Shown here piece by piece: positions 1-64,000 of a DNA stretch of 64,000 nt. The DNA comes from Vogesella sp. LIG4 (GTDB lineage Bacteria; Pseudomonadota; Gammaproteobacteria; Burkholderiales; Chromobacteriaceae), in the NCBI RefSeq assembly GCF_900090205.1, contig NZ_LT607802.1, positions 1,559,215 to 1,623,214 on the forward strand, read 5' to 3'. Within the stretch, counting starts at the first letter, position 1, and every line of letters starts with the position of its first letter. Below the pieces are notes generated by a model. It had not been told where the DNA came from. It did not search any database and saw only the letters and a program-made list of their open reading frames with translations. The position numbers and the translations under genes are program-made.

Positions 1-207
1 TTGCCTTACAGCCGTTACCCGGACACGGGAAACATGAAATTCCAGATCGGTTTTGGCGCCACCGCCCGCAATACCGACAACGGCTATTACGCCCTGCGCG
101 CGGTGGATACCGCCGATAAACGCCACTACGTCGAATTAACGCAGACCGGCATGCTCAGGCATTGCTACCCGGAAGGCAGCAAGACGGTCTGCCAGCTCAT
201 GCATTGA
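1..207 (+). CDS. C-terminal end of a possible pilin-like protein (truncated by window edge)
   Basis: The open frame runs in from the left edge and stops at TGA 205-207, so only the last ~68 residues are visible and the true start lies outside. The residues resemble the C-terminal half of a type IV prepilin/FimT-like minor pilin: beta-rich, with two cysteines near the end (LRHC and TVCQ) that could form the terminal disulfide loop of pilins. No N-terminal prepilin helix can be checked. It converges on the FimV-like gene and lies in a type IV pilus neighbourhood, which supports the guess. Function is an inference. Confidence 0.4.
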   Translation: MPYSRYPDTGNMKFQIGFGATARNTDNGYYALRAVDTADKRHYVELTQTGMLRHCYPEGSKTVCQLMH

Positions 208-220
208 TGGGATATATGGC

Positions 221-589
221 TCAGTGCAGCTGGAACAGCGGGTGGCGCGGCGCCAGCTCCCGGCCCTCGGCGGCGATTACCTGCCACACCGGCAGCTGGG
301 ACAGGCGGGGGTGCAGTTGCTGCGCCAGTTCGATGTAGGCGCGGGTATCCAGCAGATAGGCATGGGTTTGCAGCAGCAGCAGCTGGGCGGCCAGGTTGTC
401 CGGTTCGAGCTTGACGGTGTACAGCAGCACACGCAGCGCTTCCTTGCGCTTGCCGTAGGAAAGGAATATTTCGGCTTCGGCCACCGGATCGATGCCACGA
501 TCCTGCGGCGGGACGAAATGGCCGGCTTTGAGCAGGTTGCTCAGGCGACCCAGCCCGGCGGCTGCGCTGGAAAACAGTTGCTTGTACAT
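221..589 (-). CDS. Small FimV C-terminal-domain-like protein
   Basis: A 122-residue protein beginning MYKQLFSSAA. The start at 589 is chosen because GGGAG lies just upstream and the longer frame adds an unconvincing N-terminus. From about residue 35 the pattern EAEIFLSYGKRKEALRVL and LEPDNLAAQLLLLQTHAYL matches the helical TPR-like repeat at the C-terminus of FimV proteins, which act at the cell pole in type IV pilus and twitching control. The large LysM/transmembrane part of FimV is absent, so this is a free-standing version. It follows aroB on the same strand after ~80 nt. Its role is inferred from the domain and the pil-aro context. Confidence 0.6.
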   Translation of the reverse strand: MYKQLFSSAAAGLGRLSNLLKAGHFVPPQDRGIDPVAEAEIFLSYGKRKEALRVLLYTVKLEPDNLAAQLLLLQTHAYLLDTRAYIELAQQLHPRLSQLPVWQVIAAEGRELAPRHPLFQLH

Positions 590-668
590 GAGCGACTCCC
601 GAATGTTTCGGAAGATTGTCCGGTTTGTACCAGCTGGCCGCAATTCGTAGAAATGCGTATAAGCCGGG

Positions 669-1757
669 CTATGTTTTTTCAATAAACCGGCCGGTCAGCA
701 GGGGCTGCAACACGCTGGCAGCAAGCGGTGCCACATAAGCCTGGCCAAGCGAGCGCAATAGTACGAAACGGATTTCGCCACCGCTTACCTTTTTGTCATG
801 GCTCATCAATTCCAGCCAGGTGTCCACGCCAAGGTCCGGGCTCATGGTCGGCAAGCCGGCCAGCTCCAGGATGCGTTTCACCCGCTGCACGTCCGCTTCG
901 CCGAGATTGCCCAGCAAACGGGATGCCTCCGCTGCCAGCAACATGCCGGCACCGACAGCCTCGCCGTGTAGCCAGGTACCAAAGCCGAGCCCGGCCTCGA
1001 TGGCGTGGCCGAAGGTATGGCCGAGATTCAACAGCGCCCGGACGCCATGTTCCTTTTCATCCTGCGACACGATGTCGGCCTTCATCGCACAGGAGGTCTG
1101 TACCGCATGCGACAGCACATTCTTGTCCTTGCTGCGCAGCGCCGGCAGGTTCTGCTCCAGCCAGCTAAGGAATTCTGCATTGCCCAGCAGGCCGTACTTG
1201 ATGATTTCGGCCAGGCCGGCGGACAGCTCGCGCTCGGGCAGCGAATCCAGCAGATCCATGTCGGCAATCACCGCCTTGGGCTGGTAGAAGGCACCGATCA
1301 TGTTCTTGCCCAGCGGATGGTTGATGGCGGTCTTGCCGCCCACCGATGAGTCGACCTGGGCCAGCAGGGTAGTGGGGATCTGGATGAACGGCGCGCCGCG
1401 CTGGTAGCAGGCGGCAGCAAAGCCCACCATGTCGCCGATGACACCGCCACCCAGTGCGATCAGGGTGGTGCTGCGCTCGCAGCGCTGTTGCAGCAACGCA
1501 TCGAAAATCAGATTGAGCGTTTCCCAGGTCTTGAAGTCTTCGCCATCCGGCAAAATGATGGGAATCACGCTGATGCCCTGGGCTTCCAGCGCGGCACGCA
1601 GGGGCGTCAGATAGAGCGGTGCTACCGTGGTGTTGCTCACCACGGCAACCTTGTTGTGCTTGATATGGGGAAGCAGCAGATCGACCCGGTCGAGCAGTTG
1701 CTGTCCGATGTGGATGGGATAGCGGGTGTCCGGCAGGGTCAGATCAAGAGTAATCAT
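669..1757 (-). CDS. aroB: 3-dehydroquinate synthase
   Basis: Converts DAHP to 3-dehydroquinate, second step of the cytoplasmic shikimate pathway, using NAD+ and a divalent metal. The 362-residue length is normal. It shows the dinucleotide-binding segment [14 protein letters not shown] (~residues 104-117), the [21 protein letters not shown] active-site stretch and the metal-ligand region [12 protein letters not shown] with HGEAVGAGM. It lies 2 nt downstream of aroK on the same strand, the conserved pilMNOPQ-aroK-aroB order of many beta- and gammaproteobacteria, so it is probably cotranscribed with the pilus genes. Confidence 0.97.
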
Positions 1758-1759
1758 AG

Positions 1760-2308
1760 TCAGATGGCTTGCTTGCTCAGGCGTTGTTCCAGGCGTTGGA
1801 CCAGGGTGTTGACATTCTGCGAGCTGGTGTCGACCACGATATCCGCTATTTCCATATAGAGCGGGTCACGCTGCAGGTAGAGCTGTTCCAGCTTCGAGCG
1901 GGGGTCGGCGGTTTGCAGCAGCGGGCGGCTCTTGTCGTGCTTGGTGCGCGCCAGGATGTCGTCGATCTGCGCCCGCAGGTAGATCACGGTGCCGTGGGCC
2001 TTCAGCGCCGCACGGTTTTCCGCTGCCAGAATGGCTCCGCCGCCGGTGGCCAGCACGATGTCGTGCAACTGGCATAGCTCGGCAATCACCTGCTTTTCGC
2101 GCTCGCGAAAGCGCACTTCGCCCTCGATATCGAAAATCGTGGTGATCTTGACGCCGGTACGACGCTCGATTTCATGATCGGAGTCGTAAAAGGTCTTGCC
2201 CGCATGCCGCGCCAGTGTGCGGCCAACCGTGGTTTTGCCGGCTCCCATCAGCCCGACCAGAAAGAAATTGCCTGCCAGTTCCATGGCAGGCATTGTATCG
2301 GATTGCAT
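1760..2308 (-). CDS. aroK: Shikimate kinase
   Basis: Phosphorylates shikimate at the 3-hydroxyl using ATP. The P-loop [15 protein letters not shown] is at ~residues 20-34, followed by the shikimate-binding [11 protein letters not shown] motif and the GGGAI segment; length (~182 aa) is normal. The start is uncertain: ATG at 2308 is used, but a TTG at 2311 and ATGs at 2293 and 2284 are in frame and no clear Shine-Dalgarno separates them. It follows pilQ by ~18 nt. The P-loop codons include one copy of the dispersed GTTGGCCGCA motif (2218-2227). Confidence 0.96.
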
Positions 2309-2326
2309 CAAGCGCTGTCGTCGAAT

Positions 2327-4432
2327 TTAGCGCGCGATCAGCTCGCTTTCCACGATACGCGGGGTGATGAATACCAGCAGTTCGCGGCGGTTATTGATAA
2401 CCGACTTGTTGCGGAACAAGGCACCCAATACCGGAATATCGCCCAGCAGCGGTACCTTGTTTTCCGTGTTGCTGTTGTCCTGTGTGTAAACCCCACCAAT
2501 GACCACTGTGCCGCCATTCTGCACGCGCACTTCGGTGGTGATGGTCTTGGTGTCGATCGCCGGCTCGGTGCCGACTACCAGGCTGCTGCTGACACTGTCC
2601 TTGGAAACATTCAGTTTCAGCACGATGTCCTCATCCGGGGTGACCTGTGGTGTCACGGTGAGGCTCAGTAGTGCTTGCTTGAACTGGGTGGTGGTGCTGT
2701 TAGCCGTGGTGCTGGTGTAGGGTATCTCTGTGCCCTCGGAGATGGTGGCAGGGGTGCGGTCAGCCGTCAGGATGCGCGGGCTGGACACGATCTTGCCTTG
2801 TCCTTCCGCCTGCATGGCAGACAACTCCAGGCCGATGATGGTACTGGCGCGCTGGTACACGGCGCCGATGCTGCCACCGGTCAGACCGGCAGGCAGATTG
2901 ATGTTCGGACTGAAAGAGATGGTGCCAGCGCTGCCAAAAGTGCCAATGGATGTATCGCCGCCTACGTGTTTAACGCCCAGCTTCACGCCAAGGTCACGCT
3001 GGAAGTTGTCGGTGGCCTCCACGATTCGGGCCTCGATCAATACCTGGCGCAACGGCGTATCCAGCGTCTGGATGATCTTGCGCAGTTCTTCTACTACCGA
3101 TACGCGGTCACGGACGATCAGCTTGTTGGAGCGCGGGTCTACTACCAGGCCAGTGAACTTGGCATTTTGTGCGGCAGTGGTCGCATCTTGGTTGGTATCC
3201 AGGGCGCCGCTGTCGCGGTAAACAGCAACCAACTGGGTCAGCGCATCCTTGAATTCTTCTACTGCGCGGTAACGGATCTGGAAGGTTTCCGTGATGAGCG
3301 GCTCGTTGCTTATCTTCTGGCGCTGTGCTGCAGCGGCATCCTTTTCCGCGGCCAGCAGTTCAGCGCGTGGGGCGATGCGGATCACATTGCCAGCCTGGCG
3401 TTTTTCCAGCCCGCGCTGCGCCAGGATCAGATCCAATGCCTGGTCCCAGGGCACGTCCTTCAGACGCAGGGTCAGCGAGCCGTTCACTGAGTCGCTGACA
3501 ATCACGTTCAGGCCGGTGAACTCGGCAATCACCTGCAGCAAGGAGCGCACTTCCACATTCTGGAAGTTCAGCGACAGCTTTTCACCCTTGTACGGGCTCT
3601 TGCCTTGTGCCAGTAGCGCTGCATCCTGTTCTGCTGACGTTTGTTTCTGGATTTCCACCACCAGGCGGCGGTCGGTCTGGTAGGACGAGTAGGTCCAGTT
3701 ACCTTCGGACTGGATGACTACGCGGCTGCCCTTGCCCTGATTCATGGCTTCGACCTGGGTGGCCGGGGTGGCGAAATCGGTAACATCCAGGCGACGTTCC
3801 AGCGAGTGCGGGATTTTCACCCCCGGCATCTCCACTATGACATTCTTGCCCTCACGGCGAATATTCACTGGCGTGTCGGCACTGGGCAGATCCATGACGA
3901 TGCGCGAACCACCGGCATTGCCGCGGCGGAAGTCCAGGCTGGCGAGCATGCCGCCCGGTGCCATGGCGCCAGGGGCGGCGGCAACGACCGGGGTCTGGAT
4001 TTCGGTAGGCGGCTCACTATTGGCCGCACTGCTGCCATTGCTGCTACCCACGCTGGACAGGGTAACCAGTACGCGGTTGCCATCGAGTTTGCTGGTGTAG
4101 GAAGCTGGTTTGTTCAGCGACAGTACCAGGCGGGATTTGTCCTGCCCTTCAACCAGGGTGGCACCAGTGATCAGGTTGCTGTTCAGGGAAAACTGGTTCT
4201 TGCCGGTCTGATTGTGGGTCGAGGGGAAGTCGAAGGCAATGCGTGGCGGCGAAGACAGGGCAAAGCTGCGTGGCGTGGTGGCAGCATCGGCAAAGCTGAT
4301 GGCCAGCACCTGTTCGTCCAGGGTGCCCTGGAGCAGCTTGACATCGGTGATGGTGCTGGCAGCCCAGGCAGGCAGGGACAGACCGGTCAGCAGCAGAGCT
4401 GAAGAAAGCAGTGTCAGCGAAATTTTTTTCAT
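2327..4432 (-). CDS. pilQ: Type IV pilus secretin PilQ
   Basis: Outer-membrane secretin through which the type IV pilus is extruded and, in naturally competent species, through which DNA enters. Starting at MKKISLTLL gives 701 residues with a clear signal peptide ending ...SLPAWA. Two AMIN-type peptidoglycan-binding regions occupy roughly residues 25-290, an STN/N0 domain follows (LSLNFQNVEVRSLLQVIAEF), then N1 and the C-terminal secretin domain with VPLLGDIPVLGALFR near the end. The ATG overlaps the pilP stop (ATGA), which decides this start over a longer frame. Last gene of pilMNOPQ, directly before aroK. Confidence 0.97.
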   Translation of the reverse strand: MKKISLTLLSSALLLTGLSLPAWAASTITDVKLLQGTLDEQVLAISFADAATTPRSFALSSPPRIAFDFPSTHNQTGKNQFSLNSNLITGATLVEGQDKSRLVLSLNKPASYTSKLDGNRVLVTLSSVGSSNGSSAANSEPPTEIQTPVVAAAPGAMAPGGMLASLDFRRGNAGGSRIVMDLPSADTPVNIRREGKNVIVEMPGVKIPHSLERRLDVTDFATPATQVEAMNQGKGSRVVIQSEGNWTYSSYQTDRRLVVEIQKQTSAEQDAALLAQGKSPYKGEKLSLNFQNVEVRSLLQVIAEFTGLNVIVSDSVNGSLTLRLKDVPWDQALDLILAQRGLEKRQAGNVIRIAPRAELLAAEKDAAAAQRQKISNEPLITETFQIRYRAVEEFKDALTQLVAVYRDSGALDTNQDATTAAQNAKFTGLVVDPRSNKLIVRDRVSVVEELRKIIQTLDTPLRQVLIEARIVEATDNFQRDLGVKLGVKHVGGDTSIGTFGSAGTISFSPNINLPAGLTGGSIGAVYQRASTIIGLELSAMQAEGQGKIVSSPRILTADRTPATISEGTEIPYTSTTANSTTTQFKQALLSLTVTPQVTPDEDIVLKLNVSKDSVSSSLVVGTEPAIDTKTITTEVRVQNGGTVVIGGVYTQDNSNTENKVPLLGDIPVLGALFRNKSVINNRRELLVFITPRIVESELIAR

Positions 4433-4947
4433 GGGGTTTTTCCTTGTTCCGCCTGCAGGAGGAGGTGATTGTCCTGCTTGACCCATTCTCCGTTGATATT
4501 TTCCACGGTCTCTTCGAGGCGCACTTCAGTCTCGGAAATACTGCGCACGATGCCGAAATTGGGACCGATAAAGCTGCCGACCCTGATCTGCTGGATACCG
4601 ACATCGGGTGTTCTGATCAGGCCGATGCGACCTTGCTTGCGCTGGACGGTACCAACCAGTTTCAGCTTGTCCAGATCATAGTTCTCCAGCAAATCGCGTG
4701 TGCGTTGGAGATCCGGCATGTTCTGGCTGGATTTCTTGGCAATCTGCAGACGGTCGGTATTGAATGGCGGTACCAGGCTCTGCCCCTGATATTCGGCCGG
4801 TATATAGGCCGTCATGGGCGGAATCGGCTCAATGGTGCCCTTGATACCTTTACCTGCCTGCTGCATCCATTGCTCGATATCATCGTTCGATCTGTAGCCA
4901 CAGCCTGCCAGCAGTAACCCGATCAGCAGCGAGAGAATCAGTTTCAT
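4429..4947 (-). CDS. pilP: Type IV pilus inner-membrane lipoprotein PilP
   Basis: A 172-residue lipoprotein of the pilus alignment subcomplex that links PilN/PilO to the PilQ secretin. The signal peptide MKLILSLLIGLLLAGC carries a textbook lipobox (LAGC). The C-terminal half holds the beta-sandwich HR-domain pattern (RIGLIRTPDVGIQQIRVGSFIGPNFG). It overlaps pilQ by 4 nt and follows pilO after 14 nt, consistent with a single pilMNOPQ transcript. Confidence 0.95.
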   Translation of the reverse strand: MKLILSLLIGLLLAGCGYRSNDDIEQWMQQAGKGIKGTIEPIPPMTAYIPAEYQGQSLVPPFNTDRLQIAKKSSQNMPDLQRTRDLLENYDLDKLKLVGTVQRKQGRIGLIRTPDVGIQQIRVGSFIGPNFGIVRSISETEVRLEETVENINGEWVKQDNHLLLQAEQGKTP

Positions 4948-4961
4948 GATGAGCGTCTGAC

Positions 4962-5579
4962 CTATTTCTTGGGTTTGGCCGCAGCGGCTTCGCTCGGGTC
5001 AAGCGCACGGTAGGTGCGTGCCGTGGCGTCCAGTGTCAGTCGTGGTTCGCCTGGGCCGGCGCCGAGCGGGTTCAGCGTAATGTTGCCGATGGTAACGATA
5101 CGCGACAGCTTGGCCACATCGGTGGCGAAGGTTGCCAGATCGCTGTAGCTGCCGCTCAGCTTGATCTGGATGGGCAGTTCAGCCAGTTGCTCATTGCGGA
5201 TTTCGGCCGCGGGGCGGAACAGCTCGAACTGTAGCCCGCGGCCAACGCCTGCCTGGTTGATCTCGGTCAGCAGCGAGTCCATTTCGGCCTTGCTCGGCAG
5301 TTGCTTGAGCATGGCATTGAAAGACTGTTCGATCTGCTGCAGTTGCGCTCGCAATGCCTCCAGGTTGGCAACCTGCTGCTTCTTGTTGATGAAGGTGTCT
5401 TTCAGTTGCTCTTCCTGCTGTTGCGCTTGTTTCAGCTGGTCGTACATGCCGGAAAACAGCGCATAGTAGGCGAGTGCAAAGGCGAGCAGCGCCATGATGA
5501 CCATGAAGCCGATCTGAGCTGGCAACTGCCAGTTGGGCATGTCCTTGAAGTCAAGTTGACGAATCTCGTCCAGGGTCAT
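4962..5579 (-). CDS. pilO: Type IV pilus inner-membrane protein PilO
   Basis: A 205-residue bitopic protein. A short cytoplasmic N-terminus precedes one transmembrane helix (FMVIMALLAFALAYYALF, ~residues 26-43), then a coiled coil (YDQLKQAQQQEEQLKDTF through LRAQLQQIEQSF) and a ferredoxin-like periplasmic domain. It dimerises with PilN and forms the inner-membrane alignment ring of the pilus machine. Its ATG overlaps the pilN stop. The C-terminal AAAAKPKK tail is probably disordered. Confidence 0.95.
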   Translation of the reverse strand: MTLDEIRQLDFKDMPNWQLPAQIGFMVIMALLAFALAYYALFSGMYDQLKQAQQQEEQLKDTFINKKQQVANLEALRAQLQQIEQSFNAMLKQLPSKAEMDSLLTEINQAGVGRGLQFELFRPAAEIRNEQLAELPIQIKLSGSYSDLATFATDVAKLSRIVTIGNITLNPLGAGPGEPRLTLDATARTYRALDPSEAAAAKPKK

Positions 5580-6145
5580 TTCTTCACTCCCTGCGCTGGC
5601 GGCGTGTCGTTGCGCAGACTGACGTTGAGGCTGAAGCGGCTGGCGTGGATATTGTTGTCCACCGTCGCGGCAACTTCGACCAGCACCGGGTCGGCAAATA
5701 CTTTCGATTCACTCAGGTTGTGCATCAGCTGCGATACCCTGGCACTGGACAGTGCCGAGCCGCCCAGGCTGATGGTCTGCCCATTCTGGGAGAAGGTCCG
5801 CAGATAGACGCCTTCCGGCACCATGCGGATCAACTCGTCGAAGATGTGCACGGCCTGGCCGCGTTCGGTCTGCAATTTTTCGATCAGCGCCTGACGCGTC
5901 AATAGTGTCGAGCGTTTCTGGCGCAGCAGTTCAATATCTTTCAGCTGTGCATTCAGGTGGTCGATTTCCTGTTGCAGACGCTGGTTGCGCTCTTGCTGTG
6001 CGGTCTGCCAGCTGTTCAATACCAGGTAGCTACCGGCCAGTATCGCGGCGATGGCGAGTACGCTGCCGATCAGAATGTGCTGGAAGCGCCGGCGGTGTGC
6101 GGCTTTCTTCTGTTCGCGGTGTGGCAGCAGGTTGATGCGGATCAT
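5576..6145 (-). CDS. pilN: Type IV pilus inner-membrane protein PilN
   Basis: Starts with the diagnostic MIRINLLPHREQKK motif, whose INLLP segment docks into the cytoplasmic actin-like PilM. A transmembrane helix (~residues 24-45), a coiled coil (WQTAQQERNQRLQQEIDHL) and a periplasmic domain follow; 189 residues, normal for PilN. The start at 6145, beside the pilM stop, is preferred to a longer frame because INLLP should be at the extreme N-terminus. Confidence 0.95.
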   Translation of the reverse strand: MIRINLLPHREQKKAAHRRRFQHILIGSVLAIAAILAGSYLVLNSWQTAQQERNQRLQQEIDHLNAQLKDIELLRQKRSTLLTRQALIEKLQTERGQAVHIFDELIRMVPEGVYLRTFSQNGQTISLGGSALSSARVSQLMHNLSESKVFADPVLVEVAATVDNNIHASRFSLNVSLRNDTPPAQGVKK

Positions 6146-6146
6146 G

Positions 6147-7268
6147 TCAGTCGAATCTCCGCAGGGCGAGACCACAGGCGACCAGCAGCGAAGGCGCATC
6201 CAGCAGCAGTTCCTTCAGCGGAATGCGCGGCGACTGGGTCATGGTGGTAAACGGGTTGGCAATCATGGTGCTGATCTGGGTACGCGCCAGTACGGCCTCG
6301 TCCAGGCCCGGCAGCATGCTGCAGCCACCGGCCAGCAGGATGTAATCCACGCGCAGGTATTGCGACACGCTTACCGTGGTGTAGAAGAACTGCAGCGCCC
6401 GCTGGATCTCCTGGGCCAGCGAGTCCACGAACGGGTGCAGCAACTCGCTTTCGAAACTGTCGGGCAGGGTCATCGAACGCTTGGCAACCTCGGCGTCCTC
6501 GAAGCTGTAACCGAAGCGGCGCTGAATGTCGCGGGTGAGCTGGCTGCCGCCGAACACCTGTTCGCGGTAGTACAGCTGCTGGTCGTTGCGGATGATCGAG
6601 CAGTGGGTCTTGTTGGCGCCCACGTCGAACAGGGCGAAGGTCTGGTTCATGCCCTGATCCGGCAGTTGCTGCTGGATCTGTTCGAAGGCGGTCATCATGG
6701 CAAAAGCGTCGATATCGACCACCTCCACCTTCAGCCCGGCCATTTCCGCCACCGCCACGCGCTCTTCCACCTTCTCCTTGCGTGCGGCACAGATCATCAC
6801 GTCCAGGTCGCCGGCGCTGTTGAGCGCCGGGCCGAGCACCTGGTAGTCCAGGTTCACTTCGGCCAGCGGGAACGGGATGTACTGGTTGGCCTCACGTTCG
6901 ACCTGCAACTCCAGGTCGTCCTCCTCCGCCGCGGCCGGCACCAGGATCTTCTTGTAGATGGCCATCGAGGTAGGCAGGCTGATGGCGACACGGCGCGTGG
7001 GGCTATCCAGCCGCTTCCAGGCGCGGGTAATGGTGGCGGCAACCTCTTCCATATTGTTGATGTTGCCGTCGATGATGACGTCCTTGGGCAGCGGCTCAAT
7101 GACGTAGTGTTCGAGTTGCGGTGTCTGGCCAATGGCGCTGAACTCCACGATCTTGACCGCGGAGCTGCTGACATCCATTCCAAGCAGCGAATGCTGGGCG
7201 GGTTTAAGCCAACTTCCCAGAACGTTCTGCATGCTGGCGAAGTCAAAGCGACGTTTTTCTTCTGCCAT
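6147..7268 (-). CDS. pilM: Type IV pilus actin-like protein PilM
   Basis: Cytoplasmic actin/FtsA-like ATPase fold (373 aa) that binds the N-terminus of PilN and couples the inner-membrane ring to the motor ATPases. Visible motifs: LGMDVSSSAVKIVEFS (phosphate-1, ~residues 29-44), FALFDVGANKTHCSII (phosphate-2, ~residues 185-200) and LLAGGCSMLPGL (adenosine motif). It is the first gene of the leftward pilMNOPQ-aroKB cluster and is divergent from mrcA. A degenerate copy of the dispersed repeat (GGCGGCCAAC, 7292-7301) lies upstream of its start. Confidence 0.96.
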   Translation of the reverse strand: MAEEKRRFDFASMQNVLGSWLKPAQHSLLGMDVSSSAVKIVEFSAIGQTPQLEHYVIEPLPKDVIIDGNINNMEEVAATITRAWKRLDSPTRRVAISLPTSMAIYKKILVPAAAEEDDLELQVEREANQYIPFPLAEVNLDYQVLGPALNSAGDLDVMICAARKEKVEERVAVAEMAGLKVEVVDIDAFAMMTAFEQIQQQLPDQGMNQTFALFDVGANKTHCSIIRNDQQLYYREQVFGGSQLTRDIQRRFGYSFEDAEVAKRSMTLPDSFESELLHPFVDSLAQEIQRALQFFYTTVSVSQYLRVDYILLAGGCSMLPGLDEAVLARTQISTMIANPFTTMTQSPRIPLKELLLDAPSLLVACGLALRRFD

Positions 7269-7367
7269 CTGTGTATGGCCTGCCGGATACCGGCGGCCAA
7301 CCTCCCTGGTTGCGGCGCTTGTTTGCTGCGCTTTGTTGCAAATCGTCGTGTGGCACGACCATACAGG

Positions 7368-7373
7368 TATAAT
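7368..7373 (+). promoter_or_regulatory. Candidate -10 box for mrcA
   Basis: A perfect TATAAT lies 29 nt before the mrcA start codon in the divergent pilM-mrcA gap. No good -35 hexamer sits at 16-18 nt, so the promoter is either activator-assisted or weak. The call rests on the hexamer only. Confidence 0.4.
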
Positions 7374-7402
7374 GCCCCATCACATTTATAGGCTAGAACA
7401 TC

Positions 7403-9775
7403 ATGCTCAAGCGTGTTGCGATCATGATTGCAGGCATAGTTGCCGGCACTGCCGTGCTGCTGGCTGGTTTGCTTGCCGTCGCGATCATCGTGACCTACCC
7501 CCGACTGCCGAGTCTGGACATCCTTACCGACTACCGGCCCAAGATGCCGCTGCGTGTTTACACCGCGGACAGTGTGCTGATTGGCGAATTCGGCGAGGAG
7601 CGTCGCTCTTTTTCCCGCATCCAGGACGTGCCGCAAAACATGAAGCAGGCATTGCTGGCGGCCGAGGATGAACGCTTTTACCAGCACGGTGGCATTGATT
7701 ACCTGGGTGTCTTACGTGCCGCAGTTGGAAACGTAGTATCCGGACGCACGCATTCTGGTGCAAGCACCATTACCATGCAGGTAGCCAAAAACTTCTTCTT
7801 ATCGAGTGAAAGAACTTTCACTCGTAAATTCAATGAAGCACTGCTGGCCTTCAAGATTGAGCATACTTTATCGAAAGACCAGATTCTCGAGTTATACATC
7901 AATCAGATTTATCTGGGGCAGCGTGCTTACGGTTTTGCCGCCGCCGCGCAGGCTTATTATGGCAAGCCTTTGAATTCGCTGAGTATTGCCGAAATGGCCA
8001 TGCTGGCGGGTTTGCCCAAGGCGCCATCCAGCTATAACCCGATTGTTAATCCGGACCGTGCCAGACTGCGCCAACTGTATGTTTTACGGCGCATGTACGA
8101 GCTGCATTTCATTACCAACGAACAGTATGAAGCGGCCAAGGCAGAAAAACTGGTTCTGGCACGCCAGGTAACCGATACCAGCCTGCCGGCGCAGTACGTG
8201 GCGGAGATGGTGCGACAGGCCATGTATGGTCGCTACAAGGAAGCGGCCTACACCGAGGGCTACCGCGTATACACCACGCTGGATAGTCACCACCAGCAGT
8301 GGGCGTTCGACTCGCTGCGCGCCGGTCTGCTGGACTACGACCGCCACCAGTCCTACCGTGGCCCGGAATCCTTTGTCGACCTGTCCGCCATCGCCAGCGA
8401 TGAACTGGAAGAAACGCTGGATGAGGCGCTGTCCGCCATTCGCGACAGCGGCAATATGCAGCCGGCCATCGTGCTGGATGCCAGCCAGTCGCGCGTCAAG
8501 CTGTACCTGCGTGGCGGCAAGCGCGTGGACGTTACCGGCAGCGGCCTGAGCTTTGCCCGCTTTGCGCTGTCCGATCGCGCCCCGCCGGCCCAGCGCCTGC
8601 GCCCTGGCGCGCAGATTCGCGTGGTGCAGGATGCCAAGGGCAACTGGCAGATTACCCAGATGCCGGAAGTGGAGGGTGCCTTCGTGGCGCTGGATCCGCG
8701 CAGCGGCGCCATCAAGGCGCTGGTAGGTGGTTTCGACTTCAACCGCCGCAGCTTCAACCACGTTACCCAGGCCATGCGTCAGCCGGGTTCCACCTTCAAG
8801 CCGTTCATCTACTCGGCAGCACTGGATCGCGGTTTTACACCGTCCACGCTGATCAACGATGCGCCGCTCACCATCGACCCGCAGACCATTGGCGGCCAGA
8901 GCTGGGACCCGAAGAACGATGACGGCAAATATGCCGGCATGATCAGCATGCGCCGCGCGCTGGCTCTGTCGAAGAACCTGGTGTCCATCCGCATCATGAT
9001 GGCCATCGGCCCGGATTTTGCGCAGCAGTACGTGCAGCGTTTCGGCTTCGACCCCAAGAACGTGCCGGCCTACCTGACCATGGCGCTGGGTGCCGGTCAG
9101 GCTTCGCCGCTGCAGATGGCCGAGGCCTACTCGGTGATCGCCAACGGCGGTTTCCGTACCCGTGCCTACTTCGTTGACCGCATCGAGGACGCAGACGGCC
9201 ACGTGCTGGCCAAGACCGCGCCGGTGGTGGCGGGGCAGAACGCGCAGCAGGTGATGGACCCGCGCAATGCCTTCATCATCGGCAACATGATGAAGGACGT
9301 GGTGCGCTTCGGTACCGCCAACCGTGCCACCGCGCTGGGCCGCAGTGACATCGCCGGCAAGACCGGTACCACCAGCGAATTCCGCGATGCCTGGTTTGCC
9401 GGCTTCAACCCCGGTCTGGTGGCGGTTACCTGGGTGGGCTACGACCAGCCGCGCAGCCTGGGCCGTTACGGCTACGGTGCCACCGCGGCACTGCCGATCT
9501 GGATCAACTACATGGGCAATGCGCTCAAGGGTGTACCGGATGTGGAGCTGCCGCCGCCGAACGGCGTGGTGGTGAAGCCGGGCGCCGGTCTGCGCGGCAA
9601 TGACGAGTACTTCCTGGACGAGTTCCAGAACACCAACCCTGAGCTGCACATCAACAACCGTGGCAGCGTGCCGGGCAGCGGCAATGGTGGTAGTGATGCT
9701 TCCGACAGCGGCTCGCAGGCACCGCCACCGCCGTCGCAGGATGCGGTGGAAAACGTCAAGGAACAGCTGTTCTGA
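7403..9775 (+). CDS. mrcA: Penicillin-binding protein 1A (bifunctional murein synthase)
   Basis: Polymerises lipid II and cross-links peptidoglycan at the inner membrane. The 790-residue protein has an N-terminal membrane anchor (~residues 7-30), a GT51 glycosyltransferase domain with AAEDERFYQHGGIDYLG, an OB/linker insert, and a transpeptidase domain with the serine motif RQPGSTFKPFIY (STFK), SKNL and KTGTT. The C-terminal ~50 residues are a low-complexity Gly/Ser/Pro tail. It is divergent from pilM, the classic ponA-pilM arrangement, and ends before a strong terminator. Confidence 0.97.
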   Translation: MLKRVAIMIAGIVAGTAVLLAGLLAVAIIVTYPRLPSLDILTDYRPKMPLRVYTADSVLIGEFGEERRSFSRIQDVPQNMKQALLAAEDERFYQHGGIDYLGVLRAAVGNVVSGRTHSGASTITMQVAKNFFLSSERTFTRKFNEALLAFKIEHTLSKDQILELYINQIYLGQRAYGFAAAAQAYYGKPLNSLSIAEMAMLAGLPKAPSSYNPIVNPDRARLRQLYVLRRMYELHFITNEQYEAAKAEKLVLARQVTDTSLPAQYVAEMVRQAMYGRYKEAAYTEGYRVYTTLDSHHQQWAFDSLRAGLLDYDRHQSYRGPESFVDLSAIASDELEETLDEALSAIRDSGNMQPAIVLDASQSRVKLYLRGGKRVDVTGSGLSFARFALSDRAPPAQRLRPGAQIRVVQDAKGNWQITQMPEVEGAFVALDPRSGAIKALVGGFDFNRRSFNHVTQAMRQPGSTFKPFIYSAALDRGFTPSTLINDAPLTIDPQTIGGQSWDPKNDDGKYAGMISMRRALALSKNLVSIRIMMAIGPDFAQQYVQRFGFDPKNVPAYLTMALGAGQASPLQMAEAYSVIANGGFRTRAYFVDRIEDADGHVLAKTAPVVAGQNAQQVMDPRNAFIIGNMMKDVVRFGTANRATALGRSDIAGKTGTTSEFRDAWFAGFNPGLVAVTWVGYDQPRSLGRYGYGATAALPIWINYMGNALKGVPDVELPPPNGVVVKPGAGLRGNDEYFLDEFQNTNPELHINNRGSVPGSGNGGSDASDSGSQAPPPPSQDAVENVKEQLF

Positions 9776-9794
9776 GCGTACGCCTGGAAACAGC

Positions 9795-9831
9795 AACGGC
9801 CCGGGGGCTTGTTTCCCCCGGGCCGTTTTCA
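9795..9831 (+). terminator. Intrinsic terminator after mrcA
   Basis: Perfect 13-bp stem (AACGGCCCGGGGG with CCCCCGGGCCGTT), 7-nt loop, then TTTTC, beginning 20 nt after the mrcA stop. It may also serve the convergent ArsC-like gene. Confidence 0.85.
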
Positions 9832-9845
9832 TTCACAGCTGCCGC

Positions 9846-10190
9846 TTATAGCAGCTTGAGCAGGTTCTCCGGCGGGCGGCCAATGGCGGCAGCAGTATCG
9901 CCCACGGCGATCGGGCGCTCGATCAGGCGCGGATGCGCCAGCATGGCGGCGATCAGCGCTTCTTCGCCGAGGCTGCTATCGGCCAGGCCCAGTGCCTGGT
10001 ATTCCTCTTCCTTGCTGCGCAGCAGCTCGCGCGCGGAAATGCCGAGCAGGGCCAGGATGTGGCGCAGCTCCTCGGCGCTGGGTGGCGTTTTCAGGTAGTC
10101 GATCACCTGCAGCTCGGCGCCGCGTTCCTGCAGCAGTTGCAGGCCTTCGCGCGATTTGGAGCAGCGGGGGTTGTGATAGTAGCGCAGCAT
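9846..10190 (-). CDS. ArsC-family (glutaredoxin-type) reductase
   Basis: A 114-residue thioredoxin-fold protein from MLRYYHNPRCSKS. The CxxS-type motif NPRCSKSREGL (Cys ~9) is that of ArsC/YfgD-family reductases, and RPIAVGDTAAAIGRPPENLLKLL is the standard C-terminus. In the ArsC family the cysteine attacks arsenate and is regenerated by glutaredoxin/glutathione; YfgD-type members have no confirmed substrate. No other ars gene is adjacent, so arsenic resistance is not implied. The start at 10190 is chosen over a longer frame because the family begins about here and AAGG lies upstream. Confidence 0.85.
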   Translation of the reverse strand: MLRYYHNPRCSKSREGLQLLQERGAELQVIDYLKTPPSAEELRHILALLGISARELLRSKEEEYQALGLADSSLGEEALIAAMLAHPRLIERPIAVGDTAAAIGRPPENLLKLL

Positions 10191-10270
10191 GGTGGGCCTT
10201 TCCGGCGTTGTATCCGTCATGAAGTACAGTCGACAAAGACTGGGTCAAGCGCCTAATGTACAAAACGCCT

Positions 10271-10424
10271 GATTTGAGGGGGACTCGAAAAACCCTGCTT
10301 TCCAAGCGAGACAAGGCGCGAGCGAAACGACCTCCGCTGCATATGCTTGATATGCAAGGAGGCATAATCGTGAGCAAGGCCGTATCGTGACGAAAGCGGG
10401 TGTTTTTCGAGGCGCCCTTGAAAC
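10271..10424. repeat. ~150-bp palindromic MITE-like element
   Basis: Imperfect terminal inverted repeats of ~32 nt bound this intergenic block; the best-matched parts are 10284-10302 and 10392-10411 (CTCGAAAAAC... / ...GTTTTTCGAG). Inside is a second hairpin (CCTCCGCTGCATAT / GATATGCAAGGAGG). It shares GCGAGACAAGGCG (10306-10318) with the element at 12851-12997, suggesting one family. No coding capacity. It lies between the ArsC-like gene and the Bcr/CflA gene. Confidence 0.6.
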
Positions 10425-10472
10425 CGCACAGTGTAGTGCGCGGGCAACCTTTTGAGAAAGCACCTTATCTAC

Positions 10473-11696
10473 ATGGCCGATTCCGCCAATAAAAAGCATG
10501 GGGCGCTGGCCCTGCTGCTGGCGGCCCTGGCAACCCTGGGGCCGTTCTCCATCGATACCTTCCTGCCGGCGATGAGCGACATCGGCCATGCGCTGCAGGC
10601 CAGCCCGCTGCAGATGCAGCAGGCGCTGTCGGTATATCTGTTCTGCTATGGCCTGATGATGCTGTGGCACGGCGCCATCTCCGATGCGGTTGGCCGCAGG
10701 CCGGTGGTGCTGGTGACCTCCCTGCTGTTCGCGCTGGCGTCCGTGGGCTGCATGCTGGCGCCCAACCTGGGTACGCTGCTGCTGTTCCGCGCACTGCAGG
10801 GCCTGTGCGGCGGTGCTGGCCTGGTGGTGGGACGGGCGATCATCCGTGACCGTTTCACCGGCCACGATGCGCAGCGCATGATGTCGCAGGTCACCATGCT
10901 GTTCTCGCTGGCGCCGGCGGTGGCACCGGTGATCGGCGGCTGGCTGTTCGGCGCCTTCGGCTGGCGCTCCATCTTCCTGTTCATGGCGCTGGTGGGGCTG
11001 GCGCTGTTCGTGGCCAGCTGGCGCAGCCTGCCGGAAACCCACGGCCCGGCGCAGCGCAGCGCCCTGCACCTGGGCAAGCTTGCGGCCAACTATCTGGAGG
11101 TGGCAAAGAAGCACGACTTCCAGCTGCTGGCACTGGCCGTCACCTTCAACTTTGCCGGTTTCTTCGTCTACATCCCGGCGGCACCGGTATTCCTGATGCA
11201 GCACCTGGGGCTGGGGCACAACGATTTTCTGTGGCTGTTCGGCCCGGCGGTGGGCGGCATCATGCTGGGGGCGTTTGTTTCCGGGCGGCTGGCCGGCCGC
11301 CTTGCCGCGCGCGAACAGGTGAACCTGGGCTACGGGCTGATGTTCGCCGCCGCCGCGCTCAACCTGCTGCAGGCGCTGTTGCTGACGCCGGCGGTGCCGT
11401 GGGCAGTGCTGCCGCTGGGGCTTTACACCGTGGGCATGTCGGTGGCGGCGCCGTCCATCACCATCGTGCTGATGGACCAGTTTCCGCACCTGCGCGGCAC
11501 AGTGTCTTCGGTGCAGGGCTTCGTGCAGACCATGATGTCCACGCTGCTGGCCGGGGTGATTGCGCCGCTGGTGTGGGGCAGCGTGCTTAACATGGCCTGC
11601 TGGATGACCTTCTCGGTGACGGCGGGCTTCCTGCTGCGCATGCGCTACCGCCGGCGCATGGATCGCCACTATCAGGCGATCGAGCTGGATTCCTGA
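10473..11696 (+). CDS. Bcr/CflA-family multidrug efflux MFS transporter
   Basis: A 407-residue major facilitator with 12 predicted helices. Family landmarks: FSIDTFLPAMSDIG in helix 1, the loop motif GAISDAVGRRPVVL (~residues 70-83) and RALQGLCGGAGLVVGRAIIRD in helix 4, all typical of drug:H+ antiporters of the Bcr/CflA group (bicyclomycin, chloramphenicol, sulfonamides). ATG 10473 is used; a TTG at 10452 is in frame. The actual substrate cannot be told from sequence. One dispersed 10-mer lies at 11091. Confidence 0.9.
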   Translation: MADSANKKHGALALLLAALATLGPFSIDTFLPAMSDIGHALQASPLQMQQALSVYLFCYGLMMLWHGAISDAVGRRPVVLVTSLLFALASVGCMLAPNLGTLLLFRALQGLCGGAGLVVGRAIIRDRFTGHDAQRMMSQVTMLFSLAPAVAPVIGGWLFGAFGWRSIFLFMALVGLALFVASWRSLPETHGPAQRSALHLGKLAANYLEVAKKHDFQLLALAVTFNFAGFFVYIPAAPVFLMQHLGLGHNDFLWLFGPAVGGIMLGAFVSGRLAGRLAAREQVNLGYGLMFAAAALNLLQALLLTPAVPWAVLPLGLYTVGMSVAAPSITIVLMDQFPHLRGTVSSVQGFVQTMMSTLLAGVIAPLVWGSVLNMACWMTFSVTAGFLLRMRYRRRMDRHYQAIELDS

Positions 11697-11705
11697 GGCA
11701 GCGCT

Positions 11706-12188
11706 TCAGGCCTGGGCATTCACCAGCGTGGGCTGCAGCACGCGCTGTACATCGGCCGGGCTGATGCCCACCAGGAAGCCGCGCTTGCCGCCGTTGATGT
11801 AGATGCGCGGCAGCTCGGCGATGCTGGCTTCCATATACACCGGCATGGCGGCCTTGGTGCCGAACGGGCTGGTGCCGCCCACCTGGTAGCCGCTGTGCTT
11901 GTCGGCGGTTTTCGGGTCGCAGGGGCTGATCTTTTTGGCGCCGATCTGCTTGGCCAGCATGCCGGTGCCCACCTCGCAGTCGCCGTGCATCAGCACGATC
12001 AGCGGTTTCTTCTGCTCGTCTTCCATGATCAGCGTTTTCACCACGCAGTGCTCATCCACCCCCAGTTCGCGGGCGGAGACCGTGGTGCCGCCGCGCTCCT
12101 CGTACTTGTACAGGTGCTCGCTGTAGTCCACCTTGTGTTCGCGCAGTACCCGTACTGCCTGGGTTACCGGTGTCTTGTCCTTGGCCAT
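11706..12188 (-). CDS. ybaK: Cys-tRNA(Pro)/Cys-tRNA(Cys) deacylase YbaK/EbsC
   Basis: A 160-residue trans-editing enzyme that hydrolyses Cys-tRNA(Pro) mischarged by prolyl-tRNA synthetase. Recognisable features: VTQAVRVLREHKVDYSEHLY at the start, VKTLIMEDEQKKPLIVLMHGDCEV around the conserved lysine, and GYQVGGTSPFGTK, the family's GG-S-PFG signature. Start MAKDKTPVT at 12188. It lies downstream of msrQ on the same strand with a 31-nt gap and converges on the MFS gene. Confidence 0.93.
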   Translation of the reverse strand: MAKDKTPVTQAVRVLREHKVDYSEHLYKYEERGGTTVSARELGVDEHCVVKTLIMEDEQKKPLIVLMHGDCEVGTGMLAKQIGAKKISPCDPKTADKHSGYQVGGTSPFGTKAAMPVYMEASIAELPRIYINGGKRGFLVGISPADVQRVLQPTLVNAQA

Positions 12189-12219
12189 ACCTGTATCTAC
12201 CACAAAATCAAACCGGTGC

Positions 12220-12849
12220 TCATTGTACGCGGCGCGGCCAACGTTGCCACAGCCGCCAGGCCAGCAGCACGGCCAGGATGCCGGCATACAGCATGGGCTG
12301 GCTGATGTCGCGCTTCACCAGCCACCAGTAGTGCAGCACGCCGCAGATGGCCAGCGGGTAGACCAGCCGGTGCAGCCGGCCCCAGTTGCGTTTCAGCCGT
12401 CGCATCCAGTTGTCGGTGGAGGTGAAGGCCAGCGGCAGCATCATGCTCATGGCCGCCATGCCCACGGTGATGAATGGCCGCTTCATGATGTCGTGGCCGA
12501 TGGCGTGCCAGTCGAAGAACTGGTCCAGCCACAGGTAGCTGGAGAGGTGCAGCACGCCGTAGAAGAAGGCGTACAGCCCAAGCATGCGCCGCAGGCGCAG
12601 CAGCCAGCCGGGGGCGCCCAGCCAGCGCAGCGGCGAAACGGCCAGCGTCAGCAGCAGGAAGCGCAGCGTCCAGTCGCCCAGCGCGCGGATCAGGTATTCG
12701 ATGGGGTTCACCGCCTGGCCGCCAAACACCACGTAGGCGATCTGCGCCAGCGGCAGCAGGCACAGCGCGAACACCACGCCCTTGAGCCAGGACAGCTGGC
12801 GTGGTGACGGGCGGACAAGGTTGGCCGCAAGGGTAGTATTCATAGTCAT
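12220..12849 (-). CDS. msrQ: MsrQ, haem-binding membrane subunit of the MsrPQ methionine sulfoxide reductase
   Basis: Six-helix inner-membrane cytochrome (209 aa, former YedZ) that passes quinone-derived electrons to periplasmic MsrP. Conserved histidines for b-haem are visible in YGVLHLSSYLW, GRLHRLVYPL and CGVLHYWWLV. ATG 12849 and ATG 12843 are both possible starts. It follows msrP, but the two genes are separated by a ~145-bp palindromic element, which is unusual for this operon. One dispersed 10-mer (12820) encodes part of the N-terminus. Confidence 0.94.
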   Translation of the reverse strand: MTMNTTLAANLVRPSPRQLSWLKGVVFALCLLPLAQIAYVVFGGQAVNPIEYLIRALGDWTLRFLLLTLAVSPLRWLGAPGWLLRLRRMLGLYAFFYGVLHLSSYLWLDQFFDWHAIGHDIMKRPFITVGMAAMSMMLPLAFTSTDNWMRRLKRNWGRLHRLVYPLAICGVLHYWWLVKRDISQPMLYAGILAVLLAWRLWQRWPRRVQ

Positions 12850-12850
12850 G

Positions 12851-12993
12851 TCAGAACCTGTTTACGATCTCGCGAGCTAGCGCGAGACAAGGCGAGAACG
12901 GCTGAGGGAGCGGAGTTTACGAACAGTAAATGAGCATTTCGAAGACGTTATCAACGCCGTGTCGCCGAAGCGCAGCAGCTCGTAAACCGGTTC

Positions 12994-12997
<4 letters not shown>
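12851..12997. repeat. MITE-like palindromic element inserted between msrP and msrQ
   Basis: About 147 bp with near-matched ends: 12851-12870 pairs with 12978-12997 at about 17 of 20 positions (core GAACC-GTTTACGA-CT). The right end includes the msrP stop codon. The internal segment GCGAGACAAGGCG (12882-12894) is also in the 10271-10424 element. It splits what is normally a tight msrPQ operon and could form a strong RNA stem between the two genes. Confidence 0.6.
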
Positions 12998-13902
<905 letters not shown>

Positions 13903-14012
13903 GGCGCATCTCCTGGCAGGTGATGCCGGTGAGTCGGCAGGGGCGGTCAAATCTGACAGCGTAGAGCGCAAAAAATTCTCAACCGGGCGCTATGCGGCCA
14001 ACTTTATGGTGG

Positions 14013-14192
14013 CTAGAGGCGGATGCCGGCGATGGCCAGTGCCACGAACAGTGCTGCACTGAGCAGCAGAGCCACCGCCAGGGTGCGCACGAAGCGGTGA
14101 ATGTGTTGCCGTTGCTGCCGGCTCAGCAGCCAGCGGGCGGCCAGGTAGCAGATACCCAGCAGCAGGAACAGGCGGAACAGGCGGCCGATCAT
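14013..14192 (-). CDS. Small two-helix membrane protein (hypothetical)
   Basis: A 59-residue frame, MIGRLFRLFLLLGICYL..., with two hydrophobic segments (~5-20 and ~38-57) and a basic loop between (SRQQRQHIHRFVRT). I do not recognise a family. It sits in the gap between the msrP upstream region and the metX promoter, on the msrP strand. Only a weak GGAT precedes the ATG. Supported by membrane-protein-like composition rather than homology. Confidence 0.45.
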   Translation of the reverse strand: MIGRLFRLFLLLGICYLAARWLLSRQQRQHIHRFVRTLAVALLLSAALFVALAIAGIRL

Positions 14193-14266
14193 CGCGATAT
14201 CCGGCAAATATGAAGGGTGACGATTATCAGGAACGGGTAGGCAGGTGCGCAAGCGCAGGTTACCGA

Positions 14267-14304
14267 TATAATCGGGGCTTGCCATGGAGAAGCCTTGCCA
14301 TGGA
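14267..14304 (+). promoter_or_regulatory. metX promoter region with 11-bp direct repeat
   Basis: A TATAAT hexamer (14267-14272) precedes metX by ~92 nt. Just after it the 11-mer CTTGCCATGGA is repeated at 14278-14288 and 14294-14304, one and a half helical turns apart, around the expected transcription start. This could be an operator for a methionine-responsive repressor. No good -35 hexamer and no known SAM riboswitch were recognised. Confidence 0.4.
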
Positions 14305-14363
14305 CGTGCCAGAGTCGCAAAGACCGTGCCGCGCGTCCATCGCCGACTAGCAAAGAGAAACGC

Positions 14364-15506
14364 ATGCCCAATAACGCATCTTCCGTCGGTATCGTCAGCG
14401 CGCAGCGCGCGCTGTTCGAGACACCGCTGGAGCTGGCCAGCGGGATGACGCTGCCCGGCTACGAGCTGGTGTTTGAAACCTATGGCGAACTGAACGCCGA
14501 GCGCAGCAATGCCATCCTGATCTGCCACGCGCTGTCCGGCCACCACCACGTTGCCGGCCGCTACAGCGCCGACGACAAGGCCGCCGGCTGGTGGGACAAC
14601 ATGATCGGCCCCGGCAAGCCCATCGATACCAACCGCTTCTTCGTGGTGGGCGTCAACAACCTGGGCGGCTGCCACGGCAGCACTGGCCCGTCCAGCATCG
14701 ACCCGGCCACCGGCCAGCCATGGGGCTCGCGCTTCCCGGTGATGACGGTGCCGGACTGGGTTACCTCGCAGGCGCGCCTCGCCGACCGGCTGGGCGTCGG
14801 CCGCTGGGCGGCGGTGATCGGCGGCAGCCTGGGCGGCATGCAGGCGCTGCAGTGGAGCATCGCCTACCCGGAACGCATCGCCCACGCAATGGTGATCGCC
14901 TCGGCGCCCAAGCTGTCGGCGCAGAACATCGCCTTCAACGACGTGGCGCGGCAGGCCATTCTCACCGACCCGGATTTCTGCGGCGGCGACTTCTACGCCG
15001 TTGGCACCATTCCGCGCCGCGGCCTGCGCCTGGCGCGCATGCTGGGCCACATCACCTACCTGTCGGACGACGGCATGGGCGAGAAATTCGGCCGCATGCT
15101 GCGCTCCGGCGAATACAAGTTCGGCTACGACGTGGAGTTCGAGATCGAGAGCTACCTGCGCTACCAGGGCGACAAGTTCTCCGACTACTTCGACGCCAAC
15201 ACCTACCTGCTGATGACCAAGGCGCTGGATTACTTCGACCCGGCCAAGGACTACGACGGCGACCTGGTGGCGGCGCTGAAAAAGGCCAGCGCCAGCTTCC
15301 TGGTGGCCAGCTTCACCAGCGACTGGCGCTTCTCGCCGGAGCGCTCGCGCGAAACGGTGAAGGCGCTGATCGCCGCCGGCAAGCGCGTCAGCTACGGCGA
15401 GATCGAATCGGTGCACGGCCATGACGCCTTCCTGATGACCGATCAGCCCTATGTGGAGCTGATGCGTGCCTACCTGAACCGCGTGGCCGAGGAGGTGAAC
15501 GCATGA
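14364..15506 (+). CDS. metX: Homoserine O-acyltransferase MetX
   Basis: Alpha/beta-hydrolase-fold enzyme (380 aa) that acylates homoserine, the first committed step of methionine synthesis. The nucleophile elbow [13 protein letters not shown] (Ser ~157), the aspartate region and the catalytic histidine in SVHGHDAFL are present. Many proteobacterial MetX proteins paired with MetW use succinyl-CoA rather than acetyl-CoA; acyl specificity is not decided here. Start MPNNASSVG at 14364 has AGAGAAA upstream. It overlaps metW by 4 nt. Confidence 0.95.
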
Positions 15507-16099
15507 GCTTTTTCGATTCCCTGCGCCCCGACCTGCAACTGATCGCCGACTGGATTCCGCCAGGCAGCCGCGTGCTGGATCTGGGCTGTGGCGAGGGCGA
15601 ACTGCTGGCCTGGCTGCAGCACAACAAGCAGATCAACGGCTATGGCGTGGATTTCGACGTGAACAACGTGGTGAGCTGCGTGAAGGCCGGCGTCAACGCC
15701 ATCCAGGGTGACCTGGAGGCCGGCCTCGCCGAGTTCGAGGACCAGCGCTTCGACCACGTGGTGCTGTCGCAGACCATCCAGGCCATGCGCCATACCGAGG
15801 AAATCCTGCTGGAGATGCTGCGGGTTGGCCGCGAAGCCATCGTGACCTTCCCCAACTTCGGCTACTGGCAGAACCGCTGGCAGATCATGCTCGGGCGCAT
15901 GCCGGTGTCCGACGACATGCCCTACCAGTGGTACAACACCCCCAATATCCACTGGTGTATGCTCGGCGACTTTGACGCGCTGTGCGCCAAGAACCGCATC
16001 CGCGTGCTGGAGCGGGTGGTGATGACGCATGGCCGGCAGGTGAATGTCCTGCCCAATCTGCGCGGCAGCCTGGCGTTCTACCGCGTCAGCCGCGGCTGA
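15503..16099 (+). CDS. metW: Methionine biosynthesis protein MetW
   Basis: A 198-residue class I SAM-dependent methyltransferase-like protein; motif I is [15 protein letters not shown] (~residues 24-38), and [14 protein letters not shown] is typical of MetW. It forms a functional pair with MetX in proteobacteria. The ATGA overlap with metX shows translational coupling. A dispersed 10-mer lies immediately after the stop (16101-16110), followed by a GC hairpin. Confidence 0.95.
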
Positions 16100-16120
16100 A
16101 TGCGGCCAACCCTGTATCGG

Positions 16121-16147
16121 CGGGCGCTGCGGCGCCCGCTGTGTTTT
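16121..16147 (+). terminator. Weak hairpin terminator after metW
   Basis: Stem CGGGCGC / GCGCCCG with a 4-nt loop, followed by CTGTGTTTT. The T-run is interrupted, so termination may be partial, with read-through into ampG. Confidence 0.4.
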
Positions 16148-16164
16148 CGACAAGAGGGCGTGTA

Positions 16165-17841
16165 ATGCGCGATATCCGACAGCTGGGCAGCTGGCGCATG
16201 CTGATGATCTGGGTACTGGGCTTTGCCAGCGGCTTGCCGCTGGCGCTGTCCGGCACCGCCATGCAGGCCTGGCTGACAGTGGACGGCATCGACGTGGCCA
16301 CCATCGGCTTTCTGAGCCTGGTGGGGCTGCCGTATACCTTCAAGTTCCTGTGGGCGCCGCTGATGGACCGCTTCGAGCCGCCGCTGTTCGGCCGCCGCCG
16401 CGGCTGGCTGGTGCTCACCCAGCTTGGTCTCGCCGCCGCGCTGCTGGCGATGTCGGCGCTGTCGCCGGCGCGCGACGTGCAGGGCTTTGCCTTGCTGGCG
16501 GTGCTGCTGGCCTTTCTGTCCGCCTCGCAGGACGTGGTGATCGACGCCTACCGCACCGACGTGGTGACGCCGGAGCAGCGCGGGCTGGCGTCCTCGCTAG
16601 GGGTGTTCGGCTACCGGCTGGCCATGGTGCTGTCCGGTGGCATCGCCATGGTGTGGGCCGACCCGCTCAATGGCGGCGGCTGGAGCTGGAACGGCATCTA
16701 CCGGCTGATGGCGCTGATCATGCTGCTGCTGGCCGGGCTGTCGCTGCTGCTGTTGCCGCCGGTGCCCAAGGACAGCGTGGCGCCGCAAAGCGATGCGCGC
16801 AACGACCTGAAAGGCTTTGCCGCGCTGCTGCTGGTGGTGGTGATCGGCTACCAGTTCACCACCCATCTGGTGGCGCCGCTGGCGGATCGCGTGCTGTCGC
16901 CGCTGTTCCCGCTGGCGGTGAGCCAGCCGCACTCCGCCAGCCAGGGTGCAGTGCAGGCCGTGGCACAAACGGTGCCGCCTGCGGCCAACCCTGCAAGCAC
17001 TGCGACCGGCAACAAGATGCAGGCCGGCAAGGCGGCAGCCGCCAGACCGGCGGTAGCGCCCAAGAAGAAATGGGTGGATCTGCTGTCGCTGCTGATCGGC
17101 GTGGCGTTTACCGTGCCGCTGGCGTGGTGGGCGGCGCGGCGGGCGAAGTTCGAAACCCTCAACCGCTCGCTGGGCAACTTCTTCAGCATGGAAGCGGCCG
17201 GCTCCTTCCTGGCGCTGATCATCCTCTACAAGCTGGGCGATGCCTTCGCCGGCGCGCTCACTACTACCTTTCTGCTTAAGGGCGTGGGCTTTGCCCAGGC
17301 CGAAATCGGCGTGGTGAACAAGGTGATCGGCATCTGGCTCACCATTGTCGGCGCGCTGCTGGGCGGCACGCTGATGCTGCGGCTGGGGCTGTATCGTGCG
17401 CTGCTGGGCTTTGGCGTGTTCCAGATGTTCTCCAACCTCGGCTTCTGGCTGGTGGCGGTGTCCGGCAAGGGCGCCTGGGGCGGCTTCACCCTGCCGGCCT
17501 TCGACTGGATCATCGTGGCGCTGAAGGAAAGCACCCAGGTGGACTACCTGCTGCTGTTCGCGGTGGCGCTGGAGAATCTGGCCAGCGGCATGGGCACCGC
17601 GGCTTTCGTCGCCTTCCTGATGGCGCTGTGCAACCACCGCTTTACCGCCACCCAGTTCGCGCTGCTGTCGGCCTTCGCCGCCATCGGCCGGGTGTGGGTG
17701 GGGCCGCTGTCCGGCGTGCTGACCGAAAGCATAGGCTGGCCGGCGTTCTTCCTGTTCGCCACCGCCTCCGCCGCGCCGGGGCTGATCATGCTGATGCGGC
17801 TGAAGACGCGGGTGATGGCGCTGGATATCGCCCGGGCCTGA
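16165..17841 (+). CDS. ampG: Muropeptide permease AmpG
   Basis: MFS-type inner-membrane importer of GlcNAc-anhydroMurNAc peptides for cell-wall recycling. At 558 residues it is longer than a 12-helix core because of a hydrophilic Ala/Pro-rich insert (~residues 250-305, ending in PKKKW) between helices. Landmarks: MIWVLGFASGLPLALSGTAMQAW at the start and DVVIDAYRTDVVTPEQRG. The dispersed 10-mer at 16980 falls inside the linker. ATG 16165 follows AGAGGG. Confidence 0.93.
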   Translation: MRDIRQLGSWRMLMIWVLGFASGLPLALSGTAMQAWLTVDGIDVATIGFLSLVGLPYTFKFLWAPLMDRFEPPLFGRRRGWLVLTQLGLAAALLAMSALSPARDVQGFALLAVLLAFLSASQDVVIDAYRTDVVTPEQRGLASSLGVFGYRLAMVLSGGIAMVWADPLNGGGWSWNGIYRLMALIMLLLAGLSLLLLPPVPKDSVAPQSDARNDLKGFAALLLVVVIGYQFTTHLVAPLADRVLSPLFPLAVSQPHSASQGAVQAVAQTVPPAANPASTATGNKMQAGKAAAARPAVAPKKKWVDLLSLLIGVAFTVPLAWWAARRAKFETLNRSLGNFFSMEAAGSFLALIILYKLGDAFAGALTTTFLLKGVGFAQAEIGVVNKVIGIWLTIVGALLGGTLMLRLGLYRALLGFGVFQMFSNLGFWLVAVSGKGAWGGFTLPAFDWIIVALKESTQVDYLLLFAVALENLASGMGTAAFVAFLMALCNHRFTATQFALLSAFAAIGRVWVGPLSGVLTESIGWPAFFLFATASAAPGLIMLMRLKTRVMALDIARA

Positions 17842-17863
17842 GCCTGCAAGGCCGCCGGGGACA

Positions 17864-17906
17864 AGAAAAAATGCCGTTCACGGAGCAGCGTGAACGGCAT
17901 TTTTGC
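17864..17906. terminator. Bidirectional terminator between ampG and wrbA
   Basis: A-run, perfect 12-bp stem (ATGCCGTTCACG / CGTGAACGGCAT), 6-nt loop and T-run. It serves both convergent genes. Confidence 0.9.
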
Positions 17907-17929
17907 GTGGCTGGCCTGACGCGGGCGGC

Positions 17930-18541
<612 letters not shown>

Positions 18542-18581
18542 TTAACATTGGCAACCAGCATTTTACCGGCTCGCCCCTACC

Positions 18582-19790
18582 GTGTCCCTTTCCGTCCCCA
18601 CCGTGTTCGGCTTTGCCGTGTTCATCCGCAACCGCCTGGCGCAGCAGCGCGTGCTGCAGGTAGCGGGCAGCCTGACCTTTACCACCCTGCTGGCGCTGGT
18701 GCCGCTGCTCACCATCGCGCTGACGATGATGTCGGCGTTCCCGGTGTTTTCCGACTACAGCACCCGCTTCAAGGTGATGCTGCTGTCCACGCTGGTGCCG
18801 GAGTTCGCCGGCAAGGTGATTACCGTCTACATGCGCCAGTTTGCCGACAATGCCGAAAAGCTCACCGCCGCCGGCATCGTGATGCTGGGGGTGACCTCGC
18901 TGATGCTGATGTCCACGGTGGAGCGCACCTTCAACAGCATCTGGGGCGTGCGCCGCGCGCGGCCGTGGCTGCAGCAGGGCATGGTGTACTGGACGGTGCT
19001 GACGCTGGGGCCGCTGGTGCTGGGCGGCGGCCTGCTGGGCTGGCGGCTGCTGTTCAAGACCACCCGCATCGAGCACACCATGCCGCTGCTGGCGGAAACC
19101 CTGCAGGCGCTGGGCAGCATCGGCCTCACCATGCTGGTGCTGGGCCTGTTGTTCCGCATCGTGCCCAACCGCTACGTGCCGATGCGCCACGCCATGCTGG
19201 GCGGGCTGGTGACCGCGGTGCTGCTGGAGGTGACCAAGCTGGTGTTCGGTTTCTATATCGGCGAGGTGGCCAACTACCAGCTGGTGTACGGCGCCTTCGC
19301 CAGCCTGCCCATCCTGCTGCTGTGGCTGTTCTGCCTGTGGCTGGTGGTGCTGGTGGGCGCGGTGCTCACCGCTTCGTTCTCCTACTGGGAAGGCCGCGCC
19401 TGGCGCCGCCGGCTGGAGCCGCGCCGCCGCTTCCTGGATGCGGTGGAGGTGCTGGTGATGCTGGACCGCGCGCAGGATGCCGGCCAGGCCTTGCGCCCGG
19501 AAGACCTGCGCCGCGAGGTGAAGGTGGGCTACGACGAGCTGGGTAGCGTGCTGGACAAGCTGGCGCTGGCCGGCTACGTGCAGAAGGGCGGCAACGATGG
19601 CTGGGTGCTGCTCAAGCGGGCGGAGGGGATTTCCCTGGCCGATGTGTTCCGCCTGTTCGTCTACCGCCCGGAGCTGAATGCCGAGGATGACGATATCGCC
19701 GCCGGCGTGGAGCAGCTGCTGCAGCCCACCATGGGCGAGCTGGCTCAGTTCAGCGTGGCGGAGTTTGCGCGCCGGGTAGGGCGGAAGTAG
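18582..19790 (+). CDS. YihY-family inner-membrane protein
   Basis: A 402-residue protein with about six helices in residues 20-265 (SLTFTTLLALVPLLTIALTMMSAFPVF is the typical first segment) and a soluble C-terminal winged-helix-like tail. Formerly annotated as ribonuclease BN; that assignment was withdrawn for YihY, and its role is unknown. GTG start at 18582. The 3' end overlaps the convergent DUF3025 gene by 46 nt. Confidence 0.9.
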   Translation: MSLSVPTVFGFAVFIRNRLAQQRVLQVAGSLTFTTLLALVPLLTIALTMMSAFPVFSDYSTRFKVMLLSTLVPEFAGKVITVYMRQFADNAEKLTAAGIVMLGVTSLMLMSTVERTFNSIWGVRRARPWLQQGMVYWTVLTLGPLVLGGGLLGWRLLFKTTRIEHTMPLLAETLQALGSIGLTMLVLGLLFRIVPNRYVPMRHAMLGGLVTAVLLEVTKLVFGFYIGEVANYQLVYGAFASLPILLLWLFCLWLVVLVGAVLTASFSYWEGRAWRRRLEPRRRFLDAVEVLVMLDRAQDAGQALRPEDLRREVKVGYDELGSVLDKLALAGYVQKGGNDGWVLLKRAEGISLADVFRLFVYRPELNAEDDDIAAGVEQLLQPTMGELAQFSVAEFARRVGRK

Positions 19791-20572
19791 TCGCGGTTGC
19801 CGTAGAAGGCGGCATCCTGCTGCGGCCACCAGCCGGGCATGCCCAGCAGCGGCAGCGGTAGCAGCTCGCGCGGGCGGGCAAGCCAGCCGTCGTCGGCCAG
19901 CAGGGCCGCCAGGCGCGCATCCAGCGCCTGCTGGCGCTGCCAGTAGTCCAGCCGGAAGAATTCCTCTGCCACCGGCAGCAGCAATGCCTTGCCGCACCAG
20001 CCGATGTGCATCGCCAGCCCCTGCTCGAACAGCGCATGGCCCAGCACGTGGCTGTCGATGCGCTGCCCCCAGTCCGCGGCGCGGCCGACGAACAGCGTCT
20101 GCCAGTCCATGTCGCGCAGCGCCTGTGCCAGCGTCTCGTCGCTTACCGGCACGATCACTCCGCATTCATCCAGCAGCGTGGCCGCGTCGCGGAACGGCCC
20201 GCGGCCAACTTCGCCACGTTCGATGGCGCGCACGTGGCGGTTATTCAGCGCCAGCTTGCTCTGCGGCCACGACAACCAGGCCAGCGCGCCGAACCAGTCA
20301 TGCCAGTTCTGCGTGCGGGTGGGTACTTCGCCGCTGCTGCCGATATGCATCTCGTAGTACAGTTCCGGCGCCAGGTCGCAGGCAAAGCGCAGTGTCGCGG
20401 GCAAAGGTTGGCCGCAAGCACGGGCATGCGCCAGCAGCGCGTCGTACTCGGCCTGGCCTGGCCAGTCGGCAAACTGCGCAGCCTCGCGCCACGGCGCCAG
20501 GCTGCGGTACAGCGGGTGCGGCTGCCAGCTGCTGAAAGCGGTGGGCAGGCAGCCCTGGGCGACCATGCGCAT
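19745..20572 (-). CDS. DUF3025-family protein
   Basis: A 275-residue soluble protein of unknown function. The family pattern is visible: HDWFGALAWLSWPQSKLALNNRHVRAI, RDAATLLDECGVIV, the LRDMDWQTLF segment and HVLGHALFEQGL. Start MRMVAQGCLP is fixed by TAATG overlap with the small upstream membrane-protein gene. The 3' end runs 46 nt into yihY on the other strand. It carries a dispersed 10-mer at 20407. Confidence 0.85.
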   Translation of the reverse strand: MRMVAQGCLPTAFSSWQPHPLYRSLAPWREAAQFADWPGQAEYDALLAHARACGQPLPATLRFACDLAPELYYEMHIGSSGEVPTRTQNWHDWFGALAWLSWPQSKLALNNRHVRAIERGEVGRGPFRDAATLLDECGVIVPVSDETLAQALRDMDWQTLFVGRAADWGQRIDSHVLGHALFEQGLAMHIGWCGKALLLPVAEEFFRLDYWQRQQALDARLAALLADDGWLARPRELLPLPLLGMPGWWPQQDAAFYGNRDYFRPTRRANSATLN

Positions 20573-20709
20573 TACTGGGCCTGGCTGCTGGCTTGGGCGG
20601 CGGGCTGGTTGCCGGCTTGCGGCTTGGCGGTGAAGTGGTTGATCACGCTGGCCAGCACGATGCCGATGACGGCCAGCAGGGCGAGACGTTGCAGTAGATT
20701 CAGTTTCAT
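20572..20709 (-). CDS. 45-residue single-helix membrane protein (hypothetical)
   Basis: MKLNLLQRLALLAVIGIVLASV forms one hydrophobic helix, followed by a Gln/Ala-rich tail. Its TAA overlaps the ATG of the DUF3025 gene (TAATG), so the two are probably translationally coupled. I recognise no family; the coupling is the main evidence that it is real. Confidence 0.6.
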   Translation of the reverse strand: MKLNLLQRLALLAVIGIVLASVINHFTAKPQAGNQPAAQASSQAQ

Positions 20710-20858
20710 CGGGCTTTCGGCAGTAAAAATGCCGCCGGTACGGCCGGTCGGCAGGGAGTGGGCATGGCGGGGCAGTGCCGCCGCCACCGGGGGCGAAGTA
20801 TCCGGCAGAAGGCCATGGTGTGTCACCTCCGTCGCATCGCTCGCCCCCATTGCAGCGG

Positions 20859-21914
20859 CTAGGCCAGCACGTGGGCCTGGCCGTCGACGCTGATCTGTAC
20901 CGTGCTGCCGGGCTGCGGGGTGGCAAGACCGCTGTATTTTACCTGCAGCAGGGGCGTGGCGCCGTCGCCAGCCTGCAGGCGGATGCCCAGCAGGCTGCTG
21001 TGGCCGCCAAAGTCCACCTCCGTCACCGTGCCCAGGCAGCCGCTTTCCGCGGCGGCTTGCGCGGGCAGCGGGCGGATCTGCAATTGCTCCGGCCGCAGCA
21101 TGATGCGGGCGGCGCCGGTTGGCGCGGTATCGCGGGTGGGTAGCGCGCCCAGCACGCAGTGCGCCCGGCCGTGCTCGATGCTGGCCGGCAGGATGACGGC
21201 CTCGCCCAGGAACAGCGCGGTGTCTTCGTCTGCCGGGTAGCGGTACAGCTCGGCCGGGCTGCCGGCCTGTACCAGGCGGCCCCGGCGCATGACGGCCAGC
21301 TGGTGGGCGAAGGACAGCGCCTCGGCCTGGTCGTGGGTGACAAGGATGGTGGTGATGCCGGCCGCGGCCAGCAGCTGCGATACCGTCTTGCGCATCTCGG
21401 CGCGCAGCCCGGTGTCCAGCGCGGAAAACGGCTCATCCAGCAGCATCAGCCGCGGTTGCTGTGCCAGCGCACGCGCCAGTGCCACCCGCTGCTGCTGGCC
21501 GCCGGACAGCTCATGCGGCCAACGTTTGAGCATGGCCTGGTCCAGCGCCACCCGTTCCAGCAGCTCCCGGACGCGGGGCAGCTTGTCGCGGGCCCGACCC
21601 GGCAGGCCGAAGCCGATGTTGTCCGCCACCGTCAGGTGCGGAAACAGCGCGCCATCCTGCGGCACGTAGCCGATGCCGCGCTGGTGTGCCGGTACGGCGC
21701 CGCGCTCATCGGCCAGGATGCTGCCATCCAGCCGGATGCTGCCGGCGTCGGGGAATTCGAAGCCGGCAATCATGCGCAGCAGCGTGGTCTTGCCGGAGCC
21801 GGATGGCCCGACGATGGCGGTGCGGCTGCCGGCGGCAACTTGCAGGCTGACTGCATCCACCGCCGGTGTAGCGGCATACCATTTGCCCAGTTGGCTTATT
21901 TCAAGAGTGCTCAT
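20859..21914 (-). CDS. fbpC: Fe3+ ABC transporter ATP-binding protein
   Basis: Energises iron import with the permease and binding protein upstream. 351 residues: Walker [19 protein letters not shown] (~35-52), signature [15 protein letters not shown], Walker [14 protein letters not shown]-loop [10 protein letters not shown], and a C-terminal TOBE-like regulatory domain from ~240. This matches FbpC/AfuC/PotA-type ATPases; the FbpA-type neighbour makes iron the likely substrate. ATG overlaps the permease stop (ATGA). Confidence 0.93.
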
Positions 21915-23524
21915 CGGCCTGCAGCCCGTCGTGATTGGTGGTAGAGCAGCCAGGTCAGCGGCATGGACAGCAAGACCATGATGACCGCGTAGGGGGTGGC
22001 TGCAACGTAGTCGATTTCGCTGCTCAGCGACCAGAAGCCGGTGGCCAGCGTGCGGGTGCCGCTGGGGGAGAGCAGCAGGGTAGCCGTCAGCTCGGTGGTG
22101 ATGGCCAGGAACACCATGGCCGCGCCGGCAGCGGCGCCCGGCGCGGCCAGGCGCAGGGTGACGCGCCACAGCGCACGGGCCGGGGACAGGCCCAGGCTTC
22201 TGGCGGCGTTCTCCAGCTCCACCGGCGCCTGCGCAATGCCGGCCCGCAGGCTTACCAGTGCGCGTGGCAGGAACATCAGCAGATAGGCCAGCAGCACGGT
22301 GACCACGGTCTGGTAGATGGGCCGTGCCCAGTGGATGGTCACGGTGACCAGCGCCAGCGCCACCACGATGCCGGGCAGGGCGCTGGTGATGTAGTTGCAG
22401 CCTTCCAGCAGGCGGTTGAGCCGGCCGGGGTGGCGTATCGACAGCCAGGCCACGGGCACGGCGGCCACGGTGGTGAGCGCGGCGCCGGCACAGGCCAGCA
22501 GCAGGGTCTGCCCCAGTGCCGGCAGGATGGCATCCATCGGCCAGGCGCCGATGCCGCCGATGGCCAGCCAGCGCCCCAGGGTGAACAGCGGTACACCCAG
22601 GGTAAGCAGGGCGACGGCGGCATGCAGCAGCAGCGCCAGCAGGCGGGTGGCCGGCGACAGCCGGTGCGGGGCGGCCATGCGCGCACTGCCGCTCCCCACC
22701 CGGGCATAGCGCGCCTTGCCGCGGGCCAGCGACTCCAGCAACAGCAGCAGCAGGCAGTTCAGTGCCAGCACCCCGGCCAGCATGTTGGCCGCAGGCCCGC
22801 TGAAGGTGGACTGGAACTGGTCGAAGATGGCGGTGGTGAAGGTATCAAAGCGGATCATGGCATACAGGCCGTACTCCGCCAGCAGGTGCAGCCCTACCAG
22901 CAGCGCGCCGCCGGCGATGGCCAGCCGCAGCTGCGGCAGTACCACGCGGCAGAAAATGGCCCATGGCCGCAGACCCAGCGAGGCGGCCATGTCTTCCAGC
23001 GCGGGGTCGAGGCGGCGTAGCGTGGCCGCCACCGGCAGGTACAGGAAGGGAAAGTAGGCAATCACCGAGATCAGCACGCCGGCTGCCAGGCCGTGCATGC
23101 CGGGCAGCAGGCTGATCCAGGCATAGCTGTGCACGAAGGCCGGCACGGCGATGGGTGCCACCGCCAGAGCCGACCACCAGCGACGGCCCGGCAGAGTGGT
23201 TCTTTCCGTCAGCCAGGCAAGCAGCACCCCCAGCACAGTGCACAGTGGCACGGTGATGACGACCAGCAGCAGGGTGTTGACCAGCAGTTCTCCCACCCGC
23301 GGGCGGAACAGCAGCTGGTGGATGGTGTCCCAGCCGGTTTGCAGGGAGACGCCGAACACGAAACCCAGCGGCAGCAGCGCCAAGAGGGCGACCAGCAGGG
23401 CCGCGGCCAGCAGCCAGGGGGCCGGCCTGGCGTGTCGGCTGGCACAGACGGCCAAAACCCCGCGACGCGGGGTGTTGGCCGCAGCGTTGGCGCCGGGCAG
23501 CGAAACAGAGGATGGCTCGGGCAT
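21911..23524 (-). CDS. fbpB: Fe3+ ABC transporter permease (fused two-domain)
   Basis: A 537-residue permease with two tandem six-helix units. Each has an EAA-type loop: [22 protein letters not shown] (~180-201) and [21 protein letters not shown] (~440-460). This fused layout is usual for FbpB/SfuB iron permeases. Two dispersed 10-mers lie within it (22794, 23474), the latter in the non-conserved N-terminal tail. It is 4 nt downstream of fbpA. Confidence 0.93.
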
Positions 23525-23528
23525 CGGC

Positions 23529-24545
23529 TTACAGCAGCCCTGCCTGCATCATCAGGTCGATCACCTTCTTGCCGTTCAGGCGCGACGGCTCCACCCGGGG
23601 GGCGTCCAGCTCTTTCAGCGGCACCAGTTTGGCGTTGGAGGCCGCGCCCACGCCCACGGCATATTCAAACGAATTGCCGGTACGCAGTACCGCCTGCCCC
23701 TGCTTGCCGGTGATCCATTTCACGAACGCCTGCGCCTGCTCCTTGTGCTTGCTGGATGCCAGCACGCCACCGCCGGACAGGCTGACGAAGGCACCCGGGT
23801 CCTGGCGCTTGAAGTAGTGCAGGGCTGTGTTCTTGCTGTTTTCACCGGTCTTGGATTGATCCACGAAGCTGTAGTAGTGGTAGATCACGCCGCCATCGAT
23901 CTGGCCGGCGTTTACCGCCTTGAGCACGGTGCTGTTGCCCTTGTAGGCGGTGAAGTTGGCCTTCATGCCCTTGAGCCATGCCAGCGTTGCCGGCTCGCCC
24001 TTCAGCTCCAGCATGGCGCTGACGATGGCCTGGAAGTCCGCACCGCTGGGCGAGGCGCCCCAGCGCCCGGCCCACTTGGCATCGGCCAACTCCTGCAGCG
24101 ACTTGGGCAGCTCCGCCGGCTTGAGCTTGTCCTTGTTGTAGACGAAGACGGTGGAGCGGGCGGCGATGCCGGTCCACTTGCCGTGGGCAGGGCGGAAGGT
24201 GGCCGGTACCTGGGCCAGGGTGTCGGCCGGCAGCTGTGCCAGCAGGCCGGCATTGTCCACCAGCGCCATGGCCGGCGAGTTCTCGGTCAGGAACACATCG
24301 GCCGGCGAGGCCTTGCCTTCCTGCACGATCTGGTTCCCAAGCTCGCTGTCGCCGCCATTGCGCAGCGTCACCTTGATGCCGGTTTCGCGGGTAAAGCCGT
24401 CCACCCAGGCCTGGGTCAGGTTTTCATGCTGGGCGTTGTAGACGACGATGCCATCGTCTGCCAGCGCAGCCTTGGCCGAGAACAGGGCGACAAGTGCGGC
24501 CGCGGCAAGGGCGGTGCGGGAGGAGCGGGACGGGAAAAGGGTCAT
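23529..24545 (-). CDS. fbpA: Periplasmic Fe3+-binding protein
   Basis: Class II periplasmic binding protein (338 aa) with a cleavable signal ending ...SAKAALA. The mature start [22 protein letters not shown] and the iron-ligand tyrosine pair in [12 protein letters not shown] are hallmarks of FbpA/IdiA-type ferric-binding proteins. Start MTLFPSRSS at 24545 gives a normal signal peptide. First gene of fbpABC; the AT-rich upstream block at 24660-24705 could hold a Fur site. Confidence 0.93.
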
Positions 24546-24888
24546 GCGAGCGGTCTCCAGATCAGCTAGACGGGGCGTGCAGCAGTTTGCCGTTGCGGCG
24601 CGCGTGGTCACGGGGCAAGGGTGCCGAACTGGTCGTGCCAGCCCCGGGTGGAGGCGCAGTATAGGGGATTAATCGCATAAATGGGAATTATTTTTATTTG
24701 TATTGGTGTGTGACTGCCGGCTGAGATCCGCCGGTGGCCAATGATCAGGCTGCTGCTGTCCTGGCCGCGGTATCGGTTTGCATGGGCTGACCAGACCATG
24801 CATGAAAAACCCGCAGGGCCTGGGCCGTGCGGGTTTTGTCGGAAGGGGTGTCGACGCGGCAACAAGCCGTCGGCACGTGGGGCGGCTA
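24546..24888. promoter_or_regulatory. Intergenic region: fbpA promoter and AT-rich block
   Basis: 343 nt without a gene. Read on the minus strand, TATACT (24658-24663) is a plausible fbpA -10 box. Upstream of it 24672-24704 is markedly AT-rich (AAATGGGAATTATTTTTATT), where a Fur operator would be expected; the match to the Fur consensus is poor. The left end holds the terminator of the GT87-like gene. Confidence 0.35.
24804..24838 (-). terminator. Terminator downstream of the GT87-like gene
   Basis: Stem AACCCGCA / TGCGGGTT with an inner GGCC pairing and a T-run when read leftwards. The stop codon of the membrane protein gene lies 50 nt upstream. Confidence 0.75.
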
Positions 24889-26154
24889 TTAGTAGCCGTA
24901 CATGGTGTGGGCTCCGGACTGCTTGTGCGGCCCCTCTGGCCAGATGTGGCGCTTGTCGTGCCGCATGATGGAGTAGAGGCAGGCGCCCCAGACGAGCAGG
25001 GTGGCCAGGCCCAGCGGGCGCAGGGTTTCCGTACGCTCCCAGCTCAGCAGCCGCATCGCCGCAAGCATGGTGCCGCCGCACAGCAGGATGGCCAGCTGCC
25101 GTTGTTGCCGGCTGCAGGCGGTGGCCTCATAGAGAATCCGGCCGAGCAGCACCGTCAGGGGCAGGATCAGGGCGCCAAAATAGTGGGCTTCGGAGATGGG
25201 CGGCACCAGCAGGCTCCAGCTTAGAAAGGCGCCGGCAAGCGCCAGCTCGTCATGGCGGTTTTGCACCCGCCGCGACGCCAGCAGCATGGCCAGCAGCATC
25301 AGGCCGCCGCTGAGCGTCACCAGCCGCTTGCTGCTTTCCGCGCCGAGGCCGGCAGACAGGAACATCGCCTCCAGCGACTGGTTCCTGGGCTTGGTGGTAT
25401 CCATCAGCTGTTCGAACAGCGGGGTGCTGCTGGCGCGCTCGTGGTTGGACATCAGTGCCGGTGCGGCAACGACTTCGACCCAGCGCGCATCATCATGGAG
25501 ATTCTGGCGCCAGCCCAGGGCCAGGCCGGGCAGCAGCAGGCCCATGACCAGCAGGCTGGCCGCCGTGGCCAGCAGGACGCGCCATTGCCGGCGCCAGATA
25601 AAATAGGCCACCAGTACGGCGGGAAAGACTTTCATCAGTATCGCCCCGGCCAGCGAGGCCCCGGCGGCGATCGGCCGGCCGCGAAAGTGCAGGTAGAAGG
25701 TGGCCACCATCAGGGCGAACATGAATACCGAAGCCTGGCAGCGCATCGCCCCGGACACCAGGATCACGCACAGCGATGCCAGCGGCAGGCCATACAGCAG
25801 GTCCTTGTGCCGGTCCGGCACGGTAGCGGGCAGCAGCCGTACCGACATGATGGACACCGCGGCAATGGCCGCGATTTCCAGCAGGTACCAGAGCAGGGCG
25901 CCGGACGCCAGCGACATGCGGGCGAAGGGAACCATCAGCAGGGCGAACGGTGGCGGGTAGACGTATTTCCACCCCCTGACATTCTGTGCCGAATACAGGT
26001 CGCCATGGTTCAGCAGGGCCTGGCCCGCGGCGGTGTAGACCGTGTAGTCGGTGCGCTGGATGTCCGACCACGCCACACGGTAGACGCAGGACAGCCCCAC
26101 CCCCAGTAGCAGCAAGGCAAGAAAGCCGAGCAGAAAGATGCGACGACGGGTCAT
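24889..26154 (-). CDS. DUF2029/GT87-like multi-pass membrane glycosyltransferase
   Basis: A 421-residue integral membrane protein with ~10 hydrophobic segments. DIQRTDYTVYTAAGQALLNHGDLY after the first helix, YPPPFALLMVPFA, and MKVFPAVLVAYFIWRRQWR are typical of the DUF2029/GT87 family, whose characterised members transfer mannose or arabinose from polyprenyl-phosphate sugars. No adjacent sugar genes point to a substrate. Start MTRRRIFLLG at 26154. Two dispersed 10-mers (26157, 26188) lie in the short gap upstream. Confidence 0.75.
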   Translation of the reverse strand: MTRRRIFLLGFLALLLLGVGLSCVYRVAWSDIQRTDYTVYTAAGQALLNHGDLYSAQNVRGWKYVYPPPFALLMVPFARMSLASGALLWYLLEIAAIAAVSIMSVRLLPATVPDRHKDLLYGLPLASLCVILVSGAMRCQASVFMFALMVATFYLHFRGRPIAAGASLAGAILMKVFPAVLVAYFIWRRQWRVLLATAASLLVMGLLLPGLALGWRQNLHDDARWVEVVAAPALMSNHERASSTPLFEQLMDTTKPRNQSLEAMFLSAGLGAESSKRLVTLSGGLMLLAMLLASRRVQNRHDELALAGAFLSWSLLVPPISEAHYFGALILPLTVLLGRILYEATACSRQQRQLAILLCGGTMLAAMRLLSWERTETLRPLGLATLLVWGACLYSIMRHDKRHIWPEGPHKQSGAHTMYGY

Positions 26155-26235
26155 GGTGCGGCCAACTCTGGAAATAACGGTGCCGGGGTTGGCCGCACGG
26201 CTGCCAGAGTGTCGCGGTGGCACGGGTGGCGCACG

Positions 26236-27207
26236 CTAGGCCGCCTGCAGCCCAGGGCCACAACAGGGCCGTGGCGGTGTTGTCGGGTCGCTGGCGGGCA
26301 TTGCCCTGTCCGGGCCGGTCAGCCAGAACCGGCCGAACTGCTCGGCAATGGTGTGTTCGAGTGCGCGCCGGCGCTGGTATTGCGCCCGCTTGCTGGAGGG
26401 CACTTCGGACAGCGGGCGTTCGTGCCCCGCGGTATCCAGCCGGAAATGCCGGGCATTCAGGCGGGTGCTGCCCAGCGAGTGCCAGAAAGCGTCGTAGTCC
26501 GCCTGGATCGACTGGTAGCGCCGCCAGGCGGTGTTGTGGACATGTGCCAGATTGCTGACGGCCAGCACCGTGTCGATGCCCATCAGCCGCGCCAGTGCAT
26601 ACAGCGACTTCATCAGCAGCACCTTGGGCATCAGGCCATGCAGATCCTTGGTGACCTCGCGGAACAAGTCGCGACCGCCCTGGCCACTGGGGCCCTGCAG
26701 GCAGCCGATGTAAATCTGGGCCCGCCCCTGACGGTCCTGGCCGAAGGAAAAGGCCAGTGTGGCAAGGCGCTGCCCGCCGGTTTCCGGCTGCAGCGTGAGC
26801 ATCAGTTCGCCTTCCTTGTCCATGGTGTGCGTTACGGATAGCTGGACGCGGTAGCCCATGCCGCTTTTGCCGCTGACGGCAGCCATGAAAACCGCGTGCC
26901 GGCTGAGCAGGCTGTGGCGCAGTGGCTGGGGCAGACGCTGCAGGAACAATTCGAAGTGCTGGCGCAGCAAGCGCAGCTTGGTGCGCGTGCCATAGCCGGC
27001 ACACAGGTAGGGGCGCTGCAGCTTGTGCAGCCACTGTGGCTGCTGTGGCAAGGCGGTGACCAACTCCGGCTGCGCCTGCAAATAGCGGAACCAGTGTTCG
27101 GAATAGGGCCACTGGGCCAGCGCCCGCAGCAGGAATTTGCAGCGGCGGGCTATCCCTTGCTGCCCCTGGCCATACAGCGCGGTGGCATTCAGCAGTGTAC
27201 GTAGCAT
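26236..27207 (-). CDS. VirK/YbjX-family (DUF535) protein
   Basis: A 323-residue cytoplasmic protein. Family features: FLQRLPQPLRHSLL, a central segment around LTLQPETGGQRLATLAFSFG, and IYIGCLQGPSG, with LHGLMPKVLLMKSLYALA. VirK/YbjX proteins are linked to envelope stress and antimicrobial-peptide resistance in enterobacteria, but their activity is unknown. The C-terminal ~25 residues (PTTPPRPCCGPG) look non-conserved. Start MLRTLLNAT at 27207 is preceded by GGGAGG. Confidence 0.8.
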   Translation of the reverse strand: MLRTLLNATALYGQGQQGIARRCKFLLRALAQWPYSEHWFRYLQAQPELVTALPQQPQWLHKLQRPYLCAGYGTRTKLRLLRQHFELFLQRLPQPLRHSLLSRHAVFMAAVSGKSGMGYRVQLSVTHTMDKEGELMLTLQPETGGQRLATLAFSFGQDRQGRAQIYIGCLQGPSGQGGRDLFREVTKDLHGLMPKVLLMKSLYALARLMGIDTVLAVSNLAHVHNTAWRRYQSIQADYDAFWHSLGSTRLNARHFRLDTAGHERPLSEVPSSKRAQYQRRRALEHTIAEQFGRFWLTGPDRAMPASDPTTPPRPCCGPGLQAA

Positions 27208-27230
27208 GGGAGGCCTCTTGTGATGGTTGT

Positions 27231-27276
27231 GGGAAATTATCACACGTATTTTTTACGGGTGGGAAAATTTCACACG
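27231..27276. promoter_or_regulatory. Pair of 16-bp direct repeats in a divergent promoter
   Basis: GGGAAATTATCACACG (27231-27246) and GGGAAAATTTCACACG (27261-27276) match at 14 of 16 positions and start exactly 30 bp apart, about three helical turns, so both faces align. They occupy the AT-rich gap between the VirK-like gene and the DUF6502-FecR-barrel operon and look like tandem operator half-sites. Confidence 0.55.
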
Positions 27277-27324
27277 AAGTAGGTGCGTGGTAGTATTCGC
27301 ACTCCTCCTGCCCCGGTTACTGCC

Positions 27325-28155
27325 ATGCTTGAGACGAGCACTCCGCCCAAGACAGAACGGCGCTTCATCAGCACGATCGAGCACATGCTGCGGCCATTGG
27401 TCCGGCTGCTGCTCGACCATGGCGTGGGTTACCCATCGCTTATCGAAATGCTGAAAGCCACCTATGTGAGCGTGGCCGAGCGTCATTTCCGGCTGGCGGA
27501 AAAGGCGCAGACCGATAGCCGGATCAGCCTGTTGACCGGCGTGCACCGCAAGGACGTAAAGCGTTTGCGTGGCGATGGGCGGCACTCGGAGGCGGATGCG
27601 CCGCTGGCGGCCCAGGTATTGGGCCGCTGGACCGGCGATGCGCGTTTTCTCGACGAGAACAAGGCGCCGCGCGTGCTGCCGCGGCTTTCCCGTGCCGGCA
27701 GTGAGTTGTCGTTCGATGCGCTGGTGCAGTCGATCAACAAGGACATTCGTCCGCGGGCACTGCTGGACGAATGGTTGAGCGTTGGCGTCGTCACCCTGGA
27801 TGCGGACGACTGCGTACAACTGCAGCTTGATAGCGCCGTGCCGTCGGCCAGCAGGAGCGACAAGCTCGAATTCCTTGGCCGTAACCTGCATGACCATCTT
27901 GCTGCCGTCGGCGCCAACCTGCGTGAAACACCGGCGCCCTTCATGGAGCGCTGCGTGTTCTACGACGGGCTTACTCCCGGGCAGGTGGCGCAACTGCAGG
28001 CCATGGCTACCCAGCGTGCCATGGACACCCTGCTGGAGCTGAACCGGACTGCCCAGCAGATGCTGGCCTCCAATGGCGATAGCGTCGAAGACAGCCGGCG
28101 CTTCAATTTCGGGGTCTACTTTTTTCACGAGGCAGCCGATGAATCCGAGCGCTAA
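27325..28155 (+). CDS. DUF6502-family protein, possible DNA-binding regulator
   Basis: A 276-residue soluble protein. The N-terminal ~90 residues are helical and contain a helix-turn-helix-like stretch (AQTDSRISLLTGVHRKDVKRLR), followed by a linker and a C-terminal helical domain ending in NFGVYFFHE. I assign it to DUF6502 from overall pattern; that family has no established function. Start MLETSTPPK at 27325. The FecR-domain gene starts inside its 3' end (17-nt overlap), so they are coupled. It may bind the direct repeats upstream; that is inference. Confidence 0.65.
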   Translation: MLETSTPPKTERRFISTIEHMLRPLVRLLLDHGVGYPSLIEMLKATYVSVAERHFRLAEKAQTDSRISLLTGVHRKDVKRLRGDGRHSEADAPLAAQVLGRWTGDARFLDENKAPRVLPRLSRAGSELSFDALVQSINKDIRPRALLDEWLSVGVVTLDADDCVQLQLDSAVPSASRSDKLEFLGRNLHDHLAAVGANLRETPAPFMERCVFYDGLTPGQVAQLQAMATQRAMDTLLELNRTAQQMLASNGDSVEDSRRFNFGVYFFHEAADESER

Positions 28156-29809
28156 GCATTGTCTGGCGCTGCTGATGCTGCTCGGCAGCGCAGTGCAGGC
28201 GGCACCGATGTGCGAAATCGACCCTGTTGCGCACCATGCCCGGGTGCTGCAGGGAGAGAACGGTAGTGGCGGTATTGGCGGTACCGGCGCGCCGGCCATC
28301 GACAATGGCGGCGGCATTGGTGGCACTGGCGTGCAGGTGGCAGAGGGGACTGGCGGTATCGGCGGTACTGGCGCCCCGCTGCGGGTGCCGCTTGCCGGCC
28401 GGGTGATGTTTGCCCATGGCACCGCACTGGCGCTGCGCGGCGATGGCATGTCACGGCCGCTGCGGGTGGGTGAGCCGGTATGTGAAGGTGATAGCGTGGA
28501 CACCGCGCAGGATGGCCTGGTGCAACTGGCCATGGCCGATGGCGGGCGGCTGGATGTCCGTGCGCAGAGCCGGATGCGCATCGACCACTTTGTGCTGCCG
28601 GAAAACATGGATGGCAGCGAACGCTTCGCGGCCACCCTGGAGTGGGGCAGCCTGCAGGCCACGACCGGCGATATCGGCCATGTGCACAAGGAGCTGTACC
28701 TGTTGCATACGCCGCTGGCGGAAATCGGCGTACGCGGTACTTCGCATGAGGTGTTCCACGTGCCGCAGGCACTGCCTGGCATACCGGCGGGTACTTACAA
28801 CCGCGTGCTCTCCGGCGCTACCGTGCTGCGCAGCAGCGAAGGTGCACTCGACCTGGCCCCGGCACAGGCCGGTTTCATTCCGCTGGGTGGTGGCAAGCCC
28901 AGCTTGCTGGATCACCTGCCGGCTGCCTTGAGCACGCAGAATATCCTGGGGCTGTCCGCCGCCTGGCGCCACCTGTCGAAGAATCTCCGTAGCGAGGAAG
29001 AGCCGGCGGCCGTGTATTTGAAGCCGCTGACTACCATCGAACACCAGGTGGACATGACCGCCTTGTCACCGTGGGGATCGGCGTATGTCGGCGCCAGCCA
29101 GGATCTGGCGGCGGGGCAGGTACGCGTGGGCGGCGTGGTGAGCAGCTGGCGCAATCACTCGGTCATCGTGCTCGACCCGAGCTGGGGGCTGCCGTCTGCC
29201 GTGGCCGACACCACCAATGGCTTCAACTTCTTTACCACCGATGTCACCAACCTGTTCGACCTAGGGCTGGACAAGGTGGATGGGGTTTACGTGCTGTGGG
29301 GGCTGTATGGGCAGGGCAATGATGTCGACCCGCTGAGCGGCGCGATGCGCAATGTGGACTTTCACCATTTTGCGTTTGCGCCGCGCGGCATCACGCCTGC
29401 AAGCGTGCTCAATAACCTGTCCGGCACGGCAAGCTTTGGCAACCTGGTGGGTTCGACCATGTTGACCGATGAGAGCGGCAGCGTCGGTGGCCAGCTCAAT
29501 ACCCTGCAGATCGGCGTGCAATTCGGCCCGCAGATCAGAGTGACTTCCTATCAGCTGAACGCCACCGATGCGCAATCGCGCACCTGGAATGCGCAGTTCA
29601 GCGGCAATGTCGGGCTGCCCGATTTCAGGGCCGGCAGGCTGCCGCTCACCGTGCAATGCAGCGGCGATGGCTGCGGCAGCAGCACCGGTAGCGGCAGTGC
29701 CGCCGGGGTGGTGATCGGCAACAACGGCAAGGGCATTATTACCAGCTATGGCTTGCAGACCAGTGGCGGTGCCAAGGCAGGTGGCGTCGCCGTGGTCAGC
29801 CGCCCATGA
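28139..29809 (+). CDS. Secreted FecR-domain protein with GGIGGTG repeats
   Basis: A 556-residue exported protein. Signal peptide MNPSAKHCLALLMLLGSAVQA without a lipobox; then three Gly-rich repeats (GGIGGTGAP, GGIGGTGVQ, GGIGGTGAP, ~residues 42-83); a FecR domain (~95-205; GDSVDTAQDGLVQLAMADG ... TPLAEIGVRGTSHEVF); and a long beta-rich C-terminus with FGNLVGST, WNAQFSGNVG and a glycine-rich end that loosely recalls the barrel domain of Slam clients. It is not an iron-signalling FecR: no TM helix, sigma factor or TonB receptor is nearby. It overlaps the next gene by 4 nt (ATGA), an outer-membrane barrel that may export it. Confidence 0.7.
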   Translation: MNPSAKHCLALLMLLGSAVQAAPMCEIDPVAHHARVLQGENGSGGIGGTGAPAIDNGGGIGGTGVQVAEGTGGIGGTGAPLRVPLAGRVMFAHGTALALRGDGMSRPLRVGEPVCEGDSVDTAQDGLVQLAMADGGRLDVRAQSRMRIDHFVLPENMDGSERFAATLEWGSLQATTGDIGHVHKELYLLHTPLAEIGVRGTSHEVFHVPQALPGIPAGTYNRVLSGATVLRSSEGALDLAPAQAGFIPLGGGKPSLLDHLPAALSTQNILGLSAAWRHLSKNLRSEEEPAAVYLKPLTTIEHQVDMTALSPWGSAYVGASQDLAAGQVRVGGVVSSWRNHSVIVLDPSWGLPSAVADTTNGFNFFTTDVTNLFDLGLDKVDGVYVLWGLYGQGNDVDPLSGAMRNVDFHHFAFAPRGITPASVLNNLSGTASFGNLVGSTMLTDESGSVGGQLNTLQIGVQFGPQIRVTSYQLNATDAQSRTWNAQFSGNVGLPDFRAGRLPLTVQCSGDGCGSSTGSGSAAGVVIGNNGKGIITSYGLQTSGGAKAGGVAVVSRP

Positions 29810-31086
29810 GTGGTAAACCGTATCGCCAGGTGCTGCTGTTCGTCATGCTTGGTGTGCTGGCACAGCCGGCAGTGGCTGACGAATGTGATGACGCCCTGGC
29901 GGGCGCCGAGGCGGACTGGCATGCCGGCAGGGTGGCGGAGGTGGCGCGCAAGCTGCACCAGAATGAGCTGGCATGCGCTGCCCATGCGCGCTACAACCTG
30001 GTGCTGGGCGAGGCATTGCTGGCGGCCGGGCGGGCGGCAGATGCCGTGATGCCGCTGGAACGGGCGGTGGCGTTGGCGCCGGAAGAGCAAGGCGGCTGGC
30101 GTGCGCTGGCCCAGGCCTGGCTGCAGCTGGGTGAGGGCGTGCCGTTGCCGCGGCAGGCGCAGGCGGCAGAAGGCGAAAGCTGGGAGCTGGGGCGTACCCT
30201 GCACTGGCAATTTGGCCTGGAGCAGACGCGCGGGCACGACGACAATGCCTCCCAGGCGACGGCGCAGCCTGGTATCCGGGTGCCGGCATTGGGCGATATA
30301 CGCGTGATACTGAGCCCGATGTCGCGCCGGCGTGGTGACAGCTACTGGGCGCATACCCTGAGTGCGGATGGCCAGTGGCTGGCATCGCCCGCCACCGCAC
30401 TGCACCTGGGGCTGGCGGATGCCCGGCGCAACTACGACAACCTGGGTGTGTTCTCGACGGAAGAGCGCAATATCGCCGCCGATGTGCAGCATGACGGCAG
30501 CTATGGCAACTGGCAGTCCGGTATTCAGTACGACAGCCTGCGGCAAGCTGGGATACTGGTGCGCCAGTCGGTGGCCGGTAATGTGGCGTGGCAGCCATCA
30601 CCGACTCTGCTCTTGCGGCCAACCTTCGGGCTGGACCTGGGCGGCTACCGCTACCAGGGGGGCAAGCAGGCGCCTGACGGCTATGTGGAAAAAGGCATGT
30701 CGGTCAGCGGCAGCCTGCCACTGGGGCCGCTGGCCACGGCCTGGTCGCTGCGTTCGGGGCGGGACTTCTCTACCGTGCGGCGGGCCGATGGCGACCGCGA
30801 TTTTCTCGGCCTGCGCTGGTCGGCATCTGGCGCGCTTACCCAGCGAATCGACTGGTTCGGCTGGGTCGAGCGTACCGACAGCCACTATCACGACAGCAAC
30901 CCGGCGTTTCTTGCCGAGCGGCATGATGTACTCAATGGCTTCACCGCCGGGCTGGGCTGCGCCATCTATCGCGGCCTCAGCCTGCGCAGCCAGCTGTCGC
31001 TGTCGCGACAGCATTCCAATATCCCGCTTTACGATTATCAGCGTACCGACATGAGTCTGAGCCTGCGCTATGAGCTGGGGCGTTGA
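29806..31086 (+). CDS. Slam-like TPR plus outer-membrane beta-barrel protein
   Basis: 426 residues. The signal peptide ends ...PAVADE. A TPR-like helical region (~25-120: EADWHAGRVAEVARKLHQNE, RYNLVLGEALLAAGRAADAV) precedes a ~300-residue region of alternating amphipathic strands (e.g. AATALHLGLADARRNYDNLG, SVSGSLPLGPLATAW). The C-terminal segment SLSRQHSNIPLYDYQRTDMSLSL closely recalls the end of Slam/DUF560 surface lipoprotein assembly modifiers. Slam proteins move partner proteins across the outer membrane (type XI secretion); the coupled FecR-domain gene is the obvious client candidate. Slam identity is judged by eye, and the protein is somewhat shorter than typical. Confidence 0.65.
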   Translation: MSGKPYRQVLLFVMLGVLAQPAVADECDDALAGAEADWHAGRVAEVARKLHQNELACAAHARYNLVLGEALLAAGRAADAVMPLERAVALAPEEQGGWRALAQAWLQLGEGVPLPRQAQAAEGESWELGRTLHWQFGLEQTRGHDDNASQATAQPGIRVPALGDIRVILSPMSRRRGDSYWAHTLSADGQWLASPATALHLGLADARRNYDNLGVFSTEERNIAADVQHDGSYGNWQSGIQYDSLRQAGILVRQSVAGNVAWQPSPTLLLRPTFGLDLGGYRYQGGKQAPDGYVEKGMSVSGSLPLGPLATAWSLRSGRDFSTVRRADGDRDFLGLRWSASGALTQRIDWFGWVERTDSHYHDSNPAFLAERHDVLNGFTAGLGCAIYRGLSLRSQLSLSRQHSNIPLYDYQRTDMSLSLRYELGR

Positions 31087-31173
31087 GCGGCGCCGTGTGG
31101 CGGTAGGTTGATACCAGCAGCGGTGTGACTGATACCAGCGGCAACGGTAGTGAGCGGCAGGCCGGCATGGGCA

Positions 31174-31208
31174 AGAAAAAACCCGCAAAGCCTTGTGCCA
31201 TGCGGGTT
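31174..31208 (-). terminator. Terminator downstream of tRNA-Arg
   Basis: Leftward: stem AACCCGCA / TGCGGGTT, 13-nt loop region, then TTTTTTC. It closes the ispB-tRNA transcription unit. Confidence 0.8.
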
Positions 31209-31243
31209 CTGACGGGTGATGCGGATTCAGGTGGGCCTGGAGT

Positions 31244-31318
31244 TGGCGTCCCCAGCAGGAATCGAACCTGCAACTAGCCCTTAGGAGGGGCTTGTTATAT
31301 CCATTTAACTATGGAGAC
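31244..31318 (-). tRNA. tRNA-Arg(CCU)
   Basis: 75 nt including an encoded CCA. Acceptor GTCTCCA pairs with TGGGGAC; the anticodon stem AGCCC/GGGCT encloses loop CTCCTAA (anticodon CCT); the T-arm is GCAGG-TTCGATT-CCTGC. It reads AGG, a codon avoided by genes here but used where the dispersed 10-mer is preceded by AG. Its 5' end is only 12 nt beyond the ispB stop on the same strand, so it is probably processed from an ispB read-through transcript. Confidence 0.97.
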
Positions 31319-31330
31319 CGAACCGGGAAA

Positions 31331-32302
31331 TCAGGCGTTGCGCGCTACCGACAGGGTGGCGATTTCCGCCAGCGCCTGCTTGTATTCGCCTTCCGGCAGC
31401 GGCGCCAGCGCGGCCACTGCGGCAGCGGAGGCCTTTTCGGCCTCGCTGCGGGCGTAATCCAGCGCGCCGCAGGATTGTACCGCAGACAGCACTTCGTCGA
31501 AACGGTCACGGCTGGCGGCTTCCAGCGACTGGCGCACCACGGCGGCGGCATCGGCCGGGCCGTGGCGCATGGTGTAGATCAGCGGCAGGGTGGGTTTGCC
31601 TTCGGCCAGGTCGTCGCCCAGGCTCTTGCCGATGGTGGCGGCGTCGCCGCTGTAGTCCAGTACGTCGTCGATGATCTGGAAGGCGGTGCCCAGGTGCATG
31701 CCGTAGTCGGACAGCGCCTGTTCCTGTTCCGGGGTGGCGTCGGCGACGATGGCGCCCACGCGGGTGGCGGCCTCGAACAGCTTGGCGGTCTTGTACTGGA
31801 TCACCTGCAGATACTGCTGTTCGGTCACGTCCACGTTGCCGATGTTCAAGAGCTGCAGCACCTCGCCTTCGGCGATGATGTTGGTGGCTGTGGCCATTAC
31901 TTCCAGGATGCGCATGCTGCCGCTCTCCACCATCATCTGGAAGGCGCGGGTATAGAGGAAGTCGCCCACCAGCACGCTGGCGGCATTGCCGAACATGGCA
32001 TTGGCGGTTTCGCGGCCGCGGCGCATGTCGGATTCGTCCACCACGTCGTCGTGCAGCAGGGTGGCGGTGTGGATGAACTCGATCATCGCCGCCAGGGTGT
32101 GCAGATGCGGGCCCTGGTAGCCCAGTGCGCGGCCGGCCATCAGCGTCAGCACCGGGCGCAACCGCTTGCCACCGGCGGAAATGATGTACTCGGCCACCTG
32201 GCGGATGAGTACCACGTCGGAATAGAGGCGGGTGCGGATTGCCTGGTCGACAGCTTGCATATCGTCGGCAATCAGGGTGCGGAACAGCGGATTGTTGGAC
32301 AT
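31331..32302 (-). CDS. ispB: Octaprenyl diphosphate synthase
   Basis: Trans-prenyltransferase (323 aa) making the ubiquinone side chain from IPP and FPP. First aspartate-rich motif LLHDDVVDESDMRRG (~residues 82-96) and second FQIIDDVLDYSGD (~208-220) are present, as is GGKRLRPVL near the N-terminus. It is divergent from rplU, the arrangement seen in E. coli, which supports the ispB name. tRNA-Arg follows directly. Confidence 0.95.
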   Translation of the reverse strand: MSNNPLFRTLIADDMQAVDQAIRTRLYSDVVLIRQVAEYIISAGGKRLRPVLTLMAGRALGYQGPHLHTLAAMIEFIHTATLLHDDVVDESDMRRGRETANAMFGNAASVLVGDFLYTRAFQMMVESGSMRILEVMATATNIIAEGEVLQLLNIGNVDVTEQQYLQVIQYKTAKLFEAATRVGAIVADATPEQEQALSDYGMHLGTAFQIIDDVLDYSGDAATIGKSLGDDLAEGKPTLPLIYTMRHGPADAAAVVRQSLEAASRDRFDEVLSAVQSCGALDYARSEAEKASAAAVAALAPLPEGEYKQALAEIATLSVARNA

Positions 32303-32415
32303 CGCGGCCGGTTTCTTCGCTATAGGGTTGGGCTGGAAAATCGCGCGATGTTAGCAGAATAGCGGCCATTTCCGCCACGGTTGGCCGCATGCGCGGGGCG
32401 TGTTCCGGTAAAAAG

Positions 32416-32444
32416 TTGACGGCATTCAGTGACTTGCGTATAGT
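32416..32444 (+). promoter_or_regulatory. sigma-70 promoter of rplU-rpmA
   Basis: TTGACG (32416-32421), 17-nt spacer, TATAGT (32439-32444): the best promoter match in the window. It gives a leader of ~50 nt before rplU. Confidence 0.8.
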
Positions 32445-32450
32445 CGCGTG

Positions 32451-32476
32451 TTCCTTGCGCACCTGGCGCACAGGAA
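32451..32476 (+). promoter_or_regulatory. rplU leader hairpin
   Basis: TTCCTTGCGC pairs with GCGCACAGGAA around ACCTG, right at the expected transcript start and upstream of the TAGGAG ribosome site. Ribosomal-protein leaders often carry such autoregulatory stems; no known Rfam leader was recognised. Confidence 0.45.
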
Positions 32477-32498
32477 AGAACATTTAGGAGCTATACGA

Positions 32499-32810
32499 AT
32501 GTATGCGGTCGTAAAAACTGGCGGCAAACAGTACAAAGTTGCCGTTGGCGAAAAACTCAAAGTAGAACAGATACCTGCAGACATCGACAGCCAAATCGTA
32601 CTGGAAGAAGTGCTGATGGTTGTAGACGGTGATCAGGTTTCCGTAGGTGCCCCGCTGGTATCCGGCGCTAAAGTGCAGGCTACCGTAGTTGCCCACGGTC
32701 GTGGCGATAAGGTACGTATCTTCAAGATGCGTCGCCGTAAGCACTACCAGAAGCACCAAGGTCACCGTCAGAACTACACCGAAATCCGCATCGACGCGAT
32801 TTCCAAGTAA
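32499..32810 (+). CDS. rplU: 50S ribosomal protein L21
   Basis: 103 residues starting [24 protein letters not shown], the universal L21 N-terminus; [24 protein letters not shown] is the rRNA-binding end. ATG 32499 follows TAGGAG. It heads the rplU-rpmA-obgE block and lacks the dispersed 10-mer. Confidence 0.98.
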
Positions 32811-32822
32811 GGATAAACAGAC

Positions 32823-33098
32823 ATGGCACACAAGAAAGCAGGCGGTAGCTCCCGCAACGGCCGTGATTCCGAAGCCAAACGCCTGGGCGTGAAAGCCTAC
32901 GGCGGCGAGCTGATTCCGGCAGGTTCCATCATCGTTCGTCAGCGCGGCACCAAGTTCCACGCTGGTGAGAACGTTGGCATGGGCAAAGATCACACCCTGT
33001 TCGCCAAGGTAGATGGCTACGTTGCATTCGCTGTTAAAGGCGCATTCAACCGCAAGACCGTTACCGTGGTACCGTACACCGGTGTAGACGCTGAGTAA
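32823..33098 (+). CDS. rpmA: 50S ribosomal protein L27
   Basis: 91 residues, [20 protein letters not shown]..., the canonical L27 N-terminus whose first residues reach the peptidyl-transferase centre; [10 protein letters not shown] is also diagnostic. It follows rplU by 12 nt and precedes a strong terminator. Confidence 0.98.
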
Positions 33099-33113
33099 TC
33101 TCGCGTTCTAGTC

Positions 33114-33145
33114 AAAAAGCCCTATCCTGCGATAGGGCTTTTTTG
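33114..33145 (+). terminator. Terminator after rpmA
   Basis: AAAAAGCCCTATC / GATAGGGCTTTTTT: perfect stem with 3-nt loop and six Ts. It separates the ribosomal genes from obgE, which must have its own promoter in 33146-33256 or rely on read-through. Confidence 0.9.
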
Positions 33146-33250
33146 TTTCCCCGCAAAACACGCGAGGCGTGAGGCGCAAGCGGCTGCGGCCAGGCTGCAG
33201 CATCGGCGCGATGGCGGCTGTTTGCGCCTGACTCCTCGAACTGGAGATAG

Positions 33251-34435
<1,185 letters not shown>

Positions 34436-34510
34436 CACCCCAGCCGCCGCGTGCGGCCAACCCTGCCGCGTGTGGCCATGTCATTGACTAGCCAGCGCTG
34501 CAAACCAGAC

Positions 34511-34545
34511 AATCCGGTCTTTGCAGACCGGATTGTTTGCTTTTG
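34511..34545 (+). terminator. Terminator after obgE, overlapping the next gene's start
   Basis: Stem AATCCGGTCT / AGACCGGATT, 4-nt loop TTGC, then GTTTGCTTTT. The T-tract contains the candidate TTG start codons (34537, 34543) of the SMC operon, so the hairpin occupies the place of a ribosome site. A dispersed 10-mer (34452) lies between obgE and this stem. Confidence 0.7.
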
Positions 34546-35817
34546 AACTCCCTAGCCGAATTCTTCCGCCCCGACATCGCGCCGGACACGCTGCCGCAGC
34601 TGAACAAGCTGACGGCGGCCTGGCCGTACCTGGCGGTGTTCGTCACCCTGTTCCGCGGTGGCGAGGAGGAGGTGCTGATGCGCCTCCTGGTGCTGCGCGA
34701 GCTGGGCGGCCGCGCCGATGCGCCGTACTGGACGCCGCAGGAAATCGCGCAGCGTTTCGCCTACCTCAACGACACCAAGCTGAACACCATCCTCGGCCGC
34801 CTGCGCGAGGGCGATCTGCTGGTCTACGACAGCGACAGCGGCCGCTACGCCCTGAGCGAAGGCGCCCGCGTGGCGCTGTCGGCACTGGCCACGCTGCTGG
34901 ATTTCGCCGGCGACGACGTAGAGCTGGGCTACCTCACCAGCCAGGTGGCCGCCGGCCAGGCGGTGGGGCAGGTGTCGGAGGAGGCGATGCAGCACCTGCT
35001 GGCGCGCCTCACCGAGCTGCACGACGAATTCGCCGACGCGCTGGAATCGCAATCGGAATTCCGCATCCGCGCCGCGCAGCACCGGCTGGAATCGGTGTGG
35101 CGCTGGGTGCAGAAATCCACCGACGTGGTGCGCAGCCTCACCCAGGACGAGAGCCTGACGCTGACCACGCTTACCCAGGCGCAGGCCATTGCGCTGGCGC
35201 AGAGCCGCATGCTGGCGCTGGCCGGCACCTTTGAGCGCCGGCTGGCACAGTTGGCCGCACAGCGCGTGCACCTGGGCAACTCCGGCCTTACCTCCACCGA
35301 CATCGCCGACTTCCTGCGCCGCCAGGGCAGTGCCTGGCTGGCCAGCCAGGCCAGCGGGCCGCTGGCGCTGGGGGTGGAGCCGGCCTTCCTGTCCACGCCG
35401 GAGCTGGGCGATGTGGCCGAGTTCGAGCTCTTGGGCCGCGAGCGTGCCCGCGCCGAGGACAGCACCCTGCCGCAGGCAGCCAGTGCCGAGGCCGCCGATG
35501 CGCCGGAAGTGGAGCGCCTCTTGGAAGCGGAAACGCTGTACGACAGCCTGCTGGAAATGGGGCTGCAGCTGGGGCCGGACAACGACGGCTTCCATATCTC
35601 CAGCGCGGTACTGGCCGACAGCTACAACGAAACCGCCTACCGCCTGTCGCTGCTGTCGCTGCTGGGCGACCCGGAAACCAGCAATGACGCCAGCGTGGTT
35701 GCCGCGCTGGCTCGGCTGCCCTACCAGCTGGCGGGCGGCGACGACATTCTTCATCTCGATCACCCGGAAGTCGCCACCCTGTCGGATGCGCGGCTTCTGG
35801 CCAACAAGGCCGGATAA
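34543..35817 (+). CDS. Kleisin-like subunit of an SMC complex (probable, MksF/JetA-like position)
   Basis: A 424-residue soluble protein, first of three overlapping genes ending in an SMC ATPase. Residues ~43-120 form a winged-helix-like domain (TPQEIAQRFAYLNDTKLNTILGRLREGDLLVYD); a long helical middle and an acidic, Ala/Glu-rich C-terminus follow. By position and fold it corresponds to the kleisin (MukF/MksF/JetA); direct similarity to those families is not evident by eye. No ATG start is available near the conserved N-terminus; TTG 34543 (NSLAEFFRPD) is the best choice, with TTG 34537 as alternative and ATG 34678 inside the fold. Stop overlaps the next ATG (TAATG). Confidence 0.6.
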   Translation: MNSLAEFFRPDIAPDTLPQLNKLTAAWPYLAVFVTLFRGGEEEVLMRLLVLRELGGRADAPYWTPQEIAQRFAYLNDTKLNTILGRLREGDLLVYDSDSGRYALSEGARVALSALATLLDFAGDDVELGYLTSQVAAGQAVGQVSEEAMQHLLARLTELHDEFADALESQSEFRIRAAQHRLESVWRWVQKSTDVVRSLTQDESLTLTTLTQAQAIALAQSRMLALAGTFERRLAQLAAQRVHLGNSGLTSTDIADFLRRQGSAWLASQASGPLALGVEPAFLSTPELGDVAEFELLGRERARAEDSTLPQAASAEAADAPEVERLLEAETLYDSLLEMGLQLGPDNDGFHISSAVLADSYNETAYRLSLLSLLGDPETSNDASVVAALARLPYQLAGGDDILHLDHPEVATLSDARLLANKAG

Positions 35818-36551
35818 TGGACCAAGCCGTAGCCACACTTACCGCGCGCCTGCTGGCGCACCGCGTGCTGCCGCGCACCGACCCGCTGGCGCGCCGCGCA
35901 CTGCTGGATGAAAACTTCCGCCACGACCTGGATCAGCAGCTGGCCGCCGTCGGCCTGCAGCTGCTGGAGAACCCCTACGCCGAACACATCGCCGTGGCCC
36001 TGCTGCCGGCAATGACCGAGCCGGTATTCGGCAGCGGCGAAGCCTGGCTCAACAACAACCTCGGCCTGCCGCGCGATGGCGTGGCGCTGCTGGTGATCGT
36101 GTGGGCGCTGATCATCCTGCCCAAGCGCGAGCGGCAGCTGGCGCGGGTGGAAGCCGGGCGCGAGAACCAGAGCGATATGTTCGGCGAGCAGAAACCGCTG
36201 CCCACCGGCGACAGCGTGTCGGTGGGCATCTCCGAGGACGCGCTGTACGCCGACTTCGGCAAACAGCTGGGCGGGCGTACCCGCTTCAACGCCAACCTGG
36301 GCCGGCTGGTGAACCTGGGCTTTCTGCAGCGGCGCAACCGCTGGCTGGTGGAAGGCCCGATGCTGGACCTGATGATCGACTACAGCGCGCTTGCACCGCG
36401 CATCATCGAAGGTGCGCTGGCCGAGGTGCTGGGCCGCCGCAGCCAGCTGTCGCAGGTGCTGGATGCGGCAACGTTGGCCGCAGCCGATGCCGCCGAAGCC
36501 GCGCCGCAAGCCGAAGCAAATACCGAGCAACACACCGGAGAGGACGCCTGA
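35817..36551 (+). CDS. KITE-like subunit of an SMC complex (probable, MksE/JetB-like position)
   Basis: A 244-residue protein. It has tandem winged-helix character: helices ~1-70, then VALLVIVWALIILPKR, and a second unit ADFGKQLGGRTRFNANLGRLVNLGFLQRRNRWLVEGPM (~145-182), the typical helix-helix-wing of KITE proteins. The C-terminal ~45 residues are Ala/Glu-rich and disordered, and include a dispersed 10-mer (36473). It overlaps both neighbours (TAATG before, TGATG after). In Muk/Mks/Wadjet complexes the KITE subunit bridges the kleisin. Confidence 0.6.
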   Translation: MDQAVATLTARLLAHRVLPRTDPLARRALLDENFRHDLDQQLAAVGLQLLENPYAEHIAVALLPAMTEPVFGSGEAWLNNNLGLPRDGVALLVIVWALIILPKRERQLARVEAGRENQSDMFGEQKPLPTGDSVSVGISEDALYADFGKQLGGRTRFNANLGRLVNLGFLQRRNRWLVEGPMLDLMIDYSALAPRIIEGALAEVLGRRSQLSQVLDAATLAAADAAEAAPQAEANTEQHTGEDA

Positions 36552-39358
36552 TGTTCCAGATGCAATCTATCGAAATGGTGCACTGGGACTTCTGGCAGCG
36601 CCTGTCCGTGCCGCTGGACGCGCAGATCGTCACCATCATCGGCCCCAACGGCTCCGGCAAGACCACGCTCTTGGATGCGCTGCGCACCCTGCTGGCCATC
36701 AAGTGCTCCGGCAAGCGCGACTACAAGCGCTACGTGCGCAACAACCGCGAACCCTTCGCCTACCTGCGTGGCGTGGTGGACAACCCGCGCCGCCTGTCCG
36801 GGCTGTATCCCACGCCATTCTTCCCGCTCACCAGCGAGCAGGTCACCCTGCTGTGCCGCATCAAGAAGCAGGGCGGAGACTGGGTGCGTCATTACGCCAT
36901 TGCAGAAGGCGACGTGGCGCTGGACGTGGCGCTGGCCGACGAGGCGCTGCAGTGGCTGGGGGTGAACGAATACAAGCGCCGGCTGGAAGCCGCCGGCCTG
37001 ACCGCGGCGGTGGGCGAGGTGCTGGCGCTGGAGCAGGGCGATACCGACAAGCTCACCGAATACAGCCCGCGCCAGCTGCTGGATCTGGTGTTCCAGGTCT
37101 TTGGCGACAAGGACGTGCTGGCTAACTACCAGCGCGCCCGCGATGAACAGAAGGCCGCCGAGGCCGAACTGGCGGCACTGGTGCGCCAGCAGGAGGCGCT
37201 GGATACCCGCGTCGAGGCGATGAAGAGCCGTGCCGGCCGCTACCTGGAATGGCAGGGCATTCAGAAGCGCGCCGCGCGGCTGCGCGACGAGGCGCTGCCG
37301 GTGCTGGGTCTGCTGGATGGCCGCGTCGGCGTGGGCAAGGGCTGGCAGGACTACCGCCGCGCGCAGCACGGCTTCCACGACATGCTGCGCCAGCGCCGCG
37401 ACACGCTGGCGCTGGTGACCACGCTGCGCGATGCCGAGAGCGCCGCTCAGGCGGCGCGCGATGCCGCCGAGACGGTGCGCGTCGAGGCGCAGACCGCCTT
37501 CATGCAGGCGCGCGACGCCGAGCGCGACGTGGCCAGCCAGCTCAAGGAGCGCGACCGCCTGCAGGCGCTGTCCAGCCGCGAGTACGGCGAGGACGCCATG
37601 GCGCTGTCGCACAAGCTGGCCGGCCTGCGCGACAACATCGACAAGCTCAAGGACGAGCTGAAGGCGCACAAGCTGCAGCGCGACGGCCTGATGGGCGAGC
37701 TGTCGGCGCTGGAAGGCGGCAAGCCGCGCGCACCGGAAGACGTGCGTGCTTTCCGCGCCGAGCTGGACGATGCCGGCATCGGCCACACCATGCTGGCCGA
37801 CATCGTGGAAGTTACCGACAGCCGCTGGCAGGGCGCGGTGGAGGCGCTGCTCAAGCCCTACCGCCAGGTGGTGCTGCTGGACAACCCCGCTGACCGCCGC
37901 GCTGCCTGGCAGCTGGGCGAGAAGCTGCGCTACCGCCACTTCGTGGTGCCGGACACCGCCGCCGCGCCGCGTGCGCGCAGCGGCAGCCTGCTGGAAGTGG
38001 TGCGCTTTGCGGCCAACGCGCCGGAGTGGCTGCACTCGCAGCTCAACCGCGTCAGCCGCGTGGCGGACGTGAAGGAAGGCGCGCAGCAGGACGGCGACTG
38101 GATCACCCCGGAAGGCTACTTCCGCGAACGCCGCGGCGCGCGCCACATCGGCGTGCCGGCCTACGATTACGCCTTTGGCGAAGCCGCACGCCAGGCGCGG
38201 CTCTTGGGCCTGCGCGACGAACTGAAGTCGCTGAACGTGCGCGTGCTGCGCGACGAGGAACAACTGGTGGCCGCCAGCCGCGAGGCGGCACAGCTGGCCG
38301 ACTACCTGTCGGGCATGGATGCCATCCGCCTGCTGGACAGCCGCGCCGAGGAATTCGCCGCGCTGGCGGCGCAGGCCGAATCGCTGAAACAGGCGGTGGC
38401 CGAGGCCGGTGAAAGGTTGGCCGCAAGCCAGGCCGAGTGCGACGCCGCCGAGCAGCGCTTCAGCGATGCCCGCCTGGCGCACGACCGCGTCTGCCAGCGC
38501 GAGCAGGACGGCATGAACAAGCTGGCCGCCGCGCGCAGCGAAGTGGAGCAGGCGCGCCGCAGCCTGCGCCGCGGCATGGCCGAGCTGCGCGAATGCCGTG
38601 CCCACCTGCCGGCCGCCGCGCAGGACGATGCCTACGTGGCGCAGCTGGCCGACGAGTTCGAATCCGCCGCCGACGTGCGCCACGAGATCCACTACCTGGA
38701 AGAAAAACTCGCCAGCGGCGATTGGGAAACCGACGACGCCGTGCTGCAGCTGAAGGACAAGCTGCAGGAAGACCTGGCCAGCCTTACCCGAGACTGCCAG
38801 CGCCGCCAGGCCGAAGTGGAGCGCGCAGCGGCGCTGACCCACGACGCGCGCGACGCCTATATCGGCAAGCTGCGCGCCACCGTGCGCGCCTATGCGGCCA
38901 ACGTCAAACGCCTGGGCGAGCTGGCCGGCATCGGCGTGGAAGTGGAGCTGCCACAGCTGTCCAACGACGACACCGTGCTGGCGCAGGCCGGGCTGGTGCT
39001 GAAGTTCAACTTCGACCAGAAGGGCCTGATGGGCATGAACGACGGCGAGGCCTCCGGCGGCCAGCAGGTGATGAAGTCGCTGATCCTCTTGATCGGCCTG
39101 ATGATGGACGAGGCCAACCCGTCCGGCTTCGTGTTCATCGACGAGCCGTTCGCGCATCTGGACATCTTCAACATCGACCGCGTGGCCGGCTTCCTCAAGG
39201 CCACCGAGGCGCAGTACCTGATCACCACGCCCAACACCCACAACATCAACATCTTCGCGCCGTCCGGCCTTACCCTGGCCACGCGCAAGAAACGGCCGGG
39301 CGAGGTATGGGCGCCGCCCATCCTGCAGACCCGCCGCCGGGTGGAGGCTGCGTCGTAA
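36551..39358 (+). CDS. SMC-family ATPase of a condensin-like complex
   Basis: 935 residues, shorter than canonical SMC (~1150-1200). Walker [18 protein letters not shown] (~28-44), coiled coil to ~400, a globular hinge-like domain (~405-545: IGHTMLADIVEV, VVLLDNPADRRAAWQLGEK), returning coiled coil to ~780, then signature EASGGQQVMKSL (~830, Ala-Ser instead of the usual Leu-Ser), Walker B FVFIDEPFAHLD (~858) and a switch region TTPNTHNINIF. Other members of this fold extrude DNA loops for chromosome organisation or plasmid restriction. No JetD-type nuclease gene follows. Three dispersed 10-mers (38008, 38416, 38893) lie inside. Confidence 0.85.
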   Translation: MFQMQSIEMVHWDFWQRLSVPLDAQIVTIIGPNGSGKTTLLDALRTLLAIKCSGKRDYKRYVRNNREPFAYLRGVVDNPRRLSGLYPTPFFPLTSEQVTLLCRIKKQGGDWVRHYAIAEGDVALDVALADEALQWLGVNEYKRRLEAAGLTAAVGEVLALEQGDTDKLTEYSPRQLLDLVFQVFGDKDVLANYQRARDEQKAAEAELAALVRQQEALDTRVEAMKSRAGRYLEWQGIQKRAARLRDEALPVLGLLDGRVGVGKGWQDYRRAQHGFHDMLRQRRDTLALVTTLRDAESAAQAARDAAETVRVEAQTAFMQARDAERDVASQLKERDRLQALSSREYGEDAMALSHKLAGLRDNIDKLKDELKAHKLQRDGLMGELSALEGGKPRAPEDVRAFRAELDDAGIGHTMLADIVEVTDSRWQGAVEALLKPYRQVVLLDNPADRRAAWQLGEKLRYRHFVVPDTAAAPRARSGSLLEVVRFAANAPEWLHSQLNRVSRVADVKEGAQQDGDWITPEGYFRERRGARHIGVPAYDYAFGEAARQARLLGLRDELKSLNVRVLRDEEQLVAASREAAQLADYLSGMDAIRLLDSRAEEFAALAAQAESLKQAVAEAGERLAASQAECDAAEQRFSDARLAHDRVCQREQDGMNKLAAARSEVEQARRSLRRGMAELRECRAHLPAAAQDDAYVAQLADEFESAADVRHEIHYLEEKLASGDWETDDAVLQLKDKLQEDLASLTRDCQRRQAEVERAAALTHDARDAYIGKLRATVRAYAANVKRLGELAGIGVEVELPQLSNDDTVLAQAGLVLKFNFDQKGLMGMNDGEASGGQQVMKSLILLIGLMMDEANPSGFVFIDEPFAHLDIFNIDRVAGFLKATEAQYLITTPNTHNINIFAPSGLTLATRKKRPGEVWAPPILQTRRRVEAAS

Positions 39359-39382
39359 GCCGCCTGCCGTCGCCGCTCAAGG

Positions 39383-39416
39383 GCCGCTCACCGTCACCGG
39401 TGGGTGGCTTTTTCTT
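39383..39416 (+). terminator. Terminator after the SMC operon
   Basis: Stem GCCGCTCACC / GGTGGGTGGC with two G-T pairs and a 4-nt loop, then TTTTTC. It starts ~25 nt after the stop. Confidence 0.7.
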
Positions 39417-39604
39417 TGGCCGCCCGCTGCCAGGGTGGCGGTCTTCCTGTGGCTGCGTGTACTACGGCTGGCAGCACTTATCTTGATATTATTTGATTTA
39501 ATGCATTTGTCTTTGCGTAGTGGGTATGCCATTATCACGACCCAATTATGAAGAATGGCTAACAGGTGCCGTGCCTGGGCCGCTTGTTTACAAGGGCGAA
39601 ATCC

Positions 39605-40279
39605 ATGAGAAAGACGCTGTTATCCCTGAGCCTGATCGCTGCCGCCGTGGCAGTGAGCGGCTGTGCCGCCACCGAGCAGTCCCGTTCGCTGGAGGTGGCC
39701 AAGGTTGCTACCGCCGGCAAGCCCTACCAGGGGCAGCGCAGCCTGATCTCCGTCGGCAAGTTCGATAACCGCTCCAGCTACATGCGCGGCATCTTCTCCG
39801 ACGGCGTGGACCGCCTGGGCGGCCAGGCCAAGACCATTCTGATCACCCACCTGCAGCAGACCGGCCGCTTCAACGTGCTGGACCGCGACAACATGAGCGA
39901 GATCAGCCAGGAAGCCAAACTGAAGAACCAGGCGCAGAAGCTCAAGGGTGCCGACTTCGTGCTGACCGGTGACGTGACCGAATTCGGCCGCAAGGAAGTG
40001 GGCGACCACCAGCTGTTCGGCATCCTCGGCCGTGGCAAGGAGCAGATTGCCTACGCCAAGGTGAACCTGAACGTGGTGAACGTGCAGACATCCGAAGTGG
40101 TGTTCTCGTCGCAGGGCGCGGGCGAGTACAGCCTGTCCAACCGCGAGATCATCGGCTTTGGCAGCACCGCCAGCTACGACTCCACGCTGAACGGCAAGGT
40201 GCTGGACCTGGCCGTGCGCGAGGCGGTGAACAACCTGGTGACCGGTATCGAATCCGGCGCCTGGCAGCCAGCACAGTAA
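39605..40279 (+). CDS. CsgG/HfaB-family outer-membrane lipoprotein
   Basis: A 224-residue lipoprotein: signal MRKTLLSLSLIAAAVAVSGC with lipobox VSGC. The CsgG-like nucleotide-binding-fold core shows VGKFDNRSSYMRGIFSDGVDRLGGQAKTILITHLQQTGRFNVLDRDN and LKGADFVLTGDVTEFG. CsgG itself is the curli export pore, but no curli genes are present. This family member instead heads a three-lipoprotein operon also known in Neisseria. The AT-rich stretch 39480-39545 upstream probably holds the promoter. Confidence 0.88.
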   Translation: MRKTLLSLSLIAAAVAVSGCAATEQSRSLEVAKVATAGKPYQGQRSLISVGKFDNRSSYMRGIFSDGVDRLGGQAKTILITHLQQTGRFNVLDRDNMSEISQEAKLKNQAQKLKGADFVLTGDVTEFGRKEVGDHQLFGILGRGKEQIAYAKVNLNVVNVQTSEVVFSSQGAGEYSLSNREIIGFGSTASYDSTLNGKVLDLAVREAVNNLVTGIESGAWQPAQ

Positions 40280-40290
40280 GGGAGGCCGCC

Positions 40291-40647
40291 ATGATCACAC
40301 GTCGACTGGCGCTGGTCGCCGCATTGCTTGCCGGGGCACTGACCGGTTGCGCCGGCCAGCAGGCCAAGCCGCTGTATCACTGGGGCGTCTACCAGCCGCA
40401 GGTGTACGAATACTTCAAGGGTGACGGCAACAGCCACGAAGCGCAGATTGCCGCGCTGGAAGAGGATGTGCAGAAGGCCCGCGCCACCGGCGAGACCCTG
40501 CCGCCGGGCTACCACGCCCACCTGGGGATGCTGTACTCCCATGCCGGCAAGCTCGACCAGGTGAAGCAGGAATTCGAAACCGAGAAAGCCATGTACCCGG
40601 AATCCGGCTCGTTCATGGATTTCCTGCTGCGCAACTTCAAGAACTAA
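40291..40647 (+). CDS. DUF4810-family lipoprotein
   Basis: 118 residues; signal MITRRLALVAALLAGALTGC with lipobox LTGC. The mature part starts AGQQAKPLYHWGVYQPQVYEYF, the DUF4810 hallmark, followed by a single TPR-like helical pair (PPGYHAHLGMLYSHAGKLDQVKQEFETEK). Middle gene of the trio, spaced 11 and 9 nt from its neighbours. No activity is known for the family. Confidence 0.88.
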   Translation: MITRRLALVAALLAGALTGCAGQQAKPLYHWGVYQPQVYEYFKGDGNSHEAQIAALEEDVQKARATGETLPPGYHAHLGMLYSHAGKLDQVKQEFETEKAMYPESGSFMDFLLRNFKN

Positions 40648-40656
40648 GGGGACATC

Positions 40657-41331
40657 ATGCGCTTTTCCACCCTGAAAGGGCTGCTGGCCCTGCTGGTCGT
40701 GGTGCTGCTGGCCACCGGCTGTGCCACGCCCAAACCCTATGACTACGCTGCCTACAAGCAGAGCCGGCCCAAGTCGGTGCTGATCCTGCCGCCGCTGAAC
40801 AACTCGCCGGAGGTGAAGGCCACTTACGGCATGCTGGCGCAGATGAGCCGCCCGCTGGGCGAGGCCGGCTACTATGTGTACCCGGTGGCGGTGGTGGATG
40901 AAACCTTCCGCCAGAACGGTCTGACCACCTCGGGTGACATCCACGCGCTGCCGGCAGCCAAGCTGCGCGATATTTTCGGCGCCGATGCCGCACTGTATGT
41001 GGAGGTCAAGAAATACGGCGCCACCTACACGGTATTCGACAGTGCCGTGACGGTGGCGGCAGAAGCCAGACTGGTGGATCTGAAAAGTGGCCAGCTGCTG
41101 TGGAACGGCAGCGCCAGCGCCTCCAGCGCCGAGCAGAACAACAACAATAACGGCGGGCTGATCGGCCTGCTGGTTGCGGCGGTGGTGAAGCAGATCGTGC
41201 ACAACCTGAGTGACGACAGCTACCAGTACGCCGGCATTGCCAGCCAGCGCCTGCTGTCGCCGCGCCCGAACGGCCTGCTGTACGGCCCGCGCTCGCCGCT
41301 GTACGGCCAGGACGGCGCGCCGGCGCAGTAA
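40657..41331 (+). CDS. DUF799-family lipoprotein (GNA1162-like)
   Basis: 224 residues with lipobox ATGC (signal MRFSTLKGLLALLVVVLLATGC). SVLILPPLNNSPEVKATYGMLAQMSRPLGEAGYYVYPVAVVDETFRQNGLT is the DUF799 signature, seen in the meningococcal lipoprotein GNA1162. With the CsgG-like and DUF4810 lipoproteins it forms a conserved neisserial three-gene unit, presumably a periplasmic/outer-membrane complex whose substrate is unknown. An Asn-rich loop (EQNNNNNGG) is odd for this GC-rich genome. Confidence 0.88.
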   Translation: MRFSTLKGLLALLVVVLLATGCATPKPYDYAAYKQSRPKSVLILPPLNNSPEVKATYGMLAQMSRPLGEAGYYVYPVAVVDETFRQNGLTTSGDIHALPAAKLRDIFGADAALYVEVKKYGATYTVFDSAVTVAAEARLVDLKSGQLLWNGSASASSAEQNNNNNGGLIGLLVAAVVKQIVHNLSDDSYQYAGIASQRLLSPRPNGLLYGPRSPLYGQDGAPAQ

Positions 41332-41350
41332 ATCTTGTAGCAACGAGAGC

Positions 41351-41381
41351 TTGGCCGCAGCGGGTGCTGCGGCCTTTTTTA
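41351..41381 (+). terminator. Terminator built from a one-off copy of the dispersed repeat
   Basis: GGCCGCAGC / GCTGCGGCC stem, 6-nt loop, TTTTTT. The left arm is CTTGGCCGCA, one base off the dispersed 10-mer. It ends the three-lipoprotein operon. Confidence 0.8.
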
Positions 41382-41469
41382 CGCCCGGCGCGCGGCAGAT
41401 GACAAAACCAAGCAAGTGCTCGACAATGCCGTTCTCATCAATTCCGGCATCATCTTGCGGAGCTTATCA

Positions 41470-42339
41470 ATGCGTACGCTGACTTCACTGCTGGGCAATT
41501 CGCAAAAACTGGATGGCGGCGCCATGTTCGGCAATGCGCCGCGCGCCATGTGGGAAGGCTGGCTGCCGCCGGACGACGCGCACCGCGTCAACCTGGCCTG
41601 CCGCTGCCTGCTGGTACAGGAGGCCGATGGCCGTCGCATCCTGCTGGAAACCGGCATCGGTGCATTTTTCGAGCCCAGGCTGCGCAGCCGCTACGGCGTG
41701 GTGGAGGAGCGGCACGTGCTGCTGGATGCCCTGGCGGCACAGGGCCTGAGCGATGCCGACATCGACGTGGTGGTGCTGTCGCACCTGCATTTCGACCACG
41801 CCGGCGGCCTGCTGGCGCCGTGGGATGGCGGGCCGGCGCGGCTGCTGTTCCCCAATGCGCAGTTCGTGGCCGGGCGCGAAGCCTGGCAGCGGGCGCTGAA
41901 CCCGCACCCGCGCGACAAGGCGTCCTTCATTCCGGAGCTTATCGAGCTGCTGGAGCGCAGCGGCCGGCTGGTGCTGGTGGATGGTGAACAGCCGCCGGCC
42001 TGCCTGCCGCCGGACTGGCGCTTCCATCTCTCGCACGGCCACACGCCGGGCATGCTGCTGGCGGAGATTCCGCTACCGGACGGGCCGCTGCTGTTCGCCG
42101 CCGACCTGATCCCCGGCGTGCCCTGGGTGCATGTGCCGATCACCATGGGCTATGACCGCTACCCGGAACTGCTGATCGACGAAAAGCGCCAGCTGCTGCA
42201 ACAGTTGGCCGCACGCCACGGGCGGCTGTTCTTCACCCACGACCCGGCGGTGGCCTGCGCCGATGTGCTGTGGGATGGCGAGCGCCGCCGTTTTGCCACT
42301 GCCGCGCCACAGGCGGAACTGTGCGCGGCCACCCGCTAG
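41470..42339 (+). CDS. MBL-fold metallohydrolase
   Basis: 289 residues; di-zinc motif [18 protein letters not shown] (HxHxDH, ~residues 113-120), later histidine in LSHGHTPGM and aspartate in FAADLIPG. This layout is shared by glyoxalase II-like hydrolases and AHL-lactonase-type enzymes; the substrate cannot be told. Start MRTLTSLLG at 41470 is preferred over a longer frame. One dispersed 10-mer (42204) encodes QLAA. Confidence 0.85.
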
Positions 42340-42405
42340 GGTGTGGTAAATGTTTAACATTATTGACGAAGGCTAAGCCGCGAACAGCGGTGGAATAGCC
42401 GGGCA

Positions 42406-42444
42406 ACCGCCCGCTGCCGTGCTGTGGCAGCGGGCGGTTTTTCT
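42406..42444 (+). terminator. Terminator after the MBL-fold gene
   Basis: 13-bp stem ACCGCCCGCTGCC / GGCAGCGGGCGGT, 7-nt loop, TTTTC. Confidence 0.88.
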
Positions 42445-42738
42445 TTGTGTCCGTGAGTAATGAAAGCCTTGCCGGGTAATGCTGCATGCCGTGCGGATGG
42501 TGTGGTGCAGCTGCGCTCGGCCGCGCCGGCCGGCAGCTGTCGGCATGGCTGTGGCTGGTAGTGATGTTTAAAAAAATGCCCGGCAAGCGGGGCGTGTTGG
42601 CTATAATCGCCCGTACAGCAAAAGCACCTTCTTGGTTGCAACCCCGGCACAGGATTCATCTGTGCCCGGCCGTTACCATCGGCCTTTGCGCATCAACCCG
42701 CGTCCGCGACGCGAAAGATTTTGCTGCGGCGGCGGCAG

Positions 42739-42880
42739 CATGCCGCTGCCGCTTGTTACCGCCATGGTGTTTGCCACCTGGTTCGGCCCGGAAGCGCTGC
42801 AGGGGATTCCCTTCACCTTCCTGCCGGAAGGCGCCTCGGGCGTCACCGAATATCCGCACCGCATGATTTCCCTTGTATGT
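42739..42880 (+). pseudogene. Remnant of a sodium:solute symporter
   Basis: The segment PLPLVTAMVFATWFGPEALQGIPFTFLPEGASGVTEYP matches a conserved helix-loop of sodium:solute symporters (the ATWFG-E...GIP-TF-EG-SGV pattern). Only ~45 residues remain; nothing on either side continues the family, and the frame then degenerates into the terminator. This is a decayed fragment of a gene that would normally be over 450 residues. Confidence 0.6.
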
Positions 42881-42887
42881 CACGATT

Positions 42888-42915
42888 CACCGGGGCCCTG
42901 GCCCCGGTTTTTTTT
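42888..42915 (+). terminator. Strong terminator after the symporter remnant
   Basis: ACCGGGGC / GCCCCGGT with a 4-nt loop, then an 8-T run. It keeps its full form although the gene it served is decayed, and insulates the EamA-hisC operon. Confidence 0.88.
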
Positions 42916-42984
42916 ATGCGCATGAACACAGTGTTGCCCCGTTCCGCTTGTGCGGCTGGCGGGCGGCATGGCATGGTCACAGCC

Positions 42985-43908
42985 ATGACTCGTTATGCTT
43001 CCCACCGCCTTGCCTACCTGTTGCTGACGCTTACCGCGCTGTTCTGGTCCGGAAACTTCGTGCTGGCGCGTGCCATGCACGCCAGCGTGGCGCCACTGAC
43101 ACTGGCGTTTGTGCGCTGGAGCATCGCGCTGCTGTTGCTGCTGCCGTTCGGCGCCGCGCCGGCCTGGCGCCAGCGCGCGCTGTGGCTGCCGTACTGGCGA
43201 CGCCTGCTGTGCCTGGCGCTGCTGGGGGTGAGCGGCTTCAACTCGCTGGTGTACTGGGGGCTGCAGTACACCGCCGCCACCAACGGCGTGCTGCTCAATT
43301 CCTTCATTCCGCTGCTGATCGTGCTGCTGGGCGCGCTGTTCTTCGGCATGCGCAGCAGCACGCGGCAGATGCTGGCGGTAGCGGTATCGTTCCTTGGCGT
43401 GCTGCTGATCGTGGCGCACGGCGACTGGCAAAGGTTGGCCGCACTGGATATCAACCGTGGCGATGCGGTGCTGTTCCTCGCCATGGTGGCGTGGGCGCTG
43501 TACACGCTGCTGCTCAAGCCGCTGCCGGCGGCGCTGGACCGCGTCGGCCTGCTGACGCTGCTGGTGGCCATCGGCCTTGTCGGCATTGCGCCGTTCTTCG
43601 CTGCCGAGCTGCTGGCCGGCCGCAGCACGCCGCTGAACCCCGCCACGCTGGCCACTTTTGCCTACGTCGGCACGCTGCCATCGGTGGCGGCATACTATTG
43701 CTTCAACCTGGGCGTGGCCCGGGTGGGCGCGGCGCGCGCCGGCATGTTCATTCACCTGATGCCGATGTTCGGTGCCTTGCTGTCGGTACTGTTCCTTGGC
43801 GAGCAATTGCACGGCTATCACCTGGCCGGCATCGTACTGATCCTGGGCGGGGTGCTGCTGGCTACCCGCGTCGCACAATCTGCACCATCCGAAAGCACAC
43901 AAGCATGA
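42985..43908 (+). CDS. EamA-family (DMT) transporter
   Basis: 307 residues with ten predicted helices in two EamA repeats; [38 protein letters not shown] and [44 protein letters not shown] are typical. Such proteins export amino acids or metabolites; the substrate is unknown. MTRYASHRL at 42985 is used; ATG 42973 is an alternative and no strong ribosome site decides. Its stop overlaps the hisC start. Dispersed 10-mer at 43434 (codons AGG-TTG-GCC-GCA). Confidence 0.85.
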
Positions 43909-44978
43909 GCCGATTCTGGAGCCCGATAGTCCACAGCCTGACGCCCTATGTGCCGGGCGAACAGCCGCGCATCACCCGGCTGGTAAAGCTGAACACCAAC
44001 GAAAACCCCTACCCGCCGTCGCCCAGGGTGCAGGCAGCCATTGCCGCGGCAACCGCCGACACGCTGCGGTTGTACCCGGACCCGGAATCCACCGCGCTGC
44101 GCGACACCATTGCCGGCTACTACGACGTGCAGGCGCAGCAGGTATTCGTCGGCAACGGTTCGGACGAAGTGCTGGCGCTGGTGTTCCAGGCGCTGCTGCA
44201 GCATGGCGCGCCACTGCTGTTCCCGGACATCAGCTACAGCTTCTACCCGGTGTACTGCAAGCTGTATGGCATCGACTACCGCACCGTGCCGCTGGATGGC
44301 GACTACGCCATCGACCCGGCTGGCTATCAGCAGCCCTGCGGCGGCATCATCTTCCCCAACCCCAATGCGCCCACCGGCCGCCTGCTGGTGCGGGAGGCCA
44401 TCGAGAGCCTGCTGCAGCAGCACCCGGACACGGTAGTGGTGGTGGACGAAGCCTATGTGGATTTCGGCGGCGACAGCATGATCCCGCTGGTGCAGCAGTA
44501 CCCGAACCTGCTGGTGGTGCAGACGCTGTCCAAATCGCGCTCGCTGGCCGGGCTGCGTGTCGGCCTGGCGGTGGGCAGCGCCGAGCTGATCGACGGCCTG
44601 GTGCGGGTGAAGAACAGCTTCAACTCCTACCCGCTGGACAAGCTGGCGCAGGCCGGCGCCCAGGCTGCATTCGAGGATGAGGATTACTTTCGCGCCTGCC
44701 GCGACAAGGTGATTGCCAGCCGCGAGGCACTGGTGGCCGGGCTGACTGCGCTGGGTTTCGCGGTGCTGCCGTCTGCGGCCAACTTCGTGTTCGCCCGCCA
44801 CCCGGCGCACGACGCGGCAACGTTGGCCGCACGCTTGCGCGAGCGCGCCATCATCGTGCGCCACTTCAAGCAGGCGCGTATCGACCAGTTCCTGCGCATC
44901 AGCATCGGCACCGAGGCGGAATGCCAGCTGCTGCTGGCTGCGCTTACCGATATCTTTGCTACCGGAGTCGAAGCATGA
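43905..44978 (+). CDS. hisC: Histidinol-phosphate aminotransferase
   Basis: PLP fold-type I aminotransferase (357 aa), histidine biosynthesis. [14 protein letters not shown] (~26-39), [31 protein letters not shown] and the PLP-lysine region [17 protein letters not shown] are HisC-specific. It is outside a his operon, coupled by ATGA overlaps to a transporter upstream and a CMD-family gene downstream, so it may be a second hisC copy or have another substrate. Two dispersed 10-mers (44774, 44822). Confidence 0.9.
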
Positions 44979-45370
44979 GCGAGCAGGACAAACAGACAGG
45001 GCTGGCGCGGCGCACCCAGGTGATGGGCGAGGCGTTCGCCAGCAGGGCGATGGGCAATCTGGACGGTTTTTCCCGCCCGCTGCAGGACTGGCTGAACGAG
45101 CACGCCTGGGGCAGCACCTGGCAGCGCGACGGCATCGACCTGAAAACCCGCAGCCTGCTGACCTGCGCCATGCTGGCGGCGCTGGGGCGCAGCAATGAGC
45201 TGAAAGGCCATGTGCGCGGCGCCATCAACAACGGCGCCACCCTGGTGGAGCTGCGCGAGACGCTGCTGCACTGCGCGGTGTACGCCGGCGCGCCGGCCGC
45301 GGTGGAAGCCTTCCGCGCCGCGCGCGAAGTGCTGGCCGAGCTGGGGCTGAGCCTGCCGGACGAGGGTTGA
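44975..45370 (+). CDS. Carboxymuconolactone decarboxylase-family protein
   Basis: 131 residues, helical. [59 protein letters not shown] is the CMD/AhpD core, close to PcaC gamma-carboxymuconolactone decarboxylases. No other protocatechuate genes are nearby, so PcaC function is doubtful. Start ATG overlaps the hisC stop (ATGA). Confidence 0.87.
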
Positions 45371-45416
45371 GCAGAGCGATGGTGATAAGTGTTCCCGTTT
45401 ACTCGGGAGCCTGTAC

Positions 45417-45498
45417 GTAGGGCGGGTTGAACCGGCGGTTCATACCCGCGTGAACCGCCAACGCCGCGCGGGTAGGGCCTGCGGCCAACCCGCCCTAC
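45417..45498 (+). repeat. REP-like element, copy 1 (GTAGGGCGGGTT family)
   Basis: 82 bp with outer arms GTAGGGCGGGTTGAACC and GGCCAACCCGCCCTAC and an inner GCGGTTCA/TGAACCGC pair. The right arm contains a dispersed 10-mer (45480). Related copies at 58009-58082, 61745-61806 and 61914-61996. Confidence 0.75.
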
Positions 45499-45522
45499 GC
45501 GCTGCCGGACGAGGGCTGACCC

Positions 45523-45551
45523 AAAAAAACAGCCCGGCACAGGCCGGGCTG
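45523..45551 (-). terminator. Terminator of the amino-acid permease gene
   Basis: Leftward: AGCCCGG / CCGGGCT stem, 6-nt loop, seven Ts. Confidence 0.85.
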
Positions 45552-45585
45552 GATGGCGACAGGCACCTGCGGGTGCCTGTTTGCG

Positions 45586-47226
45586 TTAGCGGGTTTGCAG
45601 TGCCGGTTGCAGCTCGCCGTCGGCCGCATCGGCGGCATGCAGCGCGCGCACCGCGTCGGCATCGTGCTCCTGGGTCAGGTAGCGGGTGCGCCAGCCACTG
45701 CGCACACCCCAGTGGTAGAAGCCCAGGCTCACCAGCGCCACTACCACCATGTCCAGGCCGTAGGGCAGCAGGTTCATGCCGCCGAACTCGCTGCTGCCGA
45801 TGCAGGACAGCAGGGCCATGGCCGGCAGGTACAGCACCATCCACAGCGCACCTTTCACCTCGCGGCCAAAACCCTGCCAGCCGGCCTTGTGCTGGTACCA
45901 GAAGTACACCGGCAGCGCGGCAATGATCAGGAAGATGATCTGGCCGGTAAGCGGCCAGCGCGCCCAGTACAGCACCAGCGAGGCGCAGACGAAGGCGAAC
46001 GGCGCGATCAGCGGCATGCCCTTCAGGTTCAGCGGGCGCGGCAGTTCCGGCGCGGCGCGGCGCAGCGCAGCCACGCTGATCGGGCCGGTGAGGTAGGAGA
46101 TCACGGTAGCCACCGAAATCACCGCCGCCAGCGTACCCCAGCCACGGAAGAAGAACAGGAACACATAGGCCACCGCCAGGTTGAACCACATCGCCGGGCG
46201 CGGCACGTGGTACAGCGGGTGCATGCGGCCGAAGATCTTCGGCATGGTGCCGTTGCGCTCCATGGCGTAGATCATGCGCGCGGTGGACGCCATGTAGGCG
46301 GCACCGGTGCCGCTGGGGCTGATGAAGGCGTCAAAGTACAGCGTCAGCATCAGCCAGTTCAGGCCCAGTGCCATGGCCAGCTGCGCGAACGGCGAGCTGA
46401 AATCCAGGCCATGCCAGCCGTGTACCAGGTCTGCCGGGCGCAGCGCACCCAGGAACGACACCTGCAGCAGCACGTAGATCACCGCGGCGATCAGGATGGA
46501 ACCCACCACGCCGAACGGGATGCTGCGGCGCGGGTTGATGGCTTCGCCGGCCATGTTGATCGGGCTCTGGAAGCCGTTGAAGCTGAACACGATGCCGCTG
46601 GTGGCTACCGCGGTCATCACGCTGGCCCAGCCGTAGGGCGCAAAGCCGCCCGGGGTGTGGCCGCCCAGGTTGCCGGCATCGAAGCCGCTGTAGATCAGCG
46701 CGCCGATGGTGGCACCCGGCACCAGCACCTTGAACACGGTGATGGCGCTGTTGGCCTTGGTGAACAGCTTCGCGCTCCAGTAGTTCAGCAGGAAGTAAAC
46801 CAGCACCAGCAGTGCAGCCAGCTGCAGGCCGGTGCCGCTGAGTTCGCCGTTGCGGTACAGCGCCTGCGCCCACGGGAACGACCACGAGCTCATGTACTGC
46901 ACCGAGGCTTCCGCCTCGATGGGAATCACCGACACGATGGCGATCCAGTTGGCCCAGCCGGCCATGAAGCCCAGCAGCGAGCCGTGCGAGTAGCGCGCAT
47001 AGCGCACCATGCCGCCGGTTTCCGGGAACATGGTGCCCAGCTCGGCGTAGGTGAGGGCGATGGCCAGGATGATCACCATGCCGATGATCCAGGCAAAAAT
47101 GGCGGCGGGGCCGGCGATCTGGGCAGCATGGGCGGCACCGAACAGCCAGCCGGAGCCGATGATGGAGCCCAGGCCGGTCAGCATCAGCGCGACCGGGCCA
47201 ATATGGCGTTGCGGGGTATGTGACAC
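45586..47226 (-). CDS. APC-superfamily amino-acid permease (aspartate:proton symporter-like)
   Basis: 546 residues, ~12-14 helices. GPVALMLTGLGSIIGSGWLFGAAHAAQIAGPAAIFAW is the first-helix signature of APC transporters and resembles B. subtilis YveA (aspartate). Substrate is inferred only. The GTG at 47226 is preferred because GTGGAG lies 6 nt upstream; that sequence would itself be the start codon of the longer frame (47238). Divergent from tpx; the AT-rich stretch near 47350-47380 probably holds promoters. Confidence 0.85.
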   Translation of the reverse strand: MSHTPQRHIGPVALMLTGLGSIIGSGWLFGAAHAAQIAGPAAIFAWIIGMVIILAIALTYAELGTMFPETGGMVRYARYSHGSLLGFMAGWANWIAIVSVIPIEAEASVQYMSSWSFPWAQALYRNGELSGTGLQLAALLVLVYFLLNYWSAKLFTKANSAITVFKVLVPGATIGALIYSGFDAGNLGGHTPGGFAPYGWASVMTAVATSGIVFSFNGFQSPINMAGEAINPRRSIPFGVVGSILIAAVIYVLLQVSFLGALRPADLVHGWHGLDFSSPFAQLAMALGLNWLMLTLYFDAFISPSGTGAAYMASTARMIYAMERNGTMPKIFGRMHPLYHVPRPAMWFNLAVAYVFLFFFRGWGTLAAVISVATVISYLTGPISVAALRRAAPELPRPLNLKGMPLIAPFAFVCASLVLYWARWPLTGQIIFLIIAALPVYFWYQHKAGWQGFGREVKGALWMVLYLPAMALLSCIGSSEFGGMNLLPYGLDMVVVALVSLGFYHWGVRSGWRTRYLTQEHDADAVRALHAADAADGELQPALQTR

Positions 47227-47510
47227 GTAAATCTCCACGGTGTTGATCTTGTCTGTTGTCGCCAGCGGGTAGCCGGCGCGGACTTTTTATGCCACCTGGT
47301 TGGTGGTCTGCTTGTGGTGAGGCGCGACTTTACGTGCACGGCACCCGTTTCATATGTAACATTTTGTTAATTTGATCGAAAAGACAGGTGACAGCTACCC
47401 TCTGGCGGTGCCTGTGACTGCGGCGCTATCCCCTGCCGTGCGCGGGGTTGAAATTCTGCCGCCATGGGCCAAACTGCCAGCTTCTCCCCTCACCAGACAA
47501 AGGACACACC

Positions 47511-48008
47511 ATGGCAAGCGTCACCCTGCGCGGCAACCCAGTAGAAGTCGCCGGCCAGCTGCCGGCAGCCGGCAGCCAGGCTCCGGCATTCAGCCTCACC
47601 TCCGGCGACCTGGCCGACGTGGGCCTGGCCGCTTTCGCCGGCAAGAAGAAGATCCTCAACATCTTCCCGTCCATCGATACCCCGACCTGCGCTACCTCGG
47701 TGCGCAAGTTCAACGAAAAAGCCGCCAGCCGCGAGGGCGTGGTGGTGCTGTGCATCTCCGCCGACCTGCCGTTCGCGCAGAAGCGCTTCTGCGGTGCTGA
47801 AGGCATCGAAGGCGTGGTGAACCTGTCCACCTTCCGCAACCCGGCCTTTGCCGAAGCCTACGGCGTGAAGCTGGCCTCCGGCCCGCTGGCCGGCCTCACC
47901 GCCCGCGCGGTGGTGGTGCTGGATGAGAGCGACAAGGTGCTGCACAGCGAACTGGTGGCCGAGATCGGCAGCGAGCCGAACTACGACGCTGCACTGGCGG
48001 TGCTGTAA
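47511..48008 (+). CDS. tpx: Thiol peroxidase (atypical 2-Cys peroxiredoxin)
   Basis: 165 residues. The peroxidatic cysteine is in [20 protein letters not shown] (~Cys 60) and the resolving cysteine in [10 protein letters not shown] (~Cys 94), as in Tpx. Reduces organic hydroperoxides with thioredoxin. Start [13 protein letters not shown] follows AAAGGACAC; the longer frame is non-conserved. Confidence 0.96.
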
Positions 48009-48019
48009 GCACCGCTGCA

Positions 48020-48039
48020 TGCGGCCAACGTTGGCCGCA
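48020..48039. repeat. Inverted pair of the dispersed 10-mer after tpx
   Basis: TGCGGCCAACGTTGGCCGCA: two perfect copies head to head, forming an uninterrupted 20-bp palindrome 12 nt after the tpx stop. In Neisseria and Haemophilus, uptake-sequence pairs sit in the same place and can act as terminators. Here a separate terminator follows. Confidence 0.9.
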
Positions 48040-48053
48040 ACGTGTGATCAGGC

Positions 48054-48079
48054 AGGCTCCCTTCGGGGAGCCTGTTTTG
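48054..48079 (+). terminator. Terminator after tpx
   Basis: AGGCTCCC / GGGAGCCT with a TTCG loop, then TTTTGTTTTG. Confidence 0.85.
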
Positions 48080-48087
48080 TTTTGTGG

Positions 48088-48125
48088 AGTAGGGCGGAAG
48101 CCCCGCAGGGGCGTTCCGCCGACTA
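48088..48125. repeat. Single palindromic GTAGGGCGGAA-type element
   Basis: GTAGGGCGGAAGCCCC and GGGGCGTTCCGCC pair imperfectly. It resembles intergenic palindromes common in GC-rich proteobacteria. One copy in this window. Confidence 0.4.
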
Positions 48126-48149
48126 GGTGGCGACAAGGTTGGCCGCATG

Positions 48150-48177
48150 AAAAAAGCTCCCCGCAGGGAGCTTTTTT
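48150..48177. terminator. Bidirectional terminator tpx/chemoreceptor
   Basis: AAAAAAGCTCCC / GGGAGCTTTTTT; serves the convergent chemoreceptor gene. A dispersed 10-mer (48138) abuts it. Confidence 0.88.
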
Positions 48178-48192
48178 CATGGCGTGGGTCGC

Positions 48193-49779
48193 TCAGGCGC
48201 CCTGCATGCGGAACCAGCCCAGGTCGCGGTTCAGCTGCTGCGAGGCATCGGTGAGCTGCTGCATGGCCGGTGCCAGCTGCTGCATGCGCTGGAAGATTTC
48301 GCTGGCCAGCGACGACACTTCCTCGCCGTGGTCGAGGATGCTCTGGCTGGCGTTGCTCTGCTCGCCGCTGCTGGTGGCAATGTCTTCCAGCACGCGATGG
48401 ATGCCGGACATGGCCGCGTCCACGCCCTGCAGCGCCGCGCTCAGCGTTTCCTGCGCGCGGGTGCTGTCGCTGCTGGCGCTGCTGGCGGTGTCCATGGTGC
48501 CGCACAGTGCGGTGGTGGCGCCCTCCACCCGCAGCAGGGTGTCGAAGATGCGCGCGGTGGCGTCGGCGGTGCGCTCCGACAGCTTGCGCACCTCGTCGGC
48601 CACCACGGCGAAGCCGCGGCCCTGTTCGCCGGCGCGCGCCGCCTCGATGGCGGCGTTCAGTGCCAGCAGATTGGTCTGTTCGGCCACGTCGCGAATCATG
48701 GTGCTGATCTGCGCGATATCGCTGATCGAGGTTTTCAGCTGTTCGGTTTCCTTCACCGCGCCGTGGATGCGCTGCGACAGCGCCTGCAGGGTAGCGGTGG
48801 TGTCGTTCGCCAGCTGGCGGGCGTGGCTGGCCTGGTCATTGGCCTGCTGGCTGTCGGCCAGCGCCTGGGAAATGGCGCGGTCGATATTGGCGGATACACC
48901 GGCAATGGTCTGTGCCGACTGGCGGCTCTGCTCGCTCTGGCCGGCCTGCTGGCGGGTAATGCCGGTGACCTGGCTGGTCATCGCCAGCACTTCGTGCGCC
49001 TCGCGCTCGCTGGCAGCGGCGTTGCGGCTGACGCTGTGCAGCAGCTCGGCCAGCTTGTCGAGGAAGCGGTTGATGTGGCTGGCAGCCTGCGACAGCTCGT
49101 CCTGGCCATGTTGCGGCAGGCGGGTGGTGAGGTCGCCTTCGCCCAGGCGGTCCGCCGCGCGCTGCATGGCGGCAATCTGCTGCTTCAGGCGCCGCGCCAG
49201 CAGCACCTGCGACAGCACGACCACGATGCTGGCCAACAGCAGCGGCCCCAGCAGCCACAGCCCCAGGCGCAGCATGCGCTGCTGCATGTCGGCTTCGGCC
49301 TGCTGCTGTTGCTGGCGACCGGCCTGCAGCCGGCTGTCGATCTGCGCCACCAGCGGCACGATGCTCAGGTTGTAGGCTTGCTCGGGAATCGACAGCGCAT
49401 CCTGCGGCGCGCTTTCGGCGATTTTCAGCGCCGATTGCAGGTTGGTGTGGAAGCTTTGCCAGTGTTTGCCGGCGCTGGCGGCAAAGTTGCGGCCTTCGTC
49501 GGCCGGCAGCGCGCTGGCGATGGCCGGCAGCAGGCGGCCTACTTCACCGTTGATATTGGCGAGTTTGCCGGCGGTTTCCGGCAGCAGCGGGTCGGCGCGC
49601 GACAGCGACAGCACGTCGGCTTTAAGGGTTTGCAGATCGGAGGAGAGTTGTTGCTGCCGGCTGTAACCGGAGAATTCGCTGCGCAGCGCCAGCCATTGCT
49701 GGCCGCTGCTCAGTGCTACCGCCAGCAGGCAGCCCAGGGTAAGAACCACGGTGAGCCACAGGCGTTTTACTAGCGTCAT
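48193..49779 (-). CDS. Methyl-accepting chemotaxis protein
   Basis: 528 residues. First TM helix at ~5-24, periplasmic ligand domain of ~160 residues (Gln-rich helices), second [26 protein letters not shown] (~185-208), HAMP (~210-262, [12 protein letters not shown]), then the signalling coiled coil with tip [39 protein letters not shown]. It lacks a recognisable C-terminal CheR pentapeptide. Ligand unknown. Its upstream gap carries a TGTAA-N6-TTACA palindrome. Confidence 0.93.
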
Positions 49780-49812
49780 TGCTGCATTCCTTCATCGAGA
49801 AGCCGCAGTTTA

Positions 49813-49828
49813 TGTAAGGCACGTTACA
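49813..49828. promoter_or_regulatory. Candidate operator TGTAA-N6-TTACA upstream of the chemoreceptor
   Basis: A perfect 5-6-5 inverted repeat, 34 nt before the chemoreceptor ATG, followed by another TTACAT (49842-49847). The spacing is that of CRP/FNR-type sites. The regulator is not known. Confidence 0.4.
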
Positions 49829-49937
49829 TTACGATGACGTGTTACATGGCGGGGCAGGGCAGGCAGGCGGGGGCCGGCCTACCTTAAGCCGGATGCGTGA
49901 CGATCTGATGACGCCGGGCGGGAAGGTTGGCCGCAGC

Positions 49938-50483
49938 CTACTGCGCCAGGCTGGCCTTGTGCTTTTCCATCACCCGCACATAGTGTTCGGCGGAATACTT
50001 GAAGTAGGCCAGCTCGCCCTCGGTAAGCGGCCGCACCTGTTTTACCGGGTTGCCCAGGTACAGGTAGCCGGATTCCAGCCGCTTGCCCGGCGGCACCAGG
50101 CTGCCGGCGCCGATCAGCACGCGGTCTTCGATTACCGCGCGGTCCAGGATGATGCTGCCGATACCGATCAGCACCTCGTTGCCTATGGTGCAGCCGTGCA
50201 GGGTGACGTGGTGGCCGATGGTGACATCGCGGCCGATCACCAGCGGCGCGCCCAGCGGGTCGCTTTCCTTGCGGTGGCTCACGTGCAGCATGGCAAAATC
50301 CTGCACATTGCTGCCGGCGCCGATGCTGATGCTGTTCACGTCGCCACGCACCACCGCGCACGGCCACACCGACACATTGGCTGCCAGGCTGACCTCGCCG
50401 ATCACCACCGCGGCCGGGTCGATGTAGCAGGAGGAGTCGATCTGCGGCCGGTGGCCGTCGTAGCTGCGGATATTGCGATTCAC
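49938..50483 (-). CDS. Gamma-carbonic anhydrase-like hexapeptide-repeat protein
   Basis: 181 residues in left-handed beta-helix repeats (IDPAAVVIGEVSLAANVSVWPCAVVRGDVNSISIGAGSNVQDFAMLHV, then VTIGHHVTLHGCTIGNEVLIGIGSIILD). Histidines in LHVSH, GHH and TLHGC match the metal-ligand positions of YrdA/gamma-CA proteins. Catalytic activity is often absent in this subgroup. Divergent from prlC. Confidence 0.88.
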   Translation of the reverse strand: MNRNIRSYDGHRPQIDSSCYIDPAAVVIGEVSLAANVSVWPCAVVRGDVNSISIGAGSNVQDFAMLHVSHRKESDPLGAPLVIGRDVTIGHHVTLHGCTIGNEVLIGIGSIILDRAVIEDRVLIGAGSLVPPGKRLESGYLYLGNPVKQVRPLTEGELAYFKYSAEHYVRVMEKHKASLAQ

Positions 50484-50583
50484 CGAGTTGTCCTTATCTT
50501 GAAGAAATTACGCGTGCCATCATACCGCTCGCGCCCGCATGCCACATCGTCCGCGTACCACGCGGCTGCCACAGGAAACCGCC

Positions 50584-52629
50584 ATGAGCCAGACCAACCC
50601 GTTGCTCGACTTCTCCGACCTGCCCCGCTTCGACACCATCAAGCCGGAGCACATCACCCCGGCGCTGGACGTACTGCTGGCCGAGGCGCGCACCGCCATA
50701 GCCGCCGTCATCAAGCAGGGCGGCGACAGCTGGGAAGAGGTCTCCGAGCCGCTGTCCGACGCCACCGAACGCCTGTCGCGCGCCTGGGGCGTGGTAGGCC
50801 ACCTCAACGGCGTGATGGGCAATACCGACGGCCTGCGCGAGGCGTACAACGCCGAGATCCCGCGCATCTCCGCCTTCTTCACCGAGCTGGGGCAGAACCT
50901 GGAGCTGTTCGCCCGCTTCAAGGCCGTTGCGGCCAACCCTGCGTTTGCCGGCGCCAGCGCCGCGCGCAAGAAGGTGATCGAGAACGACCTGCGCGACTTC
51001 CGCCTGTCCGGCGCCGAGCTGCCGGATGAGCAGAAGGCGCGCTTTGCCGAGCTGTCCAGCCGCCTGGCCGAGCTGTCCAACCAGTTCTCGCAGCACGTGA
51101 TGGACGCCACCGACAGCTTCTCGCTGTACATCGAAGACGTGACCGAGCTGGCCGGCATTCCGGAAGACAGCCTGGCCATGTACGCGGCGCTGGCCGAGGC
51201 CGATGGCCAGCCGGGCAAATACAAGCTGGGCCTGCAATTCCCGCTGCTGTTCCCGGTGCTGCAATACGCCGACAACCGCGCACTGCGCGAAAAACTGTAC
51301 GAGGCCAACGCCAAGCGCGCCTCCGAATTCGGCCCCGCCGAGCAGGACAACGGCCCGCTGATCCGCGAGAAGCTGCAGTTGGCCGCAGAAGAAGCGCAGC
51401 TGCTGGGCTTTGCCAACTACGCCGAGCTGTCGCTGTACACCAAGATGGCGCAAAGCCCGCAGCAGGTTACCGACTTCCTGCGCGACCTGGCGCAGCGCGC
51501 CAAACCCTACGCGCTGCAGGATCGCGCCGAGCTGGAAGCCTTCGCCCGCGACGAACTGGGCCTGGCCGAGCTGCAGGCCTGGGACATCAGCTACGCCGCC
51601 GAAAAACTGCGCGTGGCGCGCTACGCCTTCTCCGAACACGAAGTGAAGCAGTACTTCCCCGAGCCCAAGGTACTGGCCGGCCTGTTCGGCGTGGTGGGCA
51701 AGCTGTACGGCGTGCGCTTTGCTGCGCGCAGCGTGGCTGCCTGGCACCCGGACGTGCGTTACTACGAAATCTTCCAGGGCGATGCGCTGCTGGGCGGCTT
51801 CTACCTCGACCTGTACGCCCGCGACGGCAAACGCCCCGGCGCCTGGATGGACGACGTGCGCGGCCGCCGCGTGAAAGACGGCCGGGTGCAGACCCCGGTG
51901 GCCTACCTGGTGTGCAACTTCAGCCGCCCGGTGGGCGACAAGCCGGCCTACTTCACCCACGATGAAGTCATCACCCTGTTCCACGAATGCGGCCACGGCT
52001 TGCACCACCTGCTCACCCGCGTGGACGAGCTGGGCGTGGCCGGCATCAGCGGCGTGGAATGGGACGCGGTGGAGCTGCCCAGCCAGTTCATGGAGAACTT
52101 CTGCTGGGAATGGGACGTGCTGCAGGGCATGACCGCCCACGCCGACAGCGGCCAGCCGCTGCCGCGCGATCTCTACGACAAGATGATCGCCGCCAAGAAC
52201 TTCCAGTCCGGCATGCAGATGGTGCGCCAGCTGGAGTTCTCGCTGTTCGACATGCTGCTCTACACCGCTGCCGACCCAGGCAGCATCGACTGGCTGGCGC
52301 TGCTGGAACAGGTGCGCGACGAGGTGGCGGTAAACCGCCCGCCGGCCTACAACCGCTTCCCCAACAGCTTCAGCCACATCTTCGGCGGCGGCTATGCAGC
52401 CGGCTACTACAGCTACAAGTGGGCGGAGGTGCTGTCCGCCGATGCCTACGCGGCGTTCGAGGAGGCCGGCGGCGCCAACCCGGTGGTGGGCCGCCAGTTC
52501 TGGGACGAAATCCTGGCAGTGGGCGGCAGCCGCCCGGCGCTGGAATCCTTCCGCGCCTTCCGCGGCCGCGACCCGCAGATCGACGCACTGCTGCGGCACA
52601 GCGGCATGAGCGAGCCGGCGGCGGGTTGA
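50584..52629 (+). CDS. prlC: Oligopeptidase A
   Basis: M3-family zinc metallopeptidase (681 aa) that degrades short peptides, including signal-peptide fragments, in the cytoplasm. Zinc motif TLFHECGHGLHHLL (HExxH, ~residue 463) with the downstream glutamate in SGVEWDAVELPSQFMEN. Start MSQTNPLLDFSDLPRFDTIKPEHI is the family N-terminus and follows CAGGAAA. Two dispersed 10-mers inside (50928, 51378). Confidence 0.96.
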   Translation: MSQTNPLLDFSDLPRFDTIKPEHITPALDVLLAEARTAIAAVIKQGGDSWEEVSEPLSDATERLSRAWGVVGHLNGVMGNTDGLREAYNAEIPRISAFFTELGQNLELFARFKAVAANPAFAGASAARKKVIENDLRDFRLSGAELPDEQKARFAELSSRLAELSNQFSQHVMDATDSFSLYIEDVTELAGIPEDSLAMYAALAEADGQPGKYKLGLQFPLLFPVLQYADNRALREKLYEANAKRASEFGPAEQDNGPLIREKLQLAAEEAQLLGFANYAELSLYTKMAQSPQQVTDFLRDLAQRAKPYALQDRAELEAFARDELGLAELQAWDISYAAEKLRVARYAFSEHEVKQYFPEPKVLAGLFGVVGKLYGVRFAARSVAAWHPDVRYYEIFQGDALLGGFYLDLYARDGKRPGAWMDDVRGRRVKDGRVQTPVAYLVCNFSRPVGDKPAYFTHDEVITLFHECGHGLHHLLTRVDELGVAGISGVEWDAVELPSQFMENFCWEWDVLQGMTAHADSGQPLPRDLYDKMIAAKNFQSGMQMVRQLEFSLFDMLLYTAADPGSIDWLALLEQVRDEVAVNRPPAYNRFPNSFSHIFGGGYAAGYYSYKWAEVLSADAYAAFEEAGGANPVVGRQFWDEILAVGGSRPALESFRAFRGRDPQIDALLRHSGMSEPAAG

Positions 52630-52645
52630 GCGCGGCTTAACGGCA

Positions 52646-52665
52646 TGCGGCCAACGTTGGCCGCA
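52646..52665. repeat. Inverted pair of the dispersed 10-mer after prlC
   Basis: TGCGGCCAACGTTGGCCGCA again, identical to the pair after tpx and 16 nt beyond the prlC stop. A conventional terminator follows. Confidence 0.9.
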
Positions 52666-52678
52666 GGGCAGTGTGAAC

Positions 52679-52711
52679 AAGGGCAAGCCTGTGACGGGCT
52701 TGCCCTTTTGT
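52679..52711 (+). terminator. Terminator after prlC
   Basis: AAGGGCAAGCC / GGCTTGCCCTT, 7-nt loop, TTTTG. Confidence 0.85.
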
Positions 52712-52806
52712 CATGCTGGCAAGATATGATTTGACGTTAAGGTGGCAAGGAGGCGCTTGCCATGCTGGCTGCAACATGGCCGGATTAATTTTTGCGGTGA
52801 GGTCAC

Positions 52807-53157
52807 ATGAACAAGGATCAAGCTTTTGCTGTGTTGAATGCCTCCTTCGCTTGTGGTTCTGATACTTGGGTTGCACCTGAGCATGATCGGGCTACATACA
52901 TTGCCAATAAATCACAGCAGCTTCTTGGCTGCGTTATTGATCCGGTGAAAGTTACGATTCAGGGAGAAATGTTCCACTATGGGGTACACGAAAAACTAAG
53001 CCAATCACAGCTTCGCGCCATTGCACATCAGGACGGGCGCTGGTTGATTTACTCACCTGACCAGGATGTTTTTGCTCTTGGGTTTGGCGAAAGTGCGACA
53101 AGACTGACAGTGCTAGGCTTTGCCAGCGGAGATGCATTGGCCGAATGGTTGGGTTGA
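52807..53157 (+). CDS. Hypothetical small soluble protein, possible immunity protein
   Basis: 116 residues starting MNKDQAFAVLNASFACGSD. I recognise no family. Base composition and codons (AAA, TCA, ATT, GTT) are clearly more AT-rich than neighbours, and it lies next to an Imm50-like gene, suggesting acquisition. ATG 52807 is preceded by GTGAGGTC. Size and composition suit an orphan immunity gene, but that is a guess. Confidence 0.6.
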   Translation: MNKDQAFAVLNASFACGSDTWVAPEHDRATYIANKSQQLLGCVIDPVKVTIQGEMFHYGVHEKLSQSQLRAIAHQDGRWLIYSPDQDVFALGFGESATRLTVLGFASGDALAEWLG

Positions 53158-53168
53158 GCAAGTAACAA

Positions 53169-53240
53169 GTAGCCCGGGTTAGTGCAGTGCACACGGGGAA
53201 ATACGTCTCGTGCATCCCGGATGCGCTGCGCTTATCTGGC
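53169..53240. repeat. Single GTAGCCCGGGTTAG-type intergenic repeat
   Basis: GTAGCCCGGGTTAGTGCAGT...CATCCCGGATGCGCTGCGC resembles the common proteobacterial palindromes around CCCGG. One copy here, between two lower-GC genes. Confidence 0.35.
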
Positions 53241-53281
53241 GAGCGGCTGTCCAGCAGTAGCAATTTTCTGATGGAGTTCCC

Positions 53282-53731
53282 ATGCAGGCATATGAGTTCA
53301 TCGAGGGGTACGAGCAGGTTGTTGCCCGGTTCGGGCAGTGGCCCAGTTTTCATGATGGGGAAGTGCTGCGCATTATTCTGGATCGGTCGCCTCGTTTGCC
53401 TGACGGGACGAGCATTCCGTCTGTCGAGATTCACCTTCGTGGCTGGATCATGGGACCAGAGCTTGCCGAGGATGGCCGCTATAAACTCCGCAACGACTCC
53501 GTTATTCACTTCCTGTTTGAAGGCATTTCGGAATTTGAGCTCGAAGGCTTCAATCAACAGAATGTGGTGACCTCGGTAAACCTCGCACTGAGCGATGGGC
53601 CGCATGGCAGCAATAACATCTTGCATGTCGAGTTTGAGCACTGCTACCAGTTTTGCTGCGCTTTCATTGCTCGGCGGGCCAGGGTTATGAGTATCCGTCC
53701 TTATTCCGAACCGCTCGCTGGTTTGGCCTGA
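53282..53731 (+). CDS. Imm50-like immunity protein
   Basis: 149 residues. The N-terminus (YEQVVARFGQWPSFHDGEVLRIILDR) carries the FG-WPSFHD-EVL pattern I associate with the Imm50 immunity family, which protects against polymorphic toxins. A beta-rich middle (IHLRGWIMGP, VIHFLFEGISEFELEGFNQQ) follows. No toxin gene is adjacent, so it would be an orphan. GC is lower than in flanking genes. Start MQAYEFIEGYE follows GGAG. Confidence 0.7.
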   Translation: MQAYEFIEGYEQVVARFGQWPSFHDGEVLRIILDRSPRLPDGTSIPSVEIHLRGWIMGPELAEDGRYKLRNDSVIHFLFEGISEFELEGFNQQNVVTSVNLALSDGPHGSNNILHVEFEHCYQFCCAFIARRARVMSIRPYSEPLAGLA

Positions 53732-53812
53732 GCATTGCAACGTCCAAGGTCCACCCTGCCGGGTAAAACGTTGGCCGCAAGCTGCTTCCACAACTTCCCG
53801 GATCGCCACCCG

Positions 53813-54154
53813 ATGCAGCACATTCTGTTCCTCTGCTCGCAAAACCGCCTGCGCAGCCCCACCGCCGAGCAGGTGTTTGCCTGCTATCCGGGCATTGCCT
53901 GCGATTCCGCCGGCCTGCATGAGTCGGCCGAGGTCTATCTGAGCCCGGAGCAATTGCTGTGGGCGGACATCGTCTTCGTGATGGAGAAGGCGCATCGCAG
54001 CAAGCTGTCGCGCAAGTTCCGGCGCTACCTGAATGGCAAGCGGGTGATCGTGCTGAACATTCCCGACAACTACGGCTATATGGATCCGGTGCTGGTGGAG
54101 TTGCTGCAGCGCAAGGTGGCGCCGTTTCTCAAACCGGCCAGCCCGACGGCGTGA
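53813..54154 (+). CDS. Low-molecular-weight tyrosine-phosphatase-like protein
   Basis: 113 residues. The P-loop CSQNRLRSPTAEQVF fits CX5R(S/T) of LMW protein tyrosine phosphatases but differs from the usual CxGNxCRS, placing it in the short COG4551-type subgroup. A downstream aspartate (IPDNYGYMDP) could be the general acid. Start MQHILFLCSQNR. A dispersed 10-mer (53770) lies in the leader. High GC returns here. Confidence 0.78.
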   Translation: MQHILFLCSQNRLRSPTAEQVFACYPGIACDSAGLHESAEVYLSPEQLLWADIVFVMEKAHRSKLSRKFRRYLNGKRVIVLNIPDNYGYMDPVLVELLQRKVAPFLKPASPTA

Positions 54155-54267
54155 TGGCGGGTCTTGGTCGCCACTGCTTGCGCGGTGAGGCTGCATATCA
54201 ACCTCGCTGCTATAACGAAGCTCCTTCGCCGGCCAGGCCGTGCCGGCAATCACTGCGAGACATCACC

Positions 54268-54693
54268 ATGAGCACGACTTTCCGTACCCGCCGCCAGTTT
54301 GCCGCCACCCCGGATGCGGTATTTGCCGCCATGGCCGATGCCGGGCGCATCGCCCGCTGGTGGGGGCCGGCGGGTTTCAGCAACCGCATTGCCGAATTCG
54401 ATTTCCGCCCCGGCGGGCGCTGGGTGTTCGAGATGATCGGGCCGGACGGCACGGTGTATCCCAACGAATCGGAATTCACGGTGATAGAGACCGGGCGCCG
54501 GCTGGTGTTGCGCCATGTCTGCCAGCCGCATTTCCAGCTGACCATCACCCTGCAGCCGGTGGATGGCGGCACGCTGCTGCTGTGGGAGCAGGCGTTCGAC
54601 GACGCGGCGGTGGCAGCGGCGCTGCAGCATATCGTGGAGCCGGCCAACGAGCAGAATCTGGACCGGCTGGCGGCGGAGCTGGCCACAGGCTGA
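54268..54693 (+). CDS. SRPBCC/AHSA1-domain protein
   Basis: 141 residues of START-like (AHSA1/CalC) fold: RRQFAATPDAVFAAMADAGRIARWWGPAGFSNRIAEFDFRPGGRWVFEMIGPDG is the family pattern. Binds a hydrophobic ligand in other members; role unknown. Start MSTTFRTRRQF follows GAGACATCACC. Confidence 0.88.
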   Translation: MSTTFRTRRQFAATPDAVFAAMADAGRIARWWGPAGFSNRIAEFDFRPGGRWVFEMIGPDGTVYPNESEFTVIETGRRLVLRHVCQPHFQLTITLQPVDGGTLLLWEQAFDDAAVAAALQHIVEPANEQNLDRLAAELATG

Positions 54694-54838
54694 AGCCATG
54701 CCGCAACGGCCCTGATATTGCCTGGGCCGGGCCTGGCAACAATTTATGCCGCTGGCGCGGAACCATTGCCGCGGTCGGTGTTCAGACACATGTCTGTAGC
54801 ATGTCGCATGCTTCAAGGCAGCAAGCGAACTGACTGTG

Positions 54839-54867
54839 CCCCCGCTCATGCGGGGGTCTTTTTTTGC
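54839..54867 (+). terminator. Terminator after the SRPBCC gene
   Basis: CCCCCGC / GCGGGGG around TCAT, then TCTTTTTTT. The 145 nt between gene and stem hold no recognisable gene. Confidence 0.85.
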
Positions 54868-54878
54868 CTGCGCCAAAT

Positions 54879-54905
54879 GAAAAAAGCCGCGAGCAAGTCG
54901 CGGCA
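54879..54905 (-). terminator. Terminator of the LysE-family gene
   Basis: Leftward GCCGCGA / TCGCGGC with a 5-nt loop and a six-T run. Confidence 0.82.
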
Positions 54906-54939
54906 AAGGAGAGCCGGCGCCACTGGCGCAAGCAAGCAA

Positions 54940-55560
54940 TCAGCGTTGTACGGCGGCCAGCATCAGACCGGCAATCATGAACAGGCCGCCGGACGTGCGC
55001 GAGAAGCGCTTCAGGCGCTGGCCGTGGGCCAGCCATTCGCCCAGGCGGCCACCGGCAGCCGCCAGCAGCACGGCAATCACCAGGTCGGCCACTACCCAGG
55101 TGGCGGCCATGACCAGGTACTGCGGCCACAGGCTGTGGCTGGGGTCCAGAAAGCGCGGCAGCAGCGCGGAGAAGAAGATGGTGTCTTCCGGGTTGCTCAC
55201 CGCGAGCAAAAAGGCGGGGCGGAAGCCGCTCCACAGCCGGGAGGCGGGGCCGCCATCGGCGGCGCCATCCAGCTTGAACGGCTTGCGCCACAGGGTAATG
55301 CCCAGCCACACCAGGTAGCCGGCGCCCAAAAGCTTCACTACCTTGAAGGCGGTGGGCGAGGTGAACAGCAGCGCGGTGATGCCCAGCGCCGACAGCGCCA
55401 TCAGCAGCAGCGCACCGGCGGAAAAGCCCAGCGCATTGGGGATGCCGCCGCGTGCGCCATGTTGCGCGCCGTGCGACAGGGTAAGCAGCGGGCCCGGGCC
55501 GGGCGCCGCCATCAGCATAACGATGGTGCCAAGATAGAGAATCCAGTTACTGAACGACAT
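54940..55560 (-). CDS. LysE/RhtB-family amino-acid exporter
   Basis: 206 residues with six helices. MLMAAPGPGPLLTLSHGAQHGARGGIPNALGFSAGAL (first loop) and GAGYLVWLGITLWR are typical of RhtB/LeuE exporters. Substrate unknown. Start MSFSNWILYLG at 55560; the longer frame lacks support. Confidence 0.9.
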   Translation of the reverse strand: MSFSNWILYLGTIVMLMAAPGPGPLLTLSHGAQHGARGGIPNALGFSAGALLLMALSALGITALLFTSPTAFKVVKLLGAGYLVWLGITLWRKPFKLDGAADGGPASRLWSGFRPAFLLAVSNPEDTIFFSALLPRFLDPSHSLWPQYLVMAATWVVADLVIAVLLAAAGGRLGEWLAHGQRLKRFSRTSGGLFMIAGLMLAAVQR

Positions 55561-56158
55561 GATGCGAGTCCTTGGCGCCACGGCGCGGGGGCCGTGAACG
55601 CGGTTTCCTGCCCGTCCGCGGGCGGGCCGTGCTTGCGGCCAGGGGGCGGAGGGCATGTGTGGCCTGCGGCAGGGCGCGGTGGCGCCGGACGCAGGCAGAT
55701 ATTGCCGAGCGCGCGGGTAGCGGCTCAGGCGCTATTCAATGGGGAAACGGGCAGGAAACGACGCTAACGCGGCGGTTTGGACTGCAGGTCAGGCTGGGCG
55801 GCCGGATGCTGGCGATGAGCTTGCGGCTTGGCGGGGGAGCGTACGGAGAAGTCGACGGCCAACGGGGCCAGGCGACGCTGATGCGGGTTCTTGGTAGGGC
55901 ACTCGTTGAGAGCCTGATTGGCCGGATGGCGCGAATGACGAGAGAACAATTGGAACTTCCGGTTACGAAGATGTGGCCATTCTAGGGGGCCTCGGTGGGG
56001 CTTGGCAAGCTTGGTGTTTATTTTGTTAGACGCTGCACTGCAATAACTGGCTGATTTTTGGCCGTGATGCCGCTGCAGGTGTTTGGAATTTTAGCCGCGT
56101 TGTCAGCCTGCGCCGGCCGCGCTAAGGTGACGCCCTGCAATCTGAACCGGAGCACCCC
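55561..56158. other. 598-nt gap upstream of xthA, no gene supported
   Basis: The frames that cross it are Arg/Gly-rich and have no recognisable motif. The right end (56010-56060) becomes AT-richer (GTTTATTTTGTTAGAC), probably promoter of xthA. No dispersed 10-mer or terminator was found. Confidence 0.5.
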
Positions 56159-56929
56159 ATGCAACTTGCCACCTGGAACGTCAATTCGCTGAAAGTGCGC
56201 CTGCCGCACGTGCTGCAGTGGCTGGCGGAAAACCCCGTAGACGTGCTGTGCCTGCAGGAGCTGAAGCTCGACCAGCCGGCGTTTCCGCAGGCCGAAATCG
56301 AGGCGGCGGGCTACCAGGCGGCATGGCTGGGGCAGAAGACCTATAACGGCGTGGCCATCCTGGTGAAGAACGGCTGCAGCATGAGCGACGTGGTCAGCGG
56401 CATCCCCGATTACGACGACGAGCAACGCCGGGTGATCGCCGCCACCGTGGACGGTGTGCGGGTGATCTGCGCCTACTTCGTCAACGGCGAGGCGGTGGAT
56501 TCGCCCAAGTACCAGTACAAGCTGCAGTGGCTGGCGAACATGGAGCGCTATGTGGCCGCCGAGTTGGCCGCACACCGGGATTTTGCGCTGCTGGGCGACT
56601 ACAACATCGCACCGGAAGACATCGACGTATACGACCCGGAAGGCTGGCACGAGCAGGTGCTGTGCACCACGCCGGAGCGCGATGCCTTCCGCCGCCTGAT
56701 CGGCATGGGCCTCACCGACAGCTTCCGCCACTTCAACCTGGAGCCGAAGATGTACAGCTGGTGGGATTACCGCGCCATGATGTTCCGCCGCAATATGGGC
56801 GTGCGCATCGACCATATCCTGATCAGCGACAGCCTGAAGGCGCGCGCCAGCGGCTGCGTTATCGACAAGGCCCCGCGCAAGTGGGAACGCCCGTCCGACC
56901 ACACCCCGGTAGTACTCACCCTCGGCTGA
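56159..56929 (+). CDS. xth: Exodeoxyribonuclease III
   Basis: 256-residue EEP-family nuclease: ATWNVNSLKVRLPHVLQWL, LCLQELKLDQPAFP (catalytic Glu), DYNIAPEDIDVYDP, and SDHTPVVLTL (catalytic His) are present. Acts as AP endonuclease and 3'-5' exonuclease in base-excision repair. One dispersed 10-mer (56563, codons GAG-TTG-GCC-GCA). Followed by the isomerase gene after 15 nt. Confidence 0.95.
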   Translation: MQLATWNVNSLKVRLPHVLQWLAENPVDVLCLQELKLDQPAFPQAEIEAAGYQAAWLGQKTYNGVAILVKNGCSMSDVVSGIPDYDDEQRRVIAATVDGVRVICAYFVNGEAVDSPKYQYKLQWLANMERYVAAELAAHRDFALLGDYNIAPEDIDVYDPEGWHEQVLCTTPERDAFRRLIGMGLTDSFRHFNLEPKMYSWWDYRAMMFRRNMGVRIDHILISDSLKARASGCVIDKAPRKWERPSDHTPVVLTLG

Positions 56930-56944
56930 CACAAGGATTCCACC

Positions 56945-57304
56945 ATGCCGCATCTCACTGTTGAATATTCCGCCAACCTGCAGCAACTGCCGGCACCGCA
57001 GCTGCTGCAGCGCCTGAATGACGTACTGCTGCAAAGCGGCCAGTTTGCCGGCCCGGACATCAAGAGCCGCGCGCTGCCGCTGCCGGTGTTCCTGGTGGGC
57101 GACGAGCCGGCAGGCCATGCCTTTGTGCATGTGAAGCTGGCGCTGCTGTCCGGCCGCCCGCCGGAGGTGAAGAAGATGCTGTCGCAGCAGCTGCTGGACG
57201 CGTTGCAGAGCGTGTGCGACTGGCCGGCGGAGCTGGCGGTGCAGCTGTGCGTGGAGCTGATGGATATCGATCGCGCCGGCTACAGCAAGACGGTGATGGA
57301 ATGA
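56945..57304 (+). CDS. 5-carboxymethyl-2-hydroxymuconate isomerase-like protein
   Basis: 119-residue tautomerase-superfamily protein with N-terminal catalytic proline (after Met: PHLTVEYSANL). In the homoprotocatechuate pathway HpaF/CHMI isomerises a ring-cleavage product, but no other hpa gene is here. The stop overlaps the RNase T2 start by ATGA. Confidence 0.85.
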   Translation: MPHLTVEYSANLQQLPAPQLLQRLNDVLLQSGQFAGPDIKSRALPLPVFLVGDEPAGHAFVHVKLALLSGRPPEVKKMLSQQLLDALQSVCDWPAELAVQLCVELMDIDRAGYSKTVME

Positions 57305-57951
57305 AAGCGCGACTGATCGGCGTCCTGGCCCTCCTGCTGACCGGCTTGCTGCCGGTGGCGGCACAGGCCGGCGACGTACCGGGACGCTTCGATTTCTACG
57401 TGCTGACCCTGTCGTGGTCGCCGGATTACTGCGCGGCGCGGCCGCAGGATGCCGAACAGTGCGGCCGTTCCTACGGCTTCGTGCTGCATGGCCTGTGGCC
57501 GCAATACCAGCGCGGCTACCCGGCCGACTGCAGCAGCGAGTTGCTGCAGCCGCAGATCGAGCGCCAGTTCGCCGGCCTCTACCCCAGCCGCAAGCTGTTC
57601 CGCCACGAATGGCAGAAGCACGGCAGCTGCAGCGGGCTGAGCCAGCAGCAGTTCCACCAGCTGGCCGCCAGCCTCAAGGCAAAAGTACGCATCCCCGCTG
57701 CCTACCTGGCGCCGGCGCAACCGCTGCGCCGCAGCCTGCCGCAGCTCAAGGCCGATTTGTCTGCAGCCAACCCCTGGCTGCCGGCCAGTGCCATCAGCGT
57801 AGCCTGCAGCGGCAGCGGCCGCTTCCTGCAGGAAGTGCGGCTGTGCATCAACAAGCAGGGCAGCGCCGCTGTTGCCTGCAGCGAGCAGATGCAGCGCGCC
57901 GAGGCACGCAGCTGCCGCCAGCCGGATGTGCTGGTGCGCAGTGTGCGCTGA
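57301..57951 (+). CDS. Ribonuclease T2-family enzyme (periplasmic)
   Basis: 216 residues; signal peptide MKARLIGVLALLLTGLLPVAAQAG. Both catalytic segments are intact: SYGFVLHGLWPQY (CAS I) and FRHEWQKHGSCSG (CAS II). It degrades RNA, probably in the periplasm, as RNase I does. Several cysteines would form disulfides. Coupled to the isomerase gene upstream. Confidence 0.93.
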   Translation: MKARLIGVLALLLTGLLPVAAQAGDVPGRFDFYVLTLSWSPDYCAARPQDAEQCGRSYGFVLHGLWPQYQRGYPADCSSELLQPQIERQFAGLYPSRKLFRHEWQKHGSCSGLSQQQFHQLAASLKAKVRIPAAYLAPAQPLRRSLPQLKADLSAANPWLPASAISVACSGSGRFLQEVRLCINKQGSAAVACSEQMQRAEARSCRQPDVLVRSVR

Positions 57952-57969
57952 AGCAAAGGGTGTAGCAAG

Positions 57970-57994
57970 AGGCGATCCGCGGATCGCCTTTTTT
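57970..57994 (+). terminator. Terminator after the RNase T2 gene
   Basis: AGGCGATCC / GGATCGCCT stem followed by TTTTTC. Confidence 0.82.
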
Positions 57995-58008
57995 CATGGC
58001 GGCTGCAG

Positions 58009-58082
58009 GTTGGCCGCAGGCCATACCTGCGCGAGGGGGCTGGCTGTGCGCGGGTATGAACCGCGGGTTCAGCCCGCCCTAC
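58009..58082 (-). repeat. REP-like element, copy 2 (inverted orientation)
   Basis: Read leftwards: GTAGGGCGGGCTGAACC, then CGGTTCATACCCGCGCACAG, ending GGCCTGCGGCCAACC with a dispersed 10-mer (58009-58018). The outer right arm is lost. The whole 57952-58266 gap (315 nt) contains this, a terminator and another 10-mer (58157). Confidence 0.65.
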
Positions 58083-58266
58083 GCACCATCGCCCTGAGTC
58101 CGGAGAAGCACCCTGTTGGCCGGCGCTCCCCGAGCCGCCGCCGGGTGCTTCACGACGTTGGCCGCAACAGTTGTCACTTGCCACTGCCTGCCGCCGGCCC
58201 GCGGGGCTGCCGGCCGGCAGCGGGCGCAGGTATGCTGGGCATCCTGTTCCGTAGCGCTGGCGTGCC

Positions 58267-59220
58267 ATGTCCGAAGACATCCATTTCCTGCTGTTGCCCG
58301 AGTTCTCCATGCTGGGTCTGCTGTCGGCGATCGAGCCCTTGCGGGTGGCCAACCGCTTTCGTAGCGACTTGTACCGCTGGCATCTGCTGAGCGTGGATGG
58401 CGAATCGGTGCGTGCCAGCAACGGCATGTCGCTGCAGGCGGAGGGCAGCTTCGCCAGCGTGGCGGCGGTGCAGACCTTGTTCGTGGTGGCCGGCTTCAAC
58501 CCGCTGGCGCATGGCGCGGCCGGGCTGAATGGCTGGCTGCGGCAGCTGGAGCGGGCCGGCGCCACGCTGGGCGGCATCGATACCGGCTGCTTCGTGCTGG
58601 CCGAGGCCGGGCTGTTCCAGCAGCAGCGGCTGACCCTGCACTGGGAGGCGATTGCCGCCTTCCGCGAGCGCTTCCCGCTGCTCAACGTCACCCAGGAGCT
58701 GTTCGAGATCGATGGCCGCCGCATCAGCTCCGCCGGCGGCACTGCCTCGCTGGACCTGATGCTGGAGCTGATCGGCCGCCGCCACGGCGCGGCGCTGGCC
58801 ACCCAGGTGTCGGAGCAGTTCGTGCTGGGGCGCATCCGCGCCAAGAGCGATCACCAGCGCATGCAGTTGGCCGCACGCTATGGCGTGCACAACAAGAAGA
58901 TCGTGCAGGTGCTGGCCGCCATGGAGGCCAACACCGAGTGCCCGCTGTCCAGCGACGAGCTGGCCGATGGCGTGGGGGTGACGCGGCGGCAGCTGGAGCG
59001 GCTGTTCCGTGCCCAGTTCGACGAGACGCCGAGCAGCTTCTACCTGCGGCTGCGGCTGGAGCGGGCACGCGAGCTGCTGCGCCAGACCGATATGAGCGTG
59101 CTGGAAGTGGGCGTGGCCTGCGGTTTCGAGTCGGCCACCTACTTTGGCCGCGCCTACCGCAAGCAGTACGGCACTACCCCCAGCCACGACCGCAACGCCA
59201 TCGCGCCCGGGCACGGTTAG
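58267..59220 (+). CDS. cdhR: GlxA-family AraC-type regulator (probable CdhR)
   Basis: 317 residues. N-terminal DJ-1/PfpI-like domain (~1-180; nucleophile-elbow-like GGIDTGCFVLAEAGL) joined to an AraC/XylS helix-turn-helix pair (~220-317; LADGVGVTRRQLERLFRAQF, EVGVACGFESATYFGRAYRKQYGTTPS). This is the architecture of Pseudomonas CdhR, activator of carnitine degradation. It converges on a gene set matching cdhABC, which supports the name; no effector can be read from sequence. Dispersed 10-mer at 58866. Confidence 0.75.
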   Translation: MSEDIHFLLLPEFSMLGLLSAIEPLRVANRFRSDLYRWHLLSVDGESVRASNGMSLQAEGSFASVAAVQTLFVVAGFNPLAHGAAGLNGWLRQLERAGATLGGIDTGCFVLAEAGLFQQQRLTLHWEAIAAFRERFPLLNVTQELFEIDGRRISSAGGTASLDLMLELIGRRHGAALATQVSEQFVLGRIRAKSDHQRMQLAARYGVHNKKIVQVLAAMEANTECPLSSDELADGVGVTRRQLERLFRAQFDETPSSFYLRLRLERARELLRQTDMSVLEVGVACGFESATYFGRAYRKQYGTTPSHDRNAIAPGHG

Positions 59221-59232
59221 GGGGCCTTGCCA

Positions 59233-61175
<1,943 letters not shown>

Positions 61176-61179
<4 letters not shown>

Positions 61180-61667
61180 GCCGCACCTCCTTGCCGGGCG
61201 GCGCCGGGCAGGGCGATCACCCGCCCGGCGTAGGCCGGCCACGGCCCGGCACTGCTTGCGGCCAACTGTTGCACCTGCGCCAGCACTGCCGGGCTGAACG
61301 CTGCGCCACGCGCGATGCCGGTATCGATGTGCATCAGCATCTGCTCGCTTACCGCCGCCGGTTCGGCATCGTCGCCACGGTACAGGCTGAAGTAGACATG
61401 CAGCCGCTTGCTGTCGTGGCCCAGCAGTTGCGCCTCTACCCGCAGCGGCTCGCCCAGCTTCAGCTCGCGCAGGTAGTTCAGGTGCACTTCCAGCGTGTAC
61501 ACCGAGCGCTGGCTGCGCTGGCGCTCGGCTTCGTCCAGGCCGATGCGCTCGATCAGCGCGTCGCTGGCCAGGCTGAACGCCAGCAGGTAGTAGGCGTCGC
61601 GCATGTGGCCGTTGTAGTCCACCCAGTCGCTGCGCACGCTGTTGCGATAAAGGCACAGTGCCGTCAT
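61176..61667 (-). CDS. cdhC: Thioesterase, probable betainyl-CoA thioesterase
   Basis: 163-residue hotdog-fold protein of the 4-hydroxybenzoyl-CoA thioesterase type: SDWVDYNGHMRDAYYLLAFSLASDALIERIG with the catalytic-Asp region, and VYTLEVHLNYLRELKLGEPLRVEAQLLG. In Pseudomonas, CdhC hydrolyses betainyl-CoA to glycine betaine; the name rests on neighbours. A dispersed 10-mer (61257) lies in its 3' part. Start MTALCLYRNSVR follows GGAGTGTGAC. Confidence 0.75.
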
Positions 61668-61744
61668 GTCACACTCCGTGTGGGTAAGGAAAGCATGGTT
61701 TCCATTCAGGTATTGGAACGGTATCGAAAAATGGTGCGCCCGGC

Positions 61745-61806
61745 ATGTAGGGCGGGTTGAACCAGCGGAACTGTGCGCGGGTATGGCCTGCGGCCAACCC
61801 GCCCTA
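61745..61806 (+). repeat. REP-like element, copy 3 (short form)
   Basis: GTAGGGCGGGTTGAACC ... CTGTGCGCGGGTATGGCC ... GGCCAACCCGCCCTAT. Lacks the inner GGTTCA.. arm found in copies 1 and 4. Contains 10-mer 61789. Confidence 0.7.
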
Positions 61807-61913
61807 TGGTGAGCCTCACCCAACAATCCGGCTAACTTCACAAAAGGCAGGGTCGAACCGACTTGCCCCAAACCCGTTGGCGCGAGCCGGGCAAAATGGT
61901 GCCGTCCAGCAGG

Positions 61914-61996
61914 TAGGGCGGGTTGAACCGGAGGTTCATTCCCGCGTGAAGCGACAACTGTGCGCGGGTATGGCCTGCGGCCAACCCACCCTACGG
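61914..61996 (+). repeat. REP-like element, copy 4
   Basis: Full-length form (~83 bp): GTAGGGCGGGTTGAACCGG, GGTTCATTCCCGCGTGAAGC, CTGTGCGCGGGTATGGCC, CCAACCCACCCTAC. Contains 10-mer 61976. Confidence 0.7.
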
Positions 61997-62031
61997 TGTA
62001 GCCGTACCGCCGGGCAGGTTTTCGCCCCCGC

Positions 62032-62985
62032 TTACACCCCGTGGCGGGCCTTGCAGGCCTCGATGGCACGCTGCACCTGGATGATGCAGTCGTCGCGGTA
62101 GCGCTCCAGCGCCTTGATCGAGTGCTGGCCGAGCTGCTCGCTGGTGCCGGCCACCACGCTGTCGATCAGCTCGTCGGTAAGCTCCGGCGCCTGCAGCTTG
62201 GTCCACGGCAGCTGCAGCGCCGGGCCGAACTGCTGCATGAAATGTCGCATGCCGGCGTCGCCGCCCGCCAGGGTGTAGGTGAGGAAGGTACCCATGAAGG
62301 ACCAGCGGATGCCGGCGCCGTAGCGGATGGCGTCGTCGATCTCGCCGGTGGTGGCCACGCCGTCGTTGACCAGGTGCAGCGCCTCGCGCCACAGCGCTTC
62401 CAGCAGGCGGTCGGCAATAAAGCCCGGCACTTCCTTGCGCACGTGCAGCGGGTGCATGCCGAGTTCGGCGTAGATGCGGCTGGCGGCGACGATGGTCTCC
62501 GGCGCGGTGTGCTGGCCGCCCACCACTTCCACCAGCGGCAGCAGGTACACCGGGTTGAACGGGTGGCCCACCACGCAGCGCTCGGGGCGCTGCGCGTCGC
62601 GGTAGAACTCGCTGGGCAAGAGGCCGGAGGTGGAGGAGGCGATGATGGCGTCCGGCTTGGCGGCCGCCGAGATGCGGGCGTGCAGTTCCTGCTTCAGCGA
62701 CAGCCGCTCCGGCGCGCTTTCCTGAATGAAGTCGGCATCGGCCACCGCTTCTTCCACCGTGGCGACGAAGCGCAGCCGCTGCGGCGAGGCGCCGGGCTTC
62801 AGCCCCAGTTGCTGCAGCGCCGGCCAGGCGTTGGCGATATTGGCGCGCAGTTGCGCTTCGGCGCCTGGTGCCGGGTCCCAGGCCACCACGTCCAGGCCGT
62901 TGGCCAGTGCGCGTGCCACCCAGCCGCTGCCGATGACGCCGACGCCGAGGGCGGCGAAGGTTTTCAGTTCGGTAATCAATGCCAT
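62032..62985 (-). CDS. cdhA: L-carnitine dehydrogenase
   Basis: 317 residues, 3-hydroxyacyl-CoA-dehydrogenase-like. NAD+ site [17 protein letters not shown] (~11-27); [84 protein letters not shown]. These match bacterial L-carnitine dehydrogenases (EC 1.1.1.108), which oxidise carnitine to 3-dehydrocarnitine. Start [10 protein letters not shown] at 62985. Located directly after cdhB. Confidence 0.88.
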
Positions 62986-63045
62986 GTCGAGTCTCCTGCC
63001 TGCCGGCATGGGCCGGCGGTGTGATGTGCGGTATGCGGCCAACCT

Positions 63046-63936
63046 TTAGCCGCGTTTCTTCAGCCCCAGCTTCTTGCGGCCTTCTTCCGGCGTCAGCGTG
63101 CGCGCGCCCAGCTTTTGCACGATGTCGATGGCGCGCTCCACCAGCGAGCCGTTGCTGGCGAACACGCCCTTGTCCAGGTAGAGGTTGTCTTCCAGCCCCA
63201 CGCGCACATTGCCGCCCAGCAACACCGCCTGCGCCACCATCGGCATCTGCATGCGGCCGATGCCGAAGCCGGCCCAGATGGCGCCCGGCGGCAGGTTGTC
63301 CGCCAGCGCCTTCATGCTGGTGGTGTCGGCCGGCGCGCCCCAGGGAATGCCAAGGCAGAACTGGAACAGCGGCGCATCGTCCAGCAGCCCTTCCTTCAGC
63401 ATCTGCTTGGCAAACCACAGGTGGCCGGTGTCGAACACCTCCAGCTCCGGCTTCACGCCCAGTTCCTGGATGCGTTTGGCGCCGGCGCGCAGCTGCGCCG
63501 GGGTGGAGACGTAGATGTAGTCGCCGTCGCCGAAGTTGAGCGTGCCGCAGTCCAGGGTGCAGATTTCCGGCAGCAGCTCCTCGACGTGGATCAGCCGCTC
63601 CAGCCCGCCTACCAGGTCGGTGCCTTCGCCGAAGGCCATCGGTGTTTCGCCGGGGCCGATCTGCAGGTCGCCGCCCATGCCGGCGGTGAGGTTGAGGATC
63701 ATGTCCACGCCGGAGGAGCGGATGCGGTCCACCAGTTCGCGGTACAGCGCGGGGTCGCGGCTGCCCTTGCCGGTGTGCGGGTCGCGCACATGGCAGTGCA
63801 CCACGGTGGCGCCGGCACGGGCCGCCTCGATGGCGGCATCGGCGATCTGGCGCGGGGTGACGGGGAGGTTCGGGTGCTTGCCGACGGTATCGCCGGAGCC
63901 GGTCACCGCACAGGTGACGATCACTTCCTGGTTCAT
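63046..63936 (-). CDS. cdhB: BKACE enzyme, probable 3-dehydrocarnitine cleavage enzyme
   Basis: 296-residue beta-keto acid cleavage enzyme (DUF849 TIM barrel). Zn ligands in [17 protein letters not shown], substrate-binding glutamate region and the [23 protein letters not shown]-terminal signature are present. BKACEs transfer an acyl group between a beta-keto acid and acetyl-CoA; with cdhA beside it the likely reaction is 3-dehydrocarnitine + acetyl-CoA giving betainyl-CoA + acetoacetate. Start [13 protein letters not shown] is preceded by AGGAGCACCC. Confidence 0.87.
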
Positions 63937-64000
63937 GGGTGCTCCTAGGGTTCAGGGCAAAGGGATTCAGGGCAAAGCCTCTCCTGCCGCGCGCCAGCGG
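63937..64000. promoter_or_regulatory. Leader of the carnitine operon, cut by the window edge
   Basis: Contains the ribosome site of cdhB and a 12-bp direct repeat TTCAGGGCAAAG at ~63950-63961 and ~63965-63976. The promoter, if any, lies beyond the edge. Confidence 0.3.

Follow-up and report, generated by a model that had tools for sequence, protein, structure and literature searches.

The question raised by this locus is whether a 10-nucleotide word that recurs throughout it, GTTGGCCGCA, serves Vogesella sp. LIG4 as a DNA uptake sequence (DUS) and, if so, which protein reads it. An exact search of the window, which is the whole 64,000-nt stretch analyzed here, found 45 copies, of which 24 are on the forward strand and 21 on the reverse strand (Table 1). 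The original prediction of a highly frequent word is thus upheld, while its count of 43 (22 forward and 21 reverse) is raised on the forward strand. In 100 dinucleotide-preserving shuffles of the window, the mean was 0.47 copies and the maximum 3, in agreement with the predicted composition-based expectation of fewer than one copy; under an order-5 Markov model trained on the window's own sequence, 1.7 copies are expected, and the word heads the ranking of 10-mers. The genome-wide count is 2,895 (1,458 + 1,437 by strand), compared with 8 copies (4 + 4) of the reversed word used as a control, and an 844-kb sample of the genome holds 593 sites versus 6 expected from a background with the sites masked. 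Neither composition nor a single repeat family was found to explain the word. A short word on both strands, with a copy number far above chance, is what is seen in uptake sequences in general. The preferred extended form is AAGGTTGGCCGCA[A/T]G[C/G].

Table 1 Features in the 64,000-nt window (window coordinates)
Feature	Position	Strand	Basis or location
comP orthologue (minor pilin), 3' part	1..207	+	profile and fold match to ComP
Codons for NTDNG, predicted beta1-beta2 loop of ComP	70..84	+	loop placed from AlphaFold model
Codons for TQTG, predicted beta3-beta4 turn of ComP	139..150	+	model and sequence comparison
GTTGGCCGCA site	2218..2227	-	exact search
GTTGGCCGCA site	10689..10698	+	exact search
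GTTGGCCGCA site	11081..11090	-	exact search
GTTGGCCGCA site	12820..12829	+	exact search
GTTGGCCGCA site	13460..13469	+	exact search
GTTGGCCGCA site	13993..14002	-	exact search
GTTGGCCGCA site	16101..16110	-	exact search
GTTGGCCGCA site	16980..16989	-	exact search
GTTGGCCGCA site	17939..17948	-	exact search
GTTGGCCGCA site	20407..20416	+	exact search
GTTGGCCGCA site	21514..21523	-	exact search
GTTGGCCGCA site	22784..22793	+	exact search
GTTGGCCGCA site	23474..23483	+	exact search
GTTGGCCGCA site, left arm of inverted pair with 26188..26197 (gap 21)	26157..26166	-	exact search
GTTGGCCGCA site, right arm of inverted pair with 26157..26166	26188..26197	+	exact search
GTTGGCCGCA site	30614..30623	-	exact search
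GTTGGCCGCA site	32380..32389	+	exact search
GTTGGCCGCA site	34452..34461	-	exact search
GTTGGCCGCA site	35250..35259	+	exact search
GTTGGCCGCA site	36473..36482	+	exact search
GTTGGCCGCA site	38008..38017	-	exact search
GTTGGCCGCA site	38416..38425	+	exact search
GTTGGCCGCA site	38893..38902	-	exact search
GTTGGCCGCA site	42204..42213	+	exact search
GTTGGCCGCA site	43434..43443	+	exact search
GTTGGCCGCA site, inverted relative to 44822..44831 (gap 38)	44774..44783	-	exact search
GTTGGCCGCA site, inverted relative to 44774..44783	44822..44831	+	exact search
GTTGGCCGCA site within REP-like element	45480..45489	-	exact search
Perfect 20-bp inverted pair	48020..48039	48020-48029 -, 48030-48039 +	11 bp 3' of redoxin stop
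GTTGGCCGCA site, directly before hairpin-plus-T-run sequence	48138..48147	+	exact search
GTTGGCCGCA site	49926..49935	+	exact search
GTTGGCCGCA site	50928..50937	-	exact search
GTTGGCCGCA site	51378..51387	+	exact search
Perfect 20-bp inverted pair	52646..52665	52646-52655 -, 52656-52665 +	16 bp 3' of peptidase M3 stop
GTTGGCCGCA site	53770..53779	+	exact search
GTTGGCCGCA site	56563..56572	+	exact search
GTTGGCCGCA site within REP-like element	58009..58018	+	exact search
GTTGGCCGCA site	58157..58166	+	exact search
GTTGGCCGCA site	58866..58875	+	exact search
GTTGGCCGCA site	61257..61266	-	exact search
GTTGGCCGCA site within REP-like element	61789..61798	-	exact search
GTTGGCCGCA site within REP-like element	61976..61985	-	exact search
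GTTGGCCGCA site	63034..63043	-	exact search

The word belongs to the genus. All 13 Vogesella genomes examined carry 1,871 to 2,895 copies of GTTGGCCGCA, the 48 other genomes of the family (Chromobacteriaceae) carry 8 to 58, and the 393 non-Vogesella members of a 399-genome sample of the order have at most 52 each. Related words occur in sister genera: the AA dialect, GTTGGCCGAA, in eight genomes (183–2,168 copies) and the AG dialect, GTTGGCCGAG, in two (1,590–1,940 copies), both differing from the CA word of Vogesella solely at the last two bases. One sister genus is mixed, with one word-positive species and nine negative ones. The enrichment across genome and genus supports the proposal that this lineage owns an uptake-sequence-like motif; the further idea of a single new dialect holds for the Vogesella word, which is, however, not isolated, since sister genera carry the AA and AG forms. 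The site at 2218..2227 is identical in six other Vogesella genomes with alignable loci, where segment identity is 69 to 76%. A tally of kept sites (65 of 81) was set aside because the same sites had been recounted (22 distinct sites), and its G003 part alone was retained.

The original prediction also anticipated a matching ComP-like pilin, and the 3' part of its gene opens the window. The whole comP gene, including the stop codon, occupies 1559002–1559421 of this genome, with its start upstream of the window. When a family profile (A2) was compared with solved structures, the top three matches were Neisseria ComP (2nba, 2m3k, and 5hz7; E = 2.1e-21 to 4e-19), with the match covering the soluble domain, and an AlphaFold model of the protein (pLDDT 88.6) retrieved Neisseria ComP as its top two Foldseek matches, the structural alignments showing 20 to 21% identity. 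A control profile built from eight PilE-type pilins of the same genomes did not reach ComP at E 0.1. The window's protein thus counts as a minor type IV pilin that resembles ComP more than it does other pilins. The operon-A PilE was rejected as the receptor, being conserved between genera whatever the dialect and having a profile without a ComP match. PF16732 (ComP_DUS) was likewise dropped: with pilin matches in 39 of 41 genomes spread over the order, it does not discriminate and so cannot mark the receptor. The window's protein and Neisseria ComP have the W-P-x-L-P region in common, as well as a C-terminal Cys pair. Neisseria ComP has two disulfides, from beta1 to the DD region and from beta4 to beta5 (available portion of PMC12061091), whereas the window's protein, with cysteines C14, C48, C126, and C135, has only C126 and C135 in its beta part, i.e., a single C-terminal pair.

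A ComP orthologue is present in 23 of 23 motif-bearing genomes and also in 34 of the 38 family genomes without the word, the latter including six g8 genomes whose orthology is less sure (87–121 bits); ComP therefore does not suffice. ComEC was found in 11 of 13 Vogesella genomes, including Vogesella sp. LIG4. The window's ComP shares only 35 to 49% identity with its counterparts in 10 other Vogesella despite the constant word, and because the computed soluble pI of 17 ComPs spans 4.7 to 9.8, an electropositive surface is not general. An N-x-D loop occurs in 22 of 23 motif-bearing ComPs versus none of the 10 other ComPs read, a comparison that includes one species (G017) against six congeners; the exception is the motif-bearing G021. 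The predicted beta3-beta4 turn varies by dialect, with TQTG in the window's ComP, QDGN in AA genomes, and ESGN in AG genomes.

It is also conceivable, if unlikely, that the word is an uptake word read by the neighboring FimT-like pilin, or by FimT and ComP together, rather than by ComP alone. A fimT-like gene lies directly upstream of comP, outside the window. Coordinates were mapped for four Vogesella loci (G000, the present genome, and G002, G003, and G005), and in all of them fimT ends at the comP start, an adjacency that sets these loci apart from Neisseria comP. A C-terminal GRxR (GRPR/GRAR) is present in all five aligned FimTs of sister genera and in none of six from Vogesella, paralleling the dialect change. 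Legionella FimT binds DNA via arginines of its flexible C-terminal tail, but the available portion of that report describes no sequence selectivity (PMC8897410). The established DUS receptor, moreover, is ComP, and a residue correlate lies in ComP as well.

Placement, frame, and pair figures come from re-called genes, after Pfam had set three window genes on the opposite strand; the redoxin gene (ends 48008, +) and the peptidase M3 gene (ends 52629, +) were confirmed on the + strand. The expected enrichment between genes is borne out: 19 of the 45 window sites are intergenic and one more lies on a gene edge, against an intergenic share of 11.4%, and in the 844-kb sample, 227 of 593 sites are intergenic against 13.3%, which corresponds to 2.02 versus 0.50 sites per kb, a four-fold difference. 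Among the 364 genic sites, the frames reading LAA (129), AAN (127), and VGR (61) predominate over the other three (47 together), consistent with the tolerant in-gene placement that had been proposed. A lineage-wide word so placed, between genes and at tolerant positions within them, again follows the general pattern of uptake sequences. Gaps of 60 to 400 bp between sites are depleted and those of 800 to 3,200 bp are in excess; because counts per 20 kb are near Poisson (mean 14.05, variance 15.1), this evenness is confined to the level of individual gaps. Uptake sequences tend to be sparse in newly acquired mobile DNA. Two motif-poor stretches, L137 (3 sites per 20 kb) and L139 (5), were expected to be mobile islands; Pfam identified regulators, transporters, and metabolic genes there rather than mobile ones, in scans that used coordinates from a gene caller that had learned the antisense strand.

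Both perfect inverted pairs predicted just after stop codons were recovered, and such pairs, which form hairpins, raise the possibility that the word spread chiefly as a transcription terminator or RNA element. In the 844-kb sample, 49 inverted pairs have an inter-arm gap of 20 or less. Tandem or convergent intergenic gaps hold 43 of these pairs and divergent gaps none; all 43 are 3' of a stop codon, in 30 cases by no more than 40 bp. Yet at most 98 of the 593 sites are paired in this way, most sites are genic, and tRNA was the sole match in an Rfam scan of the window, making this role very improbable as the main one. Inverted pairs near gene ends are a feature of Neisseria DUS. We give still less weight to a chromosome-maintenance signal (Chi, KOPS, matS, or a nucleoid-protein site): the word is frequent and dispersed over the whole chromosome, but Chi and KOPS are oriented words, whereas here neither skew half favors a strand (139/138 in the 19 samples with positive skew, 138/133 in the remaining 20), and the four-fold intergenic density also argues against it. 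Equally remote is upkeep by a methylase or restriction system as a highly iterated modification site, for although the word contains GGCC, a common methylase site, the 10-mer is non-palindromic, the dialects vary at the last two bases only, and the 30 one-base variants, 18 of which retain GGCC, pool to expectation (188 observed versus 186), with GTTGGCCGCG the sole outlier (38 versus 9).

The putative uptake word can be set beside known systems. Like neisserial DUS, it is a 10- to 12-mer present in thousands of copies on both strands, with lineage-level dialects and a ComP orthologue, and the A-to-C change at +9 that separates GTTGGCCGAA from GTTGGCCGCA also separates kingDUS from king3DUS. 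The host family, Chromobacteriaceae, is a different one. CTG (+6 to +8) and A (+10) are conserved in all eight neisserial dialects (available portion of PMC3630211). All three dialects here have CCG in place of that CTG; the A is kept in CA and AA, but AG has a G there, so that none has the neisserial combination. Six published words were compared, including AT-DUS ATGCCGTCTGAA, AG-simDUS AGGCTGCCTGAA, and AA-king3DUS AAGCAGCCTGCA. The AA dialect with its flank, AGGTTGGCCGAA, shares 9 of 12 positions in register with AG-simDUS (p = 0.009 from shuffles scored on both strands and at all offsets), while the CA and AG dialects reach 8 of 12 each (p = 0.07 and 0.05), a weak likeness for the Vogesella form by itself. 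The predicted separation from neisserial DUS agrees with the lack of a GTCTG core and with CCG for CTG, but may be too strict in view of the AA match: the Vogesella word could belong to the neisserial DUS family as a remote branch. With the USS of Pasteurellaceae it has in common a dispersed uptake word tied to a type IV pilus system. The USS core sequence is unrelated to this word. The receptor proposed there, PpdA/ComN, is also another (available portion of PMC12616744).

Overall, our best reading is that the DUS/ComP system has a putative new branch here, in a family other than Neisseriaceae. GTTGGCCGCA is very probably the DNA uptake sequence of Vogesella, with ComP as candidate reader and dialects arising by joint change. 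As part of the competence type IV pilus, ComP would bind the 10-mer on external double-stranded DNA, with contacts made by the alpha1-beta1 loop, the beta1-beta2 loop, and the C-terminal region; the bound DNA would be drawn in as the pilus retracts, then transported by a ComEC-dependent route and recombined. Such biased uptake, together with the recombination after it, would let the word accumulate and stay uniform, and joint change of ComP and word would produce the CA, AA, and AG dialects that separate genera. The structure of the ComP-DNA complex is described as unresolved in the available portion of PMC12061091. More tentatively, ComP-read uptake words could be older than the split of Neisseriaceae and Chromobacteriaceae, with the core switching between CTG and CCG, and Chromobacteriaceae could then have acquired the three dialects and undergone several losses; the N-x-D loop might mark readers, and the beta3-beta4 turn (QDGN, ESGN, or TQTG) might tune the last two bases.

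A 2013 survey, in its available portion, reports no obvious DUS in Chromobacterium, Pseudogulbenkiania, Lutiella, and Laribacter (PMC3630211). Literature searches for DNA uptake sequence with Vogesella, Chromobacteriaceae, Chromobacterium, or Neisseriales, with most subscription papers and bioRxiv preprints outside their reach, returned no such dialect among the matches listed; those with the CA word or its complement returned no title on uptake among the matches listed, and for Vogesella with natural transformation, neither term stood in any title or abstract among the matches listed. The neighboring family thus offers three dialects, patchy presence, and ComP orthologues with and without the word, and its natural ComP variants, with the last two bases switched or the word absent, are material for mapping specificity. 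The findings suggest strong genus-limited gene exchange in Vogesella, and the word would serve as a practical tag for transforming these bacteria.

An exact search of the window found 45 copies of GTTGGCCGCA (24 forward and 21 reverse), against a mean of 0.47 in dinucleotide shuffles of the window. The window spans positions 1,559,215 to 1,623,214 of a genome that consists of one contig of 4,147,242 bp. Across this genome, the word was present in 1,458 and 1,437 copies on the two strands versus 4 and 4 for the reversed word used as a control, which bears out at genome scale the original prediction of a very frequent, dispersed 10-mer. Exact counts in 61 genomes of the family gave 1,871 to 2,895 copies in all 13 Vogesella genomes and 8 to 58 in all 48 others, and no more than 52 copies were present in the 393 non-Vogesella genomes of an order sample of 399. 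In the NCBI taxonomy, Vogesella belongs to the Neisseriales, Chromobacteriaceae.

To describe the anatomy of the word, we pooled the window with 39 stretches of 20 kb taken at even spacing, a sample of 844 kb with 593 sites. The upstream flank prefers A at −3 (0.57), A at −2 (0.56), and G at −1 (0.53), and the downstream flank A or T, then G (0.54), then C or G; the commonest 12-mer, AGGTTGGCCGCA, was found in 181 copies against 3 expected. The site-masked background predicts 6 exact copies of GTTGGCCGCA. The 30 one-base variants summed to 188 seen versus 186 expected, and therefore decayed copies of the word are almost lacking; GTTGGCCGCG is the exception, the only variant standing out (38 versus 9 expected). 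Sites per 20 kb were near Poisson, with a mean of 14.05 and a variance of 15.1. Among 553 gaps between sites, those below 60 bp (55 versus 25 expected) and of 800 to 3,200 bp (301 versus 251) were in excess, and those of 60 to 400 bp (63 versus 122) and above 3,200 bp (38 versus 47) were too few; once the close pairs are set aside, the spacing is more even than random. Two of the stretches, L137 and L139 (3.40 and 3.60 Mb), were poor in sites, with 3 and 5 in their 20 kb; they have a lower GC content, lie not far from a GC-skew switch, and carry ordinary metabolic and regulatory genes. Another repeat word, GCTTCCGCCCTA, had 18 copies in the 844-kb sample.

With genes called by a program that oriented comP and three Pfam-confirmed genes correctly, we assigned 227 sites to intergenic DNA, 364 to genes, and 2 to gene edges. 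The resulting densities, 2.02 per kb between genes versus 0.50 within, agree with the earlier claim that copies are enriched between genes. Genic sites occupy all six frames and chiefly encode LAA (129) and AAN (127). Inverted pairs with a gap of at most 20 numbered 49: tandem gaps held 29 of them, convergent gaps 14, genes 4, and stretch ends 2. Divergent gaps, 105 of the 499 gaps that measure at least 40 bp, held none. All 43 intergenic pairs lie downstream of a stop codon, at a distance of no more than 40 bp in 30 cases. In alignable segments between the LIG4 genome and another Vogesella genome (G003), identical copies were found at 6 of the 15 distinct sites, or in 7 of the 16 aligned rows. 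The expectation from segment identity alone is 1.4 of these 16 rows, and random 10-mers across all such alignments were identical in 1,333 of 7,408 cases. The comparison covers few, non-random loci, and the apparent retention of sites offers support rather than a measurement.

Words were counted in 12 sister genomes, each sampled over 20 to 100 kb. Nine of them shared the core but with different ends, GTTGGCCGAA or GTTGGCCGAG leading in eight; no core-sharing word was found in the samples of G018, G019, and G020, nor in the 20-kb sample of G023. We refer to GTTGGCCGCA, GTTGGCCGAA, and GTTGGCCGAG by their last two bases as the CA, AA, and AG dialects and to the sister genera as g2 to g10. Whole-genome AA counts were 1,104, 893, and 183 (G029) in g2, 2,168 and 579 (G023) in g3, 1,245 in g5, 1,851 in g10, and 1,368 in a single g6 genome, against 11 to 36 in the nine others of that genus. 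The AG word reached 1,940 and 1,590 in g4 and was weaker in G023 (165), G027 (92, with 62 AA), G036 (85, with 45 AA), and G073 (67). With the last three classed as lacking a dialect, 23 of the 61 family genomes bear one and 38 do not (9 in g6, 19 in g7, 6 in g8, and 4 in g9). Order-wide, the AA word was high in G016 and G017 only, with at most 47 copies in the other 397 genomes. No comparable genus-level word emerged from samples of three negative species of g6 (140 kb in total), three species of g7 (120 kb), two of g8 (120 kb), and two of g9 (100 kb), and the twenty 20-kb stretches sampled across 18 other families of the order (19 genomes) held no word at such density either. The motif-less samples of G076 and G077 contained short repeats of 8 to 10 copies in 40 kb, among them CGAAGCGGTAGC with 9 copies (G077, L227 and L228), and the order-wide samples contained two repeats in G053 (5 and 11 copies) and one in G365 (6 copies). 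The AA counts of G023 and G029 lie below those of their congeners, and G023 mixes AA with AG; dialect decay or change is possibly under way in these two genomes.

The ComP-like pilin that the original prediction had raised as a possibility, here the candidate receptor of the word, was also found. Its gene, comP, lies directly after a fimT-like gene in all four Vogesella loci with mapped coordinates (G000, the LIG4 genome, and G002, G003, and G005). A profile built from 13 orthologues (those of G018 and 12 motif-bearing genomes) had chains of Neisseria ComP as its first PDB matches (2nba, E = 2.1e-21; 2m3k, 1.7e-19; 5hz7, 4e-19), aligned across the soluble domain, and most other pilins matched it chiefly at the N-terminal helix. 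Eight PilE-type pilins from the same genomes, used as a control profile, found PilE first and reached no ComP in the PDB at E 0.1. Likewise, a structure search with the AlphaFold model of the window's ComP (pLDDT 88.6, from 30 sequences) returned 5hz7 and 2nba first, the sole rows with a probability of 1.00 among the best 50 listed.

Coordinates of the comP orthologue and of other features observed
Feature	Location	Strand	Remark
comP orthologue (small pilin gene), 3' part	window 1-207	+	start lies outside the window
REP-like element, fuller form TAGGGYGGGTTGGCCGCAGGCCMTACCCGC	window 45480, 58009, 61789, 61976		holds 4 of the 45 window sites
Direct site pairs	L117 17467, 17665, 17862		intervals of ~197 bp; suggests a tandem repeat carrying the word
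V. indigofera FimT	L073:9561-9992		144 residues; gap of ~36 columns versus relatives
comP-like match of a motif-less genome	G083:C1:465054-465458		one internal TGA

ComP accompanies the word, with ComP-length matches in 23 of 23 motif-bearing genomes, but is not sufficient for it, because such matches are also present in 34 of the 38 motif-less genomes of the family. The four g9 genomes gave paralogue-level scores only (58–71 bits), and orthology is least certain for the matches of the six g8 genomes (87–121 bits), one of which contains an internal stop. ComEC was found in 59 of the 61 genomes, word-bearing and word-less alike, and was not found in the Vogesella drafts G001 and G008; absence of the word is therefore not absence of the channel.

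The ComP loops were read in 33 orthologues, comprising all 23 from motif-bearing genomes and 10 of the 34 from motif-less ones (none from g8). An N-x-D motif in the predicted beta1-beta2 loop, at residues 95 to 97, the least certain stretch of the AlphaFold model, was present in 22 of the 23 (the exception being G021) and in none of the 10. Within g6, this loop reads NTD in the positive genome G017 versus NAR in six negative congeners. At the beta3-beta4 turn, all 8 AA genomes have QDGN, both AG genomes ESGN, and 12 of the 13 CA genomes TQTG (STG in G006), and the 10 motif-less orthologues have QDGN or QDGS. Since CA and AG are one genus each, kinship alone could explain this correlation between turn and dialect.

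For the neisserial DNA uptake sequence (DUS), PMC3630211 states that CTG at +6 to +8 and A at +10 are conserved throughout the eight dialects and that no obvious DUS exists in five genomes from Chromobacterium, Pseudogulbenkiania, Lutiella, and Laribacter. In our comparison with six of the eight published dialects, AG-simDUS shared 9 of 12 positions with the AA word and its flank, AGGTTGGCCGAA, a score equaled by shuffled letters in 0.9% of cases (both strands, offsets −3 to 3), and the Vogesella and AG forms shared 8 of 12 with neisserial dialects (p 0.07 and 0.05). These similarities suggest, rather than prove, a common descent of the Chromobacteriaceae words and DUS. The Vogesella word does not carry the CTG of the neisserial set and is therefore set apart as new, not as a further neisserial dialect. 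Overall, the word shows in silico those hallmarks of uptake sequences in general that could be assessed, depletion from mobile DNA excepted, with a ComP orthologue in addition, and we infer that GTTGGCCGCA functions in DNA uptake. While homologues of ComP, the DUS receptor in Neisseria, are described in a passage of PMC8897410 as seemingly confined to Neisseriaceae, the orthologues in genomes now placed in Chromobacteriaceae widen the range of ComP beyond that family.
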